Assembly: GCA_947648875.1 (NCBI GenBank)
Contig: CANSPM010000009.1
Coordinates: 1 to 64,000 of the forward strand
Direction of reading: 5' to 3'
Source: an uncultured Lachnospiraceae bacterium
GTDB lineage: Bacteria; Bacillota; Clostridia; Lachnospirales; Lachnospiraceae
DNA length: 64,000 nt
Position 1 is the stretch's first letter, and each line of letters starts with the position of its first letter. The notes beneath the pieces are model-generated. The model saw only the letters and a list, made by a program, of their open reading frames with translations, was not told the DNA's origin and did not search any database. The position numbers were made by a program, and so were the translations under genes. Shown here one piece after another: positions 1 to 64,000 of the stretch.

Positions 1-13
1 ATGTAAAATTTTT

Positions 14-340
14 GTGAATATGATTAAAAAGTCCTTTACAAAACGTCACTGGCAATGTGGCAAAGAACTTATGACGCCCGACGAGCTTGCCGTCATGGAC
101 GGGGGCAAGTACATTTTACAGGTGCGCGGGTTGCGCCCGTTCTTTTCGGATAAATTGGACATCACAAAGCTCCCGAAATACAAGTACCTTTCCGACGCAG
201 ACCCGAAAAATGCTTTTGACATGGAAAAGCTCATACTAAAGTGCGGCTTTCCCACGTCCTGCAAACAGAGTTACCCACAATTCCAAAAGACATTTGGATT
301 ATCTCTTAAGAAGTTCTTATATACCCTCATAACCTTTTAG
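14..340 (+). pseudogene. TraG/VirD4-type conjugative coupling protein, C-terminal remnant
   Basis: Only the last part of a conjugation coupling ATPase (type IV secretion, VirD4-like family of Firmicute integrative elements) is recognisable. The stretch KELMTPDELAVMDGGK, followed by a block rich in RGLRPF, KYKYLSDADP and KNAFDMEKL, is typical of the extreme C-terminus of these proteins. The Walker motifs and nearly the whole ATPase are missing, and a stop lies just before the open frame, so it cannot be functional. The last ~30 residues do not match the family. With the integrase tail at 545-652 it marks a decayed integrative conjugative element at the left edge. The fragment is far shorter than the usual ~600 residues. 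Confidence 0.6.
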
Positions 341-354
341 GTTTTCCCTCTCAA

Positions 355-371
355 TAGTAGTAAAAGAAGTA
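355..371. repeat. 17-bp direct repeat, left copy
   Basis: A 17-base string beginning TAGTAGTAAAAG occurs here and again, base for base, at 512-528. The two copies directly bracket the palindromic element at 373-511, as a target-site duplication would. It could also be an old att-type or tandem duplication. Confidence 0.7.
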
Positions 372-372
372 T

Positions 373-511
373 AGGCAATTGCAAAACTTGCTTTCTGGAA
401 ACAGAGGATGGGCAATCTATACAAAATAAGGGCGACTTGCCACCGCATTGGAGCCCGTTTTTGTATAGATTGACCAGCCTCGTCACTTGCGGACCGGGTT
501 TCGCAATTACC
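373..511 (-). repeat. Palindromic intergenic repeat, copy A (MITE-like)
   Basis: A ~139-bp segment with imperfect terminal inverted repeats (AGGCAATTGCAAAAC at the left, GTTTCGCAATTACCT at the right) and a second nested inverted pair (CTATACAAAA / TTTTGTATAG). Read on the minus strand it aligns over nearly its whole length with 46104-46270, sharing GCAAGTGACGAGGCTGGTC and TGGCAAGTCGCCCTTATTTT. It lacks the apical extra hairpin of that copy. It encodes no plausible protein. The nested inverted repeats, more than one copy per 64 kb, and flanking 17-bp direct repeats suggest a non-autonomous mobile element or a structured RNA element. I do not recognise a named family. Confidence 0.7.
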
Positions 512-528
512 TAGTAGTAAAAGAAGTA
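512..528. repeat. 17-bp direct repeat, right copy
   Basis: Exact second copy of the 17-base string at 355-371, immediately right of the palindromic element. Confidence 0.7.
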
Positions 529-544
529 GTAAATCGGTCTGCGG

Positions 545-652
545 TTATGTTGCAATCAGCCTTTTCATTTCAGCCCTTGCGGAAGCGAGAGTTGCGTGTA
601 CGCAATGATTCAGCGTCATGGTGATATTGGAGTGTCCCATGATATACTGTAA
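545..652 (-). pseudogene. Tyrosine recombinase (integrase) C-terminal remnant
   Basis: About 35 residues of a phage/ICE-type tyrosine integrase end remain: QYIMGHSNITMTLNHCVHA followed by SARAEMKRL. The MGHSNI..T block is the box II region that precedes the catalytic tyrosine. By alignment with Tn916-type integrases, the tyrosine position falls on Cys in LNHCVHA, so even this piece has lost its nucleophile. Upstream on the minus strand the frame has no integrase similarity. With the TraG remnant it documents a deleted integrative element whose other end is not in the window. Confidence 0.6.
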
Positions 653-880
653 TTTTATGAAAGAAAATAACACAAAAATTGTACGGATTCCATGGGAATC
701 GTGCAAGTCTGTAAGCAAAATCACTGTTATAATCAGGGCGTGGGATGGATAAAAACGCGTATACAACCCATGGCTTGTGCGAATAATGATACGGACGGCC
801 ATAATCGGCCAATGTGGCCGAAATCAGGCGGGAAATCCGCCTGGCGGAGAGCGCAGCGCAATGCGCAGAGAGGTGCAGCG
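653..880 (+). other. Leader region upstream of the GH2 gene
   Basis: No gene seen. A TATAAT -10-like hexamer lies at 728-733 without a convincing -35. Between 800 and 870 there are short GC-rich hairpins, for example GGCGG-GAAAT-CCGCC near 828-842 and GCGCA/TGCGC near 852-866, directly before the ribosome binding site. These could be a structured leader or only debris of the integrative element. Confidence 0.35.
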
Positions 881-3130
881 ATGAAAAAAATGAATTGGAA
901 CGAGGGATGGCAGTTCAGTAAAGCTGCCGTGGGCGGAGCAAAGGACGCGGCCCCGGGGGAACAGGTGGACCTGCCTCACACCTGGAACGGTACGGACGGC
1001 CAGGATGGAGGAAACGACTATTACCGGGGCGCCTGCTGTTACAGAAAAACTCTGCAAAAACATAATAAGGAGGATGAGGAGGTCTATCTGGAATTTGAGG
1101 GGGTCAATTCCTCTGCGGACCTGTATGTGAACGGGCGGCTGCTGGCACACCACGACGGCGGTTATTCCACATGGAGATGCAATATAACAGAGGCCCTGGG
1201 GGAGGAAAATGAGATTTGTGTACAGGTGGACAACGCGCCCAACGACCATGTCTACCCCCAGATGGCGGATTTTACATTTTACGGCGGAATCTACAGAAAT
1301 GTGTCCCTTCTGTATGTAAACAGGACCAGATTTGATCTGGACTATTTCGGAGGCCCCGGTGTTGCGGTGACGCCCACAGTGGAGGGAAAAGACGCCAGAA
1401 TTGCAGTGGAGGCCTTTGTCAGCGGAACCACCGGCGGCGAGAGTCTGCTCTTTACCGTATGGGACGGAGAGGAGAAAGTGGCGGAGGTCCAAACCCCGGC
1501 GTCGGCTCCGGCGGCGGGCCTGCGGATTGAGAATGTCCATCTGTGGAACGGACGGCAAGATCCCCATCTGTATACATTAAAAGCGGTGCTGACCCACGGC
1601 GAGCGGCAACTGGATGAGAGGGAAGTGCGTTTTGGCTGCCGCAGCTTTGCCATCGACCCGGAGAAAGGTTTTATTTTAAACGGAGAATCTTATCCCCTGC
1701 GTGGGGTGTCCCGTCATCAGGACCGTCCGAAAAAGGGCAATGCACTGTCCAGGGCGGATCATGTGGAGGATATGGATCTGATCTGTGAGATGGGTGCCAA
1801 CACTATACGTCTGGCCCATTATCAACATGACCAGTATTTCTACGATCTGTGTGACGAGAGGGGCATGGTGGTCTGGGCGGAGATCCCCTATATCTCCCAG
1901 CACATGGAAAACGGAAGGGAGAATACCATCTCCCAGATGACAGAACTGGTGATCCAGAACTATAACCATCCCAGCATCGTAGTGTGGGGACTTTCCAACG
2001 AGATTACGATGAACGGGGCGGCAAACCCCGATTTGCTGGAGAATCACCGGATACTGAACGAATTGTGCCATGAACTGGACAACACCAGGCTCACCACCGT
2101 GGCCGTGGTATCCATGTGCGGAATTGACGAGGAATACCTGACGATACCGGATGTGATCTCCTACAATCACTATTTTGGTTGGTACGGTGGGGACACCTCC
2201 ATGAACGGGGAGTTCTTTGACAATTTCCACGCGAGATATCCCCACCGGGCCGTGGGCATGAGCGAGTACGGCTGTGAGGCGCTGAACTGGCATACCTCGA
2301 ACCCGGAGCAGGGGGACTATACCGAGGAATATCAGGCCTATTATCATGAAGAGCTGATCAAACAGCTGTTTACCAGGCCCTTCATCTGGGCAACCCATGT
2401 ATGGAATATGTTTGACTTTGCCGCAGACGCCAGAGCGGAGGGCGGGGAGGATGGCATGAACCATAAAGGCCTTGTGACATTTGACAGAAAATATAAGAAG
2501 GACTCCTTCTATGCCTATAAGGCATGGTTGTCCCATGAGCCTTTCGTCCACATCTGCGGCAAACGCTATGTGGACCGGGTGGAGGAGGTCACAAAGGTCA
2601 CGGTCTACTCCAATCAGCCCCGGGTGGAACTGCTGGTTAATGGGGAAAGTCTGGGCAAAAAGGAGTCGCCGGAACATTTCTTCTATTTTGATGTGCCCAA
2701 CCGGGGAGAGTCGGTGCTGACGGCCCTGGCGGGGGAGTGCCGGGACGAGAGCCATATTCGCAAAGTGGATACCTTCAATGAGGCATACCGCATGAAAGAG
2801 ACCGGCGATGTAATCAACTGGTTTGATATCTCCACGCCGGAGGGCTATTTTTCCATCAACGATAAGATGGGGGATATCATGGCTACAGCCAGAGGCAAAC
2901 TGTTCCTGCTGGAGCTTGGGGGTATCCTGATGAAGAAAAAGAAGTCCGGCGGCAAGGAGCAGGAGGGAGGCCCGGCAGGATTTTCCATGAACGAGGGCAT
3001 GATCAAAATGATGAGCGGATTCAGCGTAAAGAGGATGCTGAACATGCTGGGCACTGCGGGGCTGGAACCCCTGACTGCGGACGAGATTCTGGATATAAAC
3101 CGAAAGCTGAATAAGATAAAGAAAAAGTAA
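881..3130 (+). CDS. GH2 beta-galactosidase-type glycoside hydrolase
   Basis: A 749-residue cytoplasmic glycosidase of family GH2, expected to release terminal beta-galactosyl residues from oligosaccharides. The N-terminal jelly roll (VDLPHTWNG... YYRG) is followed by the immunoglobulin-like domain and a TIM barrel. The acid/base is Glu about residue 374 in WGLSNEITMNG, and the nucleophile is Glu about residue 462 in GMSEYGCEA. No signal peptide. The start is placed at 881 because AGAGGTG lies just upstream and the protein then begins MKKMNWNEGWQF, at the usual distance before the jelly roll; a longer open frame from 692 would add non-homologous residues. After the barrel and a galactose-binding-like region comes an unusual Lys/Met-rich tail of about 75 residues. 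It is 66 bp upstream of a GPH symporter, suggesting import followed by hydrolysis. Beta-galactosidase versus beta-glucuronidase specificity is inferred. Confidence 0.85.
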   Translation: MKKMNWNEGWQFSKAAVGGAKDAAPGEQVDLPHTWNGTDGQDGGNDYYRGACCYRKTLQKHNKEDEEVYLEFEGVNSSADLYVNGRLLAHHDGGYSTWRCNITEALGEENEICVQVDNAPNDHVYPQMADFTFYGGIYRNVSLLYVNRTRFDLDYFGGPGVAVTPTVEGKDARIAVEAFVSGTTGGESLLFTVWDGEEKVAEVQTPASAPAAGLRIENVHLWNGRQDPHLYTLKAVLTHGERQLDEREVRFGCRSFAIDPEKGFILNGESYPLRGVSRHQDRPKKGNALSRADHVEDMDLICEMGANTIRLAHYQHDQYFYDLCDERGMVVWAEIPYISQHMENGRENTISQMTELVIQNYNHPSIVVWGLSNEITMNGAANPDLLENHRILNELCHELDNTRLTTVAVVSMCGIDEEYLTIPDVISYNHYFGWYGGDTSMNGEFFDNFHARYPHRAVGMSEYGCEALNWHTSNPEQGDYTEEYQAYYHEELIKQLFTRPFIWATHVWNMFDFAADARAEGGEDGMNHKGLVTFDRKYKKDSFYAYKAWLSHEPFVHICGKRYVDRVEEVTKVTVYSNQPRVELLVNGESLGKKESPEHFFYFDVPNRGESVLTALAGECRDESHIRKVDTFNEAYRMKETGDVINWFDISTPEGYFSINDKMGDIMATARGKLFLLELGGILMKKKKSGGKEQEGGPAGFSMNEGMIKMMSGFSVKRMLNMLGTAGLEPLTADEILDINRKLNKIKKK

Positions 3131-3196
3131 CCCGATGTTTCACCGGGTAAAAGGAAGGCTTCATTGACCACGAGTACAAATATGGAGGAATGGGAA

Positions 3197-4606
3197 ATGA
3201 GTAAAAATGATAACAGGCCCTTTGGCATAAGCGATAAGGTCGGCTACATGCTGGGCGATGTGGCGAACGATTTCAGCTTTATATTTGCCAGCACTTTTGT
3301 CATGGTGTTCTACTCCAAGGTTATGGGCATCAGCACAGGACTGATCGGCACCATGTTTCTGATTGCCAGATGCATCGACGCTTTTACAGACATCGGCATG
3401 GGGCGCATTGCCGACCGGGCCAGGACAGGGAGGAACGGAAAGTTTCGCCCCTGGATTCTGCGGATGTGCGGGCCGGTGGCCATAGCCTCCTTTTTGATGT
3501 ACCAGTCCGGGTTACAAAACATTCCCTATGGAGCCAAGGTGGCGTATATGTTTGTCACCTACATTTTGTGGGGGTCGGTATTCTACACCTCCATCAATAT
3601 ACCCTATGGCTCCATGGCGTCGGTGATTTCCCAGAACCCCAAGGACAGAAGTTCCCTGTCGGTGTTCCGTTCCATGGGAGGGATGTTTGCGGGCATCCTG
3701 ATCAGCGTGGTGGCGCCTCTGATAATTTATTATACGGACGCGGCGGGTAACCAGGTGGTAAACTCCACCAATTTCACTATACTGGCCGGCATCTTCTCCG
3801 TCTGCGCCATCATTTGCTATCTGCTCTGTTATAAACTGTGTACGGAGCGGGTGGCACTGGATGCTAAAAAGGACCTGGGGGAGAAACGGACCAATGCGCT
3901 GGAATCCTTAAGGGAGATCGTGGGCAGCAGGGCGCTGCTGGGCATTATCCTGTCCGCGCTGTTGATGTTGCTGGCATCGCTGATGAGCCAGGGACTGAAC
4001 AACTATCTGTACGCCGATTATTTTAAGAACACCACGGCGCTGTCTCTGTCCGCCATGCTACAGCTGCCGGTGATGCTGCTTCTGGCTGCGTTTTCCACGA
4101 AACTGGCCGTGAAGTACGGCAAGAGGGAGTGCGGCATCATAGGAATGCTGGCTTCCGGAATACTGTATGTGCTGATCGGCCTACTGCACGTCACGGAGGT
4201 ATGGGTATTTATCGGCCTGATCTTCTTTGCCATGATCGGAATGAGCTTTTTCACCATGCAATGTTTTGCGCTGGTGACGGATGTCATCGACGACAAGGAA
4301 GTGACCACGGGTAAGAGGGATGACGGCACCATCTATGGCATCTATTCCTTTTCCCGGAAGATCGGCCAGGCGCTGGCGGGCGGCATGAGCGGATGGGCGC
4401 TGGCCATGATCGGCTATGACGAACTGGCTGTGGCCCAGACCGAGCAGGTGGCCAGAGGCATCTATAATATATCCACTTTCTTCCCGGGCATTGTGTATCT
4501 GCTGGGAGCGGCGGTGCTGTTCTTTATCTATCCCCTGAGCAAAAAGAGGGTGGAGAGCAATGCGGCGCAGCTGGAGAGACGCCATGCGGGCAGAACAGAT
4601 ATCTAA
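3197..4606 (+). CDS. GPH-family sugar:cation symporter
   Basis: A 469-residue, about 12-helix carrier of the glycoside-pentoside-hexuronide:cation symporter family (MelB/XynP/UidB type), taking up a glycoside with a cation. Family signatures: the N-terminus ISDKVGYMLGDVANDFSF, then ARCIDAFTDIGMGRIADR (the conserved Asp residues of helix II/IV), and a central KRTNALESLREIVGSRALL loop. Met at 3197 is chosen because TGGAGGAA precedes it; an open frame begins 33 bases earlier without a better site. The upstream GH2 enzyme and the Rho-independent terminator just downstream make this a two-gene glycoside uptake and cleavage operon. Substrate is inferred from the neighbour only. Confidence 0.88.
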   Translation: MSKNDNRPFGISDKVGYMLGDVANDFSFIFASTFVMVFYSKVMGISTGLIGTMFLIARCIDAFTDIGMGRIADRARTGRNGKFRPWILRMCGPVAIASFLMYQSGLQNIPYGAKVAYMFVTYILWGSVFYTSINIPYGSMASVISQNPKDRSSLSVFRSMGGMFAGILISVVAPLIIYYTDAAGNQVVNSTNFTILAGIFSVCAIICYLLCYKLCTERVALDAKKDLGEKRTNALESLREIVGSRALLGIILSALLMLLASLMSQGLNNYLYADYFKNTTALSLSAMLQLPVMLLLAAFSTKLAVKYGKRECGIIGMLASGILYVLIGLLHVTEVWVFIGLIFFAMIGMSFFTMQCFALVTDVIDDKEVTTGKRDDGTIYGIYSFSRKIGQALAGGMSGWALAMIGYDELAVAQTEQVARGIYNISTFFPGIVYLLGAAVLFFIYPLSKKRVESNAAQLERRHAGRTDI

Positions 4607-4641
4607 TGCAAGTTCCTCTCCTGCCGAGAGAGGATTCAGGG

Positions 4642-4669
4642 GGGCCGGTTGTATGAAACCGGCCCTTTT
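4642..4669 (+). terminator. Rho-independent terminator after the GPH symporter
   Basis: GGGCCGGTT and AACCGGCCC form a 9-bp GC-rich stem with a short loop (GTATGA), followed by TTTT. It lies 35 bases after the symporter stop codon. Confidence 0.85.
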
Positions 4670-4712
4670 CATATTATGGTTTCCTTCCGAGTCCATCTTT
4701 TATAGAAATGTC

Positions 4713-4741
4713 TTGACAATTCTTTGGCGCGGCCCTATACT
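4713..4741 (+). promoter_or_regulatory. Sigma-A promoter of the marR-flavodoxin operon
   Basis: TTGACA at 4713-4718 and TATACT at 4736-4741 with exactly 17 bp between them, 41 bp upstream of the MarR start. Confidence 0.85.
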
Positions 4742-4753
4742 GTATCCAAACAG

Positions 4754-4765
4754 GCAATATATTGC
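4754..4765. promoter_or_regulatory. Candidate MarR operator
   Basis: GCAATATATTGC is a perfect 12-bp palindrome a few bases downstream of the likely transcription start. It is placed where a MarR dimer could block its own transcription. Autoregulation is inferred from position and symmetry. Confidence 0.5.
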
Positions 4766-4782
4766 ATAATTGGGAGGAGACA

Positions 4783-5253
4783 ATGACAGCAGAAGAAATA
4801 TCGCTGCGGATGGAGAAAAGATATGCGCTGTTTGGCCTTTTCTTTGCCTTCCACAATCGTTTGCAGGCAGTGGGGGATTCCTTTTATGAGGAGATCACAT
4901 GCAAGCAGTTTTTCCTGCTGGCCTGTATGTATCTTTATGCCGACGAAGCGCCTACCGCCATGGAACTGGCCGGGACTATGGGCTGTTCCCGGCAGAGCGT
5001 GAAGGAAATCCTGAACAGCCTTGAGAAAAAAGGCCTGGTTTCTCTGGGGATCGACGAGAAGGACCGCAGGAAACAGCGGATCTATGTGACGGAAAAGGCC
5101 AAAAGTATGGCGGCGGGGTATCGGGAGAAAGAGGCTGAATTTATGAGACGTCTTTATGGGGATGTCTCTGAGGAAGAAATAGAATGTGTCTATGGCGTAT
5201 TAACGCAGATGGAGAAGAATCTTAAAAAAATCCATCCGTCATCAAAGCATTAA
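4783..5253 (+). CDS. MarR-family transcriptional regulator
   Basis: A 156-residue winged-helix dimeric repressor. The DNA-binding core runs from about residue 45 to 110: PTAMELAGTMGCSRQSVKEI is the helix-turn-helix, and VSLGIDEKDRRKQRIYVTEK is the beta-wing with the conserved D.RR. The N- and C-terminal helices that form the dimer are present. Met at 4783 follows GGGAGGA by six bases. It is first in an operon with a flavodoxin-like protein (63 bp gap) under a consensus promoter with a palindrome beside it. This arrangement is typical of a redox- or phenolic-responsive pair, but the ligand is unknown. Confidence 0.88.
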   Translation: MTAEEISLRMEKRYALFGLFFAFHNRLQAVGDSFYEEITCKQFFLLACMYLYADEAPTAMELAGTMGCSRQSVKEILNSLEKKGLVSLGIDEKDRRKQRIYVTEKAKSMAAGYREKEAEFMRRLYGDVSEEEIECVYGVLTQMEKNLKKIHPSSKH

Positions 5254-5316
5254 TGTAAGGCCGGCGTGGAGAGGTAAAGCGGGTGCCCGCCGTAAAGCCA
5301 TCAGGGGAGGATATAC

Positions 5317-5847
5317 ATGAAAACAATTGTAGTCTATAATTCGCAGACAGGATTTACAAAGCGGTATGCGCAGTGGATCGCGGAGGCGGCGGGAGCGGAA
5401 TGCGTTGATTTGGAGATAGCAAAAAAGCGTTCGCTGGACGGTTACGACGCCATTCTATTTGGGGGCTGGGCCTGCGCGGGAGGGATCAGCAAACTGAAAT
5501 GGTTCAAATCCCATATGGAGAACTGGAGGGGGAAAAAGCTGATCGTCTACTGCGTTGGAGGAAGTCCGGCGGAGAGCCCGGATATTCCCCGGGCGCTTCG
5601 GAATAATTTCAGTGACGCCCAGTGGGAGCAGGTAAAGGTGTTTTATCTCCCAGGGGGTTTTAACTATGAACAGATGCCTTCCGTGTCCAAAATGATGATG
5701 AAGGTATTCCTAAAGACACTAAAGGCCAAAAAGGACAAGACGGAGGAAGAAAAGGTTATGGTGGAAATGATTTCCCACTCCTATGATATTTCCGACAGAA
5801 AGTACATAGAGCCGATTCTGCAATACCTCAACGGGGATACCTTCTGA
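5317..5847 (+). CDS. Flavodoxin-domain protein (HemG-like)
   Basis: A 176-residue cytoplasmic flavoprotein of the flavodoxin_5 type. The FMN phosphate loop is NSQTGFTKRYA at residues 8-18, in the normal place after the first beta strand (TIVVY). FGGWACAGGISKL is the 60s-type loop and VYCVGGSPAE the 90s-type loop. It resembles menaquinone-dependent protoporphyrinogen oxidase HemG in layout, yet stand-alone copies in anaerobes usually act as small electron carriers or oxidoreductases. A strong ribosome binding site (GGGGAGG) precedes the ATG. It is co-transcribed with MarR, which probably controls it. Confidence 0.8.
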   Translation: MKTIVVYNSQTGFTKRYAQWIAEAAGAECVDLEIAKKRSLDGYDAILFGGWACAGGISKLKWFKSHMENWRGKKLIVYCVGGSPAESPDIPRALRNNFSDAQWEQVKVFYLPGGFNYEQMPSVSKMMMKVFLKTLKAKKDKTEEEKVMVEMISHSYDISDRKYIEPILQYLNGDTF

Positions 5848-5864
5848 GGATTGCTTCTGTCAAA

Positions 5865-5904
5865 AACAGGAAGAGAGATTTCCCCTCTTCCTGTTTCTAT
5901 TTTG
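5865..5904. terminator. Rho-independent terminator between flavodoxin and MCP genes
   Basis: AACAGGAAGAG pairs perfectly with CTCTTCCTGTT around a 9-base loop and is followed by TCTATTTTG. It ends the flavodoxin transcript. The A-rich base on its left may let it also stop the oppositely oriented chemoreceptor transcript. Confidence 0.8.
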
Positions 5905-6004
5905 TTCAATCACGGGCTTTTCCACTATAGGTAAGGGCGTTGCGGATGGGTACAGATCCGGGTTTTGGAACAGTTGCATGGAGTTTCCGGGGGATATATG
6001 GCTT

Positions 6005-8110
6005 TTATATTTTGAAAACGGATATTTCCGCTTTCAGGCTATCCATGTTTTCGCCCAACATATCCGCTGTTTTGCTCAGGTTTTCTACATTCTCCAGCAG
6101 TTTATCCGCCACATCCCGGACGGTTTCCGCGCTGCCTGCCGTCTCCTCAATGATGTCGGATATGTTTTTGACTGCCGTAACGGCATTGCTCCGCTCGTTG
6201 TCGGCCCGCTGCGTCCCCTCCGCGATCTCTTTCAGGCCCGCCACCAGTTCGTTCATGTGTTGCTGCATCTCGCCAAATACACGAGTCGCCTTGTGCACGG
6301 CCTCGGTCTGTAGAGCGACCATCTGTCTGGCCTGATTGGCGCTGTCCACGCTGTCCATAGTCTGCGTGCCGATGTATGTGGCGTTGTCGCTGATTTCCCC
6401 GGCCGCCCTGGCGGATTCGTCCGCCAGCTTGCGAATTTCTTCCGCTACCACGGCGAAACCTCTCCCCGAGGCGCCCGCCCGGGCGGCTTCGATGGAAGCG
6501 TTCAGGGACAGCAGATTTGTCTGTTCGGAGATTTCCGCAATCATCCCCACAAACGAATGGATGGCTTCGGACTTTTTGCGTAGAGAATCAATGTCCGCCC
6601 CCACTTTTTCTGTCATCTGGGTGGTGGCTTCCGCCCGCTCCCCTAACAACTCCACGATCTCCATTCCCTGATTGATCATTTCCTCTGTCTCGTTTACAAG
6701 TTTTTCCACTCTCTCGACCACCCGGCTGACATTCTGGATTTCGTTGGAGAGCACATCCGTCTTTTCCACGCATTCCCGGGCGTGTTTGGACTGCTCTGAC
6801 ATGCCTTCATTGATATCGGAGACAGCCTGGGTTATATCCTGCGAATAATTGTTGAGCACGTCGGAAGTCCTTCCCACCTCTCTGGCGGAATCCTCCAGCT
6901 GCCCGGTGGCCTGGTTGACCTTATTTACCAGATTCTTTGTGTTGGAGATCATGTTCGTGGCGGAACCGGCCAGGCTCCGAAATTCGTCATGACTTTTGGC
7001 CGTCACTTTTACGGTCAGGTCTCCCTTGGCTACTTCGCCCAGTTTCAGCGAAATATGTTTCATATTATTCTGTATGCCGGAGACAATGATCAGCCCCACG
7101 ATCAACGCGATGATACATGCCAGGATGACCAGACTGAAAGTCATATTTCTGATTTCCTGGGCCTGTCCGGTTATAATGGACATGGGGACCAGAGCGCAGA
7201 TTGCCGCCCCCGTTTTTTCGCTTACGCTGTACAGGAAAAGATATTTTTCTCCCAGATAATCAATCTGGCGATAACCTTCCCGGCTTTCTTCCGCATTGAT
7301 TTCGGCAAAAAAGTCCCGACCGAAAAACACGCTTTCCCCCTCCTGTAGTCTGCTCTCCTGTCCGTCGGCCAACCGCTCGCTGACCAGCTCCCGGCCTCCC
7401 GGAGTGACAAAACCCAGAATGCTTCCCTCTCCCAGATTCATGGTTCCGATGAAGTCCTCAATTGCGGAGGAAGATACATCCACTACGACGCAGGCTTTCC
7501 TGTTCTGAGATTGAATTTGGTATGCCAGGATATACTGATCTGACTTCTTGTTCAGGCCCAGCTTCTCATCCAACAGGGGATGGCTGTCAATCCAACTCAC
7601 CACTGTTTTTCCGGTACAGGGAACGGATTCTATATAGTCTTTGTAAAAACCGTCTATATTGGTGCTGGCGCTGGTGGAGATCAGATATATTCCCTCCATG
7701 GGAATAATATGTATATTGCTGATAAAGTTATTTCCGGACTGCGTCAGCATTAATTCTTTCTTGCACGAATCTCTCAGCTGGTACATCTCATAGGCGTCAT
7801 CCGCGCCGGACCCCATAAAATATCTGGACAAGTCGCTGTTAAAAGCGTATTTCAGGGCTTCGGCGCTGATAAAGGTACAACTCATGTCAATATATTCCGT
7901 AGCCATGTGCATAGCCTGCATAGTGGAATCCCGATACTTGTCATTCATTCCCTGGGCGGCCTTCTGATAGGAAGATACTCCTATGATAATCATGAATGCA
8001 ATGGGGACAAGAAAGCAGAACATCACCTTGTTCCGGATTCCCATAACCGAAAATCTCTGTCCATGCTTCTTTAGCTCTTTGTTCTTCTTCTTTTCTCTGT
8101 TCTTTGGCAT
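6005..8110 (-). CDS. Methyl-accepting chemotaxis protein
   Basis: A 701-residue transmembrane chemoreceptor. After a basic cytoplasmic N-terminus, TM1 spans about residues 29-45 ([15 protein letters not shown]). An extracellular dCache-like sensor of about 270 residues follows, then TM2 near 322-344, a HAMP domain ([16 protein letters not shown]) and the long signalling coiled coil. The CheA/CheW-binding hairpin tip is intact ([18 protein letters not shown], about 522-540). Met at 8110 is preferred because AGGAGCG lies upstream; 24 extra residues would be added by an earlier start without a site. It sits alone between two terminators or promoters, with no che genes near. Ligand unknown. Confidence 0.92.
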
Positions 8111-8220
8111 TGCTGTCGCTCCTGTTATAAATAAGGGGTTTACTTGTGGCGGATTTGATTGTATGGATACCCAGGAAGCCATGTATGGCCCCCTTTTACT
8201 ATAAATGCGGGTTCAACAGG

Positions 8221-8249
8221 ATTATATACAATATTTACAAATTTTGAAA
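8221..8249 (-). promoter_or_regulatory. Possible promoter of the MCP gene
   Basis: On the minus strand TTTCAA (8244-8249) and TATAAT (8221-8226) are 17 bp apart, 110 bp upstream of the start. The -10 is consensus and the -35 weak. Confidence 0.45.
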
Positions 8250-8480
8250 GCCTCCTGCGGGTAAATGGTCATAAAGTGCAATAAAACAGTTGGAAATGTG
8301 CAATATCTGAAAACGAGGTGAAAAAAGCGCCAAAAAAACATTGTGAGGAGACTGCGATTTTGTCTGTTTTTTTATTACACTCTGCAATTGCTCTGCGCTA
8401 TGTGAGTTCCGCTTCCCGGCAAAATAGAGCACGGGTTTCAGGGAGGAGAAGGAAGGACTTTTCTTCGTCACGCAAAGATA
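8250..8480. other. Intergenic region between divergent MCP and yeh-like operons
   Basis: Low-GC, A/T-run-rich DNA with short open frames on both strands that lack ribosome binding sites and any recognisable similarity. I see no gene in it. Confidence 0.5.
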
Positions 8481-8509
8481 TTGAAAAAATACGAATTTTG
8501 GAATATAAT
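8481..8509 (+). promoter_or_regulatory. Sigma-A promoter of the AAA-DUF5682-VWA-SWIM-DUF4132 operon
   Basis: TTGAAA at 8481-8486 and TATAAT at 8504-8509, spaced 17 bp, predict a 5' leader of about 180 bases before the first gene. No other equally good promoter was found up to 27.9 kb, although a lone -10-like TATAAT at 19987-19992 precedes the second DUF4132 gene. Confidence 0.8.
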
Positions 8510-8694
8510 GAAAGAAATTTGAATAATTCGCATGAAACTGTATATACAAAACGGCATATACGGGCTTTATGCACAATAATCTGTAGATGTAAACGTTGCC
8601 GCCCGAAGCTGATTTTGTAAGATAGGTCAGAGGACAGGTAGGCAGGTTGAAATACAGAAAGTTTTATCATCTATACGAGGAAAGGGCGAGGATC

Positions 8695-9810
8695 ATGGAC
8701 GAACAAAAACTTTTGCGGCCTCCCGTGGAGGTACGGTATCGGGAGGAACTGGAGGCACTGAAGGCTGTGGACAGCGGAAAGAGGCCGGAGAACTGGCAGT
8801 TGTCCCCCAAGGCGGTGCGCACTTTTATCCTGGGCAGCAAGACTCCCGTCACGTATGAGGGAGGCACTGTCACAATCGGGAAAAAATACTTTGGAAATGA
8901 CGCTCTGGTGGAGCGGTGTATTATCACTCTGGCGGGCAACCGGGGACTGATGCTGGTGGGAGAGCCGGGCACGGCCAAGACCATGTTGTCGGAACTTCTC
9001 TCTGCCGCCATCTGTGGTGTCAGCACCAACACCATACAGGGGACTGCGGGCACCACGGAGGACATGATCAAATATTCCTGGAACTATGCGCTGCTGCTGG
9101 CTAAAGGCCCCAGCCGGGAGGCGCTGGTCCCCTCGCCCCTGTACGTGGGCATGGAGCAGGGGCTTCTCACCCGTTTTGAGGAGATCACCCGTACTCCTGC
9201 GGAAGTGCAGGACAGCCTGATCAGCGTACTCAGCGACAAGGTGCTGAACGTGCCGGAACTGGGGGATGAGGGAATACTCTTTGCCCGACCCGGCTTCAAT
9301 GTGATCGGTACGGCCAACACCCGTGACAAGGGCGTGAATGAGATGAGTTCCGCCTTGAAACGTCGTTTTAACTTTGAGACCGTCATGCCCGTGCGGGAGG
9401 TGGCCCTGGAGAAACAGATTATCTTAAATGAGGTCCGCAGTCTGGCGGCTGAGAGCCATATTGATATGCCCGTGGACGAGGATGTGGCGGAACTGCTGGC
9501 CACCACCTATCATGAACTGCGGGAGGGCGTATCTGACCTGGGCCATCGCATCGACAGTCCCAGTGCCGTTATGAGCACCGCAGAGGCGGTTTCCGTGTAC
9601 TATCAGACCATGATCGGCGGGTATTACTACGGGGACGGGAATATGGATGTGAACAGTCTGGTGCAGAACCTGGTAGGGGCCCTCTCCAAGGAGAACAAGG
9701 AGGACTTGGGGCGGGTAAAGGACTACTTTAACACGGTAATCAAGGATAAGGCAAGCAAGGAAGGTGGCTTATGGAAACAATATTACGAAGCCAGGAAATG
9801 GCTGAAATAA
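8695..9810 (+). CDS. MoxR-type AAA+ ATPase, YehL-like
   Basis: A 371-residue AAA+ ATPase of the MoxR class. Walker A GEPGTAKT at about 89-96; the Walker B segment reads LLTRFEEI near 155-163 (FEE rather than the common DE); sensor 1 is in GTANTRDKG near 204; the Arg finger region is SSALKRRFNFE near 218-228. A C-terminal helical lid includes GHRIDSPSAV. The start at 8695 follows a GAGG site. Order and content of the next genes match E. coli yehL-yehM-yehP-yehQ, as I recall them; YehL is one of the named MoxR subfamilies. MoxR ATPases typically partner VWA proteins as chaperone-like remodelers; the substrate here is unknown. Overlaps the next gene by 40 bp. Confidence 0.88.
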   Translation: MDEQKLLRPPVEVRYREELEALKAVDSGKRPENWQLSPKAVRTFILGSKTPVTYEGGTVTIGKKYFGNDALVERCIITLAGNRGLMLVGEPGTAKTMLSELLSAAICGVSTNTIQGTAGTTEDMIKYSWNYALLLAKGPSREALVPSPLYVGMEQGLLTRFEEITRTPAEVQDSLISVLSDKVLNVPELGDEGILFARPGFNVIGTANTRDKGVNEMSSALKRRFNFETVMPVREVALEKQIILNEVRSLAAESHIDMPVDEDVAELLATTYHELREGVSDLGHRIDSPSAVMSTAEAVSVYYQTMIGGYYYGDGNMDVNSLVQNLVGALSKENKEDLGRVKDYFNTVIKDKASKEGGLWKQYYEARKWLK

Positions 9811-12272
9811 AGCTGCTTCCCGTGAGGCACCACAGTCCGGCCTGCGCCCGGCAGGTGCAACGGGTGATCAAAGAGTGGCAGCCCCGGGCCGTGCTGATCG
9901 AGGGCCCGGCCACAGCCTGTACCCTGATACCGGCCATGATTGACCCGGCTACCAAAGCTCCCTTTGCCGTGTATTATTCCTATGATGACACCGCAGGGGC
10001 CGTGTCGGAGGAGAAGGAGAAATATCGCTGCTATTACCCTTTTCTGGATTATTCCCCGGAACTGGAAGCGTTGCGGACGGGTGCTGCCCAGGGGGCCCAG
10101 GTGGCTTTCATCGACCTGCCCTACGGCGATATCCTGGCGGCCTCCCAGGAGGGAAAAGGTATGCGCCAGGAGGGGGAGAAGAGCAACTATAACGATGACT
10201 ATCTGTTGTCTCGGAGCGCCTATGTCCGGCGTCTTTGCGAGAAGACCGGACTGCGCGGTTTTGACGAGTTCTGGGAGAAATATTTTGAGCTGGAGGGGCT
10301 TTCCCAGGACAGCGATACCTGGTTTGGAAATCTGCTGACATACTGCCGTCAGGCGAGGGAGAGCACCCCCCCGGAAGAACTTCGGGAGGAAGGATGTCTG
10401 GCCAGGGAGGCTTACATGGCCAAAAATATTCTGGAGAAGGCCCGCGAACTGGCGGGAACATCCCGGGCGTCTCACCTTGAGGAGGAAACGGCCGCGAGGA
10501 ACCGTATCCTGGTGGTGACAGGGGGATTTCACACCCCGGCCCTGGCGCAGAGACTGGGAGAGGAGGACGCGGGTGCGTCCAACGGTGCCTTTGCCTTGGA
10601 GGATCTCCCCAAAAAACTGGTGAGCGCCAAAGATCAGGGCGTCTACCTGATGCCCTATTCAATGGAGGCGGCGGACGCCTTGAACGGTTACGCCAGCGGT
10701 ATGCCCTTCCCAGGCTTTTATCAGGAGATATGGGAGCATGTGCAGGAGGCGGAGCAAGAGGCTCCGGAGGAAAAGGAGGAGGCTCCTCCTTATTTCAAGG
10801 CTGTGCTGGACATGATTGTGGGCACGGGCAAGGCCGTGCGCCGGGCGGAGGGAAGCGCCTCCACCTATGACGAGATCTGCGCCTGCTCCATGGTGGAGGG
10901 ACTGGCGGCACTGCGGGGAAAGCCCCAGCCGGGGGCCTATGAACTACAGGATGCGGTGCTGGCCTGTTTTGTAAAGGGAGAATACAATCTGGCCACAGAC
11001 GAGCCAATGAGACTGCTGCGGCGGCAGATGACGGGAAAACGGGTGGGGGAACTGTGCCGGAACGCGGGGGAGCCCCCGGTGCTACAGGATTTTCGGGTCC
11101 GATGCAAACAATACGGACTACAGACTTCCACAACCCTGGAAAATGAGGTGACACTCTCGGTTTTCAGCAAGAAAAAGCATCGACAGATGAGTATGTTTTT
11201 CCATCGACTGCTGTTTCTACAGGCGTCTTACGCCCGGCGTGTGAAGGGTCCCAACTTACAGACGGGCCGGGACCGAAATCTGATCAGGGAAATCTGGAAA
11301 TATAAATGGAGTGCCCAGGTCATGGCGGCGTTGATTGATGCCTCCGTGTATGGCGGTTCCGTGGAGGATGCGGCCAAGGGACTGTTGTCCGAGCGGCTGA
11401 AAAAAGCAGTGTATGCCCGGGAGGGCGCGTTGCTGCTCACCCAGGTGCTGGAGATGGGCCTGGAGGGACAGCTGGAGCAGGTGTATGGCAGACTGTCTGA
11501 ACTGCTTATGTCCGATATGGACTTTTACTCTCTGGCGGAAGCGCTGCGTTTGCTGACCATGGTGCGGCAGTTGCGTTGGCTCTATGATTCCGGACTGGAG
11601 ACCCGTGGGATGATCCTGACCTGCATGCGCAGGCTTTTGGGACTTTTGCCGGGGATGGCAAAGATTAAGGAAGAAGACATGAGTCGGTGTATGGAAGCGA
11701 TGAAGCTGCTGTACCAGGTTATCGGCAGGATGGAGCGGGAGGAGTCAAAAGACCGGGAAACATCCGGCATATCCGACGGGGAGGACACCCTTCTGGACAG
11801 TTTCTTTGACGCTTTGACGCTTATGGACCGGGACAGTGAGATTCAGCCCGGCGTACATGGCTGCGTACACGGGCTGCTGTATGGCGGAGGCCGGGAAGAT
11901 GTAAAGCAGATTGAGCAGGTATGCAGAGGATATCTGACGGGAACCAGGGAGCAGCTGCTGAAAACGGCCATGTTTTTCCGGGGGCTGTTCTATGGGGCTA
12001 AGGACCTGGTGTTTGTGGGCAATACTTTTTTGGGTATGCTGGACCAATTCTTAAAGCAGATCGGGCAGGAGGATTTCATGCTGCTTTTGCCGGAGCTGCA
12101 CATGGCTTTCACTTATTTTACCCCGGCGGAGACGGACCGGATTGCGGAGACGGCGGCAGGCTTCCACGGCAAGAGCCGCAGGGAGTTACAGGAGCAGGCG
12201 GCGGTTCCCGAGGCATGGTATCTGTACGGCCAGGAACTGGAAGAGTTTGCGCTGACGACGCTGTCCCCGTGA
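9771..12272 (+). CDS. DUF5682-family protein, YehM-like
   Basis: An 833-residue cytoplasmic protein of unknown biochemistry. The N-terminal domain has the diagnostic blocks LLPVRHHSPACARQV (about 14-28), AVLIEGPATA (about 42-51), YPFLDYSPELEALR and VAFIDLPYGD (about 109-118), then ILVVTGGFHTPAL near 244. The conserved His, Glu and Asp of these blocks suggest an enzyme-like fold, but the activity is not known. The C-terminal half is helical. Start 9771 follows AAGGTGG and lies inside the end of the ATPase gene; Met at 9798 is an alternative. The overlap implies translational coupling with the ATPase. It is the usual partner of YehL-type ATPases and VWA proteins. Confidence 0.8.
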   Translation: METILRSQEMAEIKLLPVRHHSPACARQVQRVIKEWQPRAVLIEGPATACTLIPAMIDPATKAPFAVYYSYDDTAGAVSEEKEKYRCYYPFLDYSPELEALRTGAAQGAQVAFIDLPYGDILAASQEGKGMRQEGEKSNYNDDYLLSRSAYVRRLCEKTGLRGFDEFWEKYFELEGLSQDSDTWFGNLLTYCRQARESTPPEELREEGCLAREAYMAKNILEKARELAGTSRASHLEEETAARNRILVVTGGFHTPALAQRLGEEDAGASNGAFALEDLPKKLVSAKDQGVYLMPYSMEAADALNGYASGMPFPGFYQEIWEHVQEAEQEAPEEKEEAPPYFKAVLDMIVGTGKAVRRAEGSASTYDEICACSMVEGLAALRGKPQPGAYELQDAVLACFVKGEYNLATDEPMRLLRRQMTGKRVGELCRNAGEPPVLQDFRVRCKQYGLQTSTTLENEVTLSVFSKKKHRQMSMFFHRLLFLQASYARRVKGPNLQTGRDRNLIREIWKYKWSAQVMAALIDASVYGGSVEDAAKGLLSERLKKAVYAREGALLLTQVLEMGLEGQLEQVYGRLSELLMSDMDFYSLAEALRLLTMVRQLRWLYDSGLETRGMILTCMRRLLGLLPGMAKIKEEDMSRCMEAMKLLYQVIGRMEREESKDRETSGISDGEDTLLDSFFDALTLMDRDSEIQPGVHGCVHGLLYGGGREDVKQIEQVCRGYLTGTREQLLKTAMFFRGLFYGAKDLVFVGNTFLGMLDQFLKQIGQEDFMLLLPELHMAFTYFTPAETDRIAETAAGFHGKSRRELQEQAAVPEAWYLYGQELEEFALTTLSP

Positions 12273-12312
12273 CGAATCGAGGGGGCCGCATATATCAGGA
12301 AAGAGGAAATAT

Positions 12313-13437
12313 ATGGATGACGGACAGGTTCTGAACAGATGGCGGCTGGTGCTGGGAAAATATGCCTCCGGGCAGATTTCCTACAGCGATGGCGGCGTCA
12401 ATTATATGGGCATGGAAGAGGTGCTGGATTACCTGTATTCCCGGGAGTATGGGGAGGAGCAGGAGATCCGGCAGGATCGCCGGGGAGGAAGCGAGGGCTC
12501 CCGGCTGACCGTACCCAAGTGGCTTCATGAGATGAAGAAACTTTTTCCCAGACAGACGGTGGAGATCATGGAGCGCCACGCTCTGGAAAAATATGAGATG
12601 ACCGAACTTTTGACAGATCCGGAGGTACTGCGGCGATTGGAACCCAACAGGGAATTGCTTAAGACCATCATGGGGCTGAAACATATGATGAAAGGCGAGG
12701 TGCTACAGCTGGCCAGAGAGATTGTGCGCAAGGTGGCCCAGGAGATCATGGAAAAACTGGAGCAGGATGTGCGCCGGGCGCTACAGGGTCGCCTGGACCG
12801 CACCAGCGGCAGTCCCGTCCGAAGTCTGCGCAATCTGGATATCCAAAAAACCATACGGAAAAATTTGCAGCATTTTGACCGGGAGAGGGAGCAACTGGTG
12901 CTACAGCAGGTATACTTTCATTCCAGATTAAAGCGATATCACCAGTGGCGGGTGGTGATCTGCGTGGACGAGAGCGGCTCCATGCTGGATTCTGTGATTC
13001 ACAGCGCCATCATGGCGGGGATATTCGCCAGGCTTCCAATGCTGGATACCCGACTGGTAATCTTCGACACCAATGTGGTGGACTTAAGCGGTCATGTGGA
13101 AGACCCGGTGGAGACGCTGATGAGTGTGCAGCTGGGGGGCGGCACCAACATAGCGGGGGCGTTGAGTTACTGTGAGACGCTGATTGATAATCCCCATAGG
13201 ACGCTGGTGGTGCTGATCTCGGATCTGTACGAGGGCGGCGGCTATCACAATCTGTACAGCGTCAGCCGCAGTATTATCGAGAGCGGGGCCAGACTGATTG
13301 CGCTGACGGCCCTGGATGTGACGGCAACTCCCAATTATGACCGGCACGCGGCGGCCCAGCTGGCCCAGATGGGCGCTTTTGTGGGAGCCATGACCCCGGA
13401 GCAGCTGGCGGAACATGTGGCGGATATGGTGGGGTAG
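12313..13437 (+). CDS. VWA-domain protein (CoxE-like), YehP-like
   Basis: A 374-residue protein with a helical N-terminal half and a C-terminal von Willebrand factor A domain. The metal-ion-dependent adhesion site is complete: VDESGSM (DxSxS, about 217-223), the Thr in LGGGTNIAGAL (about 274-284), and the Asp in VLISDLYEGG (about 300-309). VWA proteins of this kind bind target proteins through the metal and are remodelled by MoxR ATPases. The ATG has AAGAGGAAAT before it. It stands 40 bp after DUF5682 and 46 bp before the SWIM gene, in the same order as in the E. coli yeh cluster. No membrane segment, so a cytoplasmic adaptor is likely. Confidence 0.87.
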   Translation: MDDGQVLNRWRLVLGKYASGQISYSDGGVNYMGMEEVLDYLYSREYGEEQEIRQDRRGGSEGSRLTVPKWLHEMKKLFPRQTVEIMERHALEKYEMTELLTDPEVLRRLEPNRELLKTIMGLKHMMKGEVLQLAREIVRKVAQEIMEKLEQDVRRALQGRLDRTSGSPVRSLRNLDIQKTIRKNLQHFDREREQLVLQQVYFHSRLKRYHQWRVVICVDESGSMLDSVIHSAIMAGIFARLPMLDTRLVIFDTNVVDLSGHVEDPVETLMSVQLGGGTNIAGALSYCETLIDNPHRTLVVLISDLYEGGGYHNLYSVSRSIIESGARLIALTALDVTATPNYDRHAAAQLAQMGAFVGAMTPEQLAEHVADMVG

Positions 13438-13483
13438 ACCTGATGGAAGGTCTGTTTGCTGGAAGAGATGCGAGGCTAAAGGA

Positions 13484-15982
13484 ATGTTGGATTGGAGACA
13501 GAGCCTGGCGGGTGTGGATGAAGATTACCTGGTAGGCATCAGCAACAAAGGAATTGTGAAAAGGGCATACAAGGATATGGAGGCGGCGGGCAGTGAAGCC
13601 CTTGCAGCGACAGAGGGGCTTGACTGGAACGCGCAGGAACTCACGGTGGCGGCGGGGGGCGAGACCGTGACTATACGCTTTCCGCTGGGAGAGTGCCAGT
13701 GCAGCTGCCCCTCCCGAAGCATATGCCGTCATGTGGTTATGGCTATATTGCTGGCCCGGCAGGCGGCTGAAACAAGTGGAGCGGCTAGCGGAGAGTCCGC
13801 AGAGCGGAGCGCCGGAGAAGGCGGTAGCGGAGAGTCCGCAGAGCGGAGCGCCGGAGGAGGCGATAGCGGAGAGTCCGCGGAGCGGAGCGCCGGAGGAGGC
13901 GGTAGCGGAGAGTCCGCAGAGCGGAGCGCCGGAGGAGGCGGTAGCGGAGAGTCCGCAGAGCGGAGCGCCGGAGGAGGCGGTAGCGGAGAGTCCGCAGAGC
14001 GGAGCGCCGGAGGAGGCGATGGCGGAGAGTCCGCAGAGCGGAGCGCCGGAGGAGGCGGTAGCGGAGAGTCCGGGAAGAAGAGCGCCGGGGGAACAGGGAG
14101 CGGAGAGTCCGTGGGGCAGATGGTATGGCAGGAGATTCTGACACAGCCCAGAAAGCCGCTGCTGCGGGCGCTGGGCAGCAGGGCGCTGCGCCGTCTGGTA
14201 TCCGCGATGGAGGCTGAAACAGTACCCCAGGTGGAGCGCGGCACGGTGGTCCGTATGCGGCTGCCGGGGCAGGACATCACCGTAAAGCTCCTATCGCCTC
14301 TGGAATACAGCGCTTGTACCTGCCATAAGAAAGAACTGTGCAGCCACAAGGCGGAGGCCATTCTATGGTGTCAGTATCTGGAAAAACAGCTGACGGTTCA
14401 GGAACTGGCGGGAGAATTGGAGCAGGAACCCGCTTTTGATCTGAAGGAACTGCGGGATGCGGCAGGGCAGGTAAAAGACTGTCTGGAACATTTGCTGGAG
14501 ACAGGACTTGCGAGAAGCGGCACAGAGCAGGCGCAGGAGCTGGAGCGGCTGGCCATTCTCTGCCATAATGCGGGTCTGCCGGGCTGGGAGGGAGATATCC
14601 GCGCGCTGGCGGAAGGCTATGAGAGGTACTTGCGCCGGGCGGCGGGACAGACCATGGAGAAGCTGGCGGGACAGCTGCAGAGGCTGTATGAGAAGACCGT
14701 GGAGCTGGGCCGGCTGGTGGAGGAGGCTCTGTCCCGGGCCGGGAAGGACGGGAGAGATGCCGCCGCAGGAGAAACAGAGCAAAACGAAGCGGCAATGTCT
14801 GCCTCCCGACCGGAAAAGAGTACGGCCTCTAAGATCCAGGCGCTGGCGGGTGAATTTCGCTCGGAATACCTGCCGGTAGGAAATCTGGAACTGACAGGGA
14901 TCACGGTGGAGCATTTTGTCACCGATTCAGGCTATGAGGGGGATACCGTGTATTTTCTGGAAATGGAATCGGGGACATGGTATACCTATACCAGTGCCCG
15001 GCCCACTTTTTACGAGGGCAAAAGGAGAACCGCTTACCAGGAGAAGGCGCCCGCTCCCTGGGGCATTCCCCTGTCGCTGGAAGGTCTGGCCGGAGTGCGG
15101 CTACAGCTACAGGGAGCGAAATGTGATGCCGGAGGACGGCTGTCTTCCACCCAGGAGACCAGGGGAGAAATTCTGGGTAAAAGCGAATTGACGGCGGCGA
15201 AGCTGGAGGGCTGGTACTACCGGGATTACGGCAGACTTTTCGCGGAGCAGATTCCCGGCCCGGCGGCAGGCCCCGGCGGTCATACCCGCCTGGCTTTTGT
15301 GCAGGCGGCGCGTTTTGAACGAGGGCATTTCAATGAGATCTCGCAGAAGCTGGAACTGCCCATCTGGGATAAAGAAGACCGCCAGGTGATGGTGGAACTG
15401 CCCTATTCCAAACGGGACGAAGCGTCCATACGGTATCTGGAACGTCTGAAAAAAAAGCAGCAGCCCTGTTTTTTGGGCAGAGTGTACCTACAGGACAGCC
15501 GGATCTGTCTGTACCCTGTGGACCTTTTGGAACGCAAGGAACTGGAGGGGGCGGAATATGAGACGGAAAACACTCCGGAGTACGTGGAGGAAGACGGCGG
15601 TGAAAACCCGCCTGCTCCGGGAAAGGCAGGCGTTGCCGCCGGGGCGAGAGGACATGACAGGGAAGCCTGCCAGGCGCTGCAAAGTTTTTTGGAGGAAGTC
15701 AGCTGGTTGTTGCAGGAGATTTACCAGGTGGGCAGCGCTACGGTACAGGACAGTACCCTGGAGGCGCTGCGCCGCGCAAAGAAACAGGGTGAGGCTTATG
15801 GGATGACAACTCTTGGAGACTGGCTGCGGCAGTTGGAGGAAGAGATGTCCAAGTCCCGTCATCGTCTTCGGCATCAGCCATCGGATATCATGGGGATATT
15901 TTGCAGGTTATGGCAGTATGTGCAGCTTTGCCGCCAGCGGACTACCTATGATATTGCGGGCCTGATTTATAGGGGCAGGTAA
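13484..15982 (+). CDS. Double SWIM zinc-finger protein with minisatellite linker, YehQ-like
   Basis: An 832-residue protein with two SWIM zinc fingers (CxC...CxH): CSCPSRSICRH at about residues 72-82 and CTCHKKELCSH at about 277-287. SWIM modules bind nucleic acid or protein. Between them lies a Gly/Ser/Glu/Arg linker made of eight 13-residue repeats (SGESAERSAGGGG type), encoded by 39-bp DNA repeats. The long C-terminal part is helical and without a recognised fold. Met at 13484 is chosen (GAGG eight bases upstream); the open frame begins 69 bases earlier inside the VWA gene. It is the fourth member of the yehLMPQ-like module. The linker is unusual, because the E. coli counterpart as I recall it (under 700 residues) is shorter. 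Confidence 0.82.
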   Translation: MLDWRQSLAGVDEDYLVGISNKGIVKRAYKDMEAAGSEALAATEGLDWNAQELTVAAGGETVTIRFPLGECQCSCPSRSICRHVVMAILLARQAAETSGAASGESAERSAGEGGSGESAERSAGGGDSGESAERSAGGGGSGESAERSAGGGGSGESAERSAGGGGSGESAERSAGGGDGGESAERSAGGGGSGESGKKSAGGTGSGESVGQMVWQEILTQPRKPLLRALGSRALRRLVSAMEAETVPQVERGTVVRMRLPGQDITVKLLSPLEYSACTCHKKELCSHKAEAILWCQYLEKQLTVQELAGELEQEPAFDLKELRDAAGQVKDCLEHLLETGLARSGTEQAQELERLAILCHNAGLPGWEGDIRALAEGYERYLRRAAGQTMEKLAGQLQRLYEKTVELGRLVEEALSRAGKDGRDAAAGETEQNEAAMSASRPEKSTASKIQALAGEFRSEYLPVGNLELTGITVEHFVTDSGYEGDTVYFLEMESGTWYTYTSARPTFYEGKRRTAYQEKAPAPWGIPLSLEGLAGVRLQLQGAKCDAGGRLSSTQETRGEILGKSELTAAKLEGWYYRDYGRLFAEQIPGPAAGPGGHTRLAFVQAARFERGHFNEISQKLELPIWDKEDRQVMVELPYSKRDEASIRYLERLKKKQQPCFLGRVYLQDSRICLYPVDLLERKELEGAEYETENTPEYVEEDGGENPPAPGKAGVAAGARGHDREACQALQSFLEEVSWLLQEIYQVGSATVQDSTLEALRRAKKQGEAYGMTTLGDWLRQLEEEMSKSRHRLRHQPSDIMGIFCRLWQYVQLCRQRTTYDIAGLIYRGR
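13787..14098 (+). repeat. 39-bp minisatellite, eight units, in frame
   Basis: Eight consecutive 39-bp units, each starting AGCGGAGAGTCC, with seven near-identical copies and one degenerate final copy (GKKSAGGTG), plus a partial ninth. Units differ by few bases. Because 39 is a multiple of three, gain or loss of units keeps the SWIM protein in frame and only changes linker length. Confidence 0.95.
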
Positions 15983-16131
15983 TACAATCCGCCATGCGCT
16001 CTGTCCTGGGGATGCGGATAGAGAGCGCGTAAAAGCGGCGGGCCGCATGAATTACGAGTTCTCAAGAGCCGTAATGGAAGAAGGGCAAAACAGGCAAGAG
16101 CACATGTGAAACGGAAACGGGGAGGGGCAAT
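15983..16131 (+). other. Spacer between SWIM and first DUF4132 gene
   Basis: 149 bp with no gene and no convincing terminator, so read-through into the DUF4132 genes is plausible. Only the GGAGGGG ribosome binding site at its end is clear. Confidence 0.4.
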
Positions 16132-19100
16132 ATGCTGCATGGAGAAAATGCGCAGACAGACAGGGTGCTTAACATATTGGAAGAACTGCATCTTCGTGAC
16201 GGCGAGACGGAGATTGTAGAGGAATTTCTGAGAGGGGAGGCTGGCGAGGAGATTCTGGCGGGGCTGTCTCCCAGAAATACGACTACCTATTTTGCCGGCA
16301 AATACAGGCTGTTTCAGGAATTGTTTGAGACCTATGTACAAGAGAACCTTAAGGAGGAGGCATCCCGACTTTTGCGCCTGTTATACGCCATGGGCGCTTA
16401 TAACTGCTGCGACTGCTTTGAGAACCCTGAAAGATTTATGGATATTGTGGAAAAGGGAACTGTGGCCATAGACCGGGGAAAAGCCGTGGCTATCGCCGCC
16501 CAGTACATTTTTTTACAGGTTTACCGTCTGAACACCAACCACAGGTGCCAGTTCCTTACGACCAGACTGTGGGAACGTCTGGTAAAATTTGCGGAGAGGA
16601 GTCCGGAAATTGTGCTACAGGCTTGGAAGGAGTTTGATCAGGGGCAAATAAACGGTCGTATTCTGCTGATGGCGCTGTATTTTTATCTGCGCTGTGACAG
16701 AGACGGGCGGGCGGCGGGCGAGATCCCGCCCCAGTTGCCGCAGCAGGCGGAACAAGGGCTAAAGTCAGCGCCTTCGTTGCCATCAGAGTTTCAGGGCTCC
16801 ATCGGGGAGCGGGCACTTTTCAGTACATATGAGGAGACGCTGACAGAGCTTCTCCGCATGATTCTGAAAGCGGAGGCGGCAGGGAAAAAGGAGATCCGGG
16901 ACATTCAGGAGGGGATTCTCCAGGGTAAATGGCAGGACAGCCTGCTTCAGGGGATTCAAAAATGGGCCGTCAACGTGTCGGTATTTGAACTGATAACCAA
17001 TTGTGCCTCCATAAACTACATGTTTTCCGAAAAACTCCGCAATGTGCTCCGGGTATGCGCTTCGCTAAATCCTTCCAGATTTCTGGACGCGCTTGTCAGG
17101 CTGGACCCCCGAGAGGAACTGGGCAATATGGCGGGAAAAATGGAGGAACTCTTCTGCATATCCGATCCGGATGTAATGTCCTGGCTGCTGGTCGTTTTGG
17201 ACGAAACCCCCAGATTTGGGATAGAGCCGGAAAAAGTCAAAGCGATGATTCTCCCCGCCCAGTACCGCAAAAATCCGCAACAGTATCTGTTGGCCTACAG
17301 GAAAGCAAATTCTGATTTGAGAAACGCGCTGGCGGGAACCGTCCGGGATGAGGCCCCGGAGGTGTATCGGCAGGTGGTGATGCCCCAGGCGGCCTCTCAG
17401 AAGGAGAGAATCATATTCCGGCTCACCGAAAAGGAAATCTGCGCCCGGGAATGCAGAGATTATCTGAAGGGTTTGACGGAGTTGTCCGCCCTCTATGCCA
17501 TCAGGGGGAAACTGGTGTCTACCTGGTATAAAGAGAGCGACGCAAGAAAAGCCCTGGAACGGTACTATGAAGCGTACAGAGAGGAAGAGTTTTATGCCCG
17601 GTGCATGGCTTATATGGCACTGCGGCATTCGGGACACTTTTTTAACGCCGGTTTTATCGGCAAAAGCAGGGAAGCCTGTGAGGAGGTGCTGGAACATACT
17701 TTTCGGGGAATGACCCTGGCGGGAGTGGGACTGGCGGAGCAGATTCAGGTGGTCTGCCGGATGGTTGATGAGGAATATTCGGAGAAGAGAAAGGAAGAGA
17801 TTACCCACAGATGCATTCCCGTTTTCCGACGATATCTTGTTGAGCGACCGCAGGAGACGGAGAACGCTCTGGCCGGGGCCGAGGCCTATGGCCGTTACTT
17901 TGCTCTGCTGGTGTACAACAGCGCGGCGCAGGATGGTGGTGAAGCTACTGCGCAAGAGGACGCCTGGCAGGCGCAGATACTTTTTTACAGCCAGGACAGT
18001 TCCAAGCTGGTAAGGCAGGAACTGGAGAAGATGCTGGCGGCCCGCCCGGGCTGGAGATCTCGGATCATGGAACTGCTCTCTTCTAAAAAATCTGCGGAGC
18101 GGGAAATGGGTATCCGCGTGCTGGCGGGGTGGAATACGCCCTTGGACCGGGAGGCCCTGCAGGCCCTGTACGAGAAGGAGAAGAGCGCCAAACTTCGCGC
18201 GCTGCTTGATACTGTCCTAAACCCGGATTCCACGGGAGCGCAGGGAAAGGGTGGCAGCGGCAGCTGTCCGGCCCTGAACAGAGAAGATCTGGTCAAAAAC
18301 CTGCATAAGGGTGGCAAAAAGCGCAGTTTGGCCTGGGCTTGTGAGACCCCGTTCAGTCCTGTACATAAAAGGAACAAAGAAGCGGCATCAGAGGAATATC
18401 TCCAGGCCTTGCTGCTGTGCTATTCCTCCATGTCCAGACCCGGCATTAACAAAGATGCCGCATTACTGGCGGAGGAACTGGAAGACCGGGAACTGGCCAT
18501 CTATGTGTGTGAACTCTTTGATAAATGGATGGAAGCCGGCGCGGAGGCCAAGAAACGCTGGGTGCTGTATGCTTCCTCTATCCATGGGGGCGGTGAAATT
18601 ATAAAGCGGCTCTATCATCAGATTCAGGAATGGCCCCGGAATGCCAGAGGAGCCATAGCGGCGGAGGCGGTGCAGGCGCTGGCGTTAAGTCCCCAGCCCC
18701 AGGCCCTGCTGCTTGTGGACGGCATTGCCCGCAAATTCAAGTACGGACAGGTAAAGAATGCAGCGGGCCAGGCGTTGGAGTTTGCCGCAAACCAGCTGGG
18801 ACTTACCCGGGAGCAGCTGGAGGACAAGATCGTGCCCAGCCTGGGATTTGACGAGCGCAGGGAACGGCATTTCGACTATGGAAACCGCAGTTTTACCGTG
18901 ACGATCACACCTGCTTTGGAGGTGGAAATTTTTGACGGGAATGGCAAGAAACTGAAAAATATGCCTGCTCCAGGGTCCAGGGATGACGAAAAGAAAGCGG
19001 CGGCGGCATACGCGGCGTTTAAGGAGATGAAAAAGCAAATGAAGACTACCGTTTCCAGTCAGAAGCAGCGGCTGGAGACGGCTTTGTCCACGGAGCGTCT

Positions 19101-19839
19101 GTGGACGCCCACAGCCTGGCGGGAGTTGTTTGTGGGAAACCCCATCATGCATCAGTTTGCCATCGGCCTGATCTGGGGGGTCTACGTGGAGCACAGGCTG
19201 GAGCGGAGTTTCCGCTATATGGAAGACGGGTCTTTTAACACGGAGGATGAGGAGGAATATATCCTGCCCCAGTCCGCGTCGGAGCCTCCGGTTAAACAGG
19301 TGCGGATCGGCCTGGTACATCCTCTGGAGTTATCGGAGGAGAGCCTGGAGACGTGGAAACAGCAGATGGAGGACTATGAGATTACACAGCCCGTCGAACA
19401 GCTGGACCGGACAGTGTATCGTCTCACACCAAAGGAGCAGAAAGCCAGAAGTCTGGAGCGCTTCGGCGGTATGATTATCAACGATCTGTCTCTGGGGAGC
19501 AAGCTCACCGCCTTGGGATGGCATCGGGGTTCTGTGCAGGATGCGTTCTGTTTCTGCACATACTACCGGGAGGATGTCTCTCTGGGACTGGGAGCGGAAC
19601 TGCATTTCTCCGGCAGCGTTGTGGGGGGCGGCAGTATGGGTGGCGAGAATGTCACGGTGTATGATGTGCGCTTTTACAGAACAGGCACTGCCGAGAGAGG
19701 GGCCTATTGCTGTGATGAGGCAAAGGGGATTCCCCTGAGAGATATACCGTCGCGGTATTTCAGCGAGATCGTGTGGCAGCTGACCAAAGCCACGGCCTCC
19801 AGCAAGGAGCGCAGCCAGACCTGGAAACCCAGGGCATAG
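16132..19839 (+). CDS. DUF4132-type giant protein, copy 1 (YehI/MolR-like)
   Basis: A 1235-residue cytoplasmic protein. The N-terminal ~700 residues are helical, with HEAT-like segments such as KSAEREMGIRVLAGW. The C-terminal half begins at LHKGGKKRSLAWA (about 724-736) and carries the DUF4132-like signature: WRELFVGNPIMHQFAIGLIW, then IGLVHPLELS, FGGMIINDLSLG (about 1110-1122), VYDVRFYR and RYFSEIVWQLTKA near the end. The family includes E. coli YehI and MolR; its biochemical role is unknown. The ATG follows GGAGGGG. This is the first of three tandem paralogues, and it diverges from the other two where they share the 624-bp tract. It lies downstream of the AAA/VWA/SWIM genes on the same strand, so one complex or pathway is likely. 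Confidence 0.78.
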   Translation: MLHGENAQTDRVLNILEELHLRDGETEIVEEFLRGEAGEEILAGLSPRNTTTYFAGKYRLFQELFETYVQENLKEEASRLLRLLYAMGAYNCCDCFENPERFMDIVEKGTVAIDRGKAVAIAAQYIFLQVYRLNTNHRCQFLTTRLWERLVKFAERSPEIVLQAWKEFDQGQINGRILLMALYFYLRCDRDGRAAGEIPPQLPQQAEQGLKSAPSLPSEFQGSIGERALFSTYEETLTELLRMILKAEAAGKKEIRDIQEGILQGKWQDSLLQGIQKWAVNVSVFELITNCASINYMFSEKLRNVLRVCASLNPSRFLDALVRLDPREELGNMAGKMEELFCISDPDVMSWLLVVLDETPRFGIEPEKVKAMILPAQYRKNPQQYLLAYRKANSDLRNALAGTVRDEAPEVYRQVVMPQAASQKERIIFRLTEKEICARECRDYLKGLTELSALYAIRGKLVSTWYKESDARKALERYYEAYREEEFYARCMAYMALRHSGHFFNAGFIGKSREACEEVLEHTFRGMTLAGVGLAEQIQVVCRMVDEEYSEKRKEEITHRCIPVFRRYLVERPQETENALAGAEAYGRYFALLVYNSAAQDGGEATAQEDAWQAQILFYSQDSSKLVRQELEKMLAARPGWRSRIMELLSSKKSAEREMGIRVLAGWNTPLDREALQALYEKEKSAKLRALLDTVLNPDSTGAQGKGGSGSCPALNREDLVKNLHKGGKKRSLAWACETPFSPVHKRNKEAASEEYLQALLLCYSSMSRPGINKDAALLAEELEDRELAIYVCELFDKWMEAGAEAKKRWVLYASSIHGGGEIIKRLYHQIQEWPRNARGAIAAEAVQALALSPQPQALLLVDGIARKFKYGQVKNAAGQALEFAANQLGLTREQLEDKIVPSLGFDERRERHFDYGNRSFTVTITPALEVEIFDGNGKKLKNMPAPGSRDDEKKAAAAYAAFKEMKKQMKTTVSSQKQRLETALSTERLWTPTAWRELFVGNPIMHQFAIGLIWGVYVEHRLERSFRYMEDGSFNTEDEEEYILPQSASEPPVKQVRIGLVHPLELSEESLETWKQQMEDYEITQPVEQLDRTVYRLTPKEQKARSLERFGGMIINDLSLGSKLTALGWHRGSVQDAFCFCTYYREDVSLGLGAELHFSGSVVGGGSMGGENVTVYDVRFYRTGTAERGAYCCDEAKGIPLRDIPSRYFSEIVWQLTKATASSKERSQTWKPRA

Positions 19840-20013
19840 GTTGCGCGGTTCAGGCCCCCAAGAGAGATCATCTGTGCCGGGACAGTCAGGCGTTGAATGG
19901 GAACTGGCATTCAGGCGGGGCAACACAGAAAGGTTTTGCTGTATAGGCCCAGGTCTGTCTTAAGCGGATGAGACGTACAGGTAAAATATAATTTCAACAA
20001 GGAGGAACAGAAT

Positions 20014-23000
20014 ATGTTGCATGCGGATAATTCGCAGAATGAAAAAGCGGTGAGCGCCCTGGAGTGTCTGCGGCTCAGTGCCGAAGAACTGGAACTTGCG
20101 GAAAAGTATCTGAGGGGGGAAGTATCGGAGGAAGCCCTGGCAGGCATAAAATTTAGGGATCTAACCGGAATTTCGCAGAGTAAGAGCCAATATAGGCCTC
20201 TTCAGGACCTTTTTGATTTCTACTTTAAGAAAAACCGTTATGAGGAAGCGGAAAGACTTCTACGACTGCTGTATGCCGTCTGCGCCTATACCTGCTGTGT
20301 GTGTTTTGCGTATATGCACGGTTTCAAAAATGCTGTGGAGCAGGGAAGATTGCGGATAGACCGGGAGATGGCGCTGGCCATCTACGCGCAGGATGTCTAT
20401 TTGTTCTGTTCCCACAACAGTACGTACTATCCCCCCAGTTGTTTTGCCATCACCAGGCAGATGGAGGTACTGGCGGAGTTTGCGGGGCGGGACCCCGCCG
20501 TGGTGCGCAAGGCTGTGAAAGCCTTTGACAGACAGAGTAGGTGTGGAAATATTTTGCTGTACGCTCTGTATTTTTATCTGTGCTATAACGGAAAGGACGT
20601 GACCGGGGAGAATAGGGGGCAGATCCGGATTCTCCCCCAGGACCGGGAGTTGTTGGGAGAGTATGAGGATATTATGGTGGACCTTCTGAATGATATTTTT
20701 GCGCGGGGGGCATCTGAAAACCGGGAGATGGAAGAGATCCAGGAGAGTATCCGCCAGGGAAATTTACAGGACGGGCAGCTACAGGCGATCCGTAAGCGGG
20801 CCGTTGACAGCGTGTCATTTATGGCGGTGAGCAATTGTGCGTTTGTAAATTACATGCTTTCCCCACAACTCTACGATGTGTTACGGGTTTGCGGGGCAGT
20901 CTCACCAAGCAGGTTGTTGAACGCAATGGTACAGTTCGATCCCCGGGGAGAACTTGCACGCATCGGCGGGAAATTACAGGATATTTTCGGATTATCAGGG
21001 AAGAGCATTATGGTCTGGGCTCTGGCTGCCCTGTCCAGAGTACAGGAGGAGGGAGCGGAAAATAAAATCATACTGGAAAGCATACTTTCGCCTCTGCTTC
21101 ACAGGGAACCTGCCGTTGTTCTGGCCGGTTACAAAAAGGCCAACTGTACCGTGGGCAGTATGCTGGCGCAGATGGTCCGGGCGGAAAACCCGGAGATGTA
21201 CCGGCGGGAGATACTGGCGCAGGACAATGAGTGGAGAGAAAAGATCATTACCCTGATAAGCCACAGGTTAATCTGTGCCAGGGAAGTCAGAGAATATCTG
21301 GAGGGGGGCGCAGACCTGGCATCGCTCTCTCCGTTCAGAACACAGCTGGGAGGGGTTTATGGCGGAGGTGCAGAAAGGAAGGCCCTGGAAGAATATGACC
21401 AGATTTACCAGGATGAGGAATTTTACAATCGCTGTATGGGCTTAATGGCGCTGGGGGGAAGGGGAAATTTCTTTACCGCCACTCTCTTTGACGGCGAGGC
21501 TATCCTCCTGGATCGCCTGGAGCATAGCTTTCGGGGGATGGATTTAGCGGGCGCGGACCTGGATCAACAGCTACAGATATTATCCCTGATGGTGGACTGC
21601 ACCTATTCGGATACGAGAAAATACGACATCACCCATGGCTGTATCCCCATTTTTCAGAAATATCTGGTGGAGCGCACCCGGGAGATGGAAAATGCCTTTG
21701 CCAGGGCCGGGGCATACGGGCGGTATTTTGCCCTGTTGGTGTATGGCAGTGAGGCAAAGCCGAAGATGATGGAGGAACTGCGGGAGAACCGCAGGGAGGC
21801 GCTGGAGGAGTTTGCCAAGGGCAAGAATGCCTGGAAGACACAGATTCTGTCCTACAGTCAGGACAGTGCCAAGCTGGTCAGGCAGGAATTGGAGAAGATA
21901 CTGGCGGATCGCCCCGACTGGAGGGACGGGGTGACGCAGCTGCTTTCTTCTAAAAAGGCGGCGGAGCGGGAGATGGGTATTCTGGTGTTGGCCCGGTGGA
22001 ATACCTCCCAGGACAGAGAGGCGCTACAGGCTCTGCACGAGAAAGAAAAGAATGCCAAGATCCGCACACTGTTAGACACTGCGCTGGGGCGTGCTTCCGG
22101 GAGCGGGGAAGACTCTGAAAAGGGGGGTTCCACATTTACAAAGGAGGATCTGGTCAGGAATCTGCACAAAGGCGGAAAGAAGCGCGGTCTGGCCTGGGCT
22201 TATGAGGGACCTTTCAGCCCGGTACATACCGTGAAGGGGGAGCTGGCGGCGGAGGAGTACCTACAGGCGCTGCTGCTGTGCTACTGCTCCATGACCAAGC
22301 CCGGTATCAGCAAGGACGCCGCGCTGTTGGCGGAGGATTTAAATTCTCAGGAACTGGCCGTCTATGTGGGAGAACTTTTTGACAAATGGATGGAGGCGGG
22401 AGCGGAAGCCAAAAAGCGCTGGGTGTTATACGCGGCTTCCATTCACGGCGGCAGTGATATCATAAAGCGCCTCCATCACCAGATCCAGGAGTGGCCCCAG
22501 AATGCCAGAGGCGCCATCGCGTCGGACGCGGTGCAGGCTCTGGCCCTGAGTCCCCAGCCCCAGGCGCTGCTGATCGTGGATGGCATCGCCCGGAAATTCA
22601 AGTTCAAACAGGTAAAGACGGCGGCAGGCCAGGCTCTGGAGTTTGCCGCCAGCCAGCTGGGACTCACCCGGGAGCAGCTGGAGGACAGGATTGTGCCCAG
22701 TCTGGGATTTGACGAGCACATGGAACGGCGTTTCGACTATGGCAGCCGCAGTTTTACCGTGACCATCACGCCTGCTCTGGAGGTGGAGATCTTTGATGAG
22801 AACGGCAAGAAGCTGAAAAACATGCCTGCCCCGGGGGCCAAAGACGATGCGGAGAAGGCGGCTGCGTCCTACGCGGCGTTCAAGGAGATGAAAAAGCAGA
22901 TGAAGGCCACCGTCTCCAGTCAGAAACAGAGGCTGGAGATGGCCCTGTCCACAGAGCGGCTGTGGACGGCCCCCGCCTGGCGGGAGCTGTTTGTGCAAAA

Positions 23001-23736
23001 CCCCATTATGCATCAGTTTGCCATCGGCCTGATCTGGGGTGTGTACGTGGAGCACAGGCTGGTACAGAGTTTCCGCTATATGGAGGACGGGTCCTTTAAC
23101 ACGGAAGACGAGGAGGAATATATCCTGCCGGAGGCCCGGCCGGAGACAGCGTCGGATGCGCGGCCGGAGTCCTTGCCCAAACAGGTGCAGATCGGTCTGG
23201 TACATCCCCTGGAGTTGTCGGCGGAGAGTCTGGAGACCTGGAAACAGCAACTTCAGGACTACGAGATCACCCAGCCCATCGAGCAGCTTGACCGGGCGGT
23301 CTATCATCTCACCCAGGAGGAACAGGAAGCCAAAAGTCTGGAACGCTTTGGCGGTATGCTCATCAATGATCTGTCCCTGGGAGGCAAGCTGACCACCCTG
23401 GGGTGGTACAGAGGGTCCGTGCAGGATGCGGGCGGCTATTACACCTATTACAGGGAGGATGCCTCTCTGGGCCTGGGGGCGGAATTGCATTTCTCAGGCA
23501 GTTTTGTGGGCAGTGGCAGCATGGGCGGCGAGGAGGTTACAGTGTATGATGTGCGCTTCTACAAGGCGGGGACTATAGCGAGAGGGTCCTATTGTTATGA
23601 TGAGGTAGAGGGGGAGAAGCAGATTCCTCTGAAAGACATTCCTCCACGGTATTTCAGCGAGATCGTGTGGCAGCTGACCAAAGCCACTGCGTCCAGCCAG
23701 GAGCGGGATGAGGGGTGGAAAGCGGAGATGCGGTAA
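20014..23736 (+). CDS. DUF4132-type giant protein, copy 2
   Basis: A 1240-residue paralogue of the preceding protein. The amino terminus is alike (MLHADNSQNEKAVSALE against MLHGENAQTDRVLNILE), then an N-terminal half of only moderate similarity, and a C-terminal half closely matching copies 1 and 3 from LHKGGKKRGLAWAY (about 716) on. Residues about 783-990 are encoded by DNA identical to the equivalent part of copy 3. The variable linker before IGLVHPLELS is short and Pro/Glu/Ala-rich. The ATG follows AAGGAGGAA. A 174-bp gap separates it from copy 1, with a TATAAT at 19987-19992 but no good -35. No signal peptide or membrane helix. Confidence 0.78.
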   Translation: MLHADNSQNEKAVSALECLRLSAEELELAEKYLRGEVSEEALAGIKFRDLTGISQSKSQYRPLQDLFDFYFKKNRYEEAERLLRLLYAVCAYTCCVCFAYMHGFKNAVEQGRLRIDREMALAIYAQDVYLFCSHNSTYYPPSCFAITRQMEVLAEFAGRDPAVVRKAVKAFDRQSRCGNILLYALYFYLCYNGKDVTGENRGQIRILPQDRELLGEYEDIMVDLLNDIFARGASENREMEEIQESIRQGNLQDGQLQAIRKRAVDSVSFMAVSNCAFVNYMLSPQLYDVLRVCGAVSPSRLLNAMVQFDPRGELARIGGKLQDIFGLSGKSIMVWALAALSRVQEEGAENKIILESILSPLLHREPAVVLAGYKKANCTVGSMLAQMVRAENPEMYRREILAQDNEWREKIITLISHRLICAREVREYLEGGADLASLSPFRTQLGGVYGGGAERKALEEYDQIYQDEEFYNRCMGLMALGGRGNFFTATLFDGEAILLDRLEHSFRGMDLAGADLDQQLQILSLMVDCTYSDTRKYDITHGCIPIFQKYLVERTREMENAFARAGAYGRYFALLVYGSEAKPKMMEELRENRREALEEFAKGKNAWKTQILSYSQDSAKLVRQELEKILADRPDWRDGVTQLLSSKKAAEREMGILVLARWNTSQDREALQALHEKEKNAKIRTLLDTALGRASGSGEDSEKGGSTFTKEDLVRNLHKGGKKRGLAWAYEGPFSPVHTVKGELAAEEYLQALLLCYCSMTKPGISKDAALLAEDLNSQELAVYVGELFDKWMEAGAEAKKRWVLYAASIHGGSDIIKRLHHQIQEWPQNARGAIASDAVQALALSPQPQALLIVDGIARKFKFKQVKTAAGQALEFAASQLGLTREQLEDRIVPSLGFDEHMERRFDYGSRSFTVTITPALEVEIFDENGKKLKNMPAPGAKDDAEKAAASYAAFKEMKKQMKATVSSQKQRLEMALSTERLWTAPAWRELFVQNPIMHQFAIGLIWGVYVEHRLVQSFRYMEDGSFNTEDEEEYILPEARPETASDARPESLPKQVQIGLVHPLELSAESLETWKQQLQDYEITQPIEQLDRAVYHLTQEEQEAKSLERFGGMLINDLSLGGKLTTLGWYRGSVQDAGGYYTYYREDASLGLGAELHFSGSFVGSGSMGGEEVTVYDVRFYKAGTIARGSYCYDEVEGEKQIPLKDIPPRYFSEIVWQLTKATASSQERDEGWKAEMR
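22361..22984 (+). repeat. 624-bp tract identical to 26379-27002 (copy-2 side)
   Basis: Line-by-line comparison with 26379-27002 shows no mismatch over 624 bp. The bases just outside (22360 and 22985) differ, and similarity drops on both sides. Such an abrupt block of identity inside diverged paralogues points to recent gene conversion or a partial duplication. Confidence 0.93.
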
Positions 23737-23797
23737 TAACAGAGCGTGTTTGCAAGAAAAATGAGGAAATCCAAATACAAACCAGGAGGAAAAAAGT

Positions 23798-26700
23798 ATG
23801 TTGCGGGCAGAAAATTTGCAGAACGAAAAGATTATAAGTGCCCTGGAGGGGCTGGGGCTTGACGGCGGGGAACTCGCCGCCGCAGAGAAGTATCTGGGGG
23901 GCGAGGTCGACGAGGAGGCGCTGGCGGGGTTCACATTTCGGGATCTGACGCAGATGCCGTCTGAAAAAACGGAGGCGCTGGAAGCCTTGTTTTCATCGTT
24001 CTTTAATAAGAAACGATACGAGGAAGCGGCAAAACTTTTCAATCTGGTGTATGCGGTGGGGGGATCTACCTGTCATGCCTGTTTCCGCTATATTTATGAG
24101 TTCAACAATGTCATGCAAAAGGATCTGATGCAGGTGGACCGGGCCAGGGCGCTGGCGGTGTATATTCAGAATGTGGCCGACAACTACCGCCAAATGGGAA
24201 TGTACAATTTTAGAGCCGCCATGAACACTTTTGCGAAGTCTGACCCTCAGATTGTCTTACGGGCCTATCAGGAGTATAAGGGGAAGTATTCCAACGGAAA
24301 GATTATACTGCTGACATTATATTTCTATATGCGTTGCGGGAAGAACGAACTGGCTGCGGCAACGTGCAAAAGCGGAAAAACCGGGAAGTCTGCCTCCTCC
24401 GGGCAGCCGACGGAGGGAGTGCTGGGGGGTATCAAAAAACTCCTGGGCGGAAAGAATCAGTCCGGTAACGGGGAGGATATTGCCCGAGAAGATTCTCTTT
24501 ATGGGCTGAATCTGGGGGAAGAGATTTTAAACGACAGGGACAAGAGTTTATTGAGAGAATACGAGGAAATGGTGGTGGCGCCGCTGGGAATAGTATTTCA
24601 TCCTGATGCCTCCAAAGATCCTGTGATTGTAGAAATAAAAAGGCGGATTTTTCAGGGAGGCCTGAGTGGGAGCGCGCTGAACGGGAACGATACCGCCAAG
24701 GCTGCCTCCGCCAAGGTGACATTGTCCCAGGCCAAAACCTTCCAGGCCATGTCATCCCCCGAACTGCTTCGGGGCCTCCGTGGTCGGGCGGTCAATGAGA
24801 CTGTATTTCAGCTGCTGGGGGGCTGCGCCTATGTCAACTATATGCTCTCAGAGCGGTTGCGGTCTGTGGTCATGGTCTGCGCTGCCGTCTCCGCCGAACA
24901 GATGCTGGGGGAAATGGCTGACATGGACCTGCGGCAGGAACTGGAACAGATCGGCGGGAGACTGGAGGAGCTTTTCGGTTTTTCCGGCAGGGAGACCATT
25001 GCCTGGGCTGCGGATCAGGTGCAGAAGGGAGTGAATTATCGCGCGGCAGTCAATGAGGATTGCCTGAAAGCAATTCTGCGGGGGCAGTTTTTCAGGTACA
25101 GGGACGAGTTTCTGGAGGGGTATAACAGGGCGGAGTATCAGGCGGCGGCTGTCATGGCGGAAATTATTAAGGAGAGCGATCCCGAGCTGTACCGCCAGGA
25201 GGTGCTGGTCAACAGTCGGGATACCCAGCGGGACAAAGTAAAGGATCTTCTTTTACAGGGCGGAGGAAATATGCAAATGCCCCCGGAGTGTGGGGACTAC
25301 CTGGGGGGCAGGGCGGATTTAAGCGCGCTCTACGCTGTCAGAGATCAGCTTGCGGGTTCGTCGTATGGGATAAACTGGCAGTGCCGCAAAGCGCTGGAGC
25401 AATATTATGATACCTACGCCGACGAAGATTTCTATGGCCGTTGTATGGCTTTTATGGCATTGCGGGAGGCTTGTTATTTCTTCACTGTGTTCCAGGCGAA
25501 GGCATCTGAGAAAGAGGCGTTTCAATGTGAACTGGAACATATTTTCCTGGGCTTTAAGCACGAGGGGCTTAAGCTGGCGGATCAGCTTAAGGTGGTGAGT
25601 CTGCTGATTGACGGTACCTATGAGACGAATCGGAAGCAGGCCGTGACGGAGGGCTGCATTTCTATATTTCAACAGTATCTGGCGGAGGATACGAAGGGAA
25701 CGGCGGAAGTTTTTTCCCAGGCGGGGGCCGATGGGCGATGTTTTGCCTTACAGGTCTACGACAGGGAAGCCAATTTGCGTATTACAGAGGAGAACAGGAA
25801 AAACGCGGAGATCGCTCTGGATGAATTTGCCAAGGGTAAGGATGCCTGGCAGGAGCAGATTCTGTCTTACACACAGGACAGTTCCAAACAGGTAAGGCAG
25901 GAACTGGAGCGGATGCTGGCTGACCGTCCCGGCTGGAGAGAACAGGTCACAGCTCTGCTCTCCTCCAAGAAAGCGGCGGAGCGGGAGTTAGGCATCCGGG
26001 TGCTCACAGGTTGGAATACTCCCCAGGACAGGGAAAACTTGCGGAAACTATATGAGAAGGAGAAAAACGCCAAAGTTCGCGCCTTGCTGGAGTCTGCCCT
26101 GGGCTGCGCGCCCACAGGAGAGGAAGAGGGTAAGGGAGGCGCAGAGCCGGTTCTGACACGAGAGGATAAGGTCAAAGAATTGCACAAGGGGGGCAAAAAG
26201 CGAAGCCTAGCCTGGGCTTATGAGACTCCCTTTTGTCCGGTACACAAAAAGAACGGAGAGCCGGCCTCGGAGGAGTATCTACAGGCGCTGCTGCTGTGCT
26301 ATTCTTCCATGCCAAAGCCTGGTGTCAGCGCCGATGCCGCTCTGCTGGCGGCGGATCTGGAGCCCCGGGAACTGGCTCTCTATGTGGGAGAACTTTTTGA
26401 CAAATGGATGGAGGCGGGAGCGGAAGCCAAAAAGCGCTGGGTGTTATACGCGGCTTCCATTCACGGCGGCAGTGATATCATAAAGCGCCTCCATCACCAG
26501 ATCCAGGAGTGGCCCCAGAATGCCAGAGGCGCCATCGCGTCGGACGCGGTGCAGGCTCTGGCCCTGAGTCCCCAGCCCCAGGCGCTGCTGATCGTGGATG
26601 GCATCGCCCGGAAATTCAAGTTCAAACAGGTAAAGACGGCGGCAGGCCAGGCTCTGGAGTTTGCCGCCAGCCAGCTGGGACTCACCCGGGAGCAGCTGGA

Positions 26701-27886
26701 GGACAGGATTGTGCCCAGTCTGGGATTTGACGAGCACATGGAACGGCGTTTCGACTATGGCAGCCGCAGTTTTACCGTGACCATCACGCCTGCTCTGGAG
26801 GTGGAGATCTTTGATGAGAACGGCAAGAAGCTGAAAAACATGCCTGCCCCGGGGGCCAAAGACGATGCGGAGAAGGCGGCTGCGTCCTACGCGGCGTTCA
26901 AGGAGATGAAAAAGCAGATGAAGGCCACCGTCTCCAGTCAGAAACAGAGGCTGGAGATGGCCCTGTCCACAGAGCGGCTGTGGACGGCCCCCGCCTGGCG
27001 GGCATTGTTTGTGGAAAATCCCATTATGCACCAGTTTGCCATCGGCCTGATCTGGGGCGTCTATGAGGGACATAAGCTGGTGCAGAGCTTCCGCTATATG
27101 GAGGACGGGTCCTTTAACACGGAGGATGAGGAGGAGTATATCCTGCCGGAGCCGGGCTCAGAATCCGTTTCAGGGACAGCGCCGGAGCCTGTGTCCAAGT
27201 CCGTGCCTTCCCAGCCGGAAACTGTTGCAGGGGCATTGACAGAGCCTGTAGCAGAAACTGTTGCAGGGGCATTGACAGAGCCTGTAGAAGGGTCTGTGTC
27301 GGAGTGTGTAGCAGGAGGGTCTGTGGCAGGGCAGGTGCAGATTGGTCTGGTGCATCCTCTGGAATTGTCGGCGGAGAGTCTGGAGACCTGGAAACAGCAG
27401 CTGGAGGACTACGAGATCACCCAGCCTGTGGAGCAGCTAAACCGGGCGGTTTACTGCCTCACCCAGGAAGAGAGGGAGAGCAAAAGCCTGGAACGCTTCG
27501 GAGGCATGATCCTCAATGACCTGTCTCTGGGCGGCAAGCTGACGGCCATGGGATGGTACCGTGGTTCCGTGCAGGACGCAGGCTGTTTTGACACCTACTA
27601 CCGGGAGGATGTCTCCCTGGGCCTGGGGGCAGAGCTGCACTTCTCCGGCAGCTATGTGGGCAGTGGCAGCATGGGCGGCGAAGAGGTTACGATGTATGAT
27701 GTACGTTTTTACAAGGCGGGGACTATAGAGAGAGGGTCCTACTGCTACGATGAAGCAGAGGGAGAGAAGCAGTTGCCCCTTAAGGATATTCCTCCAAGGT
27801 ATTTCAGCGAAATCGTGTGGCAGCTGACCAAAGCCACCGCTTCCAGCAAGGAGAGAGACGAGGACTGGAAGGCGGAGAGGCGGTAA
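23798..27886 (+). CDS. DUF4132-type giant protein, copy 3 (longest)
   Basis: A 1362-residue paralogue with the same start pattern (MLRAENLQNEKIISALEG) and the C-terminal DUF4132-like half from LHKGGKKRSLAWAY (about 795). It is longer than copies 1 and 2 for three reasons: a Gly/Lys/Ser-rich insert around residues 190-230 (SGKTGKSASSG, GGIKKLLGGK), another near 290-325, and an expanded Pro/Glu/Val/Ala linker before IGLVHPLELS that contains a duplicated 36-bp unit. Residues about 861-1068 match copy 2 with no nucleotide change. A strong CAGGAGGA site precedes the ATG, 61 bp after copy 2. It is the last gene of the 19-kb run. Confidence 0.78.
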   Translation: MLRAENLQNEKIISALEGLGLDGGELAAAEKYLGGEVDEEALAGFTFRDLTQMPSEKTEALEALFSSFFNKKRYEEAAKLFNLVYAVGGSTCHACFRYIYEFNNVMQKDLMQVDRARALAVYIQNVADNYRQMGMYNFRAAMNTFAKSDPQIVLRAYQEYKGKYSNGKIILLTLYFYMRCGKNELAAATCKSGKTGKSASSGQPTEGVLGGIKKLLGGKNQSGNGEDIAREDSLYGLNLGEEILNDRDKSLLREYEEMVVAPLGIVFHPDASKDPVIVEIKRRIFQGGLSGSALNGNDTAKAASAKVTLSQAKTFQAMSSPELLRGLRGRAVNETVFQLLGGCAYVNYMLSERLRSVVMVCAAVSAEQMLGEMADMDLRQELEQIGGRLEELFGFSGRETIAWAADQVQKGVNYRAAVNEDCLKAILRGQFFRYRDEFLEGYNRAEYQAAAVMAEIIKESDPELYRQEVLVNSRDTQRDKVKDLLLQGGGNMQMPPECGDYLGGRADLSALYAVRDQLAGSSYGINWQCRKALEQYYDTYADEDFYGRCMAFMALREACYFFTVFQAKASEKEAFQCELEHIFLGFKHEGLKLADQLKVVSLLIDGTYETNRKQAVTEGCISIFQQYLAEDTKGTAEVFSQAGADGRCFALQVYDREANLRITEENRKNAEIALDEFAKGKDAWQEQILSYTQDSSKQVRQELERMLADRPGWREQVTALLSSKKAAERELGIRVLTGWNTPQDRENLRKLYEKEKNAKVRALLESALGCAPTGEEEGKGGAEPVLTREDKVKELHKGGKKRSLAWAYETPFCPVHKKNGEPASEEYLQALLLCYSSMPKPGVSADAALLAADLEPRELALYVGELFDKWMEAGAEAKKRWVLYAASIHGGSDIIKRLHHQIQEWPQNARGAIASDAVQALALSPQPQALLIVDGIARKFKFKQVKTAAGQALEFAASQLGLTREQLEDRIVPSLGFDEHMERRFDYGSRSFTVTITPALEVEIFDENGKKLKNMPAPGAKDDAEKAAASYAAFKEMKKQMKATVSSQKQRLEMALSTERLWTAPAWRALFVENPIMHQFAIGLIWGVYEGHKLVQSFRYMEDGSFNTEDEEEYILPEPGSESVSGTAPEPVSKSVPSQPETVAGALTEPVAETVAGALTEPVEGSVSECVAGGSVAGQVQIGLVHPLELSAESLETWKQQLEDYEITQPVEQLNRAVYCLTQEERESKSLERFGGMILNDLSLGGKLTAMGWYRGSVQDAGCFDTYYREDVSLGLGAELHFSGSYVGSGSMGGEEVTMYDVRFYKAGTIERGSYCYDEAEGEKQLPLKDIPPRYFSEIVWQLTKATASSKERDEDWKAERR
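26379..27002 (+). repeat. 624-bp tract identical to 22361-22984 (copy-3 side)
   Basis: Partner of the tract in copy 2, at a constant offset of 4018 bp. It ends at GGCGGG, after which copy 3 reads CATTG and copy 2 AGCTG. Confidence 0.93.
27218..27287 (+). repeat. Tandem 36-bp duplication in the copy-3 linker
   Basis: GAAACTGTTGCAGGGG begins at 27218 and again at 27254, and the two units are identical over 34 bp. They encode ETVAGALTEPVA twice, in the interdomain linker that also varies between the three paralogues. Confidence 0.9.
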
Positions 27887-27983
27887 AGCAGGAAAAGGCA
27901 ACATTCTTGTAAATGCTAAAACCGCAGCTCTTTGGTAAAAGTTGCAAAATGAAGAGGGCGTTGCAAAATCATCAAATTAGATG

Positions 27984-28010
27984 ACAGAGCGATGCCCTCG
28001 CTGTATTTTA
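27984..28010 (+). terminator. Possible terminator after the DUF4132 operon
   Basis: ACAG(AG)CGA pairs with TCGCTGT around TGCCC, with one two-base bulge, and is followed by ATTTTA. The T-run is short, so termination is only plausible. It lies between two convergent genes. Confidence 0.4.
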
Positions 28011-28027
28011 GAAAGGAACTTAATAAA

Positions 28028-30322
28028 TCATTGTTGTTCGTTCAGGTATAGCTGGACCCGGTTCTGTATGGTCTCCGCCGCCTGCTCTGCTGTCTTGATT
28101 CCGGACAGATAAGTGGCGGCTTCCTCCAGTATGATGTCTTCAATATAATAAGTGCTCTGGCAACGAGGGACCGCCCGATTCAGGATTTGCGTGTACTCCG
28201 CTGTCCAGGGGGAGCCGTCGGGCTTTGTGTGCAGCGCCTGGTACCGGCCGCCGCCCGTGGAATATTTCCACGGATGCCCGGAGAGGGAGGGGTCTGTATA
28301 ATTATCCATGTAATAGATGTTTTTTTCCACGATGTCCTTTCTGACAGGACGGAGCAATTCGCTCTGCCGCGACCAGCTGTAAAGGGAGTTCAGGTAGGCG
28401 TCGATCCATTCCCGGTGTTCCGCCCGGCCGCTGACTACCAGGAAATAGTCCGCGTTCCAATAGCTTCCATTTCCCGCCTCTGTGGGAAATCCCACTGGAT
28501 GGAAGCCCTCTCCCATATCGGACATCTCCGCGCTGAAATCTACAAAGTTATCCGTGTTGGGGCGAAAAGAAGCCGCGCCTCCCTCCCTCATTACGGAAGG
28601 GGGATCATTGTCGCCGGTGGCGGTTCCCACCATTGCCAGCGCCTTTATAAACAGCGCATTGTTAAAATCGCAGACACCCGCGTCCAGATCCAGAAAGGGA
28701 GAGTTCGGCAGGTCCTGTAGGAGCAGCAGGCCCAGGGCCGTTGACTTTGCCATATATCGGCGACTGGTCATGATCTTCTTAAATTCGGGATGCTCCTTCA
28801 TCACGGACAGGGCTTCTTCCAGGGTCCAACTTTCTTCCGGCCAGAGTTCGTCTGAGACCAGCAGGGTAGTTACGTAGGCTTCAACAGGAAGCCCCACCTG
28901 CTGCCCGTCTATCATGCCGCAGGAGAGAGCGCCTTCGTAGAGAGATTCCCGTAGATCCTCGCTCAGAACGCCGCTTAGGTCTGCCAGCGCGCCCTTCCCG
29001 TACAGGGTCCGCATGTCCGCCCCGGATACATAGTAGATATCCGCCCCTTTCCCGGCGACCAGATCCGCCATGGACCGGGTGCGGAAATCCGCCAGACTTC
29101 CCTCCGGCTGCTGTATGCGGATGGGATGTTCCCCGTGCTCCTGAGAGAATAGCACGGCGCTGGAAGAGATGAAAGAATTATCCTTTACCAGGCTGGCTAA
29201 GAAGATGGGATCGCCCTCCTCGACCGGTTCGGGTCCCAGCTTACATATAAGGGCTTTTTCGCGACTTCGATCCAGAATCAGAGGAAAGCCCGTATCGCTG
29301 ACGGCGATGTGGGTCATGCTATTGCTTCTCCCCAGCCCCAGCTCTCCATAGTTGAAGCAGGCTCCCTCCTCTCCCGTGCAAAGATTCCAGCGGTACAGCT
29401 GCCCTTCGTCCCCATAATATAAAATCCCGTCTCCGCTGATTCCCTTGCAGCTTGCAGGGGGCGGCGACTGGGGGAAAACTTTTTCCTGGCCGGTGGCAGG
29501 GTCGTACATTATCAGACAAGATTCCTGACGGGCATTGCTATACAAACTAAAGACGGGTTCGCCCTCCGCCGTTTTCATTTCAAAATTACTGACGCTGTCC
29601 TCCTTATCCCAGGCCAGTTCGGTAAGGGACTCTCCCGTCGCGTCAAGTACCACGACTCTGTCGGAGGCATCAAGAAAATAGCGCCCCTCGCGGTCAACAC
29701 AGACATTCCCAAAGACCGTCCTGCCGCTCGGGGATGTCAGTATGCTCCCTTCATAGGTCCGCATGCTGGGATACAGGTCGAAGGCGCTCAGATATTTTCC
29801 CTCCATGGAAAAGTGCATGGCCAGATAAGCCAGGGTTTCGTTCCCGTTCCATATTTGCACAAACAGTACGTATTCCTGGGGGCTCAGGATATCGAAGGAG
29901 CTGATAAGCTGCTCCGCCTCCCCGTATTCCTCCAGCTTTGGCAGCTCGATGGGCCGATGCCAGATTTCTCCCGTTGCGTCCTCATATCCGTTTATGTACC
30001 AGATTACCGGTACAGAGGAATCTGTAAGAGACGAAAAATAGTCCAAAGAGTAAAAATCCGCTCCCCAGCATCTGTACTCGCTGAAACGGTAATCATACGC
30101 CGGATCCGCCTGGTACTCCAGCCCACTGATATTTTTCTCCACATAAAGGGGTTCTCCGGCGTAACTGCCCGCGCCGCGCCGCCACTCCTCCGTCTTCCAG
30201 TCGCAGGCGCTTTGCGTTGGCTCTGTCTGGGGAGGGGAGGAAGCGCTGTTCGCACTTGCCTTTTCGCAGGCAGACAAAGAGAGTGTCAGGAATAACATAA
30301 GTACAAATATTTTTTTGGACAT
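28028..30322 (-). CDS. Lipoprotein with propeller-like and solute-binding-like domains, paralogue 1
   Basis: A 764-residue secreted lipoprotein. The signal peptide ends in LSLSAC, with Cys19 as the lipidation site. Residues about 40-380 carry repeated strand patterns typical of a beta-propeller, for example GDGILYYGDEGQLYRW. Residues about 390-760 resemble an ABC solute-binding protein: RTRSMADLVAGKGADIYYVS, then LPVEAYVTTLLVSDELW, SYWNADYFLVVSG and GSPWTAEYTQILN. The ATG at 30322 follows GAGGT. Two close paralogues lie at 37506-39791 and 39838-42132. No permease or ATPase gene is adjacent, so it may capture or sense a glycan rather than feed its own transporter. Function unproven. Confidence 0.72.
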   Translation of the reverse strand: MSKKIFVLMLFLTLSLSACEKASANSASSPPQTEPTQSACDWKTEEWRRGAGSYAGEPLYVEKNISGLEYQADPAYDYRFSEYRCWGADFYSLDYFSSLTDSSVPVIWYINGYEDATGEIWHRPIELPKLEEYGEAEQLISSFDILSPQEYVLFVQIWNGNETLAYLAMHFSMEGKYLSAFDLYPSMRTYEGSILTSPSGRTVFGNVCVDREGRYFLDASDRVVVLDATGESLTELAWDKEDSVSNFEMKTAEGEPVFSLYSNARQESCLIMYDPATGQEKVFPQSPPPASCKGISGDGILYYGDEGQLYRWNLCTGEEGACFNYGELGLGRSNSMTHIAVSDTGFPLILDRSREKALICKLGPEPVEEGDPIFLASLVKDNSFISSSAVLFSQEHGEHPIRIQQPEGSLADFRTRSMADLVAGKGADIYYVSGADMRTLYGKGALADLSGVLSEDLRESLYEGALSCGMIDGQQVGLPVEAYVTTLLVSDELWPEESWTLEEALSVMKEHPEFKKIMTSRRYMAKSTALGLLLLQDLPNSPFLDLDAGVCDFNNALFIKALAMVGTATGDNDPPSVMREGGAASFRPNTDNFVDFSAEMSDMGEGFHPVGFPTEAGNGSYWNADYFLVVSGRAEHREWIDAYLNSLYSWSRQSELLRPVRKDIVEKNIYYMDNYTDPSLSGHPWKYSTGGGRYQALHTKPDGSPWTAEYTQILNRAVPRCQSTYYIEDIILEEAATYLSGIKTAEQAAETIQNRVQLYLNEQQ

Positions 30323-30422
30323 ATTCTTTTTACCTCACAAAACTAATAAAAGGAGCCTATAACCAATAAAAACCGATGATCTAAGAATACTTAGATTACC
30401 GGTACTTATTGGTAAGTGGATA

Positions 30423-30674
30423 TTAGAACTTGTGATCCTCCGAGTAGTGATCGATGGTATCTACTATTGTTCCACAATCTGAGCATACATAAGTAGTGAA
30501 GTATTCGCGGTATGTTACTTTACATAGCTTTTCACCGCCGTCTGGCATCCAGTGCCAATGGGTAGCATTAACGGACTTAGTGGTGGTATCAAAGGAGAGT
30601 ATATTTGTATGGTCACATGTCTCTTTAACCGCAGCTTGGACAGCAAAACCATTTAACAACAGCCCCAATACCAT
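30423..30674 (-). CDS. Small Cys/His-rich secreted protein, start interrupted by a frame slip
   Basis: As it stands, the open frame gives 83 residues from Met at 30674. The body has CDHTN, HWHWMPDGG, KLC, and YVCSDCG, whose CxxC could bind zinc. An upstream ATG at 30699 is out of frame by one base. Dropping one A from the A7T6 run just after it gives MKKFFTSLMVLGLLLNG followed by FAVQAA, a complete signal peptide joining the present frame. The gene is therefore either phase-variable, a recent pseudogene, or affected by a sequencing error. A near-perfect promoter lies upstream, which argues that it is or was expressed. I do not recognise the family. Confidence 0.55.
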   Translation of the reverse strand: MVLGLLLNGFAVQAAVKETCDHTNILSFDTTTKSVNATHWHWMPDGGEKLCKVTYREYFTTYVCSDCGTIVDTIDHYSEDHKF

Positions 30675-30749
30675 CAGTGATGTAAAAAATTTTTTTCATA
30701 GATGTATCTGTTCTGCCTTTTGTGGCATCAACAAATTGTATTTTTATGC

Positions 30750-30778
30750 ATTATACTAAATTATATATATAATGTCAA
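30750..30778 (-). promoter_or_regulatory. Consensus sigma-A promoter of the small secreted protein
   Basis: On the minus strand TTGACA (30773-30778) and TATAAT (30750-30755) are both full consensus, spaced 17 bp, about 50 bp upstream of the ATG at 30699. Confidence 0.85.
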
Positions 30779-30978
30779 TGACTTTTAATATAAAAGTTTT
30801 TAATAGGACAAAACTATAGTGATTAAAAAACAGACATAAAGAATAGTGATATTAAATAAAATTAAATTCACAAAGTATTACAGCAGATACATAGATGGAC
30901 AAGGCTTATAAAGTCACAAAAAACGGCGCTTTGCATCTTCTTGCATTTGCTGCCAAGAGCAGATTTTTTTCAGGCGAC
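30779..30978. other. A/T-rich intergenic stretch
   Basis: About 200 bp of very A/T-rich DNA upstream of the small secreted protein and downstream of the GH115 gene. No gene or RNA recognised. Confidence 0.4.
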
Positions 30979-31005
30979 AAAAAAGCATATGCAGGGAGCA
31001 TATGC
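30979..31005 (-). terminator. Terminator of the SGNH-GH115 operon
   Basis: On the minus strand GCATATGC, a five-base loop and GCATATGC form a hairpin followed by TTTTTT, 57 bp after the GH115 stop codon. Confidence 0.7.
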
Positions 31006-31061
31006 CCGTTTTGTCCATTGTCTAATCCTCGCAGCGCGTGGATTTTAGTGTATGGTCATAT

Positions 31062-34000
31062 TCAATTTCTATCGGAAACGGTCCAGTCCTGATCAAGGGG
31101 CGGACGCTCCTCCCCCCTGCTCAGATAGATCCTGTCTATCTGTAGGCCCGTATCGCATGCATATAGGGAAAAGATATGTTCTCCCGGGGAGAAATGTATT
31201 TTGCCCGTGAGACACCAGAAATACATATGCAATGTCGCAAAATGACAAAGCTGCCCGTTATGATACTGCATATTTTGGGGAAGCACATGTCCGTCAACCG
31301 CAAAATAACAACTATCCGACATATGGTTTTCGTATAATATAAGGAGCCATACCTTATACTCCCCGCCTTCTGAAACATGGATGCGAAAATGCATTCCCGG
31401 GGCATCGTTTGCCTTCTCCCATGTATACGGTTTCCCGGATACCTGCATGGCAAGGCCGCGGCCTCCGTCGGTCAGCGCATGCACATGCCGCCAATATATT
31501 TGGCCTGTGGCATCAGGCGTGCGATACGCGTTTGCGTCGTCCGCCAGCGCGTATTCCGCCTCTATGGCAATTCTCCCATCCTTTTCCGCAAAGACGCCTT
31601 TGCCAAACAGAAACCGTACATCCTCGGTAGTTCCGGCCTTATAATAGCTGTCATATCGTCCTTTGGACATATAGGGCTGCCTGACAATATCATTTTTCAT
31701 ATAAAGCCTGTTATGTCTCCAAAACTCCTGATCGGCATAAACCATATCGGGCAATAGATCCATGTCGTTTTCCCCATAAAGTTCGTCTCGAATCTGATCG
31801 AGCTCCTCCCAGTATACCCTGGGCTCATCTGCCCTGAAATGCGCTGAAACGGCTCCATAATAGGTATCGGGCCTCTTTTGCGTGTATATTACGAGCTTAT
31901 CCAGCGTCACATAATTATCCACCATATACACATGTATTGTATGTCTGCCCGGAGACAGATAGGGGAGATTCGCGTATAATTTCTCGCCGTTGTTCATAAC
32001 GCTGTCGTGCCAGTTTCCCCGCCATTCGTCATTGGTATCCGATTCCATAATAAACGGCTCACAACCGTCAACCCCTATGCCAAATCTGATTCGCCCCAGA
32101 GAGTCCAGCGTAAGGAATCTTGTGACTTCAAGTTCAAATTCCCCCTCACTGAAAAGGGAAAACTCATACACTATAGAAGGATGATCCCTGAGAGGAGAAT
32201 CATTGAGGGGACAAAGCGCGGGATTATAGGCCATCACAACGCTGCCGCCTTCCCGTCCCATACCATACACTTTATACCAGCCAGCTTCCTTAAGCGGCGG
32301 TAAATACAGGGGCGCGCCGCAGCATTCCTTATAATCCTCCGCATATATACAAACCGCCCCGTCGTCTTCCACATGGGACAGACAGCTTTCCTCGTCCGTA
32401 CATCCGGCGCATGCTTTGACCTTTATATGAATTTCCTGCTCCTTTTCAATGAGTTTGACGGTTAATTCGGCCTTTTTCCCCACATATGCGGTATCGTTAC
32501 TGACACGGAGGTAGATCCGTTTCTCCTCGTGAATTATCCCTGATTCCTCCGATAGATCGAGCCATGCGGGCTTTCCGGTTATTGCAAATGTAACAGCGGA
32601 CGTGTAGGTATTGCCGATTTCAAACCATTTTTTACGTTTTCCTCTCCTGTAAAATACAATACTTCCGCCCTTTGAGGTTTCGCTCCCGTCCCACAGAACC
32701 GCCTTGACAGGAAGATTTCTCCTCCTGATGGAGGGTCTGCATGTGGGGTATAAGCATATACCCGGAGGCGGAAAAGAATCGGGAGTAAGAATGCCTTCCC
32801 ACTTCCCATTTAGCATACCCACATTGTAATATCGCAGCATCTTTTTTAAATACCGGGTCATTTTACGGGAAGCATTTGTGTAAAGGTCCGCCGCCATATC
32901 ATTTCCTCTTTCATAAGAAAGAACGCTGCGGTCGGCGTAATAAAACGCATGATTCACGTAATAGGAGGAATGTACCTTAAACAAAAACATCTGAAAAAAA
33001 GCATTCTTTTCAGGATCAGGAAGACATCTATAAATTTCATTGGCCCGGGCAAAAACTTTTTCCAGTCTGTACAGACGCGCCCCGGCCTCGTCTCCGTAAC
33101 CTGCCTGCCACAATACCATGGGCTGCATATGTTCTATCTTTCGGGCATTGGTCAGATGTGTGTATTCTTCATATAAATCCGCCAGTTCTCCGCCATATCC
33201 CCCCGAAAAATAAGAGTCGAACCACTGTGCGGTATAGGTGTGAATATCACAGGTCACAGACGTGTCCTTACCTGCGTCCCACGCGTAAGCAAGAAACACT
33301 TCCATATCCATTTCAAGGGGTTTAAGCGCGCCTACGTTTAAAATCCATATTTTGCGTATGCCATTCGCATATGCTTTTCTGAGCTCATTTGTGGTATGGG
33401 CGAGAGGCATCGTGTTGAAGAAAAGATAACTCATATCGGTGGCTCCCCAATAGGACGCATGAAAATACAGTCCATGCCCGCCGGATCTTTTCCTTTCTTT
33501 TGCATCCGGATAACGTCTGATATGTCCAAAATTATCATTTACCCAGATCAGGGTGACATCATCGGGGACGGTCAGTCCTCCGTTATAAAGCGCAAGAACC
33601 TCCTTGTATGGAATAAAGGACTGCAAGGCGCAGGAAGGCGATGAAAGGCCGCATTCCGTTTGGATGATCTGCCGCTGGTCTTCCATGATCGTCTCTAATA
33701 GCTTGATTTTTGCCGAAAGTTTTTCTTCCTCCGTAAGCGCGGCGTCCTCATCGATGTTCTTTGTGGAAAAACCGTAATCGTGAACCCCCCTCATGCCAAC
33801 GGTATAGCAGACCTCGTAGTCCTTATTCATCTCCACGCTTTCCCGCCAGTATTCCCGGATCACTTCTCTGTTCCTGCCGGGTATGGAGTAGTCATAATAG
33901 ATCGTTTCCCGCTCTTTATCGTCGGAGGTTTTTAATTTTCCTGCATGAACGGCATCGTAATCGCTTTTATATCCCTTTTTGTCCAGCCAGGGCGTCCATT

Positions 34001-34709
34001 CGTTCTGGTTGCTCCGCATAAGCATATCGCAGTGCGTGGTGCCGATCACGATCCCCATTTCATTGGCAAGCCATGAATTTTTCGGGTTTTCCTGAAAATA
34101 GTTGACATGCATGGCAGGCCACAGATAGTTCCCCTTGAGCCTAAGTATCAGTTCATAGATTTTTTCATATAATTCAGGTCCTATGGTACCGTCATTTGTA
34201 TGCCTGACCGCCCATTCTTCCAGTTCTTCCTCATCATTTAAAAAGATCCCCCTGTACTGGACCGACGGATAATCTGCTCTGGAAAAACCCTGCGGAATTA
34301 AAATACGCGCTTTCTTTTTTACAGGTACGTCCGCAAAGAAATACCAGGGTGATACGCCAAAATAAGCGGACATTTCGTATAGGCCATAGATCGTACCACG
34401 CGGATCAGCTCCGTTTATATAGAGAGTTCCTCCGCACTCTTTAATAACATAGCCTTCCCATCTATCAAGAATTTCCGCTTCTTTTGGGGATGAGGCGCAT
34501 TGATTTAATTTCCGGACATTTTTTGTCGCGGCCAATAGATCCATACCGTCGGTGCAATCCTCTGGGCAAAGCGCAATGAGACGCACCTCCCCATCCGTAA
34601 TTTTCTGTAAGTCATTTCGCAGATTGTTGAGAGCGATTTTGACCGCAGATGATTCCTCTTTGTAATAACCGATATGGATAGTGCTTTCAAGTATCAGTTG
34701 GGGGTTCAT
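31062..34709 (-). CDS. GH115 alpha-glucuronidase
   Basis: A 1215-residue enzyme of family GH115, which removes 4-O-methyl-glucuronic acid from alpha-1,2 linkages on xylan. Family-like segments: SPWYFFADVPVKKK, then YRGIFLNDEEELEEWA, LRLKGNYLWPAMHVNYF, VIGTTHCDMLMRSNQNEW, and WVNDNFGHIRRYP. The C-terminal ~250 residues look like an added carbohydrate-binding beta-sandwich. There is no signal peptide from Met at 34709, so it should act in the cytoplasm on imported oligosaccharides. That Met has AGGAGG before it; an open frame 90 bases longer lacks a site. It follows the SGNH esterase by 82 bp on the same strand, and both lie opposite an AraC regulator. This suggests joint removal of glucuronosyl and acyl groups. 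Confidence 0.85.
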   Translation of the reverse strand: MNPQLILESTIHIGYYKEESSAVKIALNNLRNDLQKITDGEVRLIALCPEDCTDGMDLLAATKNVRKLNQCASSPKEAEILDRWEGYVIKECGGTLYINGADPRGTIYGLYEMSAYFGVSPWYFFADVPVKKKARILIPQGFSRADYPSVQYRGIFLNDEEELEEWAVRHTNDGTIGPELYEKIYELILRLKGNYLWPAMHVNYFQENPKNSWLANEMGIVIGTTHCDMLMRSNQNEWTPWLDKKGYKSDYDAVHAGKLKTSDDKERETIYYDYSIPGRNREVIREYWRESVEMNKDYEVCYTVGMRGVHDYGFSTKNIDEDAALTEEEKLSAKIKLLETIMEDQRQIIQTECGLSSPSCALQSFIPYKEVLALYNGGLTVPDDVTLIWVNDNFGHIRRYPDAKERKRSGGHGLYFHASYWGATDMSYLFFNTMPLAHTTNELRKAYANGIRKIWILNVGALKPLEMDMEVFLAYAWDAGKDTSVTCDIHTYTAQWFDSYFSGGYGGELADLYEEYTHLTNARKIEHMQPMVLWQAGYGDEAGARLYRLEKVFARANEIYRCLPDPEKNAFFQMFLFKVHSSYYVNHAFYYADRSVLSYERGNDMAADLYTNASRKMTRYLKKMLRYYNVGMLNGKWEGILTPDSFPPPGICLYPTCRPSIRRRNLPVKAVLWDGSETSKGGSIVFYRRGKRKKWFEIGNTYTSAVTFAITGKPAWLDLSEESGIIHEEKRIYLRVSNDTAYVGKKAELTVKLIEKEQEIHIKVKACAGCTDEESCLSHVEDDGAVCIYAEDYKECCGAPLYLPPLKEAGWYKVYGMGREGGSVVMAYNPALCPLNDSPLRDHPSIVYEFSLFSEGEFELEVTRFLTLDSLGRIRFGIGVDGCEPFIMESDTNDEWRGNWHDSVMNNGEKLYANLPYLSPGRHTIHVYMVDNYVTLDKLVIYTQKRPDTYYGAVSAHFRADEPRVYWEELDQIRDELYGENDMDLLPDMVYADQEFWRHNRLYMKNDIVRQPYMSKGRYDSYYKAGTTEDVRFLFGKGVFAEKDGRIAIEAEYALADDANAYRTPDATGQIYWRHVHALTDGGRGLAMQVSGKPYTWEKANDAPGMHFRIHVSEGGEYKVWLLILYENHMSDSCYFAVDGHVLPQNMQYHNGQLCHFATLHMYFWCLTGKIHFSPGEHIFSLYACDTGLQIDRIYLSRGEERPPLDQDWTVSDRN

Positions 34710-34791
34710 GCCAATCCTCCTATGGGAGAGCATTTGATCTCCCAATCGCTTAAAAAGGGAAAGTCCCTTTGGCGTATCCTCGCGAGAGAAA

Positions 34792-35976
34792 CTACGCAAA
34801 CAATGATAAATCTATTATTTCCGCCATTGCCTCATACCCGTCATACGGATGGAGACCGTCTAACGGGGCAAATTTCGGCAAAATATTTTTGGGGTCTGCC
34901 GGGTCGGCCAAAGCGCCCTCAAAGTCAATAATAGCGTCCATATGGGAATCGGGACTGCGCATCCATTTATTGATCTTCGTTCTCACCTCCTCGGCCGCAG
35001 GGGTATAATCCTGGCTGTTTCCAAAAGGAAGTATGGGGGCTCCATATATTTTGATGCCGTTTTCATGGCACAGTGTCACCATCTTCTGATATTCAGGAAT
35101 AAGTCTGTCATACTTACCGGTATCAGAAAGGGAAAGAAGATCGTTGATGCCGAACAGAAGGATACAATAGCCGGCTCCGTCGTGTCCCAGAAGGTCTCTT
35201 TTGAACCGGTCTCTGCCCGCGTCCGTAGGCCATGATTCCAGTATGGAATTGGCGCCGATGCCCTTATTGACCACGGAAATGTGCTTTGTGCCCTCGTTTG
35301 CCTGTAGTCTCCCTGCGAAGAAATCCACCCAACGTGTGTAGGTATCCGGTCTCTTTCCCGGTACCGCCCAATCGGTTCCGAAACCGTCCGTGATAGAATC
35401 TCCAAAACATATTACGGCCTTACTTCCCGCCGGGGACAGAAGGGATACATCCGCCAGAAAATACCAGGACGTGGTCATGGCAGGCGATGAAAACGTCTCT
35501 GCCGAAACTTCGTTTCCCGGTACCTGATACGTAGTGGCCCTTGCTCCCCTGTGCCCGGTCATTTCCTCTATGGTTGCGGGAGCAGAGCCAAAGTACAGGG
35601 TTATCGCAATTTGATCAAGAGCCTTGACGCTGAAACGGAACGAATCCGTTTCGATAACCTCACCGGCAGGAATAACGATTTCTTCCGCCCCTGATACCTT
35701 GACTGTGGTATCTGTGGACATGTCTATGGTAGACTGGTCTGCTTTGACCTGTTTTGCCACATGCGCGGATCGTATTACCACATTGCTTTTGCCATACCGG
35801 TTAGAAAGTCTCAGCTTCATCTCGTCTCCCGATGTGGTCACTCGGACGATCTGACGAACCGTTGTGTTCTCAAGGGGCTGGGGCATACCCTCCGGAGTGG
35901 CAATAAAATTTTCCTCTGCTGTTCCCCATGTGGTAACCCACCGCATGGGCGCACCCGTCTTTTCGTTTTTATTCAT
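34792..35976 (-). CDS. SGNH/GDSL carbohydrate esterase
   Basis: A 394-residue hydrolase with an N-terminal beta-sandwich (about 1-175) and a C-terminal SGNH domain. The catalytic blocks are present: ICFGDSITDG (nucleophile Ser, block I), the Gly in NKGIGANSI (block II), LFGINDLL (Asn, block III) and LDGLHPYDG (Asp-His, block V). Such enzymes often deacetylate xylan or related oligosaccharides. No signal peptide, so cytoplasmic. The ATG at 35976 follows GAGAGGTGAT. It is first in a two-gene unit with GH115 and diverges from the AraC regulator across 147 bp. Confidence 0.85.
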   Translation of the reverse strand: MNKNEKTGAPMRWVTTWGTAEENFIATPEGMPQPLENTTVRQIVRVTTSGDEMKLRLSNRYGKSNVVIRSAHVAKQVKADQSTIDMSTDTTVKVSGAEEIVIPAGEVIETDSFRFSVKALDQIAITLYFGSAPATIEEMTGHRGARATTYQVPGNEVSAETFSSPAMTTSWYFLADVSLLSPAGSKAVICFGDSITDGFGTDWAVPGKRPDTYTRWVDFFAGRLQANEGTKHISVVNKGIGANSILESWPTDAGRDRFKRDLLGHDGAGYCILLFGINDLLSLSDTGKYDRLIPEYQKMVTLCHENGIKIYGAPILPFGNSQDYTPAAEEVRTKINKWMRSPDSHMDAIIDFEGALADPADPKNILPKFAPLDGLHPYDGYEAMAEIIDLSLFA

Positions 35977-36073
35977 AATATCACCTCTCTGCTGTTTACA
36001 GAATCGCATAGCATTTACATAACCATCATAATATCTGCTGCTGCAAGTTTCTATGCATTTTTATTCAAAAATA

Positions 36074-36102
36074 TTGCGCTTTCAGTCATCAGGTGCTATT
36101 AT
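36074..36102 (+). promoter_or_regulatory. Candidate promoter of the AraC regulator
   Basis: TTGCGC at 36074-36079 and TATTAT at 36097-36102, spaced 17 bp, 21 bp before the ATG. The -35 is imperfect. Confidence 0.5.
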
Positions 36103-36123
36103 GGGTGGGCATAGGAGATCCTT

Positions 36124-36996
36124 ATGGAACAACGGAATGGAAATTTGCCCTACATTTATGAGGAAATAAAACAAAATATGCTGCTGGAACACCGGATAGG
36201 GGGAAATTACAGGAACATATTTCACAGGCACAATGGTTATGAAATATATCTTCTCATACAGGGGGATATCAATATGCTTGTGGAACATTCCTGCGTTCAT
36301 ATTGGAAGAGGTGCCCTGGCCATTATGAATCCGACCGAATATCATCTGGCGGTAAGTCTGGACGGGGGCATATATGAACGTTATACCCTCAATCTCAGCA
36401 CCCGATTTTTGCAGAGTCTGACCACGGATAAGACGAATTTTATCTCTTTTTTTGACAAAAGAAATCCCGGTCAGAATAATATTGTTACGCTGTCCGAAGA
36501 CGACATTTATACCTTGCAGGCCCTGTTCGCTTCCTTGAAAAGTTCGCTGGACAGCGACGCCTTTTGCAGTGACATACTGGCCAATTCGTACTGCATGCAG
36601 GTGCTTTATTTTGTCTGCCGGAGATTTATCGAGTCAGAAAACATACCCGCTAATATTATGCCGCCGATTATAACCCAGGCAATACAATATATAAACGATC
36701 ATATTACCGAGAGTTTCACCCTCACCGACATCGGAAACGAACTCAGCTACAATAAGGATTACATTGGAAAAATCTTCAAGCAATATACCGGAATCCCTCT
36801 GAAAACCTATATTCTGGAAAAAAAGATAGATCTTGCGCAGTCTCTGCTCGCCCAGGGGCAATCCGTGACCGACACATGCTTTAACACGGGCTTTCAGGAT
36901 TATGCCAATTTTATCCGGACCTTTAAAAAATATACCGGACATACTCCGAATAAAAGCAGGCGGGAAAACGGAGACAGCCCTCTTGGGAAGCGATGA
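36124..36996 (+). CDS. AraC-family transcriptional regulator
   Basis: A 290-residue regulator with an N-terminal cupin-type ligand domain (HRHNGYEIYLLIQGDIN, then GALAIMNPTEYH) and a C-terminal double helix-turn-helix at about 185-285. FTLTDIGNELSYNKDYIGKI is the first HTH, and VTDTCFNTGFQDYANFIRTF is the conserved second. AGGAGA precedes the ATG. It is divergent from the SGNH-GH115 operon with only 147 bp between the starts, so it most likely activates that operon in response to a xylan-derived sugar. Ligand inferred from context. Confidence 0.9.
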   Translation: MEQRNGNLPYIYEEIKQNMLLEHRIGGNYRNIFHRHNGYEIYLLIQGDINMLVEHSCVHIGRGALAIMNPTEYHLAVSLDGGIYERYTLNLSTRFLQSLTTDKTNFISFFDKRNPGQNNIVTLSEDDIYTLQALFASLKSSLDSDAFCSDILANSYCMQVLYFVCRRFIESENIPANIMPPIITQAIQYINDHITESFTLTDIGNELSYNKDYIGKIFKQYTGIPLKTYILEKKIDLAQSLLAQGQSVTDTCFNTGFQDYANFIRTFKKYTGHTPNKSRRENGDSPLGKR

Positions 36997-37041
36997 TATT
37001 ATGTTTGCGTTTATATTTTGCATGCATTATAATGATAGTTG

Positions 37042-37141
37042 GAGCGTGATAAAGAATTTTGTACAACAATGCCCCAACCCGCCATCTGTCGCGGTAAACC
37101 GCGTCCCCACATCTGACGGAAAGCATTTTTCAAACACGCTC
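37042..37141. repeat. Palindromic intergenic element, second family
   Basis: GAGCGTG at 37042-37048 and CACGCTC at 37135-37141 bound a 100-bp segment with an inner hairpin (GCGGTAAACCGC). The 31 bp at 37109-37139 recur at 42680-42710 with four differences. Probably a small non-autonomous repeat; not coding. Confidence 0.5.
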
Positions 37142-37193
37142 TGGAGAACGTTTTGCTATTGCCTGTATGGTAATATACACGGAGGAGGATCTT

Positions 37194-37420
37194 ATGGAAC
37201 AGGAAGTAAAAAACCTGCTGAAAGGCGTTTCTATGGGAGGCGACTATATCGGCGGAAACAGTACGGTCAATTATTACTACGGTGATCAGGCGGAAGCGCA
37301 AAGGGAAGGAAAGAGAAAGAGTACTGAGAGAGGAGCATCCGGATACGGCCGGGAGTTATAATAATCTGGCGGTATATATTTGGTACGGAGGGAATATCAA
37401 GCGGCATAAATCCATAAACA
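37194..37420 (+). pseudogene. TPR-protein remnant, frameshifted
   Basis: After an excellent GGAGGAGG site, MEQEVKNLLKGVSMGGDY continues with IGGNSTVNYYYGDQAE, then the frame ends. In another frame REEHPDTAGSYNNLAVY follows directly; this is a kinesin-light-chain type TPR signature. The GDYIGG..VNYYYG pattern occurs, as I recall, at the N-terminus of large TPR or STAND-type proteins. So a longer gene has suffered an internal deletion and a frameshift, leaving under 80 codons. No other part of it remains nearby. Confidence 0.6.
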
Positions 37421-37505
37421 GTGTGAAAGGCATATGCGTAGAAGCACATGCCTTTTCAGGTCCGTAACAGGTTCATTTCCGCAGGGCTCCTGGCCCTTTA
37501 GATGT

Positions 37506-39791
37506 CTATTTTTGCTCATTCAGATACAGCTGTACCCTGTTCTGTATTGTCTCCGCCACTTGCTGCGCGGTCCTTATGCCGGACAGGTAAGCAGCGGCCT
37601 CCTCCAGGATTATATCCTCAATAAAGCGGGTGTTTTGAGAGCGGGGGACCGCCCGGTCCAGGATATCCTTATATTCCGCTGTCCAGGGGGTGCCGTCCGG
37701 TCTGGTGCTGAGTCCGTAATACATGTTGCTGCCGATAGAATACTGCCAGGGAGATTCCGGCGAATCGGCCATATAGCATATGCTGGCTTCCAGCAGATCC
37801 CTTCTGATGGGATGGGATAATTCTCTCTGCCATTGCTCGTCAAAGAGGGAAATCAGGAACGCGTCAACGGTTTCCCTGTACCTGGCCTGAGCGTTTACCA
37901 CCAGGAAATAGTCGGCGTTCCAATAGCTTCCGTTCCCGGACCCGGTGGGAAAGCCCACGGGATGGAAACCTTCCCCCAGACTGGTCAGATCCGCGCTGAA
38001 CTCCCGGAAGTTTTCCATATGAATCAGGAGAGCGGCGGCACTGCCATCCCTTACGGCGGCGACATTGCCATCTCCTCCCGTGGCGTTTTGGACTGTCTCC
38101 AACGCCTTTATAAACAGGGGATTGTCAAAATCGCAGCTGCCCGCGTCCATATCCAGAAAAGGGGAGTTAGGTAAATCCTGTAGAAGCAGCAGCCGCAACG
38201 CGTTTATTTTCGCCATATATCTGCTGCCGGTGATGATTCTGGTAAATTCCGGATGCCCGTCCATCAGGGACAAGGCTTCCTCCAGCGTCCAGCTGTCTTC
38301 AGGCCAAAGTTCATCAGAGATAAACAGCGTATTCACATAAGCCTCCAGGGGAATCCCTGCCTGCTGATCCTCTATCATGCCGCAGGAGAGCGCTCCCTGA
38401 TAGAGGGAGCTTCGCAGCCCCTGGTCCAGTACCCCGCCCAGATCAGCCAGAACCCCTTTTTCGTGCAGCGTTCTCATGTCCTCCCCGGATACATAGTAGA
38501 TGTCCGCGCCCTTTCCGGAGGTCAGTTCCGCCAACACACGGGTGCGAAAGGAGGTCAGGTCGCCTTCCGGCTGACGCACCTCAAGGGGATGTTCCGGATG
38601 CTCCTGTGAAAACAGAATGGCGCCGGCCGCTATAAAGGAACTGTCCTTCACCAGGCTCACCAGGTGAACCGCGTCCCCTTCTTCCCCGGGTTCATCACTC
38701 AGCTTGTAGATCATAGCCTTTTCCCGGCTCAGATCCATGATCACAGGCATACCGTCATCGCTGATGCCGATGAACATTGCGTACTCATTTCTGCCGATTC
38801 CCAATTGTTCATAGTCAAAACAGATTCCCCTATCCCCGGTGCGGAGATTCCATCGGTACAAGCGCCCCTGGTGCCCATAATACAGGATACCGTCCGAAGA
38901 TATACTTTTGGGACTTCGGATTGGCAGCTGCTCCGCGAAAACCCTCTCTCCGCCGGTATCGGGGTCGTACATGACCAGTCGCATCGTCTCTTCGGATAAA
39001 CTGTATTGCTCAAACACGATTTCGCCCTCCTCCGTCTTCATAGCGTAGGAACAGCGCGTATCGGGTTTATCCCAGGTCAGCTCCGTAAGGGGATTCCCTT
39101 CCGGGTCCAGCACCGTAAATTTGTCTCCGGAAAAGCTCTGCACAAAATAACGTCCCGCATAGTCAACCCGGATGCTTGAAATAGATACCATCCCTTCCAG
39201 ATGATATCCATTTTGCCGTATGACCGGATACAGATCAACAGAGCCCAGAAATTCCCCTTCAAAGGAAAAACGCATGGCCAGATATGCCAGGGTTTCATTT
39301 TCCTGAACGATTTGAGTAAACAGCACATATTCCTGAGAATCCCGGATGTCAAAAGAGGAGACGGACAGCTCCGCGTCTTTGTATTCCTCCATCTCTGGCA
39401 GCTCGACACGCTGATGCCATATTTCGCCGGTGGCGTCCTCGTAACCGCTGAGGTAACAGGGCCATGGCCGGGACGAGTCCGCGCCAGGCCGGAATTGATC
39501 CAGCCCATAGAAATCTGCTCCCAGAAAGCGGTATTGATGGAAACTGGCATCGTATTCCAGATCAGGCTGGTACTCCAATCCGCTGATATATTTCCCCACA
39601 TAAAGCGATTCCCCGGAGGACTGGCCACCACCGTGCCGCCAGTCCTCTGTTTTCCAGTTGTAATCTCCGCGGTTCGGCTCTGCCAGGGGCGAACCGGGGG
39701 GATCAGGGGGATGGTCCTGTCCCCACCGGCCACAGGCTGTCAGGCAGAGCATAAGGCATATGAGAAGGATTCGTATTCTTATATTGGGCAT
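37506..39791 (-). CDS. Lipoprotein with propeller-like and solute-binding-like domains, paralogue 2
   Basis: A 761-residue lipoprotein (LCLTAC, Cys20) clearly homologous over its full length to 28028-30322 and 39838-42132. Shared landmarks: KYISGLEYQPDLEYD after the signal, SSDGILYYGHQGRLYRWNL in the propeller-like part, DLPNSPFLDMDAG, SYWNADYFLVVNA, and the ending IQNRVQLYLNEQ. The C-terminal half resembles a sugar-type ABC binding protein. The ATG at 39791 follows CAGAGGAA. It is 46 bp downstream of paralogue 3, so the two form an operon. No permease partner nearby. Confidence 0.72.
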   Translation of the reverse strand: MPNIRIRILLICLMLCLTACGRWGQDHPPDPPGSPLAEPNRGDYNWKTEDWRHGGGQSSGESLYVGKYISGLEYQPDLEYDASFHQYRFLGADFYGLDQFRPGADSSRPWPCYLSGYEDATGEIWHQRVELPEMEEYKDAELSVSSFDIRDSQEYVLFTQIVQENETLAYLAMRFSFEGEFLGSVDLYPVIRQNGYHLEGMVSISSIRVDYAGRYFVQSFSGDKFTVLDPEGNPLTELTWDKPDTRCSYAMKTEEGEIVFEQYSLSEETMRLVMYDPDTGGERVFAEQLPIRSPKSISSDGILYYGHQGRLYRWNLRTGDRGICFDYEQLGIGRNEYAMFIGISDDGMPVIMDLSREKAMIYKLSDEPGEEGDAVHLVSLVKDSSFIAAGAILFSQEHPEHPLEVRQPEGDLTSFRTRVLAELTSGKGADIYYVSGEDMRTLHEKGVLADLGGVLDQGLRSSLYQGALSCGMIEDQQAGIPLEAYVNTLFISDELWPEDSWTLEEALSLMDGHPEFTRIITGSRYMAKINALRLLLLQDLPNSPFLDMDAGSCDFDNPLFIKALETVQNATGGDGNVAAVRDGSAAALLIHMENFREFSADLTSLGEGFHPVGFPTGSGNGSYWNADYFLVVNAQARYRETVDAFLISLFDEQWQRELSHPIRRDLLEASICYMADSPESPWQYSIGSNMYYGLSTRPDGTPWTAEYKDILDRAVPRSQNTRFIEDIILEEAAAYLSGIRTAQQVAETIQNRVQLYLNEQK

Positions 39792-39837
39792 ATTTTTCCT
39801 CTGTACCTCTATTTATGCACACTTCCTGACGAACTGG

Positions 39838-42132
39838 TCACTGCCGTTCGTCCAGATACAGCTGTACCCTGTTCTGTATTGTCTCCGCCACCTGCTCTGC
39901 GGTTTTGACGCCGGACAGGCAGCCGCTGGCCTCCTCCAGTATGATCTGTTCTATATACCAGGTATTCTGGGGACGGGGCACGGCCCTGCCAAGGATATCC
40001 TTATATTCCTCCGTCCAGGGGGAACCGTCCGGCTTTGTGGTCAGGGGAGTATAGTTGCCGCCGCCCATACTGTATGACCATGGACTGATGGGGGAATCCT
40101 CGAAATACTGGACTCGCATGTCAACCAGGTCGTTCCGTACCGGGCGCGGTAATTCCCTCTGCCGTTCCCGGCTAAAGAGGGAGGCCAGATAAGCGTCGAT
40201 GAAATCCCGGTGCTGCGCCTGGGCGTTTACCACCAGGAAGTAATCCGCATTCCAGTAACTGCCGCTCCCGGTTCCGGTGGGGAACCCCACAGGATGATAG
40301 CCTTCTCCCAGACCGGACAGCTCTGCGATGAAGTCCGGAAAGCTCTCCATATTGACCAGAAAAGCGGCGGCTTTTCCGCTCTTGACCAGCTCCGCGCCCT
40401 TGTCCGTGCCGTCGGCAGCCTGCCCTGCCGTTTCCAGCGCTTTCACAAACAGAGGATTGTCAAAATCACAGACGCCCGCGTCCATATCCAGAAAGGGGGA
40501 ATTGGGCAGATCCTGTAAGAGCAACAGTCGCAGCACCTGGGTTTTGGCCGTGTAGGCGCTGCCGGTCATGATCTGCTCCAGCTCCGGATGGGTATCCATC
40601 AGCGTAAGGGCTTCCTCCAGCGTCCAGCCCTCCCCGCTCCAAAGCTCATCAGAGATGAGCAACGTGGTCACATAGGCCTGTGGAGCCAGCCCTGCCTGCA
40701 CACCGCCTATTACGCCGCAGGAGAGCGCGCCTTCAAAGAGGGATTTCCGGAGGTCTTCGTCCAATACGTCGCTCAGATCCGCCAGTATACCCTTCTCATA
40801 CAGTGTCCGCATATCCTCGGCGGACACATAGTAGATTTCCCCGCCATTTCCGGCAGTCAGCTCCGCCATGGCCCGGCTGCGGAAGGCTTCCGGATTCCCC
40901 TCCGGCTGCTGCACCAGAATGGGATGCGCTCCCTGCTCCTGTGAGAACAGGATGGCGCTGGAGGAGAGAAATGAACTGTCTTTTACCAGACTGATCAGGC
41001 GGATGGGTTCGCCTTCCTCGCCCGGCTCCGACGCCAGCTTGCAGATGAGCGCCCTGCCCCTGCTGTGATCCAGGAGTAGCGGGATACCGTTGGCATCGAT
41101 GCCGATACAGGCCTGCAACGTGTTCTTTCCGATGCCCTGCTTTTCGAAATCAAAGCATATCCCCCGGTCCCCGGTAAGGAGATCCCAGCGCTCCAGCCGT
41201 CCCTGCTTTTCATAGTACAGAATGCCGTCTTCGGTAATCCCCATCAGCTCGGTGTAAGGCAGATTTGCCGGAAATGTTTTTCCGCCGTTTGTAGCCGGAT
41301 CATACATCGTCAGCTGCATCTGGCTGCTGTAATGATCGCTGTTCTGAAAAACAGGCTCGCCTTCCAGCGTTTTCATAAGGAAGGAAAAGCGAATTTCCTC
41401 CTGATTGCCGGTTATTTCCGCAAGGCATTTCCCATCTGTTCCCAGCACAATAATCCGGTCCGCCTCATAAAGAGGGCACAGAAAACAGCGCCCCTGGCCG
41501 TCCACATGGATGCTGGTATACAGCGTCTTGCCCTCCGGAACGATTCCGTTATCCTGCATGGCCGGGAATAAGTCGGTCATGCCCAGAAGCTCCCCATCAA
41601 AAGAATAATGCATGGCCAGATAAGCCTGAGTTTCCTCGTCTTTAAATATCTGGGCAAAGAGCACATATTCCCGGGTGTCCTGTATGTCAAAGGAAGCGAT
41701 ATAGCATTCTGCTCCCTCCTGGTCCGACAGCTCCGGCAGCTCCACACGGCGGTGCCAGATTTCATCCGCCGCGTCCTCATAGCCGTTCAGGTAGTAGAAG
41801 AACTGCCAGGATTCCCCGGTGGGAACGGAAAACCTGTCCAGGGAATAAAAGTTGGCTCCCAGGCATCTGTACTCGCTGGAACGGGAGTCATATTCCTGCT
41901 CCGGGGAGTATTCCAGACCGCTGATATATTTCCCCACATAATATTCTCCATCCGTGCTTACTTCGCTGCCGTACTGCCATTCCTCTGTTTTCCAGTCGCG
42001 GACACCGCGCTCCCCGGCTGCCTGGGTCTGGGGAAGGGCTTCTGAGGCCGATCCGCCCGGACTGCCGCAGGCTGTCAGCGCAGATAACAGCAGTACAAGG
42101 CAATATAGGCTCTTCTTTCTGTTTTTCTTCAT
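39838..42132 (-). CDS. Lipoprotein with propeller-like and solute-binding-like domains, paralogue 3
   Basis: A 764-residue lipoprotein (SALTAC, Cys22), same two-part architecture as the other two paralogues: TEDGILYYEKQGRLERWDL in the propeller-like part, GNGGEIYYVSAEDMRTLYEK and LISDELWSGEGWTLEEAL in the binding-like part. The start is by homology; no clear Shine-Dalgarno is seen before the ATG, unlike its neighbours. It heads the minus-strand pair with paralogue 2. Divergent from the LacLM-type genes across about 660 bp. Confidence 0.72.
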   Translation of the reverse strand: MKKNRKKSLYCLVLLLSALTACGSPGGSASEALPQTQAAGERGVRDWKTEEWQYGSEVSTDGEYYVGKYISGLEYSPEQEYDSRSSEYRCLGANFYSLDRFSVPTGESWQFFYYLNGYEDAADEIWHRRVELPELSDQEGAECYIASFDIQDTREYVLFAQIFKDEETQAYLAMHYSFDGELLGMTDLFPAMQDNGIVPEGKTLYTSIHVDGQGRCFLCPLYEADRIIVLGTDGKCLAEITGNQEEIRFSFLMKTLEGEPVFQNSDHYSSQMQLTMYDPATNGGKTFPANLPYTELMGITEDGILYYEKQGRLERWDLLTGDRGICFDFEKQGIGKNTLQACIGIDANGIPLLLDHSRGRALICKLASEPGEEGEPIRLISLVKDSSFLSSSAILFSQEQGAHPILVQQPEGNPEAFRSRAMAELTAGNGGEIYYVSAEDMRTLYEKGILADLSDVLDEDLRKSLFEGALSCGVIGGVQAGLAPQAYVTTLLISDELWSGEGWTLEEALTLMDTHPELEQIMTGSAYTAKTQVLRLLLLQDLPNSPFLDMDAGVCDFDNPLFVKALETAGQAADGTDKGAELVKSGKAAAFLVNMESFPDFIAELSGLGEGYHPVGFPTGTGSGSYWNADYFLVVNAQAQHRDFIDAYLASLFSRERQRELPRPVRNDLVDMRVQYFEDSPISPWSYSMGGGNYTPLTTKPDGSPWTEEYKDILGRAVPRPQNTWYIEQIILEEASGCLSGVKTAEQVAETIQNRVQLYLDERQ

Positions 42133-42726
42133 AATATAATTGATCCCGATTCTTTGAGGTTTCTGTATGAAAACAATTCTTGTCTGTCGATTTGTAATAT
42201 GTTAATCGTGTTCTCTGCTATGATGTTGACTTACCATTTTTATAACATCAACCATTTACCCACAGGAACATCCCTCTTTTGCGGATGCCTGCGTGGTGGT
42301 GCTGCCAAATAGTAATGACATTAATAACGGGAAGGAAAAACTCAAGGTATTTTTCCCTATTATACCATAATGAATAAATGACGTAAATATTGAATTTCCA
42401 TTCATATATTATAAATAAACATTGCCTTGGTTGCTAAAATTATTTCCATTCCCCTTTCAATACTGCGGATTTACTTTGGCAAATGATCACATAATTCCCT
42501 GTATCTATCTTCTATTTTTCAAACGCGCTCCAGAACGGGTATTCTCTTTTTCCGTTCTGTTTACCTGTCTCCATCCAGCCATTTGCCAAATCCCCGCGGC
42601 TTCCGGAATTGTGGTCCAATTCCGCTGCCCCGCGCAAGGTTGTGCCTCGAACTCAGAAATCCCCCGCAAATTGTGAAGTACATCTGACAGAAAGCATTTT
42701 TCAGACATGTTTTGGTCCGAAAATAA
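42133..42726. other. Intergenic region between paralogue 3 and the beta-galactosidase genes
   Basis: About 600 bp, A/T-rich on the left and GC-richer on the right. It contains part of the second repeat family (42680-42710) and short inverted repeats such as GGAATT/AATTCC near 42605-42625. No gene recognised. Confidence 0.45.
42680..42710. repeat. Second-family intergenic repeat, partial copy
   Basis: ACATCTGAC and AAAGCATTTTTCA match 37109-37139 at 27 of 31 bases. The rest of the element is not obviously shared. Confidence 0.5.
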
Positions 42727-42755
42727 ATGACAATCAGTCCCAAAGGTGGTAAGAT
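42727..42755 (+). promoter_or_regulatory. Candidate promoter of the LacLM-type operon
   Basis: ATGACA at 42727-42732 and TAAGAT at 42750-42755, spaced 17 bp, 36 bp before the ATG. A moderate match. Confidence 0.4.
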
Positions 42756-42791
42756 GGATATTGCCAATAAAATATAGGAGGAGGCAAGCGG

Positions 42792-45032
42792 ATGGAAGCA
42801 GATATCAGATGGTTGGATGACCCCCGCGTGTTCCGGGTGGGGCAGGTTCCGGCTCACAGCGATCATGCGTATTATGCGGACAGGGAGAGCATGACGGCGG
42901 GGAACCGCACCCTGCGGCAGTGTCTGGACGGGGAGTGGCAGTTTTGTTTTTCCGTAAACGCGGGCAGCAGGCCTAAGGAGTTTTTCAGGGAGGACTTTGA
43001 CCGGGAGAACTGGGATCATATTTCCGTGCCCATGCATATTGAGATGGCGGGATATGACAAAATTCATTATATCAATGTTATGTATCCCTGGGAGGGGAAA
43101 ATGTTCCGTCGGCCTGCCTGTACCATTGAGGGTACCTGGCGTCCCGGGGAGGACGCCGTCGGCAGAGAGGAAACCGCATCCGGCAGCGAGGAGGACACCG
43201 CCGGCAGAGAGGAAACCGCATCTGGTAGCAGAGAAGAAACCGCCACCGTCGGCGGGGCGGAGAACAGCGCGGCCCGCGCCGGGCAGGCCGCCTGGGCGGG
43301 GGACGGGAGCTTCAGCCAGGCATCCTATAATCCCGTGGGCTCCTATGTGAAGGTGTTTGATTTGGACCCGGCGCTGCGGGGCAAGCAGGTGCGGGTCTGC
43401 TTTGAGGGTGTGGAGCAGGCCATGTATCTGTGGCTCAACGGACATTTCATCGGCTATGCGGAGGACAGCTTCACTCCGTCCGAATTCCTTTTGACCCCCT
43501 ATATCCGGGAACAGGGCAATGTGCTGGCGGTGGAGGTACATAAGCGCAGCACGGCCAGCTATCTGGAAGATCAGGATTTCTTCCGCTTCTTTGGCATATT
43601 CAGGAGCGTATATCTGTATGCGCAGCCCGCGCTGCACGTGGAGGACATGTGGGCCAGGCCCAGGCTGTTGCAGGACAACGTCACCGGCAGTCTGGAACTG
43701 GATCTTAAGTTGAGCGCCTGGGGCCAGGCGGCCAAGATACTCTGCGGGGAGAATGTAGGCGCTTTGTGGGTGGGCAGAGATACGGACAGCCCGGGCAGCG
43801 CTTTGCCGTCCCGGGAGGAGACGGTCCATCCTAAAGAGGGGGAAAGCTCTGTAGTACGCGGCGGGGCGCAGAGTGCCGGGGATTTCCATGCCCATATGAA
43901 TGAGAGGGAAGATATCCCGGACTGCCCCTATAAAGTGGAGATTACCTTGCATGACGCGGAGGGAGGGCTCTGCTGGTCCACACGGCTTCCCGCGGCCCGC
44001 AGCATCCATATAGAGCCGCAAGGCACAGGGGCCGTGACGGCCTGGGACCACCACAGGCCATATCTGTATCATCTGCTGATCACGCTGCTGGGCCCTCAGG
44101 GGGAGATACTGGAACTGGTGCCCTATGACATAGGCTTCCGGCGGATTGAGATTGTGGATAAGGTCATACTTCTAAACGGAAAGCGGCTGATTTTCAATGG
44201 CGTGAACCGTCACGAGTGGAGCGCCCGGGGCGGAAGAGTCATCTCCGTGGAGGACATGGAGCGGGATATCCGTATTTTCGGGGAAAATAACATCAACGCC
44301 GTGCGCACCTGCCACTACCCGGATCAGATTCCCTGGTATTACCTGTGCGACAGCCACGGCGTGTATATGATTTCCGAGACCAATCTGGAGACCCATGGCT
44401 CCTGGCAGAAACCGGGAGGAGATGATCCCTCCTGGAATGTGCCCGGCAGTTTCCCCCAGTGGCGGGAAGTGGTGCTGGACCGGGCCAGAACCCATTTTGA
44501 AACCTTTAAGAACCACCCGGCCATTCTGATGTGGTCTCTGGGCAACGAATCCTACGCGGGAGAGAATATCGCCGCGATGCACGCCCTGTTCAAGGACAGG
44601 GACCCAGACCGCCTGGTGCATTATGAAGGGGTGGTTCACGCCCGGGAATATGAGGACCGGGTCTCAGATGTGGAGAGCCAGATGTACGCCAGACCGGAGG
44701 ACATCGCCGCGTATCTGTCGGATCACCCGAAGAAGCCCTTTATCCTCTGCGAGTATATGCATGACATGGGCAACTCTCTGGGGGGCATGAAATCCTACAT
44801 GGACCTGTTGGATCGGTTTGAGATGTATCAGGGCGGCTTCATCTGGGACTATATGGACCAGGCCATAGAGGTGGAGGACACTGTAAGCGGCAGAAAGGTG
44901 CTGCGCTACGGCGGCGATTTTGATGACAGGCCTTCGGACTATGAATTTTCGGGCAACGGTATCCTGTTTGCGGACAGAACGCCCAAACCGGCATTGCAGG
45001 AAGTAAGGTACTACTACGGAAAGTATTGCTAA
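42792..45032 (+). CDS. Beta-galactosidase large subunit (GH2, LacL-type)
   Basis: A 746-residue GH2 catalytic subunit that hydrolyses lactose and other beta-galactosides in the cytoplasm. It begins with the LacZ-like jelly roll (DPRVFRVGQVPAHSDH), then immunoglobulin-like domains and the barrel. The acid/base is Glu about 586 in WSLGNESYAG, and the nucleophile Glu about 654 in ILCEYMHDMGNS. It stops after the barrel; the missing C-terminal domain is supplied by the next gene, as in heterodimeric LacLM enzymes of lactobacilli. Odd: two low-complexity insertions, one at about 118-170 built on degenerate GREETASGS repeats and one near 330-375. GGAGGAGG precedes the ATG. Confidence 0.9.
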   Translation: MEADIRWLDDPRVFRVGQVPAHSDHAYYADRESMTAGNRTLRQCLDGEWQFCFSVNAGSRPKEFFREDFDRENWDHISVPMHIEMAGYDKIHYINVMYPWEGKMFRRPACTIEGTWRPGEDAVGREETASGSEEDTAGREETASGSREETATVGGAENSAARAGQAAWAGDGSFSQASYNPVGSYVKVFDLDPALRGKQVRVCFEGVEQAMYLWLNGHFIGYAEDSFTPSEFLLTPYIREQGNVLAVEVHKRSTASYLEDQDFFRFFGIFRSVYLYAQPALHVEDMWARPRLLQDNVTGSLELDLKLSAWGQAAKILCGENVGALWVGRDTDSPGSALPSREETVHPKEGESSVVRGGAQSAGDFHAHMNEREDIPDCPYKVEITLHDAEGGLCWSTRLPAARSIHIEPQGTGAVTAWDHHRPYLYHLLITLLGPQGEILELVPYDIGFRRIEIVDKVILLNGKRLIFNGVNRHEWSARGGRVISVEDMERDIRIFGENNINAVRTCHYPDQIPWYYLCDSHGVYMISETNLETHGSWQKPGGDDPSWNVPGSFPQWREVVLDRARTHFETFKNHPAILMWSLGNESYAGENIAAMHALFKDRDPDRLVHYEGVVHAREYEDRVSDVESQMYARPEDIAAYLSDHPKKPFILCEYMHDMGNSLGGMKSYMDLLDRFEMYQGGFIWDYMDQAIEVEDTVSGRKVLRYGGDFDDRPSDYEFSGNGILFADRTPKPALQEVRYYYGKYC

Positions 45033-45068
45033 AACAGTCGTCCGGAGATCGGGCAGGGGGTATTTTGG

Positions 45069-46031
45069 ATGAAAATCATCTATGGAGATTGCAGCCTGGG
45101 GCTGCGCGGAGACAATTTTTCCTACATATTCAACTATAGTGTCAAGGGTTTGGAATCCTTTGTAAAAAACGGCCGTGAGTGGATGTACCGGGGACCGGTG
45201 CCCACCTTCTGGCGGGCTCTCACGGACAATGACCGGGGCAACGGTCTTCATCTGCGTAGCGGCATGTGGCTGGCGGCGGATCAGTTCATCCGGTACAGAG
45301 AGTCACAGGTGCGGGTGGACGGCCAGGACAGATGCCAGCCGGACCCTGGGGGGAACAACCGTTATACGGGGGAGGAGACCGGCGCGGCGGTGGAAGTCCG
45401 TTATATATACGAGACAATCACCGCGCCCGCGGCCACGGTGGAAGTAAGTTATCAGGTGGATGCCCGGGGGAGTGTTCTGGTGACGGCGCATTACTGCGGT
45501 AAAGAGGGCCTGCCGGAGCTTCCGGTGTTCGGCATACGTTTTATACTGCCCACCCTGGCTCCGGGATTTACCTATGAGGGCCTGTCCGGCGAGACCTATC
45601 CCGACCGTATGGCCGGAGGCGTCCCGGGAGTGTACGAGGTGGAAGGCCTGCCGGTGACCCCCTATCTGGTCCCTCAGGACTGCGGTGTACACATGGAGAG
45701 CAAATGGGTGCGCATCCGCCCGGGCGCTGCCGCGGACAATGTGACAAAGGGCCCCCTGGCGCTGAAGGCCAGAGCGTGTTCCGCAGAGGAAGACTGTCTG
45801 GAAATCCGGATGGCGGATGCCCCTTTCGCCTTTTCCTGTCTGCCTTATACAGCGCAGGAACTGGAGAATGCCACCCACCAGGAGGAACTGCCCTTAGCCA
45901 GACGCACCGTACTCTGCGTGCTGGGCGCGGTGCGGGGCGTAGGCGGCATGGACAGCTGGGGCGCCGAGCCGGAACCCGCCTACCGTATAGACGCAGCAAA
46001 GGATATCCGGTTCCGCTTTCAGATTGGCTGA
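45069..46031 (+). CDS. Beta-galactosidase small subunit (LacM-type)
   Basis: A 320-residue protein matching the C-terminal small-chain domain of LacZ (Bgal_small_N): SYIFNYSVKGLESFVKNGRE, then PTFWRALTDNDRGNG, and GLSGETYPDRMAGG. It has no catalytic Glu of its own; it completes the active site of the large subunit encoded 36 bp upstream. The GGCAGGGGGT site precedes the ATG. The stop is followed closely by a terminator, closing a two-gene operon. Confidence 0.88.
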   Translation: MKIIYGDCSLGLRGDNFSYIFNYSVKGLESFVKNGREWMYRGPVPTFWRALTDNDRGNGLHLRSGMWLAADQFIRYRESQVRVDGQDRCQPDPGGNNRYTGEETGAAVEVRYIYETITAPAATVEVSYQVDARGSVLVTAHYCGKEGLPELPVFGIRFILPTLAPGFTYEGLSGETYPDRMAGGVPGVYEVEGLPVTPYLVPQDCGVHMESKWVRIRPGAAADNVTKGPLALKARACSAEEDCLEIRMADAPFAFSCLPYTAQELENATHQEELPLARRTVLCVLGAVRGVGGMDSWGAEPEPAYRIDAAKDIRFRFQIG

Positions 46032-46051
46032 AACAGAATTATTTTTGGGAG

Positions 46052-46088
46052 ACGGCGCAGCCTTCGGGCCATGCCGTTTCTTCTTTTA
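46052..46088 (+). terminator. Terminator of the beta-galactosidase operon
   Basis: ACGGC...GCC-TTCG-GGC...GCCGT forms a stem with a UUCG tetraloop and two mismatches, followed by TTTCTTCTTTTAT, 20 bp after the stop codon. Confidence 0.75.
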
Positions 46089-46103
46089 TACCTTAAAAGG
46101 ATC

Positions 46104-46270
46104 AGGCAATTGCGAAATCTTGTCCGCAAGTGACGAGGCTGGTCCATATATACAAAAACGGGCTCGGAAGTAAATTTGCTTTGCAAATTAACTTCTTGTA
46201 GTGGCAAGTCGCCCTTATTTTGTATATATTGCCCAATCCCTGTGCTCGGAAAGGGAGTTTCGCAATCCTC
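46104..46270 (+). repeat. Palindromic intergenic repeat, copy B (MITE-like)
   Basis: A ~167-bp element opening AGGCAATTGCGAAA and closing TTTCGCAATCCTC, with a nested pair ATATATACAAAA / TTTTGTATATAT. It matches copy A (373-511) in inverted orientation. The extra length is an apical insertion that is itself a hairpin: GAAGTAAATTTGC, three T, GCAAATTAACTTC. The 8-mer CTTAAAAG occurs just outside both ends (46092-46099 and 46273-46280). It ends 14 bp before the ABC-importer promoter. Confidence 0.75.
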
Positions 46271-46283
46271 TGCTTAAAAGTAT

Positions 46284-46312
46284 TTGCCATATTGACTATT
46301 AGATGGTATACT
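46284..46312 (+). promoter_or_regulatory. Promoter of the amino-acid ABC importer operon
   Basis: TTGCCA at 46284-46289 and TATACT at 46307-46312 with 17 bp between, about 108 bp before the permease start. Confidence 0.75.
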
Positions 46313-46419
46313 TCATTAAGTCAAAAGATGCCGCTTCGGGGAGACGTATGTTCCGCGCGGCGAGGGCTGTCCTCTTCCTGGGAAGGGACAGGGAAACAGT
46401 AAGGGGGCGACAGGCAATA

Positions 46420-47142
46420 ATGAGCGAGAGACTGCTGGGAATCATTGTGGATTCCTTTACCAAAATTTTAATACCGGGTATCCGGGTGACCATTCCGCTG
46501 ACAATCCTGTCATTTTCCTTCGCGATGGTGATCGCCGTGACGGTGGCCATGATTCAATTTGCCAATGTGAAAGTGCTCAAACAGATCGGCCGTTTCTATA
46601 TCTGGGTGGTCCGGGGGACTCCCCTGCTGGTGCAACTGTATGTGATTTTTTACGGACTGCCCAATCTGGGGATCATCATTGATCCCTTTCCCTGCGCGGT
46701 GCTGGTGTTTTCCATCAATGAGGGCGCCTACTGTGCGGAGACCATGCGGGCGGCGTTGGAGTCGGTGCCCAAAGGACAGATTGAGGCGGGATATTGCGTG
46801 GGAATGAGTTATCTACAGATCATGCGGCGGATTGTGCTGCCGCAGGCTTTCCGCATCGCGTTCCCGCCCCTGAGCAATTCCCTAATCAGCATGGTGAAGG
46901 ACACCTCGCTGGCCGCCAACATCACGGTGGTGGAAATGTTTATGGCCACCCAGCGCATTGTGGCCAGAACCTATGAGCCGCTGGCTCTGTACATTGAGGT
47001 GGGACTGATCTATCTGTTGTTCTGCACGGCGCTGACAGGGCTGCAGCATCTGGGGGAACGCAAACTCAGCATCACAGCGGAGAGGAGGAAAGACCCTTGG
47101 TACAGGCACATAATATCACAAAGTCGTTTCAGACGCAGGTAG
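46420..47142 (+). CDS. Polar amino-acid ABC transporter permease
   Basis: A 240-residue inner-membrane permease of the HisM/GlnP type with about five helices. RGTPLLVQLYVIFYGLPNLG and EGAYCAETMRAALESVPKGQ (the EAA loop contacting the ATPase) are diagnostic. Met at 46420 is preferred over the longer frame because the protein then begins with the usual short amphipathic segment, and AGGGGGC lies upstream, though 12 bases away. Its end overlaps the ATPase gene by 46 bp. Works with the next two genes as a complete importer. Confidence 0.88.
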   Translation: MSERLLGIIVDSFTKILIPGIRVTIPLTILSFSFAMVIAVTVAMIQFANVKVLKQIGRFYIWVVRGTPLLVQLYVIFYGLPNLGIIIDPFPCAVLVFSINEGAYCAETMRAALESVPKGQIEAGYCVGMSYLQIMRRIVLPQAFRIAFPPLSNSLISMVKDTSLAANITVVEMFMATQRIVARTYEPLALYIEVGLIYLLFCTALTGLQHLGERKLSITAERRKDPWYRHIISQSRFRRR

Positions 47143-47837
47143 TTTTGCGGGGAGTGGATCTCTCGGTGGAAAAGGGGGATGTGGTGGCGATTCTGGGTCC
47201 CAGCGGTTCCGGGAAAACCACGCTCCTGAGATGCCTGAACTTCCTGGAGACAGCCGACGGCGGCACATTGGAATTTGACGGGGAGACCTTTCAGATGGGG
47301 CATGTGTCCAGACGGGACATTGCCAGGCTGCGGAAAAAGACGGCTTTTGTGTTTCAGAACTATAATCTGTTCAGCAACAAGACGGCTTTGCGAAATGTGA
47401 CGGAAGGGCTGATCACAGGACGCAAAATGGATAAGGAGAAGGCCATGGAGATCGGCAGGCGGGCGCTGGATAAGGTGGGCCTGTCGGACCGCTATGATTA
47501 CTATCCCCATCAGCTCTCCGGCGGACAGCAGCAGAGAGTGGGAATTGCCCGGGCGCTGGCCACGGACCCGGAGATCATCTATTTCGACGAGCCCACATCG
47601 GCGCTGGACCCGGAACTCATCGGTGAGGTGCTGGGGGTGATGAAACAGCTGGCGGAGGAGGGGATGACCATGCTGGTGGTCACCCACGAGATGAGCTTTG
47701 CCCGCAATGTGTCCAACAAGGTGATCTTCATGGAGGATGGCCGGGTGCTGGAGCAGGGCAGCTCTAAAGAGTTTTTTGAAAATCCCGGGGAGGAGCGTGT
47801 CAGGATGTTTTTGCGGACCCTGGGCGGACGGATGTAG
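47097..47837 (+). CDS. Polar amino-acid ABC transporter ATP-binding protein
   Basis: A 246-residue ABC ATPase with all motifs: Walker A GPSGSGKTT (about 34-42), Q-loop FVFQNYNLF, signature LSGGQQQR, Walker B IIYFDEPTSALD, and the switch His in VVTHEM. The start is TTG at 47097, placed by a perfect AGAGGAGG site seven bases upstream; an ATG start would cut the first strand. It energises the permease that it overlaps. Confidence 0.93.
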   Translation: MVQAHNITKSFQTQVVLRGVDLSVEKGDVVAILGPSGSGKTTLLRCLNFLETADGGTLEFDGETFQMGHVSRRDIARLRKKTAFVFQNYNLFSNKTALRNVTEGLITGRKMDKEKAMEIGRRALDKVGLSDRYDYYPHQLSGGQQQRVGIARALATDPEIIYFDEPTSALDPELIGEVLGVMKQLAEEGMTMLVVTHEMSFARNVSNKVIFMEDGRVLEQGSSKEFFENPGEERVRMFLRTLGGRM

Positions 47838-47859
47838 TGCATCAATAAGGAGAGAGTTT

Positions 47860-48666
47860 ATGAAAAAGAGATGGATCGGTACGGTTATGGCGGGAATCAT
47901 GGCCCTTAGTCTGGCGGCCTGCGGCAACGGAGACAGTCAAAACGGGGAGAGCGGCGATCTGCTACAGCAGATTCAGGATAAAGGAACTCTTACGGTGGCC
48001 ATGGAGGGCACCTGGGCCCCCTGGACCTATCACGACGAAAACGACCAATTGGTGGGCTTTGACGTGGAAGTGGCGCGGAAGATTGCGGAAAAACTGGGCG
48101 TGGAAGCAACTTTTGTGGAGGGCGAGTGGGACGGCCTGTTTGCCGGACTGGACAGCGGCCGCTATGATATGGTGGTCAACGGTGTGGAGATTACCGACGA
48201 GCGGGCGGAAAAATACGATTTTACCGAGCCTTACGGTTATATTCGTACCGCGCTGATTGTGGCCGAGGGCAATGAGGAGATCAGGACCTTTGAGGATTTA
48301 GACGGCAAAACCACCACCAACAGCATGGCCAGCACTTATATGACGCTGGCGGAGAGCTACGGCGCCACGGTGACGCCTGTGGATTCCCTGGATCAGACCC
48401 TGGATCTGGTGGTGGCCGGCAGAGTGGATGCCACGCTGAACGCGGAGGTATCCTTCTATGATTATCTGCATGTACATCCCGATGCCCCGGTAAAGATCGT
48501 GGCGCTCACCGACGACGCCTCCCATGTGTCCATTCCCATCCGCAAAGAAGAGGCTGCGGCCAGCTTTAAAGCGGCAGTGGATCAGGCGATAAAGGAGTTG
48601 AAGGAATCCGGGGAACTGGGCGAGATATCCGTGAAATATTTTGGCAGCGACATCACAAGAGAATAA
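47860..48666 (+). CDS. Amino-acid ABC transporter substrate-binding lipoprotein
   Basis: A 268-residue SBP_bac_3 lipoprotein. The signal peptide ends LSLAAC (Cys21), followed by a Gly/Ser/Asn linker. GTLTVAMEGTWAPWTYHDEN and LVGFDVEVARKIAEKLGV are the family signature; GEWDGLFAGLDSGRYDMVVN follows. Similar proteins bind cystine, glutamine or other polar amino acids; the ligand cannot be read from sequence alone. AAGGAGAG precedes the ATG, 22 bp after the ATPase. Confidence 0.9.
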   Translation: MKKRWIGTVMAGIMALSLAACGNGDSQNGESGDLLQQIQDKGTLTVAMEGTWAPWTYHDENDQLVGFDVEVARKIAEKLGVEATFVEGEWDGLFAGLDSGRYDMVVNGVEITDERAEKYDFTEPYGYIRTALIVAEGNEEIRTFEDLDGKTTTNSMASTYMTLAESYGATVTPVDSLDQTLDLVVAGRVDATLNAEVSFYDYLHVHPDAPVKIVALTDDASHVSIPIRKEEAAASFKAAVDQAIKELKESGELGEISVKYFGSDITRE

Positions 48667-48700
48667 ATGTAAAAGCCTCCTTCTGGGCTGGCAGAAACGG

Positions 48701-48747
48701 GCGATTGTAAGACGACTTGTCACCTGTGAAGAACGTTTCGCAATCGC
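48701..48747 (-). repeat. Possible shortened copy C of the palindromic repeat
   Basis: GCGATTGTAAGAC and GTTTCGCAATCGC are near-perfect inverted arms. Between them CGACTTGTCACC resembles CGACTTGCCACC of copy A, and the right arm matches TTTCGCAAT of copies A and B. It looks like an internally deleted relative, located between the binding-protein gene and the next gene. Confidence 0.45.
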
Positions 48748-48777
48748 TTAATTGCAGAAAGGAATGGAAGTAACGAG

Positions 48778-50472
48778 GTGAGAAAAAGAGTATTTTCCGC
48801 TATGACAGCAGTTATCGTTTCTTTTATGTTTGTGGCGGGCGGTCAACTGGACAGGTACGATACATTGGATCTGCTGGATCGGTTTTTTTATCTCAGATGG
48901 CTGGCAGGCAGCGGTATATCTTTTCTGCTGATTTCTCTGCTCTGGAGACTGGCGGATCATTTTTCCGTGGACAGAATGTCCGGGAATCGGACAGTGACGG
49001 ACAACATGTCCGGGGCAGGTACTTTCGTGGATGGTGTATTCGCGAAAACGGGTGTCCGTCACCGGGGCAAAACAGGCACAGAGCGGGAGGGGAGAAAGCC
49101 TTCTCCGCTCTGTGCGCATTTTATCTATGTGGGAATCATGCTGCTTGGCTGGATGCCCGCGTTCTTGTCCATCGTGCCGGGCGTGTTTTCCTATGACGCC
49201 TACGCGGAGTGGGAACAGGTGAAAACAGGCATGATAACTGCTCATCACCCGGTGATCCATGTGCTGCTTGTGGGAGGACTTTTGGAACTTTTTTATCGGC
49301 TCACGGGCAGCTACAATGTGGGCATCGGCGTATATACGCTGCTCCAGATGTTTTTGACGGCGAACGTTCTGGCGCTGACGGTTTCCTATATGAAAAGGAG
49401 GGGCATAAGACCCGCCGCAAGGCTTTTGACGCTGCTTTTCTACAGCTTGTCCCCGGTGATTCAACTGTTTTCCATCTGCACAACCAAAGATGTGCTGTTT
49501 ACCGCCTGTGAGCTGCTTTTGATGATGTCCGTGCTGCGGATACTGGGAGAGCAGGATGTGTTTTTCCGGGAGAACAAAGCCCAGGCCGGGTTTGTGCTGG
49601 CGGTACTTGGCACCATGATCCTGCGCAACAACGGGCTTTATATCGCTCTGGTGATGCTGGCGGTTCTGTTTTGGGGTTGCCGGAAGTACTGGAAGAGGTA
49701 TTCTCTGCTTGCGGCGGCGGCGCTGCTGTTGTACGGAGTCTATGTGGGGCCGGTGTACACGTTGCTGTCTGTCACGCCCGGAGGCGTGGAAGAGATGCTT
49801 TCCGTGCCCATCCAGCAGATGGCCCGAGTATACCATTACGACCATGCTTCCCTGGACAGCGGGGATTTGGAGCTGCTCTGCCAGGTATTGCCCAGGGAAA
49901 ACCTGGACGACTATAAACCCACCGTGGCGGACCCGGTAAAATGCGGTTTCGACAGAGAGGGCTTTTATGAGAACAGGGGAGATTTTTTTAAGCTGTGGGC
50001 GCGCTGGGGAATGGAGCATCCCCTGACTTATATCAATTCTTTTCTGGTGAGTACGGTGGATTTCTGGTATCCGGGCGCGGTGATGGACGGCTATAAGGAC
50101 CCCTATGGCAGAAGCAGTTATTTTGACTATCGGGTGGCGGAGCCGGGAGAAGAGATCGTGGTTTTGAGGGGCCTTCACGATTTTTATGAGCGTCTTTCAT
50201 GGGACAGGGCGGCACAGAAGAAGCCTTTCGCTTTTCTGGTGTTGAGCCCGGGCTGGTACTTTCTGGTGTTTTTTGTGGGGTTTATGTATCTCTGGTATCA
50301 CAAAAAATGGAAGCTGCTGGCGCCTCTTTTGATACCGCTATTGACCATGGCCACGGCGCTGCTTGGCCCCATGGCGCTGGTCAGGTATGTGTTGATCTTC
50401 TTCTATGGTTTTCCTCTGCTGTTGGCATTGTTTCTAAGCCCCCGGGCATTTCTCAGCGATGTCCGTAAATAA
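48778..50472 (+). CDS. Polytopic membrane protein, DUF6020-like
   Basis: A 564-residue integral membrane protein with about 10-12 helices. Segments such as VPGVFSYDAYAEWEQVKTG, AHHPVIHVLLVGG, SPVIQLFSICTTKDVLF and LVSTVDFWYPGAVMDGYKD recall the DUF6020 family, which looks like GT-C-type lipid-linked glycosyltransferases. The acidic loop after the first lumenal helix (Asp in FSYDAYAEW) would suit that role, but activity is inferred. The start is GTG at 48778 with GGAAG seven bases upstream. Its 3' end overlaps the convergent gene by 20 bp. Confidence 0.6.
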   Translation: MRKRVFSAMTAVIVSFMFVAGGQLDRYDTLDLLDRFFYLRWLAGSGISFLLISLLWRLADHFSVDRMSGNRTVTDNMSGAGTFVDGVFAKTGVRHRGKTGTEREGRKPSPLCAHFIYVGIMLLGWMPAFLSIVPGVFSYDAYAEWEQVKTGMITAHHPVIHVLLVGGLLELFYRLTGSYNVGIGVYTLLQMFLTANVLALTVSYMKRRGIRPAARLLTLLFYSLSPVIQLFSICTTKDVLFTACELLLMMSVLRILGEQDVFFRENKAQAGFVLAVLGTMILRNNGLYIALVMLAVLFWGCRKYWKRYSLLAAAALLLYGVYVGPVYTLLSVTPGGVEEMLSVPIQQMARVYHYDHASLDSGDLELLCQVLPRENLDDYKPTVADPVKCGFDREGFYENRGDFFKLWARWGMEHPLTYINSFLVSTVDFWYPGAVMDGYKDPYGRSSYFDYRVAEPGEEIVVLRGLHDFYERLSWDRAAQKKPFAFLVLSPGWYFLVFFVGFMYLWYHKKWKLLAPLLIPLLTMATALLGPMALVRYVLIFFYGFPLLLALFLSPRAFLSDVRK

Positions 50473-52153
50473 CCACAAAATCATTGGAACCGAGAGGTGT
50501 GTCCTGACAATTGTTCTGGATAAAACTGCGCACCCATGCATCCGTATAGAGCAGCCCCGCGTCGCAGACCACATAGTCGGGCTGCCTGTTCGGGTGCTGC
50601 TTAAACCAGAGCAAAATTTTATCGTCAAAAGTGGGGGAACATATGGTGGAAGGCGTGCAGTACACCATTTCTTTCATCAGATAGATATCCGTGTGGGCTC
50701 CCATGTAGAAAACCCTGGCTCCCTCCGGAAGAATTTGGGTTACCAGCGCAAGATTGTCCCTGTAGCGGACCACAGAGGAGGTATCCGCCGCCAGTCCCCG
50801 GGCAGGTCCCTGGCGCAGGAGGCTGATATCATTGAAAATGGTTTCGTGGTGGCCTCCGGTGGTGCGCTGCATATAACATTTCCCAAATAAAAGCACGCAT
50901 ACCCACAACGTCAGTATGATTCGGGGCATGGGTTTGAGCCGGCGGGTGTTTTCCGACGATAGCATGTCCCGCAGCTGAGGCAGCGATAAAACGCCCACGG
51001 CGCAGGGCGCCAGAAAGGGCAGGGAGACTAACATAGGATGATTGGAAAAAAGCAATATACCGGCGAAAGCGGCCAGGGGCATCCACACCATAGAGGTCAA
51101 CGCGGGGGAAGGCTGTATTTTTCGGGTGACAATCCCTACAAGCAGTAACAGCGGCAGAAAAATATACTCCACTGTGGGATAGTTGGGGTAATATTTCCCG
51201 AACAGCCAGATGATCAGCTGGCCCGTCATGCAGGAACCGATCAACAGCTCGCACCACAGAAGAAGAGAAAAAGGTTTATGGGTCCGGCGTCGGCAAAGCC
51301 ATTGCAGGGCAAAAGCGCACAGGGCGTATGCGGCCAGAAAGAGCAGGATCTGTCTTAGAGACTGCCCGTGCTGTGCAAGCCGTTCCGCCCACGGCGCGGA
51401 GTGGGAGCCATCGCTGGCCGCCATCAGAATCAGGCCTCCCAGCTGATCCAAGGGGATATAGGACAGAAGCAGGGCCATAAAGGCCGCGGCGCCCAGCAGG
51501 CAGGGGAGGCTCAGGTACAGCAGTTCTTTGACGGGAGAGTGGGGAGAACGTCCTCGGTAACGGATGACGCATCCCGCTCCCACAAAAAAGGTCAGTATGG
51601 TGGAAGGGTAGGAGAGAATTTCCAGCGCCAGAAAACAGCCCGCCAGCACCAGCCAGTACCGGGCATACCGTCCGGGATGCGTCTGGTCGGGACCGTAATA
51701 CCGCAGCAGGCAAAGCGCGGCCATCAACAGCCCCCACATCTGCATATTGGAAAATTCGGGGAGAAACATGATTTTGGGCAGGGCAAAAAACCATATGCAG
51801 CAGATTCCCAGTGCGTATTCCCGCTGTAGATAGCTTCGCAGAGTTCTGTACAGAAAAAAACTCACACCGCTGTGCAGCAGCAGTCCGCAAAGGCGCAGGT
51901 ACAGAAACACGCCGGCAGCGGTGGGAAACAGGGCCAGATAGGGTATCATTAACAGCGCGCACAGCCAGCTGGAGGTCTGGTGCGGCTCCCACAGGTCTGT
52001 CAACAACCGGTCTCCTCTTAACAGTCGGCAGGCCATGGATACGGCATACTGTTCGTCTATATCATAGCCCACAAAAAGTATTTTCAGAGTGGCGGCGGCG
52101 CATAAAGCCATCAGAAAGAGACAGAAAATACGTCTGTAAGCAAGCCTAGTCAT
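50453..52153 (-). CDS. GT-C-like polytopic membrane protein
   Basis: A 566-residue membrane protein with about 11 helices. GYDIDEQYAVSMACRLLRGD followed by LWEPHQTSSW recalls the DE.Y loop of GT39/GT-C glycosyltransferases such as ArnT or PMT, whose Asp-Glu pair is catalytic. The C-terminal outer domain (GARVFYMGAHTDIYLM, PDYVVCDAGLL) is also typical. Probably decorates a surface polysaccharide or protein; the donor is unknown. Met at 52153 has GGGAGG before it; a TTG 15 bases earlier overlaps that site and is less likely. Converges on 48778-50472 with a 20-bp overlap. Confidence 0.6.
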   Translation of the reverse strand: MTRLAYRRIFCLFLMALCAAATLKILFVGYDIDEQYAVSMACRLLRGDRLLTDLWEPHQTSSWLCALLMIPYLALFPTAAGVFLYLRLCGLLLHSGVSFFLYRTLRSYLQREYALGICCIWFFALPKIMFLPEFSNMQMWGLLMAALCLLRYYGPDQTHPGRYARYWLVLAGCFLALEILSYPSTILTFFVGAGCVIRYRGRSPHSPVKELLYLSLPCLLGAAAFMALLLSYIPLDQLGGLILMAASDGSHSAPWAERLAQHGQSLRQILLFLAAYALCAFALQWLCRRRTHKPFSLLLWCELLIGSCMTGQLIIWLFGKYYPNYPTVEYIFLPLLLLVGIVTRKIQPSPALTSMVWMPLAAFAGILLFSNHPMLVSLPFLAPCAVGVLSLPQLRDMLSSENTRRLKPMPRIILTLWVCVLLFGKCYMQRTTGGHHETIFNDISLLRQGPARGLAADTSSVVRYRDNLALVTQILPEGARVFYMGAHTDIYLMKEMVYCTPSTICSPTFDDKILLWFKQHPNRQPDYVVCDAGLLYTDAWVRSFIQNNCQDTPLGSNDFVVIYGHR

Positions 52154-52189
52154 ATGGATACCTCCCAAAGCAGCATATTTTTCAGGCCG

Positions 52190-53149
52190 TTATAGCAGAA
52201 ACCGGATGCGCTGGGCAATCTCCGGCAACTCGTGGGACGCGGCATAGTCAGACACCTGTTTTAACGTTTCCTGACGCTGAGGAGATACGCCCTTGCCGGC
52301 GGCGCAGTCCACAAAGGCATTGAGCAGCCCAGCCCGGTCTTCAACCTGCGAGATTCCCGGCATGGGGCCTTCGAGCAGCAGAGCGTTCAGCAGTTCGCAG
52401 GCGCGGGAGAAATCCCTTTCTGTCATATCATTCTCCAACCGTTTTCGCAGATCGGCTTTCTGACAGCATTCCAGAGCGGAGTAGGCGGACAGTATATGGT
52501 TGTCCCAGCCTTCCGCAAAAAGCCAGTCCGCAATCTCCTGGGTTTCCGGCTCCAGAGCGGCTACGGCGTGAATCCTCCCCCAGCCGCGCGCTCCCTTGGC
52601 AATGCGCAGGATTTCCTGGGAGGATCTGGTCCAGTTGGACGCGATCTGTAGCACATAGAGGGTAAATTCATCGGACAGAGCCAGAATCCGCAGGGCATTT
52701 TTCAGCGGCTCGTTTGTGTCCGTGTCAAAGAGGACCAGAAGTACCAGGCCGAATTTTACTTCTTCCCGGTGGGTGCCCTGCAAGGCGCATTCCAACGCCA
52801 GCCGGTAGATCTTCGAGGGAGGCAGCTGCTGCCGGCGTTCCATGACATATTGCAGGATCTTGTTCATAGCGGAGATCATATGGCCGTCGACTACCCATCT
52901 GGAGACCAGACTGTGAGCCTGTTCCAGATCTGTGGCGGCGGCGTCCACAGCCTGTTTCAGCAGTTCGGCATCCTGTTCGGGTGCCCTCATGTGGTAGAGG
53001 GCGATGCCGTCCAGAGCACCGTCCGCAAAGCGGGATTTGCCCGGTTCGGGCGTTTCCTCCGGGGGGAGAGAGTACTCCGGAGGCAGCTCCTCCCTCTCAT
53101 TCCGGGCCCGGCATATATTTTCGTAGATACTTTCTGAGATATTGTCCAT
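52190..53149 (-). CDS. Helical-repeat protein of unknown function
   Basis: A 319-residue, largely alpha-helical, soluble protein with no family that I recognise. From about residue 70 on there are regularly spaced amphipathic helix pairs (AMNKILQYVMERRQQLPPSK, ALEPETQEIADWLFAEGW, CQKADLRKRLENDM) that suggest HEAT-like repeats. The N-terminal 50 residues are charged and Pro/Glu-rich. AAAGGAGAA precedes the ATG. It lies 36 bp upstream of the GT-C-like gene on the same strand and may be co-transcribed. No signal peptide. Confidence 0.6.
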   Translation of the reverse strand: MDNISESIYENICRARNEREELPPEYSLPPEETPEPGKSRFADGALDGIALYHMRAPEQDAELLKQAVDAAATDLEQAHSLVSRWVVDGHMISAMNKILQYVMERRQQLPPSKIYRLALECALQGTHREEVKFGLVLLVLFDTDTNEPLKNALRILALSDEFTLYVLQIASNWTRSSQEILRIAKGARGWGRIHAVAALEPETQEIADWLFAEGWDNHILSAYSALECCQKADLRKRLENDMTERDFSRACELLNALLLEGPMPGISQVEDRAGLLNAFVDCAAGKGVSPQRQETLKQVSDYAASHELPEIAQRIRFLL

Positions 53150-53478
53150 AGGTTCTCCTTTATAAGTGATAGCGTTACTGCGTTTATATGATTTATTCAG
53201 TATACTATATTTTGGGTTCTATGCCAAGATTGAGTTTGAATGTTCCGCTTTCGATCTGTTTCCCTCGTTTTAACATATAATTTACCTAATAATAAGCTAA
53301 TAATATATGCACTTTAGCTAACAAAACATTTGCGGGCACGTGCACACTCGCTGGTTATGAAACAGGCAATGCCATATTCGCATATATAGTATGATGAAAA
53401 ACGGCAAATTGACCTTGTGATTAATAGACAAATATTATGTGCACAAATAGGCAAATATGACAAAATGCATAAAAGGTA
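53150..53478. other. A/T-rich intergenic region before the GH26 operon
   Basis: About 330 bp between divergent transcripts, with several A/T runs and a -10-like TATACT (minus strand) near 53200. No gene or recognised RNA structure. Confidence 0.45.
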
Positions 53479-53507
53479 TTGCAGTTTTGCGGTAGCTATA
53501 GTACAAT
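53479..53507 (+). promoter_or_regulatory. Candidate promoter of the GH26 operon
   Basis: TTGCAG at 53479-53484 and TACAAT at 53502-53507, spaced 17 bp, 53 bp before the ATG. Confidence 0.6.
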
Positions 53508-53560
53508 TTATTTGCAAGTAAAAAAACTTAAATTGACTTAAAAGATAATGAGGGAGAAAC

Positions 53561-55102
53561 ATGAGGCGGATTCATTTGAAAAAAACAGATTGTATTCTGC
53601 CCGTTTTGGCATTGCTGCTGGTTTTGCCGGGATGCAGCAGCGCGGGAACAGGGCAGACGGGATCGGAGGCCGAAACGGGCCTGCGGCCCGGGCCGAACCT
53701 GAAAACCTACTCCTGGGAGGAAGCCATTGTCTACGAAGCGGAGAAGGGGACTCTGCTGGGCGGCACAACCCTGGGGGAAGCAGGTGGTGTGGGTTTTGTG
53801 GAAGGCTTCTCCAAAGAAGAAGACGCGCTACAGCTGGAGATCCATATAGAAGAGGACGGGTTTTATGATCTCAATTTTGTCAGCAGGAGCGCCGACGGGG
53901 GGTATAAGGAGAACTATGTGGCCGTGGACGGAGAGCGGATGGGCACTGCAAAGGTAGAGGGGAAGAAGTATACAGACTCTCTCATATCCCGGGTGTATCT
54001 AAAGGCGGGAGACCATACCGTCGAGATCAGCTCCTACTGGGGATGGATACAGGTGGATCGTCTGAAGGTGAAACCCTCCGACGAACTGGACCCAGGGCGG
54101 TTTGCCATAGAACCGGTGCTGGTGAATCCGAACGCCACAGAGAATACACGGAGACTGATGAAGTATCTGTGCGATGTCTACGGAACAGATATTCTGTCCG
54201 GCCAATACTGTGATACAGGCATGTTCGGCACGGAAAATGCCGCGATCTGGAAAGCCACCGGAGGCAAATATCCCGCCATTCTGGGACTGGATATGACCAA
54301 TTACACGCCGGTTTCCGCAGCCCATGGCGCGGAGGGGCATGCCACGGAGTACGCGTTGGAGTACTGGGATAAGGGCGGGATCGTAACTTTCTGCTGGCAC
54401 TGGACTACGCCGGAGAAATACATCACAGGCAACTGGTATTCCACTTTCTATAAGGAACATACCAACATGGATCTGGCCAAAATTATGAACGGCCAGGACC
54501 AGGAGGGATACGATCTGCTGGTGGCGGATATCGATGCGATTGCGCAGCAGCTTCTGATTTTGCAGGAGGCGGATGTGCCGGTGCTCTGGCGTCCTCTGCA
54601 CGAGGCCAGCGGCGGCTGGTTCTGGTGGGGGAACGCGGGGGCGGATGCCTACAGGCAGCTGTATGTGCTGATGTACGAGCGGCTGGTGAACCATCATGGG
54701 CTGAACAATCTGATCTGGGTGTGGAATGGCCAGGACAGAGAGTGGTACCCCGGGGACCAATATGTGGACATTATAGGCGAGGATATATACCCCGGAGAGC
54801 ATGTGTATACACCCCAGACCTCCAAATATCTGGAAGTGCTGGGGTACACGGACGCGAGAAAAATGATTATCCTGTCGGAGAACGGATGTCTGTTTGACCC
54901 GGACCTGGCGGCCAGAGACGGCTCCATGTGGGGTTCCTTCTGCACCTGGGGCGGGGAGTTTGTCATTAAGAACAAGCAGTTGTACATCCTGAGCGAACAA
55001 TACACGGAGGAAGAAATGGTGAAGAAGGTGTATGCGCATGAGCATGTGATTACCAGGGAGGAACTGCCGGATCTGAAAAACTACCCGATCTCTGATGAAT
55101 AA
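53561..55102 (+). CDS. CBM35-GH26 beta-mannanase lipoprotein
   Basis: A 513-residue surface lipoprotein. The signal peptide ends VLPGC (Cys25), then a Gly/Ser linker. Residues about 55-165 form a CBM35/CBM6-type sandwich (YEAEKGTLLGGT, GFYDLNFVSRSADGG, HTVEISSYWGWIQVDRL). Residues about 180-500 are a GH26 barrel: acid/base Glu348 in WRPLHEASGGWFWWG, nucleophile Glu440 in ILSENGCLFDPD. It should cut beta-1,4-mannan at the cell surface. GGGAGAAAC precedes the ATG. It opens the operon whose later genes encode binding and import, so surface cleavage followed by uptake is the likely scheme. Confidence 0.9.
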   Translation: MRRIHLKKTDCILPVLALLLVLPGCSSAGTGQTGSEAETGLRPGPNLKTYSWEEAIVYEAEKGTLLGGTTLGEAGGVGFVEGFSKEEDALQLEIHIEEDGFYDLNFVSRSADGGYKENYVAVDGERMGTAKVEGKKYTDSLISRVYLKAGDHTVEISSYWGWIQVDRLKVKPSDELDPGRFAIEPVLVNPNATENTRRLMKYLCDVYGTDILSGQYCDTGMFGTENAAIWKATGGKYPAILGLDMTNYTPVSAAHGAEGHATEYALEYWDKGGIVTFCWHWTTPEKYITGNWYSTFYKEHTNMDLAKIMNGQDQEGYDLLVADIDAIAQQLLILQEADVPVLWRPLHEASGGWFWWGNAGADAYRQLYVLMYERLVNHHGLNNLIWVWNGQDREWYPGDQYVDIIGEDIYPGEHVYTPQTSKYLEVLGYTDARKMIILSENGCLFDPDLAARDGSMWGSFCTWGGEFVIKNKQLYILSEQYTEEEMVKKVYAHEHVITREELPDLKNYPISDE

Positions 55103-55145
55103 GATATTGTGTTGATTCCGGAATTATTGGGAAGGAGATAGTAAA

Positions 55146-55799
55146 TTGAATCAGCTGTTTTCAACGGAAGGCATTCTATACAAATTTCTGAATACCACGG
55201 GCAATATTATTCTGGCTACCATCCTCTGGCTGGTGGGCTGTATCCCGGTGGTGACCATCGGCGCTTCCACGGCGGCGCTCTACTACACGGTAGTCAAATC
55301 CGTCCGCAGGGAAGTGGGTTATGTGCATTCGGAGTTCTGGCGCGGCTACAAACTGAACTTTAAGAAGGGAGTGGCGGCTACGGTGCTGCTGCTGGCGCTG
55401 GGATCGGTACTGGGACTGGAGATGCGGATGGTCCTGCAAAACAGTGTGGAAGTCAGCCGCATATGGTATTCTCTCTGTGGGCTGCTGATCCTGCTGATGG
55501 TGCTGGTTACGCTGTATCTGTTTCCTGTGATGTCAAGGTTTGACATGAAGCTGGGCAGGCTGTGTATGCTGTCCTTTGTCATATCCGTGCGATATTGGTA
55601 CATCACGGCGGCGCTGGCGGCCGGTTTGGTGGCCGTGGCGCTGGCGCAGCTGTATCTGCTGCCTCTGCCGCTGATTTTGCTGACACCGGGACTATGGTGC
55701 TACGCCAGCTCCTATCTGGTGGAGAGGGCCATGAAGCCATATATGCCCAAATCCCCCAAGCCGGAGGGGGAGGAAGAGACGGGAAACTGGTTTGACTGA
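55146..55799 (+). CDS. DUF624 (YesL-like) membrane protein
   Basis: A 217-residue membrane protein with about five helices of the YesL/DUF624 family, commonly found beside carbohydrate ABC importers in Firmicutes; its role is unknown. The typical start is present: LNTTGNIILATILWLVGCIP, then VTIGASTAALYYTVVK. It starts with TTG at 55146, placed by AAGGAG eight bases upstream. 43 bp after the mannanase and 46 bp before the binding protein. Confidence 0.85.
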   Translation: MNQLFSTEGILYKFLNTTGNIILATILWLVGCIPVVTIGASTAALYYTVVKSVRREVGYVHSEFWRGYKLNFKKGVAATVLLLALGSVLGLEMRMVLQNSVEVSRIWYSLCGLLILLMVLVTLYLFPVMSRFDMKLGRLCMLSFVISVRYWYITAALAAGLVAVALAQLYLLPLPLILLTPGLWCYASSYLVERAMKPYMPKSPKPEGEEETGNWFD

Positions 55800-55845
55800 T
55801 TGCCCGGGGCACAGAGCGCAAGATATGAAAATGGAGAAGAAGATC

Positions 55846-58800
55846 ATGATGAGGAGAAAGAACTGGAAAAGAAAAATGGCATTTCTTCTGGCGGCAACCC
55901 TGGTAACAGGCGCGGCCTCGCAAAATCCGCTGCGGACGGAGGCGGCCACCGACATCACGCAGGAGGCGTATGGGGATATCGTGGGAACCTATTCCATAGA
56001 CCCTTCCGTGCCGGGCTATCAAGAATATACGGAGACCAACCCTCCGGTATTTCCGGATCGGGAATACCGCGTTTCCGCCACGGAATATGTCCGCTATGAG
56101 GAGAACGGGGTCAGCGCGGTTCCTGAGATCTATGACAACTATGACAATATGCCCGGAGGCGGCAGCGCGCTGCTCACAAGCGAGGAAGCGCTGGTGGAAT
56201 TTGAGGTGGAGATCGAAGAGAGCGGCTTTTATGATATGTCTCTGGTATATTACCCCATTGAGGGCAAGAGTTCCGAGATCCAGAGAGCTTTTTTTGTGGA
56301 TGGAAAGCTGCCTTACAGAGAGATGGCGCTGGTGGAAATGAAAAGAATCTGGATCACCAATGTGACCGAGACGGCGGCGGATGAGAACGGCATTGTGACC
56401 AAGGTGTGGCAGGTGGACAGTCAGGGCAACGATGTAAAGCCAAGAGCGGTGGAGGCGCCGGAGTGGGTGGAGAGTTATGTCTATGACAGCAATGGCTATG
56501 TGACCACTCCCCTGTCTCTGTACCTGGAGGCGGGCCGCCATACCATCACTGTGTTGTCCCAGAGAGAGCCCATGCTCCTGGCCGAGATCGTGCTGAACAA
56601 TCGTGAGAAGATAAAGGATTATGCCGCCACAAAGGCAGCCTGGGACGCTGCGGGCCATCAGAACAGCGTGGCGGAAAGCATTCGGATTGAGGGCGAAAAC
56701 GCCAACAAGACGTCCTCTCAGATGCTGTATCCCCGGCAGGACCAGTCCTCTCCCGCAGTGTATCCCTCCAGTCCCAAAGTGCTTTTGAACAATACCATCG
56801 GCGGGACTTCCTGGCAGGAGGCCGGGCAGTGGGTGGAGTGGGAATTTGAAGCGCCCTCCAGCGGCTATTACAATATTTCCGCGTTCTGCAAACAGAACTT
56901 TGTGCGGGGCATAGATGTGTGCCGCCGAATCTCCATCGACGGTGTGGTGCCCTTTGCGGAAATGAACGATTACGGATTCGGCTATGAACAGAACTGGCGG
57001 GAGGAAATCCTCTCCGACAAAGAGGGCAATCCCTACTGCTTCTATCTGGAAGCGGGCCCCCATACGCTTCGCATGGAGGTAGTGCTGGGCGACATGGCGG
57101 AGATCATCAGTACTGTGCAGGATACGGTGCAGCAGCTGAATTCCATTTACCGCCAGGTGATCTATATCACCGGGGTGGCGCCCGACAAATATCGTGACTA
57201 TCAGCTGACGGCATCTCTGCCCGGTCTGGAGGCACAGCTGGTCGAGGCCAGGGCCGGCATCAACCAGGCCATGGAAGCTCTCCGTGTGACGGCAGGACGC
57301 AACAGCGACAAGCTCACCACACTGCGGACCATGCGGGATCAGCTGGACGAACTGATTGCGGATCAGGAACGTTTCGTGGAAGTGCTTAATTCGTATAAAA
57401 TAAATGTGCGTGCCTGCGGAAACTGGATCACGCAGGTGCTCAGTCAGCCCTTGCAAATTGACCGCATCATGGTGTACTCCCCTGAGAATCATCAGGAGAT
57501 CAGATCCTCCGGTTTTTTTGCCGGACTGGGCTATGAGATGCAACGGCTGTTCTACTCTTTCATCGTGGACTACAATCAGATCGGCAATGCCATCGACGAC
57601 GAGCAGGAGGGCGTGGTGCTGACCCTGTGGATCGGCACGGGGCGTGACCAGGCCAATGTTATCAAGGCTCTGATTGACGAGAACTTTACCAGCAGCACCG
57701 GCATCAACGTCAATGTGCAGTTAGTGGATATGAATACGCTGCTGCGGGCGACGCTGGCGGAAGAAGGGCCGGATTTGGCTATCCAGGTAGCCAATACCAA
57801 CGGCATTGCGGGAGCCGTGCTGAATACCGGTAATGACACACCTGTCAATTACGGCATTCGCAACGCCGTGCTGGACTTGACGCAGTTCGATGACTTTGAG
57901 GAAGTATCCCGGAGGTTCAGCCCCAGTGCGTTGGTTCCTTTCAGCTTCAACGGCGCTACCTATGCGCTGCCGGACACCCAGACCTTTCCCATGATGTTTT
58001 ACCGCAAGGACATTCTGGCGGAGATCGGGCTGGATGTGCCCGCCACATGGGACGAGGTGAAGGTGGCCATGACGGTGCTGGCCAAGAACCAGATGGAATT
58101 TGGCATGTTGCCAAATGAACAGACTTTCGCCATGCTGCTGTTTCAAAACGGCGGCGCGTACTATTCCGCAGACGGTTCCCGTTCCATGCTGGACTCCGAT
58201 ATCGCGGTGGCGACCTTTAAACAGTACTGTGAGTACTACACGGACTACAAGCTGGATAAGGCTACCAGTGTGGAGGAGCGTTTCCGTACCGGCGAGTGTC
58301 CGATTATTATATCAGATTACACCACTTACAACAATCTACAGGTGTCCGCGCCGGATATAGAGGGGCTGTGGGAATTTACGGTGGTGCCCGGCATCTTACA
58401 GGAGGATGGAAGCATTTTGCACTCCACCGGGAGTACCGGTCTGTCGGATATCATCATGGCCAACACGGAGCATCCCGAGGAGTGCTGGGAGTTCCTGAAA
58501 TGGTGGACGGACGCGGAGACCCAGGTTTTGTACGGCCGGGAGATGGAGAGTCTGATGGGGGCCAGCGCCCGTGTCGCCACGGCTAACCTGGAGGCCATGT
58601 CCAGTCTGTCCTGGCCTGTCAGGGATTATCGGGAGATCATGAAGCAGTTTGCGCAGGTGCAGGGAATCCCCCAGGTGCCCGGCGGCTACTATACATGGCG
58701 CAATGTGAATAACGCGTTCTACAGTGTGACGGAGGATTCCAGCAACACCGGGCGGACCCAGGTTGCCACTCCCAGAGAAGAACTGATGGATAAGATCATC

Positions 58801-58866
58801 TATGTGGACGCGGAGATCAGCTATAAGCGGGAAGAGTTTGGCCTGCCTGTGGCCGGGGATGAATAG
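55846..58866 (+). CDS. Large carbohydrate-binding ABC substrate-binding protein
   Basis: About 1006 residues from Met at 55846 (GGAGAAGAA upstream; Met 55825 is an alternative). A Sec signal (MAFLLAATLVTGAASQN) has no lipobox Cys. The N-terminal ~600 residues hold two beta-sandwich regions resembling CBM35-like modules (EIEESGFYDMSLVYYPIEG, then WVEWEFEAPSSGYYNIS) and a helical stretch. From about 600 on comes an extracellular solute-binding domain: VVLTLWIGTGRDQANVIKAL, PDTQTFPMMFYRKDILAEIG and EECWEFLKWWTDAETQVLYG. Binding proteins are usually about 450 residues, so this is more than double. It pairs with the two permeases directly downstream. Confidence 0.8.
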   Translation: MMRRKNWKRKMAFLLAATLVTGAASQNPLRTEAATDITQEAYGDIVGTYSIDPSVPGYQEYTETNPPVFPDREYRVSATEYVRYEENGVSAVPEIYDNYDNMPGGGSALLTSEEALVEFEVEIEESGFYDMSLVYYPIEGKSSEIQRAFFVDGKLPYREMALVEMKRIWITNVTETAADENGIVTKVWQVDSQGNDVKPRAVEAPEWVESYVYDSNGYVTTPLSLYLEAGRHTITVLSQREPMLLAEIVLNNREKIKDYAATKAAWDAAGHQNSVAESIRIEGENANKTSSQMLYPRQDQSSPAVYPSSPKVLLNNTIGGTSWQEAGQWVEWEFEAPSSGYYNISAFCKQNFVRGIDVCRRISIDGVVPFAEMNDYGFGYEQNWREEILSDKEGNPYCFYLEAGPHTLRMEVVLGDMAEIISTVQDTVQQLNSIYRQVIYITGVAPDKYRDYQLTASLPGLEAQLVEARAGINQAMEALRVTAGRNSDKLTTLRTMRDQLDELIADQERFVEVLNSYKINVRACGNWITQVLSQPLQIDRIMVYSPENHQEIRSSGFFAGLGYEMQRLFYSFIVDYNQIGNAIDDEQEGVVLTLWIGTGRDQANVIKALIDENFTSSTGINVNVQLVDMNTLLRATLAEEGPDLAIQVANTNGIAGAVLNTGNDTPVNYGIRNAVLDLTQFDDFEEVSRRFSPSALVPFSFNGATYALPDTQTFPMMFYRKDILAEIGLDVPATWDEVKVAMTVLAKNQMEFGMLPNEQTFAMLLFQNGGAYYSADGSRSMLDSDIAVATFKQYCEYYTDYKLDKATSVEERFRTGECPIIISDYTTYNNLQVSAPDIEGLWEFTVVPGILQEDGSILHSTGSTGLSDIIMANTEHPEECWEFLKWWTDAETQVLYGREMESLMGASARVATANLEAMSSLSWPVRDYREIMKQFAQVQGIPQVPGGYYTWRNVNNAFYSVTEDSSNTGRTQVATPREELMDKIIYVDAEISYKREEFGLPVAGDE

Positions 58867-58881
58867 GAGGGGAGAGCGCAT

Positions 58882-59835
58882 ATGGCTAAAGAAGCAGTAA
58901 GTTTTGGAGTTTCCCAGGAGGCTTTGGACATCGCAAAAAAGCAGGGAACCTTACGCTATCAGATTGTAAGGAACAGGGCCTCCTATTTTATGATTGCCCC
59001 ATACTTTATCCTGTTTTTCTTCTTCACGGTATTGCCGGTGCTCATGTCTGTGGCACTGAGTTTTACATACTTTAACATGCTGGAACTCCCCACATTTGTG
59101 GGCTGGAAGAACTATATCAAGCTGTTTCTGGAGGATGACATCTTTTTGGTCTCCCTGAAAAACACGCTGATATTTGCCGTGGTCACCGGACCGGTGAGTT
59201 ACATGCTCTGTCTTCTGTTCGCGTGGATTATCAATGAGTTCAAGGGGAAGCTGAGAGCCTTTCTGACCCTGATTTTTTACGCGCCTTCCATCTGCGGTAA
59301 CGCCTACCTGGTATGGAATCTGATTCTCACAGGCGACCGCTACGGATATCTGAACGGTATTTTGCTGAAGCTGGACATAATCAACGAAGCCAAGCTGTGG
59401 ATGCAGACGGAGAAATACATACTGCCCATACTGATCGTGGTACAACTCTGGCTGTCTCTGGGCACAGGCTTTCTTTCCTTCATCGCCGGCCTACAGACCG
59501 TGGATAAGAGCATGTATGAGGCGGCGGCCTTGGACGGCGTCAAGAACCGCTGGCAGGAACTGTGGTATGTGACGCTGCCGGCCATGAAGCCCCAGCTGAT
59601 GTTCGGCGCGGTGATGCAGATCACCCAGTCCTTCGCGGTGGCCGACATCTCCATCAACCTGGCGGGCAACCCCTCAGTCAATTACGCAGGCGCCACAGTG
59701 GTAACCCATCTGCTGGATTACGGCTCCACCCGTTTTGACATGGGGTATGCGTCCGCAATCGCCACCATTCTGTTCCTGCTGATGGTGGGCACCAACAAAC
59801 TGGTACAGAAAATCTTAGGAAGGGTGGGCGAATAA
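58882..59835 (+). CDS. Sugar ABC transporter permease (MalF/UgpA-type)
   Basis: A 317-residue membrane permease with six helices. The EAA loop EAAALDGVKNRWQELWYVTL contacts the ATPase. YFILFFFFTVLPVLMSVALS is the first helix. GGAGGGGAG precedes the ATG, 15 bp after the binding protein. It is one half of a heterodimeric channel; the other half begins immediately after its stop codon. Confidence 0.92.
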   Translation: MAKEAVSFGVSQEALDIAKKQGTLRYQIVRNRASYFMIAPYFILFFFFTVLPVLMSVALSFTYFNMLELPTFVGWKNYIKLFLEDDIFLVSLKNTLIFAVVTGPVSYMLCLLFAWIINEFKGKLRAFLTLIFYAPSICGNAYLVWNLILTGDRYGYLNGILLKLDIINEAKLWMQTEKYILPILIVVQLWLSLGTGFLSFIAGLQTVDKSMYEAAALDGVKNRWQELWYVTLPAMKPQLMFGAVMQITQSFAVADISINLAGNPSVNYAGATVVTHLLDYGSTRFDMGYASAIATILFLLMVGTNKLVQKILGRVGE

Positions 59836-60729
59836 GTGGCTGAGAAAGATACTATCAAACGAAAAAGACGATTCTTGCACAAAAGAGAAAAACAGCTGAA
59901 CCGGTCCATGGCGGGCAACACCCTTTTGTTTGTGCTGATGTTCATCTGCGGTATCTTCATGGTGCTGCCCCTGGTAATGATTGTCAACAACGCCTTAAAG
60001 CCTCTGGATGAGTTATACCAGTTTCCACCCAGGATCTTTGTGCGCAACCCTACGCTGGAGAACTTTTCCGATCTGTTTGTTTTGATGAACGATTCCTGGA
60101 TTCCTTTTTCCAGGTACATACTGAACACCATAATTATTACGGGATTTGGCATGGTGGGGCATGTGGTGGTGGCTTCCCTGGCGGCCTATCCCCTGGCAAA
60201 ACACCGGTTTCCGGGCAAGAATATTCTGTTCAGCATGGTAGTGCTGTCCATGATGTTCTCCTGGACTGTTACCCAGATTCCCCAGTACCTGATCATTTCC
60301 TGGATGGGAATCAACAACAATTATCTGGCTCTGATTCTGCCTGCCTGGTCTTTCGGCATGGGCCTGTATCTGATGAAACAGTTTATGGAGCAGCTGCCGG
60401 ATTCCCTGATGGAGTCAGCAAAGCTGGACGGCGCTACCGAATGGCATATCTTCTGGACCATTGTGATGCCCAATGTAAAACCGGCATGGCTGACCCTGGC
60501 GATCTTCCAGTTCCAGCAGATGTGGGGCAACACTGGTTCCATGTTCCTGCGGGATGAGCAGTTAAAGCCCTTACAGTTTGCCCTACAGCAGATCACTGCG
60601 GGCGGCGTTGCGAGAGCGGGCGCTGCGGCAGCCGTGACATTCATCATTGCGGCAGTGCCTATCATTTTCTTCCTGATCTGCCAGAGCAATATCCTGGAGA
60701 CCATGACAACATCCGGTATGAAGGACTAA
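59836..60729 (+). CDS. Sugar ABC transporter permease (MalG/UgpE-type)
   Basis: A 297-residue permease with six helices and the EAA loop ESAKLDGATEWHIFWTIVMP. GTG start directly after the TAA of the partner permease, so the two are translationally coupled. No ATPase gene follows within the window; carbohydrate importers of this class often share an MsmK-like ATPase encoded elsewhere. Confidence 0.92.
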   Translation: MAEKDTIKRKRRFLHKREKQLNRSMAGNTLLFVLMFICGIFMVLPLVMIVNNALKPLDELYQFPPRIFVRNPTLENFSDLFVLMNDSWIPFSRYILNTIIITGFGMVGHVVVASLAAYPLAKHRFPGKNILFSMVVLSMMFSWTVTQIPQYLIISWMGINNNYLALILPAWSFGMGLYLMKQFMEQLPDSLMESAKLDGATEWHIFWTIVMPNVKPAWLTLAIFQFQQMWGNTGSMFLRDEQLKPLQFALQQITAGGVARAGAAAAVTFIIAAVPIIFFLICQSNILETMTTSGMKD

Positions 60730-60744
60730 GAGGGAGGAGCGTAT

Positions 60745-62274
60745 ATGAAAAACCGAAAACTGGTCATAAAATTAGTAAAGAGCGCTGCGGCTTTCCTCCT
60801 TGCGGCGGTCACCGGATTGACGGCCATTCCCCGGGAGGCCCGGGCGTCCGGCCTGCCCTACCAGCCCTACAATTACAATTACTGGGAGGACATTGTATTT
60901 ACTCCTGCGGCCTATGAGCCCGGGAAAATCGTTTCCGGTCTGGACTTTACTTTCGAGGGGGAACCCATCGGGGCTTTCGTGACGCCCCAGGATCTGTGCA
61001 AATCTCCCACCGGGGACGTATATATCGCCGATACCGGCAACAACCGTATTGTGGTGCTGGACTCCGCTATGACGGAAGTCCGCAGAATTATAACCGGGTT
61101 TGACAATGCCGGGACAAAGGACGGGTTTAAGCAGCCCACGGGCGTGGCCGTGTCCCAGTCCAATCAGCTCTACGTGGCGGATTCCCAGAATCGCCGTGTG
61201 GTGGTGCTAAACCAGGACGGCACGCTGGCCAGGTTTGTTCAAAATCCCCAGTCCGAGGTGCTGGAGGACGGATACCAGTTTGTGCCGCTGAAAGTATCCG
61301 TGGATTATGCGGACCGTGTCTACTGCATTGCGCAGAACATGTTCGAGGGTATCATGGTGTTTGAGACCAGCGGTGATTTCACCGGGTTTTTTGGCACCAT
61401 CAATGTGGAGATCTCTCTGTGGGAGAAATTCTGGAGAAAGCTGGCCACCAAGGAAGAGCGCGCCAAGTCTCAACTGTTCATTCCCACGGAGTTCACCGGC
61501 ATTGATATTGACCCGGACGGCTTTGTGTACGCCTCCAATATCGACCCCAGCGGTGAGCAGGGCGTCCGAAGGCTGAATCCCAAGGGGCAGGACGTCATCA
61601 AGAAGGGCGTCAACAAGAATGTGGGCGGTGATCTCTGGATTGACGGTAACAGCGATTATTCCGGCCCCTCCCAGTTCACCGATGTGGTCTACCGGGAAAG
61701 CGGCATCTATTCCTGCCTGGATAAAAAACGGGGGCGCATCTTCACCTACGACCATGAGGGCAATCTTCTGTACATCTTTGGGGGACTGGGCACCCAGACC
61801 GGAACTTTCCGGCTTCCGGTTGCCATAGAGAATCTTGACAGCGACCTGATTGTGCTGGATGCCACCAGCGGAAACATTACCTTCTTTAATGAGACCGAGT
61901 ACGGACGGCTGATCAACCAGGCCGTGGCGCTGCGCTACGACGGCGACGAAGCGCAGGCCGTGGAGCTGTGGGAGCGGGTGCTGGTTCTGGACGAGAATAA
62001 CGAACTTGCCAATACCGGCATCGGAAAAGCGTACCTCACTGCCGGCGATTACGAGAAGGCCATGTACTATCTGGAATTGGGCATGGCCCGGGATTACTAC
62101 TCCGTGGCGTACAGGCGTTACAGAAACAACCTTCTGACGGCCAACGCCAATGTGCTTCTCTCCATCTTCTTTGTGCTTATCATCGGGTGGGCAGTGTGGC
62201 GGAGAATCAAAAAGAAAAAGGGAATTGTTCTGTTTAAGAAAAAAGGCGGGAAAGGGGGCGGTCCGAATGCGTAA
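60745..62274 (+). CDS. Membrane-anchored NHL-repeat and TPR protein
   Basis: A 509-residue exported protein. A signal peptide (AAAFLLAAVTGLTAIPREARA) is followed by NHL-type propeller repeats from about residue 70: GDVYIADTGNNRIVVLD, then NQLYVADSQNRRVVVLN. Two TPR units follow near 385-450 (DEAQAVELWERVLVLDENNE, AGDYEKAMYYLELGMA). A transmembrane helix near 465-490 (LLSIFFVLIIGWAVW) and a Lys-rich tail anchor it. The propeller should face outside. Such proteins recur next to YIP1 and DUF5696 proteins in polysaccharide loci; their job is not known. Overlaps the next gene by 8 bp. Confidence 0.78.
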   Translation: MKNRKLVIKLVKSAAAFLLAAVTGLTAIPREARASGLPYQPYNYNYWEDIVFTPAAYEPGKIVSGLDFTFEGEPIGAFVTPQDLCKSPTGDVYIADTGNNRIVVLDSAMTEVRRIITGFDNAGTKDGFKQPTGVAVSQSNQLYVADSQNRRVVVLNQDGTLARFVQNPQSEVLEDGYQFVPLKVSVDYADRVYCIAQNMFEGIMVFETSGDFTGFFGTINVEISLWEKFWRKLATKEERAKSQLFIPTEFTGIDIDPDGFVYASNIDPSGEQGVRRLNPKGQDVIKKGVNKNVGGDLWIDGNSDYSGPSQFTDVVYRESGIYSCLDKKRGRIFTYDHEGNLLYIFGGLGTQTGTFRLPVAIENLDSDLIVLDATSGNITFFNETEYGRLINQAVALRYDGDEAQAVELWERVLVLDENNELANTGIGKAYLTAGDYEKAMYYLELGMARDYYSVAYRRYRNNLLTANANVLLSIFFVLIIGWAVWRRIKKKKGIVLFKKKGGKGGGPNA

Positions 62275-62899
62275 GTATTTTTCCGGAGAAAAATGGAGCT
62301 ATATGCTTTATACCATATCGCATCCCATGGACGGGTATTATTGGATTCGCCATGCGGAGAGGGGCAGCGTGCCCCTGGCGGTTCTGATGGTGGTTCTCTT
62401 TTCCGTGTGTTTTACGGCCAACAGGCTGTTGGCCAGCTTTGTGGTAAACGATATCAATCCCAGGGCAGTGGATATCCTCTACGAACTTGGGGGCGTGCTT
62501 GCGTTCTATCTGCTCCTGTGCGTCAGCAACTGGTGTGTCACCTGCCTCATGAATGGCGAGGGGCGGATGAAGGATATCATCATAGCGGTGGGCTATGGCA
62601 CAGTGCCCATCACCATGGTACTGCTTCTGTCCACCCTGATCAGCCAGTTTATTGCGGATGACGAGCAGGCTTTTTACACATTGCTCTTGGCGGCTGGCAT
62701 TGCCTACGGCGTTATAATGATCCTGATCGGTATTATGCAGATACACAATTACACCCTGGGCAAGACGCTGATCACCTTGTTTCTCACCTTTGTGGCATTG
62801 CTTATTATTGTCTTCCTGATACTGCTTCTGACCAATCTGCTGGGCATGGTTTATAACTTTTTCAGAAGTGTATACACGGAAATTATATTCAGAACGTAG
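62267..62899 (+). CDS. YIP1-family membrane protein
   Basis: A 210-residue membrane protein with about five helices. The N-terminus WSYMLYTISHPMDGYYWIRH is typical of bacterial YIP1-domain proteins beside NHL/DUF5696 genes, followed by VCLMNGEGRMKDI-like loop residues and three C-terminal helices. Met at 62267 starts inside the stop region of the NHL gene. Possible role in membrane organisation of the uptake complex is speculative. Confidence 0.75.
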   Translation: MRKYFSGEKWSYMLYTISHPMDGYYWIRHAERGSVPLAVLMVVLFSVCFTANRLLASFVVNDINPRAVDILYELGGVLAFYLLLCVSNWCVTCLMNGEGRMKDIIIAVGYGTVPITMVLLLSTLISQFIADDEQAFYTLLLAAGIAYGVIMILIGIMQIHNYTLGKTLITLFLTFVALLIIVFLILLLTNLLGMVYNFFRSVYTEIIFRT

Positions 62900-62913
62900 G
62901 GGGGCCATGGAAT

Positions 62914-64000
62914 ATGAAAGATTCTAAGGAAAAGAAAATAAAAAGGCCCATGAGTTTCACCCGGCGTGTTGTGTTTGGCGTCCTGGGGGTGGCGGTAACA
63001 GCGGCGGCCATTTATCTGACCTACTATTTTGTCCACTATGTGTTTTATGACCGATATGAAGATTATGTGACCTCCTATACGTATGAGCAGGGCGGCGCGT
63101 ACACGCCCATAGCCGAGACACAGTCCGATGTGCCGGACTTTGAGCTGGTGGCGGAGAGTGAGTATCTGAAACTTTATACCCAGCCGTCCACAGCCATTGT
63201 GGCTGTGTATGACAAGAGGAACGGCGAGACCACTTACACCAATCCGCTGAACGCGGATGAGGACACAGTGGCCAATGGCGCCAATGTAAATTATCTGAAA
63301 TCACAGCTTCTGATATACTATTACAATGAGGAAGCCGTATCCGGTACCATGGCTACTTACAACGACGCCGTGCGGAAAAATCAATTCTCCGCAGAGGGAA
63401 TTGAGAATGGCATTCGGTACATCTATCATTTGGGGGAGATCGCGGATAACCAGATGCATTTTGAGGTGCCTCTGGAGTATCGCCTGCACGAGGACTATCT
63501 GGAAGTATCCGTTCCCACCTGCGGCATCCAAGAGTACAATAACGGATACATATATCGGATTCAGCTGCTCCGCTATATGGGGGCGACTTCCTACGATGAC
63601 AGGGGATATATCGTGGTGCCGAACGGTTCCGGTTCCATCATCCGCTTTAACAACGGCAAGCGCACTGCCGCCAGCTATTCTCAGTATATTTATGATATTG
63701 ATCCCCTGGCGGCCAACTACACCACCACCGAGATCCTGGATCCGGCCAGGCTGGCCCTGTTCGGCATCTGCAAAGAGAATTACGGTATGCTGGTGACGGT
63801 GGAGGACGGAGCCTCCAACGCGCTGATCACGGCCGGAATATCCGGGGTGTACAATGATCTGAATTATGCGTACCCTTCCTTTGTGCTGCGGGTTGCGGAT
63901 AATTTGCGGATGTTCGGGGACTCCGCGTCGGATGTCTATGTCATAGAGCCTAAACCCTATGACGTGAACATGACGGTGCGCTATACTTTTCTGGATCAGG
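62914..64000 (+). CDS. DUF5696-type membrane-anchored protein, truncated by the window end
   Basis: The first 362 residues of a longer protein; the frame is open to the last base. After a basic start (MKDSKEKKIKRP) there is one helix (VVFGVLGVAVTAAAIYLTYY), then an extracytoplasmic region. Segments like LKLYTQPSTAIVAVYDKRNG, GYIVVPNGSGSIIRFNNG and VTVEDGASNALITAG recall DUF5696 proteins, which accompany carbohydrate ABC importers in Firmicutes and may be remote glycosidase-like folds. The ATG is 14 bp after the YIP1 stop and follows GGGGGG. Function unproven. Confidence 0.75.
   Translation, partial: MKDSKEKKIKRPMSFTRRVVFGVLGVAVTAAAIYLTYYFVHYVFYDRYEDYVTSYTYEQGGAYTPIAETQSDVPDFELVAESEYLKLYTQPSTAIVAVYDKRNGETTYTNPLNADEDTVANGANVNYLKSQLLIYYYNEEAVSGTMATYNDAVRKNQFSAEGIENGIRYIYHLGEIADNQMHFEVPLEYRLHEDYLEVSVPTCGIQEYNNGYIYRIQLLRYMGATSYDDRGYIVVPNGSGSIIRFNNGKRTAASYSQYIYDIDPLAANYTTTEILDPARLALFGICKENYGMLVTVEDGASNALITAGISGVYNDLNYAYPSFVLRVADNLRMFGDSASDVYVIEPKPYDVNMTVRYTFLDQ

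Follow-up and report, generated by a model that had tools for sequence, protein, structure and literature searches.

The closest described counterpart of the locus analysed here is the molR region of Escherichia coli, where yehF/yehH-yehI and yehL-yehM-yehP-yehQ encode the same five protein families. In MG1655, yehI lies beside yehLMPQ and yehH is annotated as a pseudogene. Databases already include the gene families and the E. coli locus; to our knowledge, neither the yeh locus nor the module described here has an assigned function. The yeh genes are found in almost every E. coli and across many phyla, yet we know of no job for them. Our literature searches, with most subscription journals outside their scope, returned by title no functional study of yehL, yehM, yehP, yehQ or yehI, no papers on DUF5682 or on a SWIM zinc finger together with MoxR, and nothing that describes the five genes occurring together or an exchange of N-terminal halves. 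The second point of comparison is the MoxR-vWA ternary conflict systems, which combine a MoxR AAA+ ATPase and a vWA protein with further partners (Kaur et al. 2020, PMC7159879). The terms SWIM, MolR, DUF4132, WGR and yeh are absent from the main text of that paper, as far as it was available.

The results of the current study concern a 64-kb stretch of DNA (the window, contig G000:C9) from a 3.86-Mb Lachnospiraceae draft genome in 105 contigs. An earlier note, made from the sequence, had placed seven same-strand genes here and named their families; all seven open reading frames were recovered on the forward strand, and a Pfam profile search confirmed the names. The first encodes a MoxR-type AAA+ ATPase (yehL-like; 8647-9810; AAA_5, 1.3e-33), the second a DUF5682 protein (yehM-like; 9771-12272; PF18934, 1.6e-102), the third a VWA protein of CoxE type (yehP-like; 12313-13437; VWA_CoxE, 2.1e-46) and the fourth a SWIM zinc-finger protein (yehQ-like; 13415-15982; SWIM, 8e-5, over the cut-off). 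They are followed by three DUF4132 giants: A (16132-19839, 1235 aa; PF13569, 2e-50), B (20014-23736, 1240 aa; 2.5e-49) and C (23798-27886, 1362 aa; 2.1e-48, in two stretches). The first four reading frames are joined, in order, by a 40-nt overlap, a 40-nt gap and a 23-nt overlap, and gaps of 149, 174 and 61 nt precede giants A, B and C, respectively. A forward-strand sigma-70-like site, TTGAAA-17-TATAAT at 8481-8509, matches the consensus at 11 of 12 positions, which suggests that it acts as a promoter. The same scan gave 20 promoter-like sites across 20 kb, where shuffled sequence averaged 9.6 (sd 3.1); of the earlier claim that one consensus promoter serves all seven genes, the site itself is therefore confirmed, and a single transcript is no more than possible.

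The flanks of the module are metabolic, with carbohydrate-use genes adjoining it: a GH2 enzyme, a sugar transporter and a chemotaxis receptor upstream, and a solute-binding protein, a GH115 enzyme and a GDSL lipase downstream. The receptor has an 81% identical counterpart in one related locus (L031), and the GH2 enzyme and transporter have counterparts of 83 and 87% identity in another (L032), while the downstream genes had no close counterpart among the loci compared; therefore, only the upstream setting is common to these near relatives.

Several residues of the core proteins are conserved in at least 95% of the sequences aligned: the P-loop (G105-K111), N224 and R239/R240 of the MoxR ATPase (67 sequences), D219, S221, S223, T278 and D304 of the VWA protein (65 sequences), and C96, C98, C104 and H106 of the SWIM protein (59 sequences). 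Searches against PDB sequences returned no relatives of the VWA protein at E 0.01 or of the MoxR ATPase at E 0.001. Within the SWIM gene, a 39-bp repeat of 8.5 copies (13781-14111, forward strand) runs in frame and encodes a Gly/Ser/Glu-rich linker; in many relatives the protein's final ~110 residues tend to be encoded by a reading frame of their own downstream (e.g. L063 13512-15935). The order MoxR-DUF5682-VWA-SWIM on one strand is common to the window and E. coli yehLMPQ, and the comparison bears out the earlier equation of the first four genes with yehL-yehM-yehP-yehQ, in order, and of DUF4132 with yehI/molR. As in the window, DUF4132 genes directly adjoin the core in E. coli, two or three in tandem in 13 strains; however, they lie immediately upstream of yehL-yehM-yehP-yehQ rather than downstream, and some copies carry an annotated WGR domain, unlike those of the window. 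With the MoxR-vWA ternary systems the window shares a MoxR ATPase with an intact P-loop and a vWA with metal-site residues, whereas its own partners are DUF5682, SWIM and DUF4132; those systems have VMAP, iSTAND, FtsH or beta-propeller partners. Neither VMAP, iSTAND, an FtsH pair nor a vWA-fused beta-propeller is named among the over-cut-off Pfam matches of the seven proteins, though Pfam may lack a model for some of them, and a bpMoxR profile matched the window ATPase at 19.4 bits, short of its cut-off of 27. The effector usually, not obligatorily, fused to the vWA C-terminus in the available text of PMC7159879 is absent from the window protein, whose VWA_CoxE match stops at residue 369 of 374.

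Gene content at individual loci was read with iterated family profiles of our own, which have no curated cut-offs and which, for the five module families, derive from window and E. coli sequences. Among 101 genomes of the window's genus, DUF5682 is found in 37 and DUF4132 in 32 (16 and 10, respectively, of the 48 better assemblies). The comparison of where the two families lie covers 39 of 42 DUF5682 rows and 47 of 52 DUF4132 rows, second pieces of split matches being omitted. DUF4132 lies on the same contig, 6-21 kb off, at 17 of the 39 DUF5682 places; 14 others form a second subfamily with higher scores, whose contigs all lack DUF4132, and the contigs of the remaining 8 lack it as well, yet each of their genomes carries DUF4132 elsewhere. 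The second DUF5682 system was inspected at five loci (L119, L120, L121, L122, L126), all with MoxR, DUF5682 and VWA and, in contrast to the window, none with DUF4132 within its 20-kb stretch. SWIM was confirmed with Pfam in L119, the sole locus scanned for it, where the order is SWIM, HEAT-like, MoxR, DUF5682, VWA; the HEAT-like neighbour, of ~660 aa, has a weak HEAT match below the cut-off in both loci tested (L119, L122).

A wider scan of GTDB contigs gave at least 581 DUF5682 relatives, and the 80 best matches were carried forward; among the matches listed, the named relatives closest to the window protein come from Lachnospiraceae (best-segment identities of 83, 81 and 80%). The full set of five families is present in 51 of these best 80 loci, many of the others being cut by contig ends, and in 39 of the 49 with at least 8 kb of flank on each side. 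In that same set of 49, one locus is without SWIM, two have MoxR, VWA and SWIM without DUF4132, one has MoxR and VWA only, and six have DUF5682 alone. DUF4132 lies downstream in 26 loci of this set and upstream in 14. The conserved MoxR, DUF5682, VWA and SWIM set is accompanied by one to three DUF4132 giants. Three Brachyspira loci (L084, L087, L091), each covered over ~22 kb, hold DUF5682 but neither MoxR, VWA, SWIM nor DUF4132. In IMG/VR, none of 26 pattern matches was confirmed as a relative, and one DUF5682 relative was found among 50,697 phage records; on these grounds we rejected a phage origin of the module. The phage record is a 14-kb "Bacteriophage sp." (MT835988, 10599-12755) that may be a bacterial contig. 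Plasmid records yielded DUF5682 in 36 of 72,556 cases, some of them of chromosome size.

The three giants of the window differ mainly in their N-terminal halves, which are 45% (A-B), 35% (A-C) and 43% (B-C) identical, whereas the C-terminal halves are 78, 79 and 86% identical, as the earlier note had described. The predicted model of giant A (residues 36-1235; pLDDT 87.1) is a helical solenoid followed by an alpha/beta C-terminal part, and no convincing relative of DUF4132 was found among PDB sequences. In giant C a Pro/Val-rich insertion, with a 36-bp repeat of 1.9 copies (27218-27287), splits the DUF4132 domain. Genes B and C share an identical 624-nt tract (B 22361-22984, C 26379-27002, forward strand), though they are only 70% identical as a whole; in a second draft genome, G042, DUF4132 A and B share 1241 identical nt against 81% overall, while in three further tandem sets, those of L067, L075 and E. 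coli R2, no identical run exceeds 33 nt. The trees of the two halves conflict, as judged by support values rather than by a formal topology test: window N halves group as A+B (0.993) and C+L032 (0.994) and C halves as B+C (0.95), and in G042 the N halves weakly group B+C (0.6) and the C halves A+B (0.992). Giant B is therefore a mosaic, its N half grouping with A and its C half with C. Gene conversion of the C halves is the simplest reading of the identical tracts and the tree conflict, draft assembly error being possible. Further DUF4132 genes occur beyond the three of the window. A fourth, distant one lies away from the module in the window's genome (L006 13187-16987, G000:C39); its N half is 19-22% and its C half 51-52% identical to those of A-C. 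G042 (L111, L113, L114, L115) has six, of which three stand in tandem at ~13 kb from the DUF5682 gene and the other three as solo genes on other contigs; and L124 (3503-8719) is a solo giant of 1738 aa with DUF5724, DUF4132 and DUF7737 domains.

In E. coli the same division of the protein can be followed within one species. Of 5,426 complete E. coli genomes, 5,347 match some part of a 13.5-kb MG1655 segment and 3,974 match 80% of it or more. We compared 13 further strains, nine picked from 40 evenly spread genomes matching the segment and four for an unusual-looking N half; MG1655 and AR96.3A yehI (annotated internal stop) were excluded from the half-by-half comparison. Three tandem DUF4132 genes are present in seven strains and two in six, so several copies per core set are recurrent and not specific to the window; the C half of the extra copy is present in 1,604 of the 5,426 genomes. 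Between Nissle and R2, the N halves of copy 2 are 59% identical with a dS of 2.01, which is saturated and effectively a lower bound, whereas the C halves are 98% identical with a dS of 0.06. At an 85% cut, copy 2 falls into three N-half classes among the 13 strains. Two N-half query alleles were matched at 80% coverage or more in 664 and 3,375 of the 5,426 genomes, counts that may overlap, with other genomes matching partially; the C-half query was matched at that coverage in 5,275. Copy 1 varies in a stretch at about alignment columns 500-600, with two classes in seven strains, and yehI forms a single class in 12 strains. The core proteins YehL, YehM, YehP and YehQ vary evenly between R2 and BL21 (96-99% identity, dS 0.13-0.20). 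Thus different N halves sit on one C half in complete E. coli genomes, and the earlier claim of a constant C half and a variable N half is strengthened by these swapped alleles and by the identical tracts in two genomes: the C half is constant, the N half differs from one paralogue to another, and one E. coli copy shows its exchange among strains. Six strains (L132, L133, L137, L138, L169, L171) have annotated breaks in yehL, yehM, yehP or yehI, which indicates that the module decays in some lineages. An ST131 sublineage has a resistance transposon inserted in the DUF4132/yeh region, according to the available part of PMC9334617.

The pattern of N-half variation is as expected of interchangeable recognition parts, and we infer recognition from it; the adaptor logic taken alone, with an N half that recognises and a C half that docks, is somewhat more likely than not. 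A housekeeping role as an assembly or metal-loading chaperone, like that of CoxD-CoxE, with the DUF4132 proteins as clients or scaffolds whose N halves tolerate change, is an unlikely alternative account of the same pattern. The VWA is indeed of CoxE type and the locus is near-fixed in E. coli; moreover, N halves change faster in two of three module-adjacent orthologue pairs (73 v 86%, 67 v 90% and 94.3 v 94.6% for N and C identity) whilst being under purifying selection on average (dN/dS 0.12-0.31), as are all halves compared, so that faster N-half change is by itself no proof of recognition. However, tolerance leaves an N-half dS of 2.0 on a C-half dS of 0.06 within one species unexplained, and the presence of DUF5682 in only some genomes of the window's genus is patchy for a housekeeping function.

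The DUF5682 protein could provide the output of such a machine. Its predicted model (pLDDT 87.6) and conservation moderately support a Tiki/EreA-type N-terminal domain followed by a HEAT-like solenoid. R19, H20, E44, R212, G251 and H254 are invariant in 51 sequences, and the N-terminus fits the His/Glu ... His layout that we take to be the motif of the Tiki/TraB/EreA superfamily. The Tiki/TraB/ChaN/EreA superfamily has this layout in common with DUF5682 and may also have the N-terminal fold in common with it, whereas DUF5682 differs in its long helical C-terminal part and its sequence similarity is weak. At E up to 5, ChaN was matched by 12 of 50 DUF5682 members (best 5.6e-4) and TraB by 7 (best 1e-4), with no such match listed for the window protein itself, and hhalign gave a probability of 1.4%. 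Among PDB sequences no convincing relative of DUF5682 was found, nor any relative of the TraB alignment, which leaves the family assignment of 8b6h_DQ unsupported by that search. The window's genome also has an erythromycin-esterase-family gene (G000:C48 20693-21685, L166), and is alone among 101 genomes sampled in the phylum in having such a match over the cut-off.

The E. coli locus also offers an indication of its regulation. The sequence CTGGATAAAATTACAG starts 25 nt ahead of the first DUF4132 start in all 10 E. coli loci checked and fits what we take to be the LexA consensus at 12 of 16 positions. Another LexA-like site, with 11 of 16 matches, occurs elsewhere in seven of the 10 loci, so a match of that strength occurs off this promoter too; in contrast to E. 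coli, no LexA-like site was seen in the 64-kb window with the patterns we presume for Firmicutes. As far as their available text goes, molR is listed as LexA-regulated (PMC11039860, PMC4576408) and among SOS genes (PMC3978071), and a DUF4132 operon is raised upon DdrO depletion (PMC8533742). DNA damage probably raises expression of the E. coli DUF4132 genes by way of LexA. We rejected control of molybdate as the principal role, for which the name molR is the basis; the available part of PMC8533742 suggests a molybdopterin link, but molybdate genes, moeA and moeB among them, were unchanged under DdrO depletion.

SOS-type control in E. coli, together with a MoxR-vWA core as in the ternary conflict systems of PMC7159879 and tandem sensor-like copies with exchanged halves, would suit an anti-phage or inter-strain conflict system related to them, in which the N halves sense phage or rival factors. 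We consider this improbable, as PADLOC 2.0.0 profiles gave nothing better than E 0.014 against the seven proteins, metabolic genes adjoin the window module, relatives are scarce in the viral, phage and plasmid records given above, and the E. coli locus is near-fixed on the chromosome. Of the earlier likening to stress or conflict systems, the stress part gains support from the E. coli LexA-box-like site and the papers listing molR, and the conflict part is possible, if improbable. The note's further ideas, in which the ATPase-VWA pair would load or remodel the DUF4132 proteins and the SWIM protein would be a sensor, stay hypothetical. That the identical tracts of the window and G042 are assembly artefacts is very improbable: both genomes are drafts, near-repeats are open to mis-joining and three other tandem sets have no such tract, but such a tract lies in the same gene half of two different drafts and the E. 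coli exchange rests on complete genomes.

A modular surveillance or remodelling machine is the explanation that we consider best, if tentatively, at slightly below an even chance. In this proposal, each DUF4132 protein would bind a particular target through its N-terminal helical solenoid and dock onto the shared core through its constant C-terminal domain. The MoxR-VWA pair would spend ATP to alter the bound complex, with the Tiki/EreA-like domain of DUF5682 and its conserved His/Glu/Arg/His set as the likely hydrolytic output, and the SWIM protein may bind a nucleic acid or protein partner. Recombination, including gene conversion in two genomes, would hold the C halves alike while the N halves diverge. 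The fuller form of this proposal is possible, though doubtful as a whole: a chromosomally fixed, damage-responsive surveillance system whose DUF4132 proteins are interchangeable sensors, with N-terminal solenoids recombined between strains and paralogues on a constant docking half, and in which a single machine of MoxR, VWA, DUF5682 and SWIM serves all of them and has a Tiki-like hydrolase as its output. The allele pattern points to the half of DUF4132 that is worth binding tests and supplies natural variants for comparison. If the surveillance reading is true, the module would be a MoxR-vWA type undescribed in the literature examined, as far as available, and present in nearly every E. coli; the species would then hold an unrecognised sensing machine whose specificity differs by strain.
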